Origin: a virus | Reading direction: 5' to 3' (one strand) | DNA: 24,265 nucleotides | IMG/VR virus record: IMGVR_UViG_3300013772_000020 | Span: 21,199-45,463 of that record | Part shown: positions 1 to 24,265 of the stretch, piece by piece | Position numbering within the stretch: the stretch's first letter is position 1 | Layout: every line of letters begins with the position of its first letter | Notes under the pieces: generated by a model | The model's input: only the letters and a program-made list of their open reading frames with translations | Databases searched by the model: none | Told to the model about the DNA's origin: nothing | Translations under genes and position numbers: made by a program

Positions 1-233
1 CCACCAATGAGCGCGACAACACCGATTTCCACACGGTGATCGCCTACGGCAAGGTCGCCGACATCGCCAAGCTCTTAAAAAAAGGTGATCCGGTCTTCGT
101 CGAAGGTAAGCTTCAAACTCGATTTTGGTACGACAAGGCAAGTGAGCGGCGGCGTGAGATCGAGGTGGTGGCGTGGACGGTCTATCCCTTAAAGGGACGC
201 GAAGAGACTCTAGCCGACGTCGCAAAAGCTTAA
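1..233 (+). CDS. ssb: Single-stranded DNA-binding protein, 3' part
   Basis: This is the C-terminal part of an SSB with an OB fold; the 5' end lies outside the window. The open frame runs from base 3 and gives 76 residues, from TNERDNTDFHTVIAYGK through LLKKGDPVFVEGKLQTRFW to EIEVVAWTVYPLKG. The run G-D-x-V-x-V-E-G-K-L-x-T-R-x-W-x-D is the typical second half of a bacterial/phage SSB OB fold. Such proteins coat single-stranded DNA during replication and recombination. The C-terminus (ETLADVAKA) lacks the acidic D-D-D-I-P-F tip that cellular SSBs use to recruit partners, so this is probably a phage-type SSB. The family call is confident; the length is unknown. Confidence 0.9.
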   Translation, partial: TNERDNTDFHTVIAYGKVADIAKLLKKGDPVFVEGKLQTRFWYDKASERRREIEVVAWTVYPLKGREETLADVAKA

Positions 234-424
234 AGAAGCGCAGCTTCTCGCGTGACAGCGCCGAGCGCTACCACCACGACTGCCAACGCAAGGTTCGCTA
301 CCGCGACATCGACGAAGCCAAGGGTGCCTGTCGCACCCTTCGTCGGTTCGCCGAGGTGCAGCTTCGCCCCTACAGGTGCCACGTTTGCACTGGCTATCAC
401 CTGACGAGCCAGGACGAAAGATAA
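173..424 (+). CDS. Small basic Cys/His protein, zinc-finger candidate
   Basis: An 83-residue basic protein of unknown function. The convincing part is the C-terminal half: D-C-Q-R-K-V-R-Y-R-D, an Arg/Ala-rich helix, then Y-R-C-H-V-C-T-G-Y-H-L-T. The early Cys plus C-x2-C and a following His resemble the small zinc-binding proteins common in phage genomes. The start is uncertain. The GTG at 173 is the only good start codon upstream and makes the gene overlap the 3' end of ssb by 61 nt; no later ATG/GTG/TTG precedes the conserved part. Nucleic-acid binding is inference from charge and the Cys pattern only. Confidence 0.6.
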   Translation: MDGLSLKGTRRDSSRRRKSLKKRSFSRDSAERYHHDCQRKVRYRDIDEAKGACRTLRRFAEVQLRPYRCHVCTGYHLTSQDER

Positions 425-440
425 CCCCTTGTAAGGGGTT
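423..440. repeat. Perfect 8-bp dyad, operator or hairpin
   Basis: AACCCCTT-GT-AAGGGGTT is a perfect inverted repeat starting at the stop codon of the preceding gene. It is followed by AAAA rather than a T-run, so it is a poor + strand intrinsic terminator. A similar imperfect dyad followed by CTAAAA lies at 467-481, exactly 43 bp further on. It could be a repressor/activator site or an RNA hairpin. Confidence 0.5.
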
Positions 441-466
441 AAAATCGTCGAAACGCGCTGTTTATT

Positions 467-481
467 ACCCCTTAGAGGGCT
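467..481. repeat. Imperfect dyad related to the one at 423-440
   Basis: ACCCCTTAGAGGGCT is an imperfect inverted repeat. It shares the ACCCCTT left arm and the downstream TAAAA context with the dyad 43 bp upstream. The two form a degenerate direct repeat in the 112-bp gap before the next gene. That placement fits paired binding sites for a phage regulator, but no protein can be assigned. Confidence 0.35.
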
Positions 482-536
482 AAAACATAGTTCAGCGGCG
501 TACAACTCAGGTGACCGAAGCTTGCGCGAGAGGCCC

Positions 537-656
537 ATGATCATCTTCATCACCATTCTTGCAATCCTCTACCTGCCGGCCGTCCTCTATCCCATAAGTC
601 TGTGCCCACCTTTAAGGCAGATCATCGACCGCCAACTCGCCAAGCCCGGTCTATGA
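537..656 (+). CDS. Tiny single-pass membrane protein
   Basis: A 39-residue protein. ATG at 537 is preceded by GAGAGG about five bases upstream. The N-terminal ~22 residues (MIIFITILAILYLPAVLYPI) are strongly hydrophobic, consistent with one transmembrane segment; the tail is short and basic (R-Q-I-I-D-R-Q-L-A-K). The stop overlaps the next start as ATGA at 653-656, which supports both genes. Phages encode many such small membrane proteins, some acting in lysis or exclusion, but nothing here picks a role. Confidence 0.55.
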   Translation: MIIFITILAILYLPAVLYPISLCPPLRQIIDRQLAKPGL

Positions 657-853
657 AAGACAGCCGCGAAACTCACGGACGCTTGCTCCCCTGGCAGCTC
701 CCGGAAACCGGTCGCCCCTTCAAACTGCTCTGTGGCCGCTCCAGCTTTGAGCGTCGAAAGACACCCAAGGGCATCAGGCGCGCCTATCGGCGCTGGACTG
801 ACATTAGGAAAGACATCACCTGTGAAAACTGTAAAGCGGCGCTCGCCAAGTGA
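653..853 (+). CDS. Small basic protein with C-x2-C near the C-terminus
   Basis: A 66-residue protein from the ATG at 653, chosen because it overlaps the previous stop (ATGA). It has a Cys at L-L-C-G-R, a basic middle (ERRKTPKGIRRAYRRW) and a C-terminal D-I-T-C-E-N-C-K-A-A-L. The C-x2-C close to the end and the earlier Cys resemble phage zinc-binding proteins whose last strand reads V-T-C-x-x-C. Function unknown. It belongs to a run of similar Cys-containing small genes in this early region. Confidence 0.6.
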   Translation: MKDSRETHGRLLPWQLPETGRPFKLLCGRSSFERRKTPKGIRRAYRRWTDIRKDITCENCKAALAK

Positions 854-920
854 GAGATACACCGTGTGCTTCCAGTTGACGCTGCCGCAATCCGGGCACG
901 GTTAATGCGGTGCTCCCAGG

Positions 921-1079
921 TTGGAACGGAACCATCACCGTGACCACGAGTGTCCCCACTGCAACGGTACCGTCTTCAATCAGACCGCCGACGGACGTCT
1001 CTGCCTCACCTGCAATAGGGTGAAGGAGCACGAGAGACCACCCTCTGCCTTTCTATCGGCTCTCGGACAAATCGTATGA
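921..1079 (+). CDS. Candidate zinc-ribbon microprotein
   Basis: The frame is open from 906 to a TGA at 1077-1079. It contains H-E-C-P-H-C-N-G-T-V-F then G-R-L-C-L-T-C-N-R-V, two C-x2-C knuckles 16 residues apart, a textbook zinc-ribbon layout. The only usable start is TTG at 921 (52 residues), without a clear ribosome binding site, so the true start or an upstream frameshift is unresolved. The protein ends S-A-F-L-S-A-L-G-Q-I-V, resembling the tails of four other proteins in the window. The double CxxC is hard to get by chance; function is unknown. Confidence 0.5.
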   Translation: MERNHHRDHECPHCNGTVFNQTADGRLCLTCNRVKEHERPPSAFLSALGQIV

Positions 1080-1182
1080 TAGAAGGGAAGATCGATAGAA
1101 TTTAAAGAAATGCACCACGATCTCAATGATCATCTCGTATTACATAACCAGATTCTTTCTTTATCTCCGAGGCTTAAGCAAA

Positions 1183-1542
1183 ATGGGCATATCTACCCCC
1201 ACCGTCGCTGCCCACAATATCCTGGCCCAGGTCAATAGCGCCGGCCAATCGGTAGAGCCTGGCGTTCACTTTCGAGCGTCAGCTCCCATCGTTGCATCGG
1301 CCTATCTCAGACTGGCCTGCCAGGTCCGAACCCTCTACGACGCGATAGCTCACGGTGATCCAACTCACCGTGAATGGCTGAAGACTACCCTGGCCGATCA
1401 TTTCGACGGCTCAGATTTAGGAGTGTCCAATGGCAAAGAAGAAGCGCGTATCGGCGAAGGCTCTCAAAAGCATCAGGGCGGCCTACCCCCGCGCCAAGCC
1501 GGCAAAGAAGAAGTCGAAGGGCAAGCGCAAGGCAAAGCGTGA
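1183..1542 (+). CDS. Hypothetical phage protein
   Basis: A 119-residue protein. ATG at 1183 is preceded by CGAGG about ten bases upstream; an upstream ATG at 1126 would add a hydrophobic stretch but has no ribosome site. The first ~82 residues look conserved in style: an N-terminal V-H-F-R-A-S-A-P-I-V-A-S-A-Y-L-R-L-A, then Y-D-A-I-A-H-G-D and H-R-E-W-L-K. This suggests a small helical protein. The last ~37 codons overlap the next gene out of frame by 113 nt and are Gly/Lys/Gln-rich, probably a dispensable tail. No function is recognisable. Confidence 0.55.
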   Translation: MGISTPTVAAHNILAQVNSAGQSVEPGVHFRASAPIVASAYLRLACQVRTLYDAIAHGDPTHREWLKTTLADHFDGSDLGVSNGKEEARIGEGSQKHQGGLPPRQAGKEEVEGQAQGKA

Positions 1543-1855
1543 GGCTCGGATCGAGACGGCGACGCTGATCCCGACCGACTGGCACGCGCAGATGGCGCCA
1601 GTGGTGAATCAGCTCGTAGCGTCGACCACGGCTGTGACGAAGCTTCTCTCAGAAGCGATCGGCGTCCTGTCCCTGATCGCCGAGGTGCTCGACACCTCTG
1701 GCATCAAGAAGCCGAAGGCGGGGGCCACGAAGCGGGCGCAGCCGAAGCCACCGGGCCTAGACGAGGCTGAGGCGGCCGAAGACTTCGACGATGAGGCATC
1801 CAAGGCCATGGCGGAAGACAACGCCGAAGAGACCGAAGAGGAGTCGGACGCATGA
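1430..1855 (+). CDS. Charge-polarised helical protein, unknown
   Basis: A 141-residue protein with an excellent AGGAG site six bases before the ATG. Residues 1-42 are extremely basic and Lys/Ala-rich, like a histone-tail DNA-binding segment. Residues ~48-88 form an amphipathic helix (M-A-P-V-V-N-Q-L-V-A-S-T-T-A-V-T-K-L-L). Residues 105-141 are strongly acidic (E-E-T-E-E-E-S-D-A). The split of charge suggests nucleic-acid binding with an acidic interaction tail, but this is inference. Its stop overlaps the next start (ATGA at 1852). Confidence 0.65.
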   Translation: MAKKKRVSAKALKSIRAAYPRAKPAKKKSKGKRKAKREARIETATLIPTDWHAQMAPVVNQLVASTTAVTKLLSEAIGVLSLIAEVLDTSGIKKPKAGATKRAQPKPPGLDEAEAAEDFDDEASKAMAEDNAEETEEESDA

Positions 1856-2145
1856 GCAGCGAAACGGAAAGGCTCGGCTCCATTCGCGTGGTGACCGACA
1901 ACGACGACGGTACGGCTCGCATCGGCGACCTCGACGGCGGCTTCGATGAGAACAGGCTCCTGCTTTTTCTTCAGCGTGAGGGCGAGCGCGGCTTCGCGGC
2001 CATCTGCGAGAAGCTGATCTACATGGGAGCGACGGCTCGCGAGACGTGGCACGCCGTCCGCCGGGCGCAACAGGCTGGCAGCCTCTTCGCCGTAGCTCCG
2101 GCGGTAGACCTCTACCCGAAGAGCGAGTGCCACGATGCTGACTGA
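1852..2145 (+). CDS. Hypothetical protein, translationally coupled
   Basis: A 97-residue protein starting in an ATGA overlap with the preceding stop. The N-terminal third (I-R-V-V-T-D-N-D-D-G-T-A-R-I-G-D-L) looks like a small beta hairpin. The rest is helical, with the segment E-R-G-F-A-A-I-C-E-K-L-I-Y-M-G-A-T-A-R-E-T-W-H-A-V-R-R. No known domain can be named. It is the first gene of a long coupled chain running to 6569. Confidence 0.65.
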   Translation: MSSETERLGSIRVVTDNDDGTARIGDLDGGFDENRLLLFLQREGERGFAAICEKLIYMGATARETWHAVRRAQQAGSLFAVAPAVDLYPKSECHDAD

Positions 2146-2263
2146 GCCGCAGCGCCGGGCGCTCTGGTCGATGGTGTCCTCGACGGCGGCCTTCCTGATC
2201 ATGGGGATGATCGTTTGGGGCGTGGTCGCCATCATCCTGAGAATGCATCCGCGCGGTGGATAA
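2135..2263 (+). CDS. Tiny single-pass membrane protein
   Basis: A 42-residue ORF, ATG at 2135, overlapping the previous gene by 11 nt. A short polar N-terminus (MLTEPQRRALW) is followed by a continuous hydrophobic stretch (A-F-L-I-M-G-M-I-V-W-G-V-V-A-I-I-L) and a basic tail R-M-H-P-R-G-G. This is a clear single membrane-spanning segment, probably N-out/C-in by the positive-inside rule. Function unknown; a holin/exclusion-type role cannot be tested from sequence alone. Confidence 0.55.
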   Translation: MLTEPQRRALWSMVSSTAAFLIMGMIVWGVVAIILRMHPRGG

Positions 2264-2277
2264 GTTGGGGACAGGCT

Positions 2278-2538
2278 GTGAGCATAAGGCTTCAGGGTGC
2301 GGACGTGATCGAGGGCGAGCGGAAGATGACCCACGACATCTTTCGGGAGCGGCATCACCTGGTGATGCTGGCTCAATCGCTGGCCGACTACATCCAATTC
2401 ATGAAGAATCGCCCTGACGTTCTTGAAGTCCTGCTCGGCATCGGCAGCCCTGATGCATCGATTGCCGTCAGCCTGCTGGGCATGATGGAGTCCGACCTCA
2501 CCGAGTGGGACGCCAAACTCTTCGAGGTGTCGCAGTGA
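2278..2538 (+). CDS. Hypothetical helical protein
   Basis: An 86-residue protein if started at GTG 2278, which has GGGGA eight bases upstream. An ATG at 2326 with GAGGGCGAG upstream gives 70 residues and is equally defensible. The body is helical: L-V-M-L-A-Q-S-L-A-D-Y-I-Q-F-M-K-N-R-P-D-V-L and A-V-S-L-L-G-M-M-E-S-D-L. It ends in a GTGA overlap with the next gene. No family recognised. Confidence 0.6.
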   Translation: MSIRLQGADVIEGERKMTHDIFRERHHLVMLAQSLADYIQFMKNRPDVLEVLLGIGSPDASIAVSLLGMMESDLTEWDAKLFEVSQ

Positions 2539-2705
2539 TTCATAAAACGAAGGTGATCATCAGCGGCGGCCACCGGGCGAGACAGCAAACGACTGTTTGC
2601 GAGCTGAAGATCAAAGAACTGCCAGACGGCGACAAGTCGGTGAGTTACTGGCTGGGTGTCGGCTGCCAGCAGTGTCGGGCGAAGAAGAAGGGGGCGCGTC
2701 GGTGA
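2535..2705 (+). CDS. Small beta-rich protein with a C-terminal C-x2-C
   Basis: A 56-residue ORF starting at GTG 2535 in a GTGA overlap. It reads I-H-K-T-K-V-I-I-S-G-G-H, then T-V-C-E-L-K-I-K-E-L-P-D-G-D-K-S-V-S-Y-W-L-G-V-G-C-Q-Q-C-R-A-K-K-K. One Cys plus a C-x2-C near the basic C-terminus suggests a small metal-binding or nucleic-acid-binding protein. It stops in a GTGA overlap with the 2702 gene. Function unknown. Confidence 0.55.
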   Translation: MIHKTKVIISGGHRARQQTTVCELKIKELPDGDKSVSYWLGVGCQQCRAKKKGARR

Positions 2706-3442
2706 GCGAAGACGAAGACCTGACGAAGCCACCGAAGTTTGTGCGCAAGACGAAGTACGCTTCCAAGAAGACCGTCGTCTTCGACGAAGACAAGCGCCGT
2801 CAGCGGGCGATCGAGCACACCGGCGCTCACGACCGCTCGATGCTGATTGTCGACAACCTCATCTGGGAATACTGCCTCACTGGCGGCACCGATGCGCCGC
2901 TGACTTTCATGACCACAACCAAAAGCATTCCAGTCGAGGCCGCGCGCCGCTACCTGCTGCTGATCCCATCGGGCGAGTGGTACGCCCGAAAGAAGATCGT
3001 TCAAGACACGACGACCGCAACTGTGGTGAAGCGGCACGTCGACATCGTCGCTGAGATGAATGATCGGCATATCTCTTCGGCGAAGCTGGGCATGGCGAAG
3101 GCGATCGAGTTTTTAACCAAAATGAAAATCGAGGAGCGTCGCGACAAGTACGGCCGTCCTTACTTCCACGGCTTCAAGCCCAACGACCTCCGTCAACTGA
3201 TGGAGGTGATCGAGAAGGCGCAGAAGATCCACCGGCTGGCGCTAGGTCTCAATGCCGACGAGGGCTCGATTCAAATTTGGCAGAACATCACCAACACGCT
3301 CAACACCCATGGCAACGTTCACGAAGGCGAGCACGAAGTGAAGGTGCTAGAGTCGAAGCTCACCTACGATGAGATCAAAAAATTGATTCAAGCCGAAGAG
3401 AAGGCCAAAGACGGCGCTATCGACGTGGAGCACGAGCAATGA
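2702..3442 (+). CDS. HTH-like phage protein, possible terminase small subunit
   Basis: A 246-residue protein from GTG 2702 (GTGA overlap, GGGGG upstream). After a basic N-terminus it has I-W-E-Y-C-L-T-G-G-T-D then T-T-K-S-I-P-V-E-A-A-R-R-Y-L and G-E-W-Y-A-R-K-K. A short helix-turn-helix followed by W-x-x-R-K is the layout often seen at the front of terminase small subunits. Long helices follow (K-R-H-V-D-I-V-A-E-M-N-D-R-H-I), and the tail is acidic and helical. The assignment is inference: it sits 10 kb from the large subunit, whereas TerS genes usually neighbour TerL. It could equally be a transcriptional or replication factor. Confidence 0.65.
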   Translation: MSEDEDLTKPPKFVRKTKYASKKTVVFDEDKRRQRAIEHTGAHDRSMLIVDNLIWEYCLTGGTDAPLTFMTTTKSIPVEAARRYLLLIPSGEWYARKKIVQDTTTATVVKRHVDIVAEMNDRHISSAKLGMAKAIEFLTKMKIEERRDKYGRPYFHGFKPNDLRQLMEVIEKAQKIHRLALGLNADEGSIQIWQNITNTLNTHGNVHEGEHEVKVLESKLTYDEIKKLIQAEEKAKDGAIDVEHEQ

Positions 3443-3663
3443 AAGCCATTCTGCGATTCGACCTTGATGATCTCGACGACCGCATGGCGCACCTTCGCTG
3501 CACGAAGGCGCTCGACCTGGCAATCGCCATCAATGACATTTACGACCTCTGTAGAAGGTGGCGCGACAACCCGCCCACCGGCTGCTCGCATGACGCGATC
3601 GACATAATCTGTGACAAGATCCATCAGACGATCGAGATCGACATAAGCGAGATGCTTCGGTGA
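3439..3663 (+). CDS. Conserved small phage protein
   Basis: A 74-residue protein starting in an ATGA overlap. The pattern M-K-A-I-L-R-F-D-L-D-D-x-D-D-R-M followed by A-L-D-L-A-I-A-I-N-D-I-Y-D-L-C-R-R-W and a C-terminal amphipathic helix matches a type of small protein seen widely in phages (beta strand, then three helices). No function is established for that type that I can name. It ends in a GTGA overlap. Confidence 0.7.
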   Translation: MKAILRFDLDDLDDRMAHLRCTKALDLAIAINDIYDLCRRWRDNPPTGCSHDAIDIICDKIHQTIEIDISEMLR

Positions 3664-3881
3664 AGTCATGTCGATGCAATTGTGGTTACACGTGTGGCGG
3701 TCCTGGCGTCTGCAAGGAAATCGGTTCCGATTTTGTCTGTAGCCACTGGGTGAAAGACTGCGACCACGATTGGGGCGGCTGGGTGGAGCGCAAGCTACCG
3801 AACGGCGCACGCGAAGGATCAGTGGTCTGCAAGGTGTGTGACGTGGTGGCGATAGACCACGACTGTGCAGTCGGGCCATGA
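3660..3881 (+). CDS. Cys-rich zinc-binding protein
   Basis: A 73-residue protein (GTG start in a GTGA overlap) with nine Cys. The N-terminal half has C-R-C-N-C-G-Y-T-C and a later V-C-S-H; the second half has C-D-H-D-W-G-G-W-V-E then S-V-V-C-K-V-C-D-V-V-A-I-D-H-D-C. The C-terminal module, C-x-H-D-W/F-x-G-W and C-x2-C-x4-A-I-D-H-D, resembles a treble-clef-like zinc motif repeated across phage small proteins. The N-terminal Cys cluster may be a second metal site. Function unknown. Confidence 0.7.
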   Translation: MKSCRCNCGYTCGGPGVCKEIGSDFVCSHWVKDCDHDWGGWVERKLPNGAREGSVVCKVCDVVAIDHDCAVGP

Positions 3882-4099
3882 TCAAGTTTGAATCGACTGG
3901 CGTCTATCAGGCACCGGGGCGCGGGCGCGTTTACGTGGTGGAGCTTGACCACGAAGTGAAAGACTTCGATTGGCTGATCGGGAAAGAAGCGCTGATCGAC
4001 GGCCACTATCTTCAGGTGAAAGGCGTAGAACTGTTCACCCATCACGCGCCCTGGCGAAAGGGTGAGCCAATCGGCATCCGAGTCGAGGAGAAGAAGTGA
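3878..4099 (+). CDS. Small beta-rich conserved phage protein
   Basis: A 73-residue protein starting in an ATGA overlap. The segment I-G-K-E-A-L-I-D-G-H-Y-L-Q-V-K-G-V-E followed by R-K-G-E-P-I-G-I-R-V has the strand-turn-strand look of a small beta barrel. Similar short ORFs are common in temperate phages without assigned roles. Stop and next start overlap as GTGA at 4096. Confidence 0.65.
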   Translation: MIKFESTGVYQAPGRGRVYVVELDHEVKDFDWLIGKEALIDGHYLQVKGVELFTHHAPWRKGEPIGIRVEEKK

Positions 4100-4266
4100 A
4101 GTGCATCGTACTCGTTAGAGGCAAGCTCAAGACTGGCACGCTGTCGAAGATCGAATACGGTCGTGCCACCGTGACCGTCAGCACCGGCGGCGACATCCCG
4201 GAGGAAACGCTCACGGTGCCCATTCGTGACGTGACGAAAGCGTGGAGCGACGAGAAGGCGGCATGA
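4096..4266 (+). CDS. Small beta-strand protein
   Basis: A 56-residue ORF starting at GTG 4096 in a GTGA overlap and ending in an ATGA overlap at 4263, so it is coupled on both sides. The sequence alternates hydrophobic and polar residues: K-C-I-V-L-V-R-G-K-L-K-T-G-T-L-S-K-I-E-Y-G-R-A-T-V-T-V. This implies a small all-beta domain, SH3/OB-like in feel. Unknown function. The coupling on both ends is the main evidence that it is real. Confidence 0.6.
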   Translation: MKCIVLVRGKLKTGTLSKIEYGRATVTVSTGGDIPEETLTVPIRDVTKAWSDEKAA

Positions 4267-4574
4267 TCCCAATCCTGATCATCGCTATGCTCTCAGGCTT
4301 TGTTGCGATCTATCTGACGATCGAGGCGCTGAAGCGGCGCATGGTGAAGCGCGAAGAGTCGCCGATCGATGCAATGCTTTCGGAAAATGAAACGGTGAAG
4401 CTCGCATTCGGCCCCGGCAACGGCGTCTTTACGGCCGCCATAGCGGAGCACGAGATACGACAGGCGCCGCGTGAGCCGACGCCGTTTGAGCAAGCGATAG
4501 AGCAAATGACCAGAGAGTCAGTGAAGACCGGCTATCTCACCGGCACGCTCGATGACCTGAAGGAGTTGACGTGA
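4263..4574 (+). CDS. Membrane-anchored small protein
   Basis: A 103-residue protein; ATG 4263 (ATGA overlap) is preferred over the upstream ATG at 4242. Residues 1-22 are a hydrophobic anchor (MIPILIIAMLSGFVAIYLTI) followed by basic K-R-R-M-V-K-R, so the soluble remainder probably faces the cytoplasm. The rest is polar and helical (F-E-Q-A-I-E-Q-M-T-R-E-S-V-K-T-G-Y-L-T-G-T-L-D-D-L-K-E-L). Function unknown. Confidence 0.65.
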   Translation: MIPILIIAMLSGFVAIYLTIEALKRRMVKREESPIDAMLSENETVKLAFGPGNGVFTAAIAEHEIRQAPREPTPFEQAIEQMTRESVKTGYLTGTLDDLKELT

Positions 4575-4837
4575 GCAAGCCTGAGACCGGTGCGCAGTGG
4601 GGCGCCTACGGTAGCCACCGAAAGAAGCGGCAGCCGAAGGTAAAGCAACGCACCTGTCTGGCTCATCATTGCGCCACGCTGATCGACGGTGACAGCTTTA
4701 TGTGCCGGGCGCACTGGAACAAGGTGCCTGATCACGTGCAAGCCGGCATGCGACTGTCACTACGTGAAGAGCGCCAGGCTGACTTCGACGAGTATCTGCA
4801 TCGCGCTCGCTCAGCCTGCCTCGGTGAAGCCTCGTGA
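4571..4837 (+). CDS. Zinc-finger-like small phage protein
   Basis: An 88-residue protein starting in a GTGA overlap. The central motif C-L-A-H-H-C-A-T-L-I-D-G-D-S-F-M-C-R-A-H-W-N-K-V-P supplies C-x4-C, C-x2-H: a compact zinc-binding arrangement typical of small phage proteins that read C-R-x-H-W-x-x-V-P. A basic N-terminus (H-R-K-K-R-Q-P-K-V-K-Q-R) precedes it. The remainder is helical and acidic. Probable nucleic-acid or protein adaptor; role not established. Confidence 0.7.
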   Translation: MSKPETGAQWGAYGSHRKKRQPKVKQRTCLAHHCATLIDGDSFMCRAHWNKVPDHVQAGMRLSLREERQADFDEYLHRARSACLGEAS

Positions 4838-4965
4838 AGAATGCGGTCATGGTGATTGTCGGTAGCGCCATGGCGCTATGGCTGCTCGCTAACGACCTTC
4901 GCTATGAGGCTGGCGCTGTTGCGCTCTCGGTGGTTTTTCTGCTCGTGATGGGGATCTTTGACTGA
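4834..4965 (+). CDS. Tiny membrane protein with two hydrophobic segments
   Basis: A 43-residue ORF, GTG 4834 in a GTGA overlap, ending in a TGATG overlap with the next gene. Two hydrophobic stretches (V-M-V-I-V-G-S-A-M-A-L-W-L-L-A and A-V-A-L-S-V-V-F-L-L-V-M-G-I-F) are separated by N-D-L-R-Y-E-A-G. This is a minimal helical hairpin in the membrane. Holin-like geometry is possible, but lysis genes are not otherwise visible nearby, so I leave the function open. Confidence 0.6.
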   Translation: MKNAVMVIVGSAMALWLLANDLRYEAGAVALSVVFLLVMGIFD

Positions 4966-5301
4966 TGGAGTTTTTCAGCGAAGACGACTTTCCGGAAGTC
5001 GGGCCGCACGAGCGCGCTCGTGCCGTAGCTCAGGCCAATGTTGCATTCAACGACCGCATCAAACGCTTCGCTGACAAAATCAATCCATACAGCGATAAGG
5101 CCGAGGTGATCGGTGGCAACATTGTCGCGGCTCTGGCGGTCGGCACGATGACAGACTTTAAGTGCGATGCGAATAACGATGGAGTGCGAAAGATCGTGCT
5201 CAAGGTGACGGTCAAGCCTCGCAGACGGGTTTGATCATCCAAGCGCTCCCGGCTCACCGCCACCGAAGACGACTGCGTTTCTGGAAGGACTCGAAGAGTG
5301 A
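4965..5301 (+). CDS. Hypothetical protein, probably completed by a +1 frameshift
   Basis: The zero frame from ATG 4965 ends at a TGA at 5232-5234 (89 residues, mostly helical with a beta segment K-I-V-L-K-V-T-V-K). A +1 frame open from 5209 continues to a TGA at 5299-5301 with D-H-P-S-A-P-G-S-P-P-P-K-T-T-A-F-L-E-G-L-E-E. That extension has no start codon of its own, and its stop overlaps the next start as GTGA. The end resembles the C-termini of other proteins here. The switch region is GGG-TTT-GA, with frame codons GTT TGA T, reminiscent of the CTT-TGA site of prfB. A real indel or sequencing error is also possible. Confidence 0.5.
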
Positions 5302-5714
5302 AGAGAATCGATCCCGTTAAAGACATGCGTTCATGGAAAGAGCAGGCGCGTCGCATGCCGCGCGAGATGAGGCCGCAGCGTCAACAGCGACCGATCTTCT
5401 TCCATGCGCCTGAAGTGAAGCCCATCACGCCACCGAAGATCGATCTCACTTCTGAGCAGATGACGTGGATGAAAAACCGCATCATCGATTTAGTGAAGCA
5501 CTCGGATCACGGTTATCACTCGACGGCAGCCATTCGCAACGCGCTCGGCTGTGATCCGGCAGCGCTCTCCGACGTTCTCGGCGCCATGAGTGAAGCTGGC
5601 CTTGTCGTTGTTGAAGCTGATCCATCGGTGTGTGGCGGCATGCGTGTCAGTCTCGCACCCGAGCCATTGCCTGAGGGTGCTGGTAATTTTCTGCTGGCGA
5701 TGGAAGAGCTATGA
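5298..5714 (+). CDS. Winged-helix DNA-binding candidate
   Basis: A 138-residue protein starting at GTG 5298. The N-terminal ~45 residues are basic and Pro/Gln-rich, probably disordered. Residues ~55-105 read I-I-D-L-V-K-H-S-D-H-G-Y-H-S-T-A-A-I-R-N-A-L-G-C-D-P, then L-S-D-V-L-G-A-M-S-E-A-G-L-V-V-V-E. This helix / HTH / recognition helix / beta-wing order fits a winged-helix DNA-binding domain. The C-terminus is G-N-F-L-L-A-M-E-E-L, related to the recurring tail motif of this window. A regulator of phage transcription is plausible, not proven. Confidence 0.65.
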   Translation: MKRIDPVKDMRSWKEQARRMPREMRPQRQQRPIFFHAPEVKPITPPKIDLTSEQMTWMKNRIIDLVKHSDHGYHSTAAIRNALGCDPAALSDVLGAMSEAGLVVVEADPSVCGGMRVSLAPEPLPEGAGNFLLAMEEL

Positions 5715-6052
5715 AAGACGACAAGCCACTTGTGATGCGAGACGGCAAGACGTGCGCCATTGATCCGAAGACAACGGAGCGCTCGGCTATTCTTGAAATA
5801 CTCGGCTCGCTCGCGGCGCTATGCGTGCGGGCCTTCGAGAAAGATGACCTGATGAAAGAAGCGGCCAAAGACACGCGCACGCATTTTAAGAAGCTCGAAC
5901 GCTTTCTCCGAAAAGAGTGGGGTATAGTGGAAGGCGAAGCTCTGCTCGATAAGCCGATCGCTGAAGCAGAAGCCACGGCCGCCATAGTCGAAGCCGAGAT
6001 CAAGAAGATCGAAACGCCGGCATTCCTGGATGCCTTAAGAGAGATCAAATAG
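5711..6052 (+). CDS. Hypothetical helical protein ending in FLDALREIK
   Basis: A 113-residue protein (ATGA overlap start). Mostly helical and charged: A-I-L-E-I-L-G-S-L-A-A-L-C-V-R-A-F-E-K-D-D then H-F-K-K-L-E-R-F-L-R-K-E-W. An Ala/Glu-rich linker leads to T-P-A-F-L-D-A-L-R-E-I-K. That terminal peptide is nearly identical to the end of the 14747 gene 9 kb away, while the bodies of the two proteins are unrelated. It suggests a shared docking tail. Function unknown; the stop overlaps the next start (TAGTG). Confidence 0.65.
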   Translation: MKDDKPLVMRDGKTCAIDPKTTERSAILEILGSLAALCVRAFEKDDLMKEAAKDTRTHFKKLERFLRKEWGIVEGEALLDKPIAEAEATAAIVEAEIKKIETPAFLDALREIK

Positions 6053-6459
6053 TGGCCAAGTTGATCCCCATCACTATGCCCGCTTTCGTGATGTTGCTCG
6101 CCAAGGCGCAGACGGTCGGCGTGATTGGCTTTCCCGGTGTCGGCAAGACGACGCTCTGCACGTCGATCATGTTTGCCAACAAAGCAGTTATTCACACCGA
6201 CGACTATTTGAAAGAGCACACGCACGACGAGCGGCCGGCGAAGATCGTTGCCGATCTCAAGTCGCCTTATGTTGTCGAAGGCAACGAGGTGACGCGGCTC
6301 ATCACGCGCGGCCTGAAGCTCGACCTGCTAGTCTGTGTGAACAGCCCCACCGAGAAGACCAGCAAGTCGATGAACGGGCTTCGTGGCCGGCTGCAAAAGT
6401 TTCTGGCGCAGTATCCTGGCAACGTCTACGTGATCAATCCCCGCGCCGAGGTGACATGA
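6052..6459 (+). CDS. Small P-loop NTPase/kinase-like protein
   Basis: A 135-residue protein from GTG 6052 (overlap with TAG). It has a clean Walker A, G-F-P-G-V-G-K-T at residues 26-33, and a following H-T-D-D-Y-L (48-53). The latter resembles the D-D-x-x acid-base motif of small nucleoside/zeta-toxin-like kinases. The central beta strand D-L-L-V-C-V-N (~96-102) fits a P-loop fold. It is shorter than typical nucleoside kinases (~200 residues), so the substrate is unclear. It is the penultimate gene of the early chain. Confidence 0.75.
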   Translation: MAKLIPITMPAFVMLLAKAQTVGVIGFPGVGKTTLCTSIMFANKAVIHTDDYLKEHTHDERPAKIVADLKSPYVVEGNEVTRLITRGLKLDLLVCVNSPTEKTSKSMNGLRGRLQKFLAQYPGNVYVINPRAEVT

Positions 6460-6569
6460 TGCCGTGGGATCTTCGACCTCTGCAAATGCATGACGACCGG
6501 GAACTGATGAAACTGATGCGTGAGGTGGAGCGCGACCTCTACGCGGAGCTAGTCGGCGGGCCGCTCTAA
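6456..6569 (+). CDS. Short helical peptide, last gene of the early block
   Basis: A 37-residue ORF, ATG 6456 (second ATG at 6459), starting in an ATGA overlap. The sequence is one amphipathic helix (D-R-E-L-M-K-L-M-R-E-V-E-R-D-L-Y-A-E-L-V). It is followed within 4 nt by a perfect palindrome and then a terminator, so it closes the coupled chain. Unknown function. Confidence 0.5.
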   Translation: MMPWDLRPLQMHDDRELMKLMREVERDLYAELVGGPL

Positions 6570-6572
6570 ACC

Positions 6573-6590
6573 AGCTTCACCGGTGAAGCT
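6573..6590. promoter_or_regulatory. 18-bp perfect palindrome, copy 1
   Basis: AGCTTCACCGGTGAAGCT is a perfect 18-bp palindrome just after the last early gene. Its 14-bp core CTTCACCGGTGAAG recurs in a second perfect palindrome at 22496-22513. There is no T-run after it, so it is more likely a binding site for a dimeric regulator than a terminator. Confidence 0.55.
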
Positions 6591-6621
6591 GACTACGATG
6601 AATCAAATCAGTCGCTTATGC

Positions 6622-6647
6622 TGGCGCCCCATCTCGGGCGCCATTTT
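6622..6647 (+). terminator. Rho-independent terminator closing the early operon
   Basis: An 8-bp perfect GC-rich stem (TGGCGCCC / GGGCGCCA) with a 6-nt loop is followed directly by TTTT. It lies between the early block (ends 6569) and the first structural gene (6733), where a transcription boundary is expected. Confidence 0.75.
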
Positions 6648-6732
6648 GCGGCTGAATCATGAAGTCTCGCCTCACGTCAAGCTGTGTGCGATACTTGACG
6701 GCATCTAGCTTCCAAAAATCTGGATCTGCCTT

Positions 6733-7101
6733 ATGGCGAATGCCGACTTTCGCAAACCGCGTCCCATTGCGATCATGACGTGCGCGTCATCGGTGGCGAT
6801 GGGCGACCTTGTCTTCCAGTCGACGACTGCCGACAACACGGCGGTGACGGCGACGGACAATCTGACAGTGGCTCCCGTCTTCGGCATCGTCACGACGAAG
6901 CTCGCGCCGACAAGCTGTGAAGTCACCTACCAGGGCATCGTCGCGACCTCGGTCGCACGCGGCAAAGTCTTTCTTGGAACTGATGGGAAACCAACGGGTA
7001 CGGAGCCAACGACCGGCTACGTGCAGACCCTTGGTGTCTCGTTTGGCAACGGCACGATGAATTTCCAGCCTGAGCTGATCCGCGCCAAGCGCTCACCCTG
7101 A
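6733..7101 (+). CDS. Virion structural protein, decoration-type beta module
   Basis: A 122-residue, Thr/Val/Gly-rich, all-beta protein with no signal peptide. M-G-D-L-V-F-Q-S, then P-V-F-G-I-V-T-T, then V-T-Y-Q-G-I-V-A-T, then G-K-V-F-L-G-T-D-G-K and L-G-V-S-F-G-N-G-T-M. This is the strand order seen in the last ~100 residues of the 7497 fibre protein, so it is a stand-alone copy of that beta module. Such modules occur in phage decoration and fibre proteins. First gene after the terminator; the ribosome site is weak. Confidence 0.7.
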   Translation: MANADFRKPRPIAIMTCASSVAMGDLVFQSTTADNTAVTATDNLTVAPVFGIVTTKLAPTSCEVTYQGIVATSVARGKVFLGTDGKPTGTEPTTGYVQTLGVSFGNGTMNFQPELIRAKRSP

Positions 7102-7118
7102 CTAGAGGTTTAAGCAAC

Positions 7119-7475
7119 ATGCGAAAGAAGCGCACGGAAGATGATTCATCTTCGCCTCAAGTTGAGCTGACAATCGCCGAGACTCAGCCTGCCGGGTTGT
7201 CAGTGCCTGAGTGTCTGTCGCCGGATCACCTGCGGCAGATCGAGCTTGCCAGCGCCAAAGTTGAAGAGATGAAGCTGAAGAGACGGATAGCAGAGCAGGA
7301 CATTGTGATTGCCGAGCTACTCTTAGAGAGAAAGCGGCAGTCGCTTGCACAGGAAAGTGCCAATCAGCAGTCTGCTATTCGCGCACGCACAGAGCTGGTC
7401 ACGTCGTTCAAGTCCACCTACGAGATCACCGACTCCCTGGCCTACGATCCCGATACTGGAAAAATTGTACGGTAA
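7119..7475 (+). CDS. Coiled-coil protein of the structural operon
   Basis: A 118-residue protein, ATG 7119, GAGG about ten bases upstream. A polar Ser/Thr/Pro N-terminus leads into a long charged helix (residues ~40-85) with heptad character, L-R-Q-I-E-L-A-S-A-K-V-E-E-M-K-L-K-R-R-I-A-E. It sits between two structural genes, so a scaffold, chaperone or spacer role in fibre assembly is possible. No family recognised. Confidence 0.6.
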   Translation: MRKKRTEDDSSSPQVELTIAETQPAGLSVPECLSPDHLRQIELASAKVEEMKLKRRIAEQDIVIAELLLERKRQSLAQESANQQSAIRARTELVTSFKSTYEITDSLAYDPDTGKIVR

Positions 7476-7496
7476 ATCCACCAGGAGGCTAGGCAC

Positions 7497-8792
7497 ATGG
7501 CAGACCGCAAGGCTCTTTATGTCGACACGAATGGCGACTACGTCGAAGTCGGTGTTGGCACCGACAGTCTTCAAGCTCTCAGCTTCGACACCGCAAGCTG
7601 GTCGCTCACCGATGCGCTCTTGGGCGACGTCACCAACAAGATGATCAAGAGCGACGGCTCAAGAGCCTTCGCTGCCAACCAAGACTTCGGCGGCTTCAAG
7701 ATCACTGGCCTTGCCAACGGCACCGTTTCTACTGACGCGGCGACCTATGGTCAGCTTCAAGCTATGATCAATGGTCTGGACTGGAAACAATACGTCCGTG
7801 CTGCGACCACTGGCGCTCTTCCGGCCTACACCTATGCCAACGGCAGCTCTGGCGTGGGTGCGACACTCACGGCGACCGCCAATGCGGCCTTGCCGGCGCA
7901 AGACGGTGTGACGTTGGTTTTGAATGACCGCCTGCTCGTAAAGAACGAGACCGGCGGCAATGCCCCTTATAACGGTGTCTACATTGTCACGCAGGTTGGC
8001 TCGGTCTCTTTGCCCTACATCCTGACGCGGACCACGGACGCCAACAGCGCTGCGACGCTTCTCCCTGAGACGACGGTCCCCATCTCGGAGGGCACGACTC
8101 AGGCGGACTACGCCTACACCGTGACCACGCCGGGGCCGATCACGATTGGCACCACGAACATCACCTTCACCCAATTCATCGTTTCGTTGCTTCAGGCCGG
8201 TTCGGGCATCAACATCACTGGCGACATCATCTCGGCCGTCATCGACGGCACCTTGCACTTCACGGCTGGCGCGATTGGCATCCAATTCTCGACCGCCTAT
8301 AACGACCTGAAAGCCGTCTCAGCGCAAGACCTGTCGAGCACAGCTTCGGGCAAGGGCGCCTCGATCATCGGCTGGAACGACCCGAACAGCGTCTCGTCTC
8401 AGACCACGGTCGAAGGCGCTCTCGACGAGCTCTACGCTCTGGCCGGCGCACACCAGTATATCGTGGGAACGGGCGGCGTGACCAAGGGCGACCTGGTCTA
8501 CCTCTCTGGTGTGAACACCGTCAGTCCTATGCCCGTCAACGCTGCTCACGTCGCCCTTGGCTTGGCCACCGCGACCGTGGCGGCTGCCGGGAATGTCGAA
8601 GTCAAGCGCTTCGATTATATTATTCCGGGAGCGGTGAGCGGTGCGACGGTCGACCAGAAATACTACTGGGACGGCACGACTCGCACCACGACTCTCCCGG
8701 CCACCAGCGGCTCTTATGTCTGGGAGATCGGCGTGGCTGTCAACGCGACAGACCTGCTCTGTGACGTGAACTTCGTCAAGAAGAACGCATAA
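7497..8792 (+). CDS. Modular phage tail-fibre protein
   Basis: A 431-residue protein with a strong AGGAGG ribosome site. Residues ~60-80 carry the fibre attachment repeat F-G-G-F-K-I-T-G-L-A-N-G then A-T-Y-G-Q-L. Residues ~95-230 are the classic fibre module: G-L-D-W-K-Q-Y-V-R-A-A-T-T-G, D-G-V-T-L-V-L-N-D-R-L-L-V-K-N, N-G-V-Y-I-V, R-T-T-D-A-N and I-T-I-G-T-T-N-I-T-F-T-Q-F. The last ~105 residues form a second beta module (K-G-D-L-V-Y-L-S) paralogous to the 6733 protein. It is probably an adhesion or side-fibre protein. A strong terminator follows. Confidence 0.85.
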   Translation: MADRKALYVDTNGDYVEVGVGTDSLQALSFDTASWSLTDALLGDVTNKMIKSDGSRAFAANQDFGGFKITGLANGTVSTDAATYGQLQAMINGLDWKQYVRAATTGALPAYTYANGSSGVGATLTATANAALPAQDGVTLVLNDRLLVKNETGGNAPYNGVYIVTQVGSVSLPYILTRTTDANSAATLLPETTVPISEGTTQADYAYTVTTPGPITIGTTNITFTQFIVSLLQAGSGINITGDIISAVIDGTLHFTAGAIGIQFSTAYNDLKAVSAQDLSSTASGKGASIIGWNDPNSVSSQTTVEGALDELYALAGAHQYIVGTGGVTKGDLVYLSGVNTVSPMPVNAAHVALGLATATVAAAGNVEVKRFDYIIPGAVSGATVDQKYYWDGTTRTTTLPATSGSYVWEIGVAVNATDLLCDVNFVKKNA

Positions 8793-8807
8793 GCTTTCTC
8801 TCACGCG

Positions 8808-8842
8808 AGGGAGGGAGTCTTTGTTTAGGCTCCCTCCCTTTT
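8808..8842 (+). terminator. Strong Rho-independent terminator after the fibre gene
   Basis: GGGAGGGAG at 8809-8817 pairs perfectly with CTCCCTCCC at 8830-8838. The stem is extended by A-T outside and by T-G and C-G inside. It is followed by TTTT. It lies 16 nt after the fibre stop codon and 14 nt before the next start, so the next gene needs read-through or its own promoter. Confidence 0.85.
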
Positions 8843-8855
8843 GGCTTAGGCTGGC

Positions 8856-9650
8856 ATGGCGACTTCAAAATACACAGTGCTCTCGGAAGAGAAGGACGGG
8901 ACCGATCTCGCCTATCCCACCGAGCTTGACCTGAGTAGCGGCGCCAGCAACATTCTCCTGGGCGTTGCTGCCAGGATCGACGTCTTCGAGACTCAGGCAA
9001 CGGTCAATGGCACGCTGTCGCTCACGGCTACCAATAGCAGCTTTCAGTATTTCACCGGCACGACTGCTGGGCAGATTCTCAAGATGCCTGACGCGACCAC
9101 CCTGCAAAACGGGATGGTCTACGAGTTTTATAACCAATCGACGCAGACGATTGCCGTCCAGGATAGTACAGGTGCCGCTCTATTCACGCTCTCGTCCCTG
9201 TCAATCGCCTATGTACGACTACAAACCAATAGCACAGTAGCAGGCGGCTGGATCTCCTGGCAGGTTCTAACCAGCACAGTCGCCAGCGGCATTCTCAACT
9301 ACCAGGTCGTTTCGTCAACCACTTTCACGACGACATCGACGACCGCTGTCTTGATCACGGGGTTTACCGTGACACCGATAGCAGGCACTTATGCTATCTG
9401 GTTCAACGGGAATCTCAAGTCGTCATCCTCCGGATCAACCGTGACCTGCACTATTTATAAAGCTGGCGTAGCGGTTGCCGACTCCGTGCGGGACACACAC
9501 GTGGCGGCGGCCAACGCCGATGTAACTGGCGTATCCATGACAGTGGTGTCCTTTAGCGGAACTGACACCTGTGACGTGCGCGTCAACACCAGCTCGGCAA
9601 CATTGACAGTCGGTTCGCGGACGCTTCTTCTTATTCGCATGGGGCCGTAA
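8856..9650 (+). CDS. Phage virion protein, beta-rich, fibre-like
   Basis: A 264-residue protein very rich in Ser/Thr/Val/Ala, with Y-F-T-G-T-T-A-G-Q-I-L-K-M-P-D-A and I-A-V-Q-D-S-T-G-A-A-L-F-T-L in the front half. The latter resembles fibre-type repeats that describe a uniform beta prism. The second half (~155-264) looks like a jelly-roll head domain (Y-A-I-W-F-N-G-N-L-K-S, V-T-C-T-I-Y-K-A-G-V-A-V-A-D-S). Its position in the structural block supports a tail or surface protein. Exact role unknown; the ribosome site is weak. Confidence 0.65.
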   Translation: MATSKYTVLSEEKDGTDLAYPTELDLSSGASNILLGVAARIDVFETQATVNGTLSLTATNSSFQYFTGTTAGQILKMPDATTLQNGMVYEFYNQSTQTIAVQDSTGAALFTLSSLSIAYVRLQTNSTVAGGWISWQVLTSTVASGILNYQVVSSTTFTTTSTTAVLITGFTVTPIAGTYAIWFNGNLKSSSSGSTVTCTIYKAGVAVADSVRDTHVAAANADVTGVSMTVVSFSGTDTCDVRVNTSSATLTVGSRTLLLIRMGP

Positions 9651-9652
9651 GC

Positions 9653-10504
9653 ATGACGACGGTTTTTAACTACACCGTGACTTCGCCCTTCGCCGTAGAT
9701 CAGCTCGATGCCGCGATCAGGGCGAGCGCGAATATCACTATAGCTCTGGCCAATGGCTCAACGCTGCTCGGCGGGACTGCTCTCACAGTGACTTTCCGGG
9801 CAGACTTGCCTGACGACGGCACAGGTGTCGCCTCCATCACCTGCCAGCCAGCCGTGCTTGCTGCGATCGTGGCCTCCAATACGGGAGTAGGGCTGACCTA
9901 CACGCCGGCACCTATCCCTGTCACGATTCCAAGCCAGCCGGTTGACACCGATGGCTCTCCTCTAGCACGGACCAAGCAAACAACGACCGGCTGGACCTTC
10001 CAGGATCATAATTTTGAGTATCAGGCGGGAACGATCGGCAGCGTCTACTCGGTCAACTGCGCAGGCGTCGCCTTTGGCTTCGCGACGCTGAAGTTTTACG
10101 AGCTGGTCTCAGGAGTCGAGAGCCTGATCACCGGTGGCAATTTGAATCAGACCTACGTGACCACCAACGCCATTCGCACCGACGTCGTCTGGGAGATGAC
10201 CAACGACTTTGACGTGATCGAAGGCGATCTTCGGTTCTTCGACACGATGACCTCTGACGTCTATCTCTTTGCGATCATCGTGCCCGACGTGTCCTACGCT
10301 TATGGCGGCTCGCGCGAGCTGATCACTGGCGGCAAGAATCTGCGCTTTATCCGGCCGCAAGATCCGATCGTGGTCAACGGTCGGGTGAGCAAGCATTTGG
10401 TTTACAGCGCCACCTACCACACGAATAAATTTCAAATTATCCTGCGCCACGTCGCTGGCTTCGCATCCAGATTCTCGATGGCGGTTCAGCTCTACAAACT
10501 CTGA
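9653..10504 (+). CDS. Phage structural protein, unknown
   Basis: A 283-residue beta-rich protein starting 3 nt after the previous stop. The N-terminal ~95 residues repeat short strands (I-T-I-A-L-A-N-G-S-T-L-L-G-G-T-A-L-T-V-T-F). Then comes an aromatic region with D-V-Y-L-F-A-I-I-V-P-D-V-S-Y-A-Y-G-G-S and a C-terminal I-I-L-R-H-V-A-G-F-A-S-R-F-S-M-A-V-Q-L-Y. No catalytic signature. Composition and neighbours indicate a virion component; I cannot name the part. Confidence 0.6.
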   Translation: MTTVFNYTVTSPFAVDQLDAAIRASANITIALANGSTLLGGTALTVTFRADLPDDGTGVASITCQPAVLAAIVASNTGVGLTYTPAPIPVTIPSQPVDTDGSPLARTKQTTTGWTFQDHNFEYQAGTIGSVYSVNCAGVAFGFATLKFYELVSGVESLITGGNLNQTYVTTNAIRTDVVWEMTNDFDVIEGDLRFFDTMTSDVYLFAIIVPDVSYAYGGSRELITGGKNLRFIRPQDPIVVNGRVSKHLVYSATYHTNKFQIILRHVAGFASRFSMAVQLYKL

Positions 10505-10510
10505 GGGCTT

Positions 10511-10684
10511 ATGAACGACTACAGAGGCTTCAAGTATTGGCTGGTCGAGACGAAGTCGAGTGGCGACAAGGTTTGGCGCATCCAATTTCCCGACGGTGGC
10601 CACAAGACGCCGCCGCTCGTGCGCACGTCGGAGGCTGACGTCAAAGCCGACATCGACAAGCTGATCGTCGACTCCGGCTCATAG
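10511..10684 (+). CDS. Small conserved-looking protein in the structural operon
   Basis: A 57-residue ORF with GAGGG four bases before ATG 10511. Sequence: F-K-Y-W-L-V-E-T-K, V-W-R-I-Q-F-P-D-G-G-H-K-T and a C-terminal helix E-A-D-V-K-A-D-I-D-K-L-I. This suggests beta-beta-alpha, as in small beta-hairpin DNA/protein-binding domains. Role unknown. It is followed by a 63-bp AT-richer gap before the next gene; no convincing promoter could be defined there. Confidence 0.6.
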   Translation: MNDYRGFKYWLVETKSSGDKVWRIQFPDGGHKTPPLVRTSEADVKADIDKLIVDSGS

Positions 10685-10747
10685 CTTCTTTCCAAGGGCC
10701 AGGTATTTGTGCTTAACTACAGTAAATAATGGAATCTTGGGGACCTG

Positions 10748-11314
10748 ATGGGGATCGAGGCTGCGGTCGGCGTGCCAGCGCCGCTTTCTTTTACTACCCC
10801 AGATGGGAATACGTCTCTGGGCGTGCGTGCCTACGTGCAGCAGCTTGATGGCACCGACCTTGGCTTCGTCACGGTGCCGCATATGGCGCGAGGCCGCTAC
10901 ACGGCGCCCTACACCTTCGGCGTCCCGGGCGTCTTCATGGTCGACTTCATCCCCTACGTCGACACCTCATTCGCTGCCGAAGACGTGACCTACACGCGAC
11001 GCACCGACATCTTCGACGTTCGTCCTGACGTGTGGGATGAGCCGACGGCGCAGCATCAGGCGCCTGGCACCTTCGGTGCCGCCGTAGTGAGCCCGCAAAT
11101 AATCAGAGAGGCCATCGCTGTCGCGGTGGATGCCGACGTGCTGACGGTCATAGTCGAAAGCGACGTGCTGACGGTCGCAGTCGAAGATCAAGAGACGACG
11201 GCTTTGGCAGAAGAGCCTGCCGAGCTGACTGGTGTTGTCGACGAGGGTGCGGTCGAGGCGACCGTTGAGGACGATGGATTCACTGTCACGACCGACGAAG
11301 AGGAGACGACCTGA
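10748..11314 (+). CDS. Structural protein with an acidic repeat tail
   Basis: A 188-residue protein with GGGGA before ATG 10748. Residues 1-95 are a beta domain (L-S-F-T-T-P-D-G-N-T-S-L-G-V-R-A-Y-V, P-Y-T-F-G-V-P-G-V-F-M-V-D-F), Ig-like in pattern. Residues ~120-188 are a highly acidic Val/Glu/Thr tail containing D-V-L-T-V-I-V-E-S and D-V-L-T-V-A-V-E-D in tandem (9-residue period). The stop overlaps the next start as TGATG, so both are likely made together. Function unknown. Confidence 0.6.
   Translation: MGIEAAVGVPAPLSFTTPDGNTSLGVRAYVQQLDGTDLGFVTVPHMARGRYTAPYTFGVPGVFMVDFIPYVDTSFAAEDVTYTRRTDIFDVRPDVWDEPTAQHQAPGTFGAAVVSPQIIREAIAVAVDADVLTVIVESDVLTVAVEDQETTALAEEPAELTGVVDEGAVEATVEDDGFTVTTDEEETT
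11134..11176 (+). repeat. Tandem 27-bp repeat inside a coding region
   Basis: CGACGTGCTGACGGTC occurs at 11134-11149 and again, identical, at 11161-11176. The 27-bp offset equals nine codons, so the repeat is in frame and encodes repeated D-V-L-T-V. It suggests recent internal duplication in the acidic tail. Confidence 0.6.
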
Positions 11315-11976
11315 TGGGTGCCGCGAATATTCTCCAGGGCAAGGATGCCAGTTTCCGTCTCTTCGTCACCGACGCCGACGGCCATCCGGTTGACTTGACG
11401 GGCTGGACGATGATCCGCCTGCGCATGGCCGCCGACAGCGGCTATATCGAAAAGTTGGCGCCGCTCACTGATGCCGTGAACGCGCAGCAGACGGTGATCT
11501 TCGCTGGCGGCCCGCCGAGCGCTGGCACCTTCAGCTTTGGCTTCAACGGCACGACCTCTTTCGCCTTGGCGTATTCGTCAACCGCAGTCGACGTGCAGAC
11601 CGCCTTTCGCGCCTCAAGCGGTTTGCGTGACGTGACCGTCGGCGGCAACTTCAACGGTTTCATCTTTAACTTTGTTGGCGCCGACGGTGCGCGCGTGCAG
11701 CCGGCCATCACGGTGGCAAACAGCAGCCTGGTGAACGGATCGACGGCACTGACGCCGTCGGTTAGCTACGACGTCGTAGGCGTGCCGCAGTCGGGTATCG
11801 ACGTCGTCAACATCAGCCAGGGCGCGCTCAACGTTTACCTGAGCGAGGGCGACACGCTGGCGCTGACAGTCGGCACGAACCAGGACATGGACCTGCTGGT
11901 CCGCATCGGCTCGAAGGATCTCAACATCCCTTTGATCAAAGGGATGATCAACGTCACGGAAAACCCATTCGTGTGA
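11314..11976 (+). CDS. BppU-N-like baseplate/fibre-type protein
   Basis: A 220-residue protein starting in a TGATG overlap. The first ~45 residues, G-K-D-A-S-F-R-L-F-V-T-D-A-D-G-H-P-V-D-L-T-G-W-T-M-I-R-L-R, match the look of the beta-sandwich N-terminal domain of baseplate upper (BppU-type) proteins, which plugs receptor-binding components into the baseplate. The middle (~65-150) is a Gly/Phe/Ser beta region that may be an inserted domain. The C-terminus returns to a D-T-L-A-L-T-V-G-T-N-Q-D-M-D strand pattern. The family call is by motif only. Confidence 0.6.
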   Translation: MGAANILQGKDASFRLFVTDADGHPVDLTGWTMIRLRMAADSGYIEKLAPLTDAVNAQQTVIFAGGPPSAGTFSFGFNGTTSFALAYSSTAVDVQTAFRASSGLRDVTVGGNFNGFIFNFVGADGARVQPAITVANSSLVNGSTALTPSVSYDVVGVPQSGIDVVNISQGALNVYLSEGDTLALTVGTNQDMDLLVRIGSKDLNIPLIKGMINVTENPFV

Positions 11977-11983
11977 GGTTGTC

Positions 11984-12352
11984 ATGCTGAGCGCTCTCAA
12001 GTCTCTTCACGAGAAGATCATCGGCAAGGTCCCATCCGGCGCCAAGCGCTCATCGCATTGGCCGAGTGTGAGGAAGCTCTTCCTCGCAGATGAGCCGGAG
12101 TGCGCCGCGTGCGGTGGGGCGAAGAAACTTGAGGTCCATCATAAGAAACCATTTCACTTGCAGCCGGATCTGGAGTTAGATCCAAAGAATCTAATTACGT
12201 TATGCGAAGCGGGGACAGGCGGCATCAATTGCCACTTGGCGATCGGCCATCTCGGGGACTTCAAAAAGTTCAACCCGAACGTGGAAGACGATGCTGCCGC
12301 CTGGAAGGCGAAGCGTGCAGGAGCCCCCAAAAGCCTCGACAGCGCCGCTTGA
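11984..12352 (+). CDS. HNH endonuclease, packaging-associated type
   Basis: A 122-residue HNH nuclease; GAGGT upstream of ATG 11984. Metal-site and catalytic elements are C40-x2-C43, L-E-V-H52-H53-K-K-P-F, N69 in P-K-N-L-I-T-L-C74, then C83-H84 and G-H89-L-G-D-F-K-K-F-N-P-N. This N-C-H-x5-G-H-x-x-D-F ending is common in phage HNH proteins. These make a metal-dependent nick or cut in DNA and, next to the large terminase, are known to support cos-type packaging. TerL lies about 0.8 kb downstream. High confidence in the domain, moderate in the role. Confidence 0.85.
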   Translation: MLSALKSLHEKIIGKVPSGAKRSSHWPSVRKLFLADEPECAACGGAKKLEVHHKKPFHLQPDLELDPKNLITLCEAGTGGINCHLAIGHLGDFKKFNPNVEDDAAAWKAKRAGAPKSLDSAA

Positions 12353-12512
12353 GTATCGCGGCTGGTGCTATGAGCCAATCGGTTTTGAGAGCGGACGCCA
12401 GCGCTACCGTTTCACCATGCCCGACGGAAGAACCCTACACATGCCGTGCGCCGACGACTTTGAGATCAGGCAATTCATTGAGTCCATGCAAAGTGAGCTA
12501 AGGGGACTTTGA
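12315..12512 (+). CDS. Small conserved-looking protein
   Basis: A 65-residue protein if begun at GTG 12315, which has GGAAGG upstream; it overlaps the HNH gene by 38 nt. ATG 12291 is an alternative that adds eight residues. The core Y-R-G-W-C-Y-E-P-I-G-F-E-S-G-R-Q-R-Y-R-F and T-L-H-M-P-C-A-D-D-F-E is a small beta sheet, followed by a helix (I-R-Q-F-I-E-S-M). No function recognised. The stop overlaps the peptidase start (TGATG). Confidence 0.55.
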   Translation: MQEPPKASTAPLEYRGWCYEPIGFESGRQRYRFTMPDGRTLHMPCADDFEIRQFIESMQSELRGL

Positions 12513-13123
12513 TGTCAGCAACACTCGATTTGATTCGTCGGAAGCTGCTCGATGCCCTGACGCCTGTCGTCAAGCAAGTCGGGCAAACGCATATGCCCTA
12601 CACGCACAAGCTCGTGACCGGCGTCGACTACTTCGCCGTGCAAAAGCTGATCAGGCCCGGCATGGTTTGGCTCACCCACACAGAGGGCGAGGCATCGACG
12701 CTGCTGATCCCGGGCTTCTTCACCCACGCCGCCATGGCGATCGACGAGAAGTCCGTTGTGCAGGCCACCGGCGCCTCTGGTGTCGCGGTCGCCGATCTCG
12801 TCAGCTTCATGCTGTCGAAGGACTACGTCGTGCTGCTGCGCCCAACGTTTGCCACCGACGTGCAGATGAGCGTGGCGGCAGCTTGGGCAGCGAAGCAAGT
12901 CGGTGCGCCCTACGACTACGAGTTTGGCATGAATGTGAAAGCGTTTTACTGCTCAGAGCTGGTGTGGGCGAGCTACCGCGACACGATCGGCGACAGCGTG
13001 CCGTTTGTGATGACCGAGGAGCTTGGCGTCCGGACGGTCTCACCCGACTCTATCTGGCAGGACAAAGGCAAGTTTGAAACCGTGTGGCAATCGGCATCGT
13101 GTGTCGGGAGGCGTCTAGTCTAG
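12512..13123 (+). CDS. YiiX/NlpC-P60-like papain-fold peptidase
   Basis: A 203-residue protein; ATG 12512 in a TGATG overlap, AAGGGG upstream. It has the circularly permuted papain order: a hydrophobic F-F-T-H72-A-A-M-A-I-D with the catalytic His first, then Y-D-Y-E-F-G-M-N-V-K-A-F-Y-C147-S-E-L-V-W with the nucleophile Cys in a helix start. This is the arrangement of YiiX/YebB-like peptidases (Peptidase_C92), which act on peptides, amides or acyl groups. In a phage packaging/structural cluster it may cleave cell wall or process a virion protein. The substrate is inference. Confidence 0.7.
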   Translation: MSATLDLIRRKLLDALTPVVKQVGQTHMPYTHKLVTGVDYFAVQKLIRPGMVWLTHTEGEASTLLIPGFFTHAAMAIDEKSVVQATGASGVAVADLVSFMLSKDYVVLLRPTFATDVQMSVAAAWAAKQVGAPYDYEFGMNVKAFYCSELVWASYRDTIGDSVPFVMTEELGVRTVSPDSIWQDKGKFETVWQSASCVGRRLV

Positions 13124-14577
13124 TGCGTCCTGTCATTGAATCGAAGTCCTTCTCACGCAGCTCACTCCACGAAGTCTTTCGCCGGAACGACCTGGCGTAT
13201 TTTGCCAAAGACATGCTCGGCATGGAAATCTCCGGTCACCACGAGGAGTGGTCGGAGCTGGTGGCGAAGAACACGCGGCTTGCTCTTAACGCTCCGCGTG
13301 ACCATGGCAAGAGCTACTTCTTCAGCTTCGCCTATGCCATCTGGCGCCTCTACTACGGTTGGATTCCGCCGCTTCCTGACGCCAGCTTCAAGTCCATTCC
13401 GCGCCGCTCGCTCGGCTATATCTTTTCTTCCAGCCAAGAAAACGCCATCAAGTTTGTCGAGCAGGTGAAGGTCGAGCTGGAGTCGAATCCACGGCTTCGC
13501 CACCTTGTGCCGGTATCCAAGCGCGACAGCACATGGAGCAAGACCGAGATCGTTTGCGCCAACGGTGCGACGCTTCGAGCGAAGGGCTGGGGGAATGCAG
13601 TGCGGGGCGGTCACCCTGGCTGGGTGATCTGCGACGACGTGCTTGGCGAAGAGAACCTTTACTCCGAGGTCCAGCGGCAAAAGCAGATCGATTATTTCTA
13701 TTCGGCCGTGACACCGATGGTCGTGCCTGGTGGATCAATCTGCGTGATCGGCACGCCGTTTCACCAGGAAGACCTCTACGCCGACTTAGAGCGCAATCCC
13801 GAGTATTTCTTCAAGCGCTACTCGGCGATCAAGAAGGACGGCACGGCGCTGTGGCCGACGCGCTACAGCCGCCATATGCTCGATCAGAAGAAGCGCGAAG
13901 TCGGCTCGACGCGCTTCACTCGGGAATATTTGTGCGTGCCGATCAGCGACACGAACAGCCTTTTCCCTGAAAATGTCGTGCGTGAAAACTTCCGTGACGA
14001 CCTCTCGCTCGTCACTGAGATGACCGCGAGCTACCGAAACGAGTACACGCTTTTCACTGGCGTTGACCTGGCGCTGTCCTCAACGATTGGCGCTGACTTC
14101 ACCGTGATCACGACGATTGGTGTCGACAAGCACAAGAACCGCCGGCTCTTCGACATCCGGCGCTTCAAGGGCCGGACGATGACCGAGCAGCTTCACGAGA
14201 TCGAAGACGTGTACCGCTGCTACCGGCCTGCTAAGATATACGTGGAAGACAATCAGTTTCAGCGCGTCTTCGCCGACGCTCTCGTCAGAAATACCGACCT
14301 GCCTGTCGAAGGCTTCACGACCACGGCGCACAACAAAAACTCTCTTGAGCGCGGTGTGCCGTCCCTTCAGATCCTCTTCGAGAACAAGAAATTCATGATC
14401 CCTCGGAAGACTGAGCGCGACCGTCGCATCACCGACGACCTGCTCCACGAGCTACGCTGCTTCACCTACGTGAACGGCAAGCTTCAGGGCCTTGGTGCCC
14501 ACGACGACTGTGTGATGAGCCTTTGGATTGCGAACGAGTGCTCGCAGTCTTCCGAGTTTAGCTTCAGCTTTGGGTGA
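13123..14577 (+). CDS. terL: Terminase large subunit
   Basis: A 484-residue packaging motor. GTG 13123 overlaps the previous TAG and has GGGAGG upstream. ATPase domain: Walker A A-P-R-D-H-G-K-S (57-64), Walker B V-I-C-D-D (168-172) and the coupling motif G-T-P (210-212). The C-terminal RNase-H-like nuclease has its acidic residues in T-G-V-D (D315), Y-V-E-D (E375/D376) and A-H-D-D (D461/D462). The complete motif set indicates a functional enzyme that translocates and cuts DNA at the portal. The portal gene is 5.7 kb downstream, a larger gap than usual. Confidence 0.95.
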   Translation: MRPVIESKSFSRSSLHEVFRRNDLAYFAKDMLGMEISGHHEEWSELVAKNTRLALNAPRDHGKSYFFSFAYAIWRLYYGWIPPLPDASFKSIPRRSLGYIFSSSQENAIKFVEQVKVELESNPRLRHLVPVSKRDSTWSKTEIVCANGATLRAKGWGNAVRGGHPGWVICDDVLGEENLYSEVQRQKQIDYFYSAVTPMVVPGGSICVIGTPFHQEDLYADLERNPEYFFKRYSAIKKDGTALWPTRYSRHMLDQKKREVGSTRFTREYLCVPISDTNSLFPENVVRENFRDDLSLVTEMTASYRNEYTLFTGVDLALSSTIGADFTVITTIGVDKHKNRRLFDIRRFKGRTMTEQLHEIEDVYRCYRPAKIYVEDNQFQRVFADALVRNTDLPVEGFTTTAHNKNSLERGVPSLQILFENKKFMIPRKTERDRRITDDLLHELRCFTYVNGKLQGLGAHDDCVMSLWIANECSQSSEFSFSFG

Positions 14578-14580
14578 TGC

Positions 14581-14778
14581 ATGAATAGGTTTGAGAAGGC
14601 GCGGATGGAGGCCGATCGCAAGGCGCGCAATCAGGAAATCGCCTTGGCGGTGAAGCGTGGCCAATATATCCCGCCGCCGATGGACACTCACTCCAGCTTC
14701 TTTCCGGCCCGGCCGGTGATCCAAAAGGACCGAAAGGAGATGGCGCGTGTCTATGGCGAAGGTGAAACCACCGACTAA
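14581..14778 (+). CDS. Small charged protein after terminase
   Basis: A 65-residue ORF beginning 3 nt after the TerL stop and overlapping the next gene by 32 nt. It is basic and helical at the N-terminus (F-E-K-A-R-M-E-A-D-R-K-A-R-N-Q-E-I-A-L-A-V-K) and then has I-P-P-P-M-D-T-H-S-S-F-F-P-A-R. No clear ribosome site, so coupling to TerL translation is probable. Unknown role. Confidence 0.5.
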   Translation: MNRFEKARMEADRKARNQEIALAVKRGQYIPPPMDTHSSFFPARPVIQKDRKEMARVYGEGETTD

Positions 14779-15013
14779 GGCGCAGATCACCGACGAGATG
14801 CTGGCGCACCTGAAGGTGCATTTAGCCAAGGACGTGTGGTCGAAGATGACCACTTCGGTCGTGAGAGAGGTCTTGTCTTGCTTGGCGGACTGGGCTTACA
14901 GTGACCGCTTGAACGTCCAATCAGCAGCGATAGAACCGGAGCGACCGAAGTCCGGTCGTGAAAGTCCAGAGGAGCATTCAAGTTTCCTCGACGCTTTACG
15001 TGAGATTCGCTAG
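14747..15013 (+). CDS. Hypothetical protein ending in FLDALREIR
   Basis: An 88-residue protein; AAGGAG lies six bases before GTG 14747 (ATG 14753 is the alternative). The body is helical (I-T-D-E-M-L-A-H-L-K-V-H-L-A-K-D-V-W). An apparently disordered Pro/Ser/Glu linker then leads to H-S-S-F-L-D-A-L-R-E-I-R. The last nine residues match the end of the 5711 protein except for K to R. The codons differ mainly at synonymous positions, implying protein-level conservation of the tail. Confidence 0.65.
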   Translation: MSMAKVKPPTKAQITDEMLAHLKVHLAKDVWSKMTTSVVREVLSCLADWAYSDRLNVQSAAIEPERPKSGRESPEEHSSFLDALREIR

Positions 15014-15030
15014 ACTGAGAAGAGGCAAAA

Positions 15031-15270
15031 ATGCAAGCGCCAAAATTGACAGGTCGAGTCGCGTGGTTTGACGCGCGAAAAGGCCACGGCTTTATTTGCC
15101 GCGACGACGGCGGACAAGACGTATTCGTGCATCGGCGCCAGGTCATCTCGAAGGATGGCCGTCTCAAGGTCGGTGATTTGGTCGAGTTTCATCACGCCGA
15201 CGTCGGCGGTCGGCCGCAAGCCATTACTGTCCGCGCTACTGGTAACGTCACCGAAAGGCTCGTCGGATGA
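15031..15270 (+). CDS. csp: Cold-shock domain protein
   Basis: A 79-residue single cold-shock domain (OB fold), GAGG seven bases before ATG 15031. It has G-R-V-A-W-F-D, RNP1 as K-G-H-G-F-I (17-22) and RNP2 as V-F-V-H (31-34), then V-G-D-L-V-E-F. These proteins bind single-stranded RNA/DNA and melt RNA structure. It sits among late genes, which is unusual; a role as antiterminator or translation helper for late mRNA is only inference. The stop overlaps the next start (ATGA). Confidence 0.9.
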   Translation: MQAPKLTGRVAWFDARKGHGFICRDDGGQDVFVHRRQVISKDGRLKVGDLVEFHHADVGGRPQAITVRATGNVTERLVG

Positions 15271-15671
15271 GATTCTACCGAAACGGCACCACCATCATCT
15301 CGGAAGACGACAGCACGACGCCGCAAGACCTGCGCTTCCAGGACGCCGCGCGCGAGACCGCCGAGAGTGCTGCGAGCACGCCGCCGACGACGATCGTCTC
15401 GTGCATCAGTCAGGGTGTCACTCTGCCAAAAGCCTCCGGCTCCCCCACGGTCTTTGAGCTGTTCCCGCCCGTCGATCTCACTGCCGGCAAGTATTTCTAC
15501 CTGCGCAGTGACGACAATTCGTTTCAACTCCAGATCAACAATCAGGCGGCGCTCACCATCCCCGGTGGCGCGCACGTCTGCGAAATGTGGTGCGGCTTTA
15601 CATCGCTCAAGGTGTCGAACCTGAGCACGGCGAACACGGTTCGGCTCACGTGGGCCATTGCGGGGCAGTAA
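15267..15671 (+). CDS. Phage structural protein, beta-rich
   Basis: A 134-residue protein (ATGA overlap). Polar N-terminus, then P-T-V-F-E-L-F-P-P-V-D-L-T-A-G-K-Y-F-Y-L-R-S-D-D-N-S-F-Q-L-Q-I-N and L-T-I-P-G-G-A-H-V-C-E-M-W. The C-terminal S-T-A-N-T-V-R-L-T-W-A-I-A-G-Q suggests a compact beta sandwich such as a minor head/tail accessory protein. No catalytic features. The next gene starts in TAATG overlap. Confidence 0.6.
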   Translation: MRFYRNGTTIISEDDSTTPQDLRFQDAARETAESAASTPPTTIVSCISQGVTLPKASGSPTVFELFPPVDLTAGKYFYLRSDDNSFQLQINNQAALTIPGGAHVCEMWCGFTSLKVSNLSTANTVRLTWAIAGQ

Positions 15672-17173
15672 TGCCGAGATATGAGAGCATGGGGGAGATT
15701 GCCAACAATCTCCTAGGCGACTTGATTCAGAAAAGCCAGCGCAGCGAGGCGCTGGCATCGATGTCTCTGCGCCAGTTGAAGAAGGCGTGCGCCGCCGCCG
15801 ATGGCGCTGAGAAGAGCGAGATCGAGCGGCACCTTCGCCGTCGTCAAAGTCATGGGCCGCTCAGGAAGGGTTTGTCGTTTGATCCTCTGGCGCCGCATGA
15901 GATGACCGCCGAGTCGAGCTATCACAACCCCTACATGCAGCTCGGCGACGGTAGCTTCGCACCGCATCCGGTGGCGCACTGGATGGGTCAGGCGGGCACG
16001 ATGGCGCCCGAGGCGATGGCGCTGATGGAGTGCGGCTATAGCGAGGTGGCGCGCTTCTACCGTGCCGCTGGCGTGCAGAAGAGCGACCTCTACGCCGAGA
16101 TCGACGATCTGGTGAAAGCGGTGAAGGCGCCGACAGGAATGCCGTCAGGCCGCGCGCTGCCGATCGGCACGGTCCACACGTGGAACGGCATGCAGTATAA
16201 GAAGACCGGTCCCAACCAATGGGTGCCGCAGCACGAGGGGCCGGAGGCACTGCATCCGATCGAGCAGGATCACCGGACGAAGCACGTGACGCTTCAGGGC
16301 ATCCTGACGCGCCGCAAGCTCGGTTTAGCCAAAGAGCCTGGGCTTGATGACCGCGCTCGTGCGGCGACGCAGAAAGCCAAAGACCTTGAGACCCAAGAGG
16401 GTGAGCATAGCGAGCGTGAGCAGAAGCTCCGCGACGCCGATCACGAGAAACGTTCGGCCGACAACGACCAGCGCGAAAAAGACATTGACGATCAGAAGAA
16501 GCATCTTGAGAAAGTAACGAAAGACGCGCCTCTTGAACATCAATTCTGCGGCGACGAGTGCAAACAGGGGCTTGAGGAGAAGACGAAGCGCCAGCCGGCG
16601 GGTCAGGGCGGCAATGTTGATCTCACGAAGGCTGAGCTTGCCGAGATCTTGAAGACCGGCAAGTACGCGCTGATCAGCGCCGGCAAAAATCCCAACCACG
16701 AAGAAGACCGGCAGCTCGACGACAACACGGTCAATGAGCGTTACAAGTCGCTCGAAAGTGACTTGAAGACCGATGGCTTCACCTACACGAAGGTGAAGGG
16801 TCACTACGGCGGCGAAGAAGACAGCTTTCTCGTGATGATCCACGACGCCGACAAAGAGCACGTGTCGAAGCTTGGCGAGAAATACAATCAGGACTCGGTG
16901 ATCTACTCGGAAGGTGGAAAGCACGAGATGCTTTACACGACCGGGAAGAACAAGGGCCAGAAGCACGACGGTTCGGGATTCCAAGAGAAGCAAGACGCCG
17001 AGGACTATTACACCGAGCTGGCGCATCCCGAAGGTGGCAAGACGAAATTCTCGCTCAACTTCGACTTCGACAGCCTGGCGCCGGCCATCAAGAAAGCGCT
17101 CCAGTCGCTCAAGTGGATGAAGAGCTTCAGCTACGAGGCGCTGTGGCGTTATGCCCGCGCTGATTTGATTTAG
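15671..17173 (+). CDS. Large virion-associated protein with DUF3293-like C-terminal domain
   Basis: A 500-residue protein from ATG 15671 (TAATG overlap). An N-terminal helical region (1-150) is followed by the segment I-G-T-V-H-T-W-N-G-M-Q-Y-K-K-T-G-P-N-Q-W (165-184), a short motif often found in phage head/minor proteins. A charged coiled coil spans ~222-285. Residues ~318-425 (Y-A-L-I-S-A-G-K-N-P, then S-F-L-V-M-I and K-Y-N-Q-D-S-V-I-Y-S) resemble DUF3293, a small domain of unknown function. It may be an internal or injected protein, or a capsid-linked effector. The structural role is inferred from context only. Confidence 0.65.
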   Translation: MPRYESMGEIANNLLGDLIQKSQRSEALASMSLRQLKKACAAADGAEKSEIERHLRRRQSHGPLRKGLSFDPLAPHEMTAESSYHNPYMQLGDGSFAPHPVAHWMGQAGTMAPEAMALMECGYSEVARFYRAAGVQKSDLYAEIDDLVKAVKAPTGMPSGRALPIGTVHTWNGMQYKKTGPNQWVPQHEGPEALHPIEQDHRTKHVTLQGILTRRKLGLAKEPGLDDRARAATQKAKDLETQEGEHSEREQKLRDADHEKRSADNDQREKDIDDQKKHLEKVTKDAPLEHQFCGDECKQGLEEKTKRQPAGQGGNVDLTKAELAEILKTGKYALISAGKNPNHEEDRQLDDNTVNERYKSLESDLKTDGFTYTKVKGHYGGEEDSFLVMIHDADKEHVSKLGEKYNQDSVIYSEGGKHEMLYTTGKNKGQKHDGSGFQEKQDAEDYYTELAHPEGGKTKFSLNFDFDSLAPAIKKALQSLKWMKSFSYEALWRYARADLI

Positions 17174-17183
17174 GAGAAATCTG

Positions 17184-17423
17184 ATGCACTACCGGAACGG
17201 TCGTGAAGCGAAGAATGGGGACGTGCTGGTGAAGTTGGAGGGCGGCAAGGTCGTGTCCTTTGGCGTCTTGCATGATGCGACATCGGGGAACGATTACTGC
17301 AATGGCAGCATTGCCCCAATTACTAAAGATCAGATGGCCTGCATCGTTGACTGTCTGCACGTTGATGACGTTGCAGCAATCTTGGCCGAGAAAGGCTTGG
17401 ATAAGAGGCCGGCAGGAAAATGA
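17184..17423 (+). CDS. Small conserved phage protein
   Basis: A 79-residue protein with AGGAGA before ATG 17184. It begins M-H-Y-R-N-G-R-E-A-K-N-G-D-V-L-V, a stereotyped start of a widespread phage small-protein type, and has N-D-Y-C-N-G-S-I-A-P, then a helical C-terminus. Likely a small beta barrel plus helix. Function unknown. It overlaps the methyltransferase start by ATGA. Confidence 0.7.
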   Translation: MHYRNGREAKNGDVLVKLEGGKVVSFGVLHDATSGNDYCNGSIAPITKDQMACIVDCLHVDDVAAILAEKGLDKRPAGK

Positions 17424-18544
17424 ACGGCTTCACGGAACACAAACTTCCAGGCGTGCGCCTATTCGGCGGCGACAGCGAAGTTGTGCTTCCGTTTTTGCTG
17501 AAGGAAGAGGTTGACTCGATAGTTTGCGACCCACCGGCTGGGATTAACTTTCTTTCTAAGAGCTGGGATAGCGACAAGGGCGGCCGTGATGAGTGGATTA
17601 AGTGGTTGACGCGCATTTCGCGTGAGATGTTGCGCACGCTCAAGCCCGGCGGTCACGCGCTCGTATGGGCGCTCCCGCGCACGTCACACTGGACGGCGAC
17701 GGCGCTTGAGAATGCTGGCTTTGAGATCCGCGACGTGGTGACCCATATTTTCGGTTCGGGTTTCCCAAAATCACACAACGTCGGTGACATGGGCAGTGGG
17801 CTTAAGCCGGCGACTGAAAATTGGATTCTTTGTCGTAAGCAGCTTGTCTTCGCGCACACAACGATCAAGGGCAATCGCAAGCGTGAGAGCCAGACAATTG
17901 CTGAGACAGTCGTGAAGCACGGCACTGGTGGACTCAATATTGCGGCGGCACGAGTTGGCAAAGAGAAGCGCTTCAGCGCTCCGGCGAAGGCTGGCAAGGA
18001 CACCTTTAATTGCAGCTTCGATTCCGAATACACTGGCAAGGAAGTTGCTGGTCGTTGGCCTGCCAATCTCGTTTTAGACGAGGCAGCGGCGGCAATACTG
18101 GATGAGCAGAGTGGTCACCTGCATGGCCCAGGGAACAAGACACGCACCGTCGGCGGTGTCGATGTTGGCATGTTTGGCAATGGCATAAAGCGACCGCCGC
18201 GTGTTGACAACATTTGTGATAGCGCTGGTGGTGGCGCCTCTCGTTTCTTTTACTGCGCCAAGGCGTCTAAGCGCGACAGGGGTGAAGGCAACGATCATCC
18301 GACGCCAAAGAACACCGAGCTGATGTCCTACCTGATCAAGCTCATCACGCCGCCTGGTGGCATCGTCCTTGATTGCTTTATGGGGAGCGGTAGCACTGGA
18401 GTGGCCGCTGTTCGTGAAGGTTTTAAATTCATCGGTATCGAACGAGACAATCACTACATGCGCATCGCCGAAAAGCGCATTTCCAACGCCAAGGAGAACG
18501 TCAATGATCAGGCACGATCAGCCAGCGCTGCTCATCACAAGTGA
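17420..18544 (+). CDS. Orphan DNA methyltransferase (N6-A/N4-C, beta class)
   Basis: A 374-residue enzyme starting in an ATGA overlap. Motif IV is D-P-P-A (37-40), followed by G-I-N-F-L-S-K-S-W-D; motif I is D-C-F-M-G-S-G-S-T-G (318-327) with F-I-G-I-E-R-D. Motif IV before motif I, with the target-recognition region between them (~100-300), is the beta class of amino-methyltransferases (N6-adenine or N4-cytosine). DPPA replaces the usual DPPY, a variant seen in phage enzymes. No restriction enzyme is visible nearby, so it probably modifies phage DNA against host restriction. Its 3' end overlaps the next gene by 41 nt. Confidence 0.9.
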   Translation: MNGFTEHKLPGVRLFGGDSEVVLPFLLKEEVDSIVCDPPAGINFLSKSWDSDKGGRDEWIKWLTRISREMLRTLKPGGHALVWALPRTSHWTATALENAGFEIRDVVTHIFGSGFPKSHNVGDMGSGLKPATENWILCRKQLVFAHTTIKGNRKRESQTIAETVVKHGTGGLNIAAARVGKEKRFSAPAKAGKDTFNCSFDSEYTGKEVAGRWPANLVLDEAAAAILDEQSGHLHGPGNKTRTVGGVDVGMFGNGIKRPPRVDNICDSAGGGASRFFYCAKASKRDRGEGNDHPTPKNTELMSYLIKLITPPGGIVLDCFMGSGSTGVAAVREGFKFIGIERDNHYMRIAEKRISNAKENVNDQARSASAAHHK

Positions 18545-19628
18545 AGACACCGCCACGGCCGACGCCATCCGCAAGGGCGAGTGGGCGCTCGGCGGCCGGC
18601 TAAACTCCGATCCACAGTCAAACGGCTTGCAGTACGCGCTTCAGCATGAGGCGCGCGTCACCGGCTTCGAGAAGGGGCGCATGTGCTTCGCTGATGCCAA
18701 GGCGCCGCCCTTTGCCGCCAAGGGCAAGAAGAAGGTGATCGCCAAGGCGTTCTGCGAGCACTTTGATTTGAAGAAAGCCGCCAAGCTCTTCGGCAAAGAA
18801 GAAGAGGTGATGGCGATGATGCCGTCCTACGAGCCGGGTAAAGAGTCCTACGAGAATATGATCAAGTGGAAGCTCGATCAGCTCGGTGAGCTTCAGTCGT
18901 CGGTCTATCAGGTCGAGCGCATCTGCCGCGAAGACAAGAGCTTCGACAAGGTGAAGGGTGTGCTGGAAAGCGCCTACGCGCGCCTTCAGACCGAGATTAA
19001 AGCGTGCGCCGACAAGCACAGCAGCGCGAAGAAGTCGATGGAGCCGCCGTCGCTGACTAAGGCGATCTTCGTGCTTACCGGCATGGACCACTACGATCAG
19101 GCGCGTCCGGAGAACGAGCTGCTCAAAGACACGCACGGTGAGCAGTTTTCTTCCGACGCCGACAAGATGGTCGTGAATTATCTGACGACGGTCGAGAAGA
19201 TCAACCTCGAAAGCTCACCCGCACATAATCCTTGGGGCCAGCCGGCATTCCACGGTTACCCGCAGGTGCAGAAGGCTGAGAGTGTCGTCGGCGAAGGTCA
19301 CGTGCCGATGTCGCGGCCGGTAGACGGCAAGAAGAAGAAAAACGACAAGGTCTGCAAAGCGCTCGACGATCTTTGCAAAGGCGACTTCGCTTCGTTGGCG
19401 ACGCCGATGACCAACTCGATCCCGAAGAAGGCGAAGGTCACGACGTCGGTGCCGAAGGTGTCGTCGGTGAAGGCGCCGAAGATGGCACCGGTGGCGCTCA
19501 AGTCGCCGAAGGCTCTCTCGTCGGCGCAGCCGGTCAAGGCGCCGAAGGCTGGTGCCAAGCTCGGCGGCAAAGGGATGACGGCGAAGAGCGAGAAGGACAC
19601 CGACCTTTACGTGATGGCATTCGCATGA
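18504..19628 (+). CDS. Large hypothetical structural-region protein with Pro/Lys tail
   Basis: A 374-residue protein; AGGAG before ATG 18504. The N-terminal ~270 residues are mixed, with I-C-R-E-D-K-S-F-D-K-V and E-P-P-S-L-T-K-A-I-F-V. Residues ~300-370 are a low-complexity linker of Pro/Lys/Ala/Ser repeats (V-K-A-P-K-M-A-P-V, V-K-A-P-K-A-G-A-K). The C-terminus is D-L-Y-V-M-A-F-A. The segment carries no recognised domain; placement before the portal suggests a head-assembly or internal protein. Coupled to the next gene by ATGA. Confidence 0.6.
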   Translation: MIRHDQPALLITSEDTATADAIRKGEWALGGRLNSDPQSNGLQYALQHEARVTGFEKGRMCFADAKAPPFAAKGKKKVIAKAFCEHFDLKKAAKLFGKEEEVMAMMPSYEPGKESYENMIKWKLDQLGELQSSVYQVERICREDKSFDKVKGVLESAYARLQTEIKACADKHSSAKKSMEPPSLTKAIFVLTGMDHYDQARPENELLKDTHGEQFSSDADKMVVNYLTTVEKINLESSPAHNPWGQPAFHGYPQVQKAESVVGEGHVPMSRPVDGKKKKNDKVCKALDDLCKGDFASLATPMTNSIPKKAKVTTSVPKVSSVKAPKMAPVALKSPKALSSAQPVKAPKAGAKLGGKGMTAKSEKDTDLYVMAFA

Positions 19629-20239
19629 AAGACCCACTGGCAGATCTGGTTGGCCGTTTGCGCAAGTCGACGCCCGCCTCCGTCAGCAGACCTCAACGCG
19701 CCGCTCCAGTTTCGGCTGGGCCGGCGCCAGCGTCTTTTCTGAAGTCGGCTGGGCCTGGCGGTCTCGTCTTCGACTTTGGCCCGCTCACCGGCAATCCGAT
19801 GGCCGACAACTTCACGATCGTGCTCAACCGCTTTTCCGAGCCGGTGCAGGAGTCGATTGCACGGCAGCAGCGTCAGCAGTTTTCCAAGGCGATGGGTGAC
19901 TACGTCGCCAGCGGTGTCGACGCTCGGGAGTCGGGCGTTTCGGCGCACGAGGAGTGGAATAAGTCGCTGTCGAAGAGCTTTGATGAGCAGACGGCAGAGG
20001 CGATTTGTTCCGGTGACGTGACGATAGAATCCGGTGTTCCAGGCGTGCCGTCGGCGTCGCCGCCGCCACGTGGGTCGATGATCAAGGGTCAATTCAATCA
20101 GACGACCATGAAGCTTGGCGGTGAGCAGATAGTCGCGCAGTCCGAGACGGATGCAGCGGTGATCGAAATGATGAAGTCGCTTCAGGGCTCACCGGATGAT
20201 GGCGAGTACGTGATCGACGAGACTGCGGAAGGTATCTAA
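19625..20239 (+). CDS. Hypothetical protein upstream of portal
   Basis: A 204-residue protein (ATGA overlap start). It begins M-K-D-P-L-A-D-L-V-G-R-L-R-K, then a Pro/Ala/Ser linker. A helical region (~60-125) contains E-P-V-Q-E-S-I-A-R-Q-Q-R-Q-Q-F-S-K-A-M-G. A Pro-rich linker leads to a more acidic C-terminus. No family recognised. It lies directly before the portal with a 1-nt TAATG overlap, so it is probably co-translated and may be a portal partner. Confidence 0.6.
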   Translation: MKDPLADLVGRLRKSTPASVSRPQRAAPVSAGPAPASFLKSAGPGGLVFDFGPLTGNPMADNFTIVLNRFSEPVQESIARQQRQQFSKAMGDYVASGVDARESGVSAHEEWNKSLSKSFDEQTAEAICSGDVTIESGVPGVPSASPPPRGSMIKGQFNQTTMKLGGEQIVAQSETDAAVIEMMKSLQGSPDDGEYVIDETAEGI

Positions 20240-22050
20240 TGGGTTTCGTCAAAGACGCGCTGCAAAAGTCGGTAAGCTTCATCACGCAAGAGGTGATGCC
20301 GATTCGCCATGAGCTGGTGAAGGCGGGGCTGCTGGCGCCGAGGGAGCCGCGCGGCTACGAGCCGAAGGCCAATCTGAGCGATCCGTACTCGTTCAACATG
20401 ATGAACTACGGATACAAAGAACGCTTCTCGATGCTCGACTACTACAAGCTCAGGCAGATCTCCTACGCTGATCCGATCGTCGCGGCCATCATTCAAACGC
20501 GCACCAATCAGGTCGCGTCCTTTGCCGTGCCGCAGGTGAATAAGTATAAGGTCGGCTTCAAGATCTCGCTGCGCGACAAGAAGCAACACGCCTCCAAGGG
20601 CAGCGACAAGCACGCACACGAGACGCAGCGCTTCATTATGAACTGCGGCTTCCCCGAAAGCTTCGCCGATGCCGACCGGAGAAAGCGCGACAGCTTCGAG
20701 CAGTTTCTGCGCAAGATCACTCGCGACAGCCTCACCTTCGATCAGCTCAACTTCGAGGTGATCCCGCGCCGCAACGGCATGCCGGCCGAGTTTCTCGCGG
20801 TCGACGCCGGCACCATGCGGCTGCTGGCTGACGCCAAGGACATGCAGGACATCAACTTTCAGCAGGGACAGATCAAGGTCGACTACACCGACGTGATGGC
20901 GCAGCAGCCGGTGAAGACCGACTTCCCCTCGAAGAAGCCACTGCTCTGCCAGGTGATGCGCGGCACGATCCTGCACACCTTCGACGAATGGGAGATGGCT
21001 TTCGGCGTGCGCAATCCGCGCACCGACATCCTCGCCAACGGCTATGGCTTCTCTGAGATTGAGATGCTGATCGCCACCGTCGCGGCGCACATGAACGCCG
21101 AGACCTACAACCGCAAATTTTTCTCTCAGGGCTCGGCGATCAAGGGTGTGCTCACCTTCGAGGGCTCGGTGCCGCCCGATCAGCTCGAAGCTTTCCGGCG
21201 TCAGTGGCATCAGCAGGTCTCGGGTGTCAACAACGCCTGGAAGACGCCGATCCTGTCGCTCGGCAAAGACGGCAAGCTCAACTGGCAATCACTTCACTCC
21301 AACAACCGGGAGATGGAGTGGGGCAAATACATGGAGTATCTGATCAAGTCGATCTGCGGCGTCTTTCAGATCGATCCCATCGAGATCGGCTTCGACATCT
21401 CGAAGAATCCGAGTGGTGCGTCCAGCGGCCTCACCAATGGCGGCGGCTTCGCCTGGGACCGCCTGCAATACTCGATGGACAAGGGCCTTGGCCCGCTTCT
21501 CCGTTTCATTCAGCACCTGATCAACGAGTACCTCGTTTGGCGCATCGATCCCGACTTCGAGTTTGAGTTTGTCGGTCTTGAAAGCCGCGACGAGAAGGAC
21601 GACACGGCGATCGAAGTGCAGCAGGTGAAAGCCTTCAAGACGGTCAACGAGCTGCGCGCCGAGCACGACCTCGACAAGCTGCCAGAGGCGGACCAGATCA
21701 AGTCGGTCGGCGACATCATCCTTGACCCAACTTTCCTTCAGGCCGTGACGGCGCTAAATCCGCAAACCCAAGCGATGGCGATGGCCGGGGCGGGTGGAGG
21801 TGGCGGCGGCCCTCCGGGCGCAGCAGGAGGCAAGTCTGGCGCTGGAGCGGGCAAGCCTGGGGCCGGCGGTGATCAGCCACCCGAGCCAGATTATGAGTCG
21901 ATGTCGAGCGATGATCTTCACAAAGAGCTTGCCAAGTTGACCGGAGGTGGGGCTGAGCCCGCACCCAAGGCCGGTGGCGTTAAACCAGGCAAGTCTGCGG
22001 AGCAGAGCAGGTCGGCTCCGGTGAAGAAGAGCTTGGAGCTTTTATTGTGA
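20239..22050 (+). CDS. Phage portal protein
   Basis: A 603-residue protein. Residues ~60-480 fit a portal: Y-Y-K-L-R-Q-I-S-Y-A-D-P-I-V-A-A-I-I-Q-T-R-T-N-Q-V, then the wing/stem region D-E-W-E-M-A-F-G-V-R-N-P-R-T-D, Y-G-F-S-E-I-E-M-L and I-C-G-V-F-Q-I-D-P-I-E-I-G-F. The order of connected strands and helices, and the F-Q-I-D-P-x-E-I-G motif, are typical of portal proteins. The last ~120 residues are a Gly/Ala/Pro-rich tail. The portal forms the DNA entry ring and docks the terminase. Confidence 0.85.
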   Translation: MGFVKDALQKSVSFITQEVMPIRHELVKAGLLAPREPRGYEPKANLSDPYSFNMMNYGYKERFSMLDYYKLRQISYADPIVAAIIQTRTNQVASFAVPQVNKYKVGFKISLRDKKQHASKGSDKHAHETQRFIMNCGFPESFADADRRKRDSFEQFLRKITRDSLTFDQLNFEVIPRRNGMPAEFLAVDAGTMRLLADAKDMQDINFQQGQIKVDYTDVMAQQPVKTDFPSKKPLLCQVMRGTILHTFDEWEMAFGVRNPRTDILANGYGFSEIEMLIATVAAHMNAETYNRKFFSQGSAIKGVLTFEGSVPPDQLEAFRRQWHQQVSGVNNAWKTPILSLGKDGKLNWQSLHSNNREMEWGKYMEYLIKSICGVFQIDPIEIGFDISKNPSGASSGLTNGGGFAWDRLQYSMDKGLGPLLRFIQHLINEYLVWRIDPDFEFEFVGLESRDEKDDTAIEVQQVKAFKTVNELRAEHDLDKLPEADQIKSVGDIILDPTFLQAVTALNPQTQAMAMAGAGGGGGGPPGAAGGKSGAGAGKPGAGGDQPPEPDYESMSSDDLHKELAKLTGGGAEPAPKAGGVKPGKSAEQSRSAPVKKSLELLL

Positions 22051-22217
22051 CCGACGAGCAGCGTTTTCTGGCGAAGATCGAGCGCATCGGCGATTGCTGG
22101 CTGTGGCGTGGATGGCTTTGTTCTGGCGGCTACCGTGCTGCGCTTGCGGCGCGCTTCGGTGTTTCGGTGCCAACGATTGAAGCGGTGGTGCGTGGCTATA
22201 ATTGGAGTCACGTTTGA
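22047..22217 (+). CDS. Degenerate HNH/HTH endonuclease remnant
   Basis: A 56-residue ORF, GTG 22047 in a GTGA overlap with the portal stop. Its front, D-E-Q-R-F-L-A-K-I-E-R-I-G-D-C-W-L-W-R-G, is the start of phage HNH endonucleases (G-D-C-W-x-W-x-G). It then jumps straight to L-A-A-R-F-G-V-S-V-P-T-I-E-A-V-V-R-G-Y-N-W-S-H-V, the HTH that ends the same proteins. The HNH catalytic core in between (H-R-x-x-Y, D-H-x-C, N-x-x-H-L) is absent. It is therefore an internally deleted, probably non-cutting remnant, possibly kept as a DNA-binding peptide. Confidence 0.75.
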   Translation: MTDEQRFLAKIERIGDCWLWRGWLCSGGYRAALAARFGVSVPTIEAVVRGYNWSHV

Positions 22218-22477
22218 AAGTCATCATCGAGGCGGACAGCCAGGACGAGCTTGACCAGAAGCGTCCCGAGCTGCTGACGGCGCTGGCCGGCAATCGCTTC
22301 GACTGCATTGTGAAGTCGAAGGTGAAGGGCGTCTACTCGGACCAGAAGCCAGCCTTGACGCCGCGTCAGAGCCCGATCCGCGCTGAGAACGAGATACTGG
22401 CCTGGTGGGACGCGGAATGGGACCGGATGATCGTTGCGATGAAGGATGAGATCGATGCCATTTTGCTCAACACCTGA
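22214..22477 (+). CDS. Small helical phage protein
   Basis: An 87-residue protein. TTG 22214, overlapping the previous TGA, has TTGGAG six bases upstream; this start gives M-K-V-I-I-E-A-D-S-Q-D-E-L-D-Q-K-R-P-E-L-L, a strand and helix pattern common in small phage proteins. A Pro/Arg linker and a Trp-rich end (I-L-A-W-W-D-A-E-W-D-R-M-I-V) follow. Function unknown. The second copy of the palindrome lies 19 nt after its stop. Confidence 0.6.
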   Translation: MKVIIEADSQDELDQKRPELLTALAGNRFDCIVKSKVKGVYSDQKPALTPRQSPIRAENEILAWWDAEWDRMIVAMKDEIDAILLNT

Positions 22478-22490
22478 ATTCTTCATCGAA

Positions 22491-22985
22491 ATGTCAACTT
22501 CACCGGTGAAGTTGGTGAAGGCGAAAGTCACCACCAGGACGGCGGCCTATGGACGTGCCATGAACGCCAGCATGGCTCAAAACGCCAACACGCTCGCGCA
22601 CAGTGGCTATGACGCCGAGGTGGCTTCCATCGGTGTCATGGACGGCGACAAGCTGCTCATGGGCAAGCGCAAGGACAACGGCAAGTGGACGCTCCCGGGT
22701 GGCCACCTGGAAGCCAAAGAGAAGCCCCACTGCGGCGCTCTTCGTGAGCTTTACGAAGAGACGGGCATCGTGGCGCAGCAGCTCGACACCTTGGGATGTC
22801 AGGGCGTCATCGGCCGCGACGGCAGCACGATCATGGTCCATGCCTACGTGCTGACGGCGTCACCTGAGACGACGACGACGCTCGATCCCGACGGTATCGG
22901 CCTGGCCGCCGAGATGGCGCAAGCGCCGCCCCCAAGGGCCGCCAAGCCTGCGGGCTCCCTTTCCCCGGCCAGCCCCGCACTCTGA
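22491..22985 (+). CDS. Nudix hydrolase
   Basis: A 164-residue protein from ATG 22491; ATG 22560 or 22572 are alternatives that leave the whole catalytic domain intact. It has V-A-S-I-G-V-M-D-G-D-K-L-L-M-G-K-R-K-D-N-G-K-W-T-L-P-G-G then a perfect Nudix box G-x5-E-x7-R-E-L-x-E-E-x-G-I at residues 71-93. Nudix enzymes hydrolyse nucleoside diphosphates linked to another group. A phage copy may recycle nucleotides or hydrolyse host signals. After V-H-A-Y-V-L the tail is Ala/Pro-rich instead of the usual D-x-D-G-E-V-x-x-W strand, hinting at a C-terminal frameshift. The substrate is unknown. Confidence 0.85.
   Translation: MSTSPVKLVKAKVTTRTAAYGRAMNASMAQNANTLAHSGYDAEVASIGVMDGDKLLMGKRKDNGKWTLPGGHLEAKEKPHCGALRELYEETGIVAQQLDTLGCQGVIGRDGSTIMVHAYVLTASPETTTTLDPDGIGLAAEMAQAPPPRAAKPAGSLSPASPAL
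22496..22513. promoter_or_regulatory. 18-bp perfect palindrome, copy 2
   Basis: AACTTCACCGGTGAAGTT is a perfect palindrome with the same 14-bp core (CTTCACCGGTGAAG) as the one at 6573-6590, with a symmetric change in the second base pair of the palindrome. It lies in the 5' part of the Nudix ORF, or in its leader if the start is 22560. This fits an operator for a dimeric phage regulator. Confidence 0.55.
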
Positions 22986-23100
22986 AGCCTGAGGCCAAGC
23001 CTGGGACCGCGCTTCACCGTACCTGGCGTATATCCACGCGAGGTCCGATCGAGGCGGGCCTACGGTAGACACCCAATAGCTCACATTTCAGGGGAAAATC

Positions 23101-23481
23101 ATGTTCAAGCACTGGCTCTCCGATGCCATTGAAAGCGTCGCCAAGGACCGTCCATCACTTGCACCAAAGGAGCGGAGGGATATGCAATCCGCCCGCGCCT
23201 CACTCGACGAGTGGCTCGGGCTTGAAAAGATACCCTCCGTTCGATCCCCACCCATGCCAGGAACAGAGATGCCCCAGGCCGGCTCCCCGACCGTTGCACC
23301 GCCCTCAGACCCGGAAGCGCTCTTGAGGGAGGAGCAGGCGGCTAAATTCTTGGACGTGCCACGTCGCACGCTCCAGGACTGGCGCTACCACGATCGGGGG
23401 CCTACCCCAGTGAAGCTTGGCGACCGATCGGTGCGATATCGCCGGAAAGACTTGCTTGCATTCATTGACGGGAGACGCTGA
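23101..23481 (+). CDS. Excisionase-like MerR/AlpA-type HTH protein
   Basis: A 126-residue protein with AGGGG before ATG 23101. The N-terminal 70 residues are helical then Pro-rich. Residues ~75-125 form the HTH_17-type fold: L-L-R-E-E-Q-A-A-K-F-L-D-V-P-R-R-T-L-Q-D-W-R, followed by G-P-T-P-V-K-L-G-D-R-S-V-R-Y-R-R-K-D-L-L-A-F-I. This matches excisionase/AlpA-like DNA-binding proteins. Next to attP and integrase the natural role is recombination directionality factor, though a repressor or activator of int is possible. The long N-terminal arm is not usual for small Xis proteins. Confidence 0.75.
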   Translation: MFKHWLSDAIESVAKDRPSLAPKERRDMQSARASLDEWLGLEKIPSVRSPPMPGTEMPQAGSPTVAPPSDPEALLREEQAAKFLDVPRRTLQDWRYHDRGPTPVKLGDRSVRYRRKDLLAFIDGRR

Positions 23482-23503
23482 CGCTGCCTCGAAACGCCGA
23501 GAC

Positions 23504-23523
23504 GTGGTTGCTCAGTGGTTGCT
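23504..23523 (+). repeat. attP arm-type repeat, left copy
   Basis: GTGGTTGCTCAGTGGTTGCT contains two GTGGTTGCT units with an 11-bp period, about one helical turn. An identical 20-bp copy is at 23733-23752. Paired 9-bp direct repeats flanking a core are the expected arm-binding sites of the N-terminal domain of a tyrosine integrase. Confidence 0.75.
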
Positions 23524-23570
23524 TGCCGCCTGAGCGGCTGTGGGGGAGACTCTCTAACCCCGGAGAACTA

Positions 23571-23617
23571 TGGAGCCGTAGAGCGGAGTTGAACCGCTGA
23601 CCTGCTGATTACGAATC
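23571..23617 (-). other. tRNA-Thr(CGT) 3' half: attachment core
   Basis: On the minus strand this reads as a tRNA 3' half: anticodon loop TTCGTAA (anticodon CGT, Thr), a perfect T-arm AGCGG-TTCAACT-CCGCT, acceptor strand CTACGGC, then TCCA. The 5' half is not present: upstream sequence does not pair with the acceptor or anticodon stems. A 3' tRNA fragment next to an integrase gene is the typical core shared by attP and attB, implying the phage integrates into a tRNA-Thr gene and restores its 3' end. Confidence 0.8.
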
Positions 23618-23732
23618 GCCGTTCGTGCTTACGGTGCTCTACTGCCAAATCCTGCCTGTTCCGAAACTCCTAGTTTTTTAGGCTCATCAACACGGCGCAC
23701 GACTGCCCGGCCACGGTCCGTTTCTGTAGCTG

Positions 23733-23752
23733 GTGGTTGCTCAGTGGTTGCT
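23733..23752 (+). repeat. attP arm-type repeat, right copy
   Basis: This 20-bp sequence is identical to the one at 23504-23523, in the same orientation. It sits 76 bp before the integrase start, so integrase binding here could also repress its own gene. Confidence 0.75.
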
Positions 23753-23827
23753 CGTTTCCCCTTGTGTCCTGCTCGGTCGCTCATTATGTTCGGCGCCGCC
23801 CAGGAACCCAACGGAGGCCGAGCACAC

Positions 23828-24265
23828 ATGAGCTTCACCAAGACCTACATCGAGGCCGCGAAATACGAAGCCAAGAGCGGTGGCGCCGACTACCGCTGGG
23901 ATGATGAGGTGCCGGGGCTCGGCTTGCGCATCTATCCAAGCGGCAAGAAGGCATTCGTCGTCGTGTATCGGCTAAACGGCCGGAAGCGATTTATGACGGT
24001 TGGCAAGTGCGGCGTGCTGTCATTGACTGATGCTCGGGCTGAAGCCAGGCGGCAGATCGGTCGGGTCTATTCTGGTTCCGATCCGATGGAGGAGCGGCTC
24101 CGCGATGCCGACGCGAAGACCATGGACGACCTATGCAGTAGGTTCATAAGCGACCATGCGTCCCAAAAAAAGTCGTACCGGATGTATCAGTCGATCATCA
24201 ATCTGCACGTATTGCCGGCATTCAAGCACCGCAGAGTGATGAGCCTTAAGCAATCGGACATCGCC
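23828..24265 (+). CDS. int: Tyrosine-recombinase integrase, 5' part
   Basis: The window contains 146 codons from ATG 23828 (GGAGG nine bases upstream) and runs off the end without a stop. Residues ~12-90 match the DUF4102 arm-binding domain (V-P-G-L-G-L-R-I-Y-P-S-G-K-K-A-F-V-V-V-Y-R, then M-T-V-G-K-C-G-V-L-S-L-T-D-A-R-A-E-A). Residues ~100-146 begin the SAM-like core-binding domain. The catalytic domain with R-H-R-Y residues lies outside. It would recombine the 47-bp core with a host tRNA-Thr gene. High confidence in the family. Confidence 0.9.
   Translation, partial: MSFTKTYIEAAKYEAKSGGADYRWDDEVPGLGLRIYPSGKKAFVVVYRLNGRKRFMTVGKCGVLSLTDARAEARRQIGRVYSGSDPMEERLRDADAKTMDDLCSRFISDHASQKKSYRMYQSIINLHVLPAFKHRRVMSLKQSDIA

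Follow-up and report, generated by a model that had tools for sequence, protein, structure and literature searches.

A short C-terminal peptide with the consensus F-(L/M/I/V or polar)-x-(A/E/D)-L-x-x-(I/L)-COOH, mostly placed right at the stop codon, ends 7-18 proteins per genome in an uncultured virus record (G000) and three of its diverged relatives (G006, G007, and G012). In the best-covered members of this phage group the tail is present on about 5-12% of proteins. It is thus genuine, and much more widespread than in the preliminary description, which had reported five copies in a window of 24,265 nucleotides, the whole stretch of DNA analyzed (bases 21,199-45,463 of the 45,463-base IMG/VR virus record). 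We favor, at a probability of about 0.55, a reading in which the peptide is a docking tail resembling the tip of gp32-type single-strand DNA-binding proteins (SSBs) and brings small proteins to a receptor within the replication-recombination machinery of the phage.

Three of the five tails reported in the window terminate intact ORFs (Table 1). The remaining two are less secure: AFLSALGQIV ends an ORF that was not called by the coding-score gene finder and has weak Pfam matches (best E 0.0065), and AFLEGLEE is reached only through a frameshift, because its own frame is closed upstream at 5206. A +1 shift at GTT TGA T (5229-5235) would fuse the preceding 89-aa ORF to this tail as ..RRRV-DHPSAPGSPPPKTTAFLEGLEE. 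The tail of the 113-aa protein scored 14.1 with the position-specific scoring matrix (PSSM), rank 2/82 within its own genome, and searches with this protein yielded neither a Pfam match nor homologues in IMG/VR. The tail of the winged-helix-like protein was recovered both by the motif scan and by PSSM scoring; a Pfam match to MarR_2 (E 0.0023) fell short of the curated threshold. The C-terminus of the 103-aa ORF scored 7.0 (rank 6/82). Further copies are located in the part of the record outside the window.

Table 1. Tail-bearing ORFs and marker genes. Positions are those of the window unless preceded by "record".
Feature	Position	Strand	C-terminus and remarks
113-aa protein	5711-6052	+	intact ORF; ends AFLDALREIK; FLDALREI+K encoded 6023-6049
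88-aa protein directly 3' of TerL	14747-15013	+	intact ORF; ends SFLDALREIR; FLDALREI+R encoded 14984-15010
Winged-helix-like protein	5298-5714 (start possibly 5415)	+	intact ORF; ends NFLLAMEEL; FLLAMEEL encoded 5688-5711
Possible zinc-ribbon ORF, 52 aa, TTG start	921-1079	+	FLSALGQI+V encoded 1050-1076; weak member
89-aa ORF	4965-5234	+	+1 frame runs on into Pro/Ser linker, then AFLEGLEE
+1-frame extension	5235-5301	+	ends AFLEGLEE; FLEGLEE encoded 5278-5298; frameshift required
103-aa ORF, hydrophobic N-terminus	4263-4574	+	ends TLDDLKEL+T; weak tail-like C-terminus
Large terminase (TerL)	13084-14577	+	marker for finding relatives
Portal-like protein	20239-22050	+	marker for finding relatives; portal name inferred
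Tail copy	record 46-216		GFLAGLDEL+DGVE; outside window
Tail copy	record 944-1459		SFISALEEI+DGKREGGG; outside window
Tail copy	record 2040-2297		SFVEAIGAIE; outside window
Tail copy	record 17356-17721		SFGSMMEEI; outside window

Relatives were fetched through TerL, portal-like proteins, and a UvsY-like family, and genes were called with a home-made coding-score gene finder on records that may be incomplete. Near DNA relatives of the record were not found among phage records. The F-form of the motif occupied the C-terminus of 5 of the 83 called genes in G000, where internal cut points predict 0.08 (P = 2.8e-8), and of 8/144 genes in G007 (108 kb; P = 8e-14). With I, L, V, or M allowed in place of F, 10/166 genes matched in G006 (115 kb; P = 1.5e-10), and the core F-x-x-x-(L/M/I)-x-x-(hydrophobic) stood exactly at the end of 15/151 in G012 (110 kb; P = 5e-22). 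The C-terminal excess held against internal positions, shuffled sequences, and control phages. Because the pattern became broader as the genome set grew, and its broad core form also matches 7 of the 478 proteins of four control phages, the tails might be ordinary C-terminal helices chosen through a post hoc pattern. This explanation is scarcely tenable: the F-form that is so enriched in G007 was built from the tails in the window, a stricter pattern matches a single one of the 478 control proteins (4 in G000, 11 in G006, 6 in G007, and 16 in G012), and matrices derived with one genome left out place the tails of the held-out genome at the top in all four genomes. The independent genomes largely refute it.

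The bodies preceding the tails had been described as unrelated, and all-against-all comparison of tail-clipped proteins gave no homology within a genome. They include WGR, winged-helix, and DUF6744 proteins as well as orphans. Eight of the tail genes in G012 are clustered within 49,919-52,902; paralogy of the genes in this row was rejected, as homology between their bodies was not found. The tail also persists across homologues. Together with the C-terminal excess, these results mean that none of the three outcomes named in the preliminary description as refuting was observed. Four orthologous families retain it between diverged genomes while their bodies diverge: the DUF6744 protein, the WGR-domain protein, the gene following TerL, and the family of the gene at record position 17356 (17356 family). 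Orthologues of the post-TerL gene end in GFVDELKKI (L005, 2647-2907) and SFISLLKKV (G004, 9994-10254), and positional counterparts end in EFMSDLESL (L014), AFLDDLAELG (G001), and TFLEGLEEIK (G002). Tails in the 17356 family, which is located inside the replication module, are SFGSMMEEI, DFKSELEAI, NVTEALENL, EFKEGLESL, and SFKEELEAL; in one member (L069) the tail is degenerate. The predicted structure of a 17356-family protein has a helical core mostly at pLDDT >90 and a tail (residues 109-121) at pLDDT <50, predicted to be disordered, which is the arrangement that a docking tail should have. Foldseek returned no match below E 2 for this fold; the best VIA-align hit (Z 5.0) was a de novo helical protein, and weak clamp-loader matches were not trusted.

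The conserved carrier that adjoins TerL in several genomes could suggest a virion-loading signal, by which the tails would bring small proteins into the prohead. T4 capsid-targeting peptides and encapsulin cargo-loading peptides are models for such a role. We consider it very unlikely, because the genes of many carriers, such as the 17356 family in the replication module, belong to replication or accessory blocks, and because the likeness to SSB tips described below would be left unexplained.

Between the two best copies in the window, six of the nine codons for FLDALREI(K/R) differ, five synonymously and one as the K/R exchange, as originally noted. The wider comparison agrees with the view put forward then, that selection acted on the peptide rather than that DNA was copied. 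Within genomes, codons at shared residues are identical in 39-46% of comparisons, and codon usage predicts 36-47%; because identity is close to this expectation, recent DNA copying did not spread the tails, and recent duplication of the tail at the DNA level was ruled out.

Tails are more alike within genomes than between them, by 6.28 BLOSUM units (sd of shuffled assignments 0.60; 0/5000), in a test that kept the orthologues shared between genomes, the effect of which opposes clustering. In tails of G007 the final residue is I and position -5 is E/D, whereas in those of G012 the final residue is L and position -5 is A/G/S (Fisher 2e-5 for each of the two positions), and the I and L contents of the two proteomes are similar. 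As the simplest reading, these genome dialects suggest a single putative receptor in each phage, co-evolving with its whole set of clients, and they lend support to the still putative common partner proposed in the preliminary description.

Host differences could also underlie the dialects if host-takeover proteins used their tails to anchor themselves jointly to RNA polymerase or some other hub of the host. Many carriers are small accessory proteins, and several resemble nucleic-acid-binding proteins (WGR, MarR-like). The polymerase would have to be that of the host, because a family search for an RNA polymerase β subunit of the phages' own was without a match. A portal search for the host in GTDB genomes gave only distant matches (34-35% identity). 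We know of no RNA polymerase-binding peptide that matches the tail, and a host hub would leave the SSB-tip likeness unexplained; we regard it as unlikely.

The replication genes of these phages encode a DnaE polymerase, a UvsY-like mediator (so named from the gene order shared with an annotated phage and from a profile that matches weakly), a gp32-type SSB, RecA, and SbcCD-like proteins. SSBs of the tail-bearing phages end in a long acidic stretch followed by D-L-x-x-E-L-x-x-L-G-V or a close variant. When scored with leave-one-genome-out matrices, these tips ranked 5/82 in G000, 12/166 in G006, 8/143 in G007, and 19/151 in G012, just behind the real tails. Among the proteins scanned in nickie and Cyrano, two phages without tails (100 of 112 kb and 50 of 108 kb covered, respectively), the SSB has the best C-terminus, and the Cyrano SSB is the sole strict-pattern match among the control proteins. 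A Klebsiella phage SSB (GLDDLLAELESL) scored on par with a true tail, and the T4 gp32 tip (ending TDLDDLLNDL) has equal spacing and a modest score (3.2 bits, P = 0.03). Altogether, 16 of 17 gp32-type SSB tips, some of them near-identical, scored above most control C-termini (P 0.002-0.03); the SSB of RAS14, which is without a tail-like tip, was the one failure. As in these tips, a polar or acidic stretch in the tail leads into hydrophobic residues spaced i, i+4, i+7 close to or at the C-terminus. The carriers have no gp32 match, and mostly no matches to each other; since they are without a gp32-fold core, the tail would work like, but is not, an SSB.

We infer that the tail serves as a short linear motif for docking on a flexible linker, which would form a free C-terminal amphipathic helix presenting F, L, and I/L at i, i+4, and i+7 and which resembles, probably by convergence, the tip of the gp32-type SSB that the same phage encodes. 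Because of this resemblance, many proteins probably dock at one common site on the DNA-handling apparatus of the phage. Carriers would be recruited to a putative receptor in the replication-recombination machinery, most likely where the SSB tip is read as well; the docking site may be the one that a replication-recombination protein uses for the SSB tip, or one that evolved from it. Many small effectors would thereby have one address. Several observations stand against this explanation. The chief one is that the SSB tips depart from the dialects (G012 tails prefer A at -5 and end in L-COOH, its SSB has E and LGVE); the T4 gp32 tip has a modest score, and the RAS14 SSB is without such a tip; the tips in the tail lineage have L for F and 2-3 extra residues; and relatives with few tails (G001 and G013) are of this lineage too. 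The 8375 family was considered as the hub and rejected; it is predicted to be helical, and its ParB-like match is weak (Foldseek E 4.8). The F-L-D-x-L-x-E-I-like stretch at its C-terminus was not counted as a free tail because it lies inside a predicted helix.

A hydrophobic last residue at a free C-terminus would also suit a degron that directs early proteins to ClpXP, Lon, or FtsH. The strict spacing, the F at -8, and the dialects go beyond the general needs of a C-terminal degron, and gp32-type SSBs, which are presumably abundant, have similar ends, making this role highly improbable.

For the majority of small phage proteins the function is not known. A common address tag gathers at least a dozen orphans from one phage in a single interaction network and leaves one question, that of the receptor, which can be tested directly. 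If the docking reading is true, docking of the SSB-tip or clamp-motif kind would extend from a few replication enzymes to genome-wide recruitment. More tentatively, and at somewhat less than even odds, the tails may amount to an address code in which up to 18 of the 151 proteins of a phage, mostly lineage-specific orphans, carry one genome-specific, SSB-tip-imitating tail to one hub, the tails having been acquired apparently independently; the tail would then make any small protein a replisome-associated effector. Reports of a tail common to as many as 18 unrelated proteins in a single phage, or of genome-specific tail dialects, were not found in the open-licence literature.

That one docking motif can serve several proteins is already known from the T4 clamp motifs: the tails of gp43, gp55, and gp33 bind the clamp gp45 (PMC2988020, PMC7892883). 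This is the closest known logic, with interchangeable hydrophobic-acidic C-termini on variable, flexible linkers of unrelated proteins (PMC2988020, PMC7892883), and by analogy a sliding clamp could be what the tails bind, which would keep effectors and transcription factors on DNA as it replicates. The T4 motifs differ from the tail in sequence and spacing, however, and the tail matrix places SLDFLFG, SLDFLYEAND, and TLDFLL under background (-2.7, -10.3, and -6.6). The DnaE proteins of these phages are without the tail, and PF02768 and PF02916 (β-clamp and gp45-type) were unmatched in G000, G006, G007, and G012; family searches point to neither a phage-encoded clamp nor a phage-encoded RNA polymerase as the receptor. 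A clamp receptor is, on this evidence, quite unlikely, the host clamp being the candidate left.

In sequence, the nearest known counterpart of the tail is found among SSBs. Tips of the gp32 type (Pfam gp32 / phrog_1192; Cyrano ..DDLLRELDSL) share the i, i+4, i+7 hydrophobics after an acidic or polar stretch but have L at -8, where the tail has F; the tail, moreover, is present on many non-SSB proteins and follows dialects that the SSB ignores. Residues 248-270 of T4 gp32, as a peptide, are helical when bound to the Dda helicase, and binding is weaker when A255E is combined with L262A or V258E with F265A (PMC11551737). V258, L262, and F265 have the i, i+4, i+7 spacing of F, L, and I/L in the tail. 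The Dda-binding helix is internal and confined to the SSB, whereas the tail is C-terminal on many proteins, and there is no indication of Dda here; because the T4 site is internal, not the tip, and the last residues of gp32 are disordered in the Dda complex structure (PMC11551737), the likeness is an analogy only. The parallel originally drawn with SSB tips was right in kind for the gp32-type proteins of phages and did not extend to the bacterial DDIPF tip. The latter (..DFDDDIPF) shares a disordered linker and a short C-terminal docking tip, but its sequence does not match (score -8.8; the E. coli tip is below background) and its logic is reversed: there one protein addresses many partners, whereas here many proteins would address a probably single one.

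Eight small genes that lie near-consecutively in G012, a diverged tail-rich relative, each carry the C-terminal tail and show no mutual relationship. A tail carrier in a second such relative, G006, matches the ribosomal L7/L12 C-terminal domain weakly (E 0.007). A lineage-specific protein and its orthologues, encoded between the UvsY-like and SSB genes and predicted to be helical with a possible ParB-like character, have a tail-like F-L-D-x-L-x-E-I stretch close to the C-terminus. Another similar C-terminus, DDDL-x-x-IL-G-(D/E), ends three proteins, of which those in G007 and G012 are homologous.

Coordinates of features in the window, its relatives (G) and sequence stretches (L)
Location	Alternative numbering	Feature
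G012 49919-52902	L076:9919-12902	Eight tail-bearing genes
G006 58104-58658	L043:18104-18658	L7/L12-matching tail carrier
L003 8375-9334		Lineage-specific protein
G007 63928-64545		DDDL-type end
G012 18769-19440		DDDL-type end
G013 16972-17781		DDDL-type end
L005 2111-2539, L005 3208-3903, G006 82022-82702		CsrA-like and sigma-70-like ORFs, jointly
Window 3-233		SSB-like ORF, terminal part
Window 5229-5301		Possible +1 frameshift
Window 23101-24265		NUDIX-like, excisionase-like HTH and integrase-like ORFs

Several ORFs, described next, were named by eye. The phage may possess two SSB types, since the window opens with the terminal part of a bacterial-type SSB-like OB-fold ORF, whose C-terminal end lacks the tail. 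In the relatives' sequences L005 and G006, a CsrA-like ORF adjoins TerL, and sigma-70-like ORFs lie between TerL and portal-like genes. The record finishes with a short NUDIX-like ORF, then an excisionase-like HTH ORF and an incomplete tyrosine-integrase-like ORF; at this place relatives encode a protein of about 650-1440 aa. The record may contain a junction at its end or be chimeric.

At the possible frameshift, GTT TGA T is followed by DHPSAPGSPPPKTTAFLEGLEE in the +1 frame. A programmed +1 shift in an RF2-like context would account for this, as would an error of one base in a TTT run.

Follow-up and report, generated by a model that had tools for sequence, protein, structure and literature searches.

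A well-formed attP beside myophage genes that probably belongs to another element

The stretch of DNA analysed here (24,265 nucleotides, hereafter the window) is the right end, positions 21199-45463, of a 45,463-bp IMG/VR record classed as linear. Judged by its layout, it holds a joined-type attP of a DUF4102 integrase group, next to the structural genes of a large phage. This well-formed site is probably not native to that phage, to which it appears to have been fused at about position 22892, most likely by chimeric metagenome assembly. The att architecture is already known in kind, and the window adds one member to it. The features on which the argument turns are the following (window coordinates).

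13084..14577, + strand: phage terminase large subunit (PHROG 38, 1.1e-76)
20239..22050, + strand: phage portal protein (PHROG 12, 3.2e-54)
22202..22477, + strand: small ORF 3' of the portal gene, also in relatives (22 of the 76 portal loci give a tblastn match)
22446..22892, + strand: truncated Nudix-domain gene (NUDIX profile 6-105 of 134; homology stops after residues DPD)
22892..22893, no strand: putative junction between the phage and the attP-int element (end of phage homology; composition shift)
22893..22985, + strand: non-homologous tail of 30 codons, continuing the Nudix ORF in frame and followed by a stop
23101..23481, + strand: HTH_17 protein P0002, which may be the element's RDF or a regulator (PF12728, 4.9e-9; PHROG 66)
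23504-23523, + strand: P arm, predicted twin Int arm-type units (20-mer repeat; 47 bp to the 3' end of the tRNA, close to the spacing of the integrated relatives)
23571..23618, - strand: attP core, the 3' part of tRNA-Thr(CGT), from anticodon loop to CCA
23733-23752, + strand: P' arm, predicted twin Int arm-type units (20-mer repeat; equivalents in 15/15 closest integrase loci)
23828..24265, + strand: DUF4102/Arm-DNA-bind_3 tyrosine integrase, N-terminal 146 aa; the gene runs off the end of the contig

The attachment site and its integrase

The two arms are exact copies of the 20-mer GTGGTTGCTCAGTGGTTGCT, at 23504-23523 and 23733-23752 and thus 229 bp apart, and each is composed of two 9-bp units whose starts lie 11 bp from one another; the earlier note, in which these repeats were first described, had both positions and spacing right. 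The 9-mer GTGGTTGCT has four occurrences across all 45,463 bp of the record, each inside the two 20-bp repeats, and on the opposite strand of the record it is absent. The window has a single exact direct repeat of 20 bp whose copies lie within 300 bp of each other, against none in 200 order-2 Markov simulations, and the exact 20-mer was not found in IMG/VR.

Between the arms lies the 3' end of a tRNA-Thr(CGT) gene, adjoining a DUF4102 integrase, as had likewise been read from the sequence, the integrase being truncated. ARAGORN finds no complete tRNA at the core; the Rfam tRNA model aligns at full length with 23574-23645 at 18.7 bits, below the cut-off of 29 bits because the 5' half is degenerate. 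When up to three mismatches are allowed, a 42-bp core has matches in 38 of 396 Acidobacteriota genomes, the closest differing at two positions, and nine of the ten core-matching Acidobacteriota loci that were scanned are called tRNA-Thr(cgt). The exact 42-bp core has no match in either of the two collections searched, genome contigs and viral contigs, and DNA similarity to phages amounts to only 42 bp of a tRNA-Thr.

The integrase fragment matches Arm-DNA-bind_3 (PF13356, formerly DUF4102; 1.1e-16), the arm-binding domain by which IntSXT/DUF4102 integrases are recognised, as well as Phage_int_SAM_3 (5.1e-5). The tyrosine recombinase catalytic domain PF00589 is found in a relative on another IMG/VR contig (L193, see below), the window gene ending before that part. 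Close relatives of the 146-residue fragment were not found in IMG/VR. DUF4102 integrases are present in some phages, Aeromonas phage ST4 having one of this same type.

On the far side of the core, the HTH gene belongs to PHROG 66, annotated as 'excisionase and transcriptional regulator', and has homologues in at least ten loci with related integrases. The idea of a proven Xis was dropped, the relative of this gene in one integrated element (L179) being located mid-element, where it adjoins a DUF3987/PriCT_2 protein. The int-attP-xis order had been called unusual, a remark that is weakly grounded: uncoupled int and RDF genes are already described in the accessible text of PMC2951348, according to which these genes are uncoupled in KplE1, HK620, Sf6 and CUS-3, and attL overlaps the int promoter.

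For comparison, the 146-residue integrase was aligned with five relatives and 84,980 species genomes were then scanned, which yielded 471 relatives, the best 80 of the 471 being kept. The 15 closest loci (L086-L100) are 38-46% identical to the window integrase (40-46% for the ten best), their hosts being mostly Chromatiaceae, with some Nitrospinota, Acidobacteriota and others. Directly upstream of int, all 15 of them, and L147 in addition, show at least two units of type TGGTGACTCA with an 11-bp period, and in the thirteen upstream regions that were printed and inspected by eye, the 3' part of a tRNA on the opposite strand adjoins the twin-unit region. A loose twin-unit pattern (three mismatches) is found upstream of int in 19 of the 80 loci, yet also in 8 of 80 reversed controls, and the evidence is therefore limited to the top 15 loci and L147; for L091 and L095, whose first loose-pattern match is not int-proximal, the int-proximal site was taken from the upstream sequence instead.

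A pattern search of 12 of these genomes recovered second twin-unit copies. Between the distal twin unit and the 3' end of an intact tRNA there are 46 bp in L100, L178 and L179 and 48 bp in L180, the corresponding distance in the window being 47 bp. Both ends are in view for three elements, L100 (tRNA-Arg), L178 (tRNA-Asn) and L179 (tRNA-Arg), whose arms lie 6.1, 6.8 and 10.3 kb apart, respectively; in L100, the tRNA is restored at one end, and int stands beside a 3' fragment. A joined form is offered by L193, an IMG/VR contig of 10,163 bp with an exact 127-bp terminal repeat, in which arm, tRNA-Arg, arm and int follow one another within about 220 bp, the arms being 200 bp apart.

It is from the arm layout of the integrated relatives and of L193 that the window site can be read as a joined attP. 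An integrated prophage boundary (attL or attR) is ruled out, for the arms of the integrated relatives stand at opposite ends of the element, 6-10 kb apart, versus 229 bp here; in L193, as in the window, they flank the tRNA core. Along the same line, arm-type sites are present on both sides of the core, with no intact tRNA or host sequence in between, and the earlier call of attP, rather than attL or attR, holds. More generally, twin units with an 11-bp period, placed near a tRNA 3' end and again just upstream of int, are a signature for one DUF4102 integrase group, by which the ends of elements can be recognised and attP distinguished from attL and attR.

The TGGTGACTC twin pattern picks out four stretches in IMG/VR, L193 among them, all four with a related integrase. 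The pattern TGGTTGCTCNNTGGTTGCTC was rejected as a marker of att arms: it returned 42 IMG/VR stretches, none of them with a P0001-like integrase, and the ten arrays inspected all lie within ORFs. These 42 stretches (L195-L236), with 11-bp-period units of type TGGTTGCTCGT and no P0001-like integrase, are recorded here as an observation in their own right.

The phage genes and the break in the Nudix domain

Left of about 22892, the DNA is, by its gene content, that of a large SPO1-like myophage, apparently a virulent one. SPO1-like phages belong to the Herelleviridae. The portal protein is 53-58% identical to those of nine IMG/VR relatives and about 40-44% identical to those of SPO1-like phages, and the terminase large subunit is 59-65% identical to its counterparts in three of the portal relatives (L010, L012, L013). 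Further left in the record are a DnaE-type polymerase, thymidylate synthase, UvsX-like and SbcCD proteins. It is only for the left part of the window (portal) that the likeness to SPO1-like phages holds, and the polymerase of SPO1 is of another type than DnaE. The phage part also encodes several DNA methyltransferases (window 17420-18544 and L003:1-1104; PHROG 67 and PHROG 498), the L003 one with a weak ParB-like match.

Portal searches of IMG/VR gave 76 related loci, in 21 or 22 of which the portal gene is followed by the small ORF, by a Nudix-domain protein or by both. Neither a tyrosine integrase (PF00589) nor a serine resolvase (PF00239) was found in any of the 30 records tested out of these 76; ten of the 30 exceed 100 kb, and since the relatives scored in this way are partly fragmentary, the absence need not extend to the whole lineage. 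Control genomes were positive in 14/14 and 10/14 cases in the same domain test. The window integrase and HTH protein have matches in none of the 76 portal loci.

A further observation concerns the Nudix gene. In 18 of the 21 matching loci, the alignment ends at residue 149, that is, at position 22892, and all 18 relatives run on past this residue with the conserved DPD-x-E-[VAI]...[NE]L[HN]S[PK]; 13 of them reach a stop 654-1,425 residues from the start of the match and five run off their contigs. As to the other three loci, L058 has its stop after 148 and L030 after 235, and L019 meets the contig end. When the 30-codon tail that replaces the conserved continuation in the window was searched against plasmids (E up to 10) and against the fetched loci (E up to 0.05), neither gave a match. 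In L012, the Nudix gene is flanked by the portal gene on one side and the head protease gene on the other, with those for scaffold and major head protein following; for these proteins of the relatives (protease, scaffold, head), no convincing counterpart turned up anywhere in the record. In the portal relatives, the protein that begins with the Nudix domain is a giant, reaching about 1,425 aa at most (L034:12814, L038:9271, L039:1369, L044:2120), and in the three giants tested no known Pfam domain follows the Nudix.

Composition changes at the same place. Scored with an order-3 Markov model, the final 1,373 bp resemble the phage least, none of the 187 other segments scoring lower (z about -3.4). 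This segment includes non-coding att DNA, which may lower its score and weakens the test.

Origin of the joined molecule

Two different sources are favoured because a conserved domain is broken, the relatives are free of integrases and the composition shifts; with the head genes absent as well, the same observations assign the attP-int module to another element. The earlier note had taken the complete site for a sign of free phage DNA, be it virion or episomal, and had named repeats belonging to another element as the circumstance that would speak against this; such repeats are what the break inside the Nudix domain at 22892 points to, and the lack of any tyrosine integrase or resolvase in the 30 phage relatives is equally at odds with a free form of this phage. 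Nor does the alternative of a circularised form agree with the record, whose ends are joined by no exact repeat of at least 25 bp and which stops inside int. The own attP of a temperate phage has the same phage on both flanks, a continuity that here ends at 22892.

Among the three readings of the join, namely a chimera, a true recombinant and a phage-satellite hybrid, chimeric assembly is the simplest and, on the sequence evidence, the most likely. It is in line with a chimera that the record was scaffolded across three 10-N gaps. Counting against one are the similar G+C, the position of all window genes on one strand (+) and the lack of any N run inside the window, the last of the three gaps ending exactly at the window start; the presence of this integrase type in Aeromonas phage ST4 counts against it too. 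A real event, in which a large phage of a SPO1-like lineage with no known integrases captured a complete HTH-attP-int module from a tRNA-Thr island or satellite, the module splitting a Nudix gene of the head region, whether as a switch from lytic to temperate life or as a helper-satellite hybrid, is a minority possibility. Its more specific version, that of a large SPO1-like myophage which gained the module inside the Nudix gene by illegitimate recombination and is, or was becoming, temperate, would be in keeping with the gap-free junction, with the common strand and with the occurrence of DUF4102 integrases in some phages; it would also require the missing head genes to sit past int, exactly where the contig stops. 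It is nonetheless rather unlikely, given the cut in a conserved domain, the 0/30 relatives with an integrase and the change of composition at the join. Were the join real, a virulent myophage lineage would have gained an integration module, which would be rare.

The remaining two explanations are far less probable. That the phage is normally temperate with a native attP, as the earlier note implied, its Nudix protein being simply shorter, would account for a complete site with both arms adjoining int and for the contiguous phage genes to the left; it is very hard to reconcile with a domain cut short where 18/18 alignable relatives are conserved, with the 30 integrase-free relatives and with the lack of int or HTH homologues in the 76 portal loci. 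Just as improbable is a packaged or recombining hybrid molecule, formed when a virulent phage mobilised the attP element: transduction of islands by jumbo phages has been published (PMC12595487, in its accessible part), and L193, with the same att layout, has capsid, protease and small-terminase genes, but nothing points to a host or packaging signal shared by phage and element, and the junction lies away from the att core.

Under the preferred reading of a chimera, the right end of the window would stem from a tRNA-Thr-targeting integrative element, an island or a phage satellite, with a DUF4102 integrase, present in joined form as a circle, concatemer or tandem. The N-terminal domain of Int, by analogy with its family, would bind the twin 11-bp-spaced units on both arms, a role for which the DUF4102 subgroup literature provides the basis (PMC8138268, available sections), and its catalytic domain would recombine the tRNA 3' core with a host tRNA-Thr gene. 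On integration, the tRNA would be made whole again at the HTH-gene end, with int coming to lie next to the 3' fragment, to judge from the orientation and as in L100. An island attP in a virus record is not strange in itself, since excised islands form circles or concatemers and can be carried by large phages (PMC12595487), and virulent phages, too, reportedly have satellites (PMC10803314). A well-formed attP beside phage structural genes is no proof of a temperate phage, and gene-level homology should be checked across the flank.

Comparison with known elements

The IntSXT subgroup and the P4 cluster, as presented in the available sections of PMC8138268, share with the window the DUF4102 N-terminal domain, a tRNA target and arm sites near the core; in the window, only 146 residues of the integrase are present and the target is tRNA-Thr(CGT). 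The integrated Chromatiaceae elements L100, L178 and L179 are like the window in having twin 11-bp-period units at both ends, a tRNA on the strand opposite to int and a P arm close to the tRNA (46 bp there); they differ in the units themselves (TGGTGACTCA versus TGGTTGCTCA in the window), in their targets, tRNA-Arg or tRNA-Asn, and, in L179, by an HTH gene inside the element. L193 shares the order of twin arm, tRNA core, twin arm and int, unlike the window having a tRNA-Arg(tcg) complete enough for ARAGORN and a P arm 27 bp from the tRNA; this spacing varies, reaching 69 bp in L192. L193 looks like a capsid-forming phage satellite, and it also encodes a prohead protease, an HK97-type capsid protein, a small terminase, RecT, a replication initiator and a repressor.

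Satellites of the P4, PICI or PICMI type combine int and a regulator with primase or packaging genes and lack a full virion set; of these genes, the window offers only int and the HTH gene, and L178 and L179 carry DUF3987. The DUF3987 proteins of these small tRNA-integrated Chromatiaceae elements are encoded at L178:4577-7399 and L179:6202-8862, the latter also with PriCT_2 and Toprim_3 domains, and a further element of this kind carries an N-6 methylase gene (L100:7303-8382).
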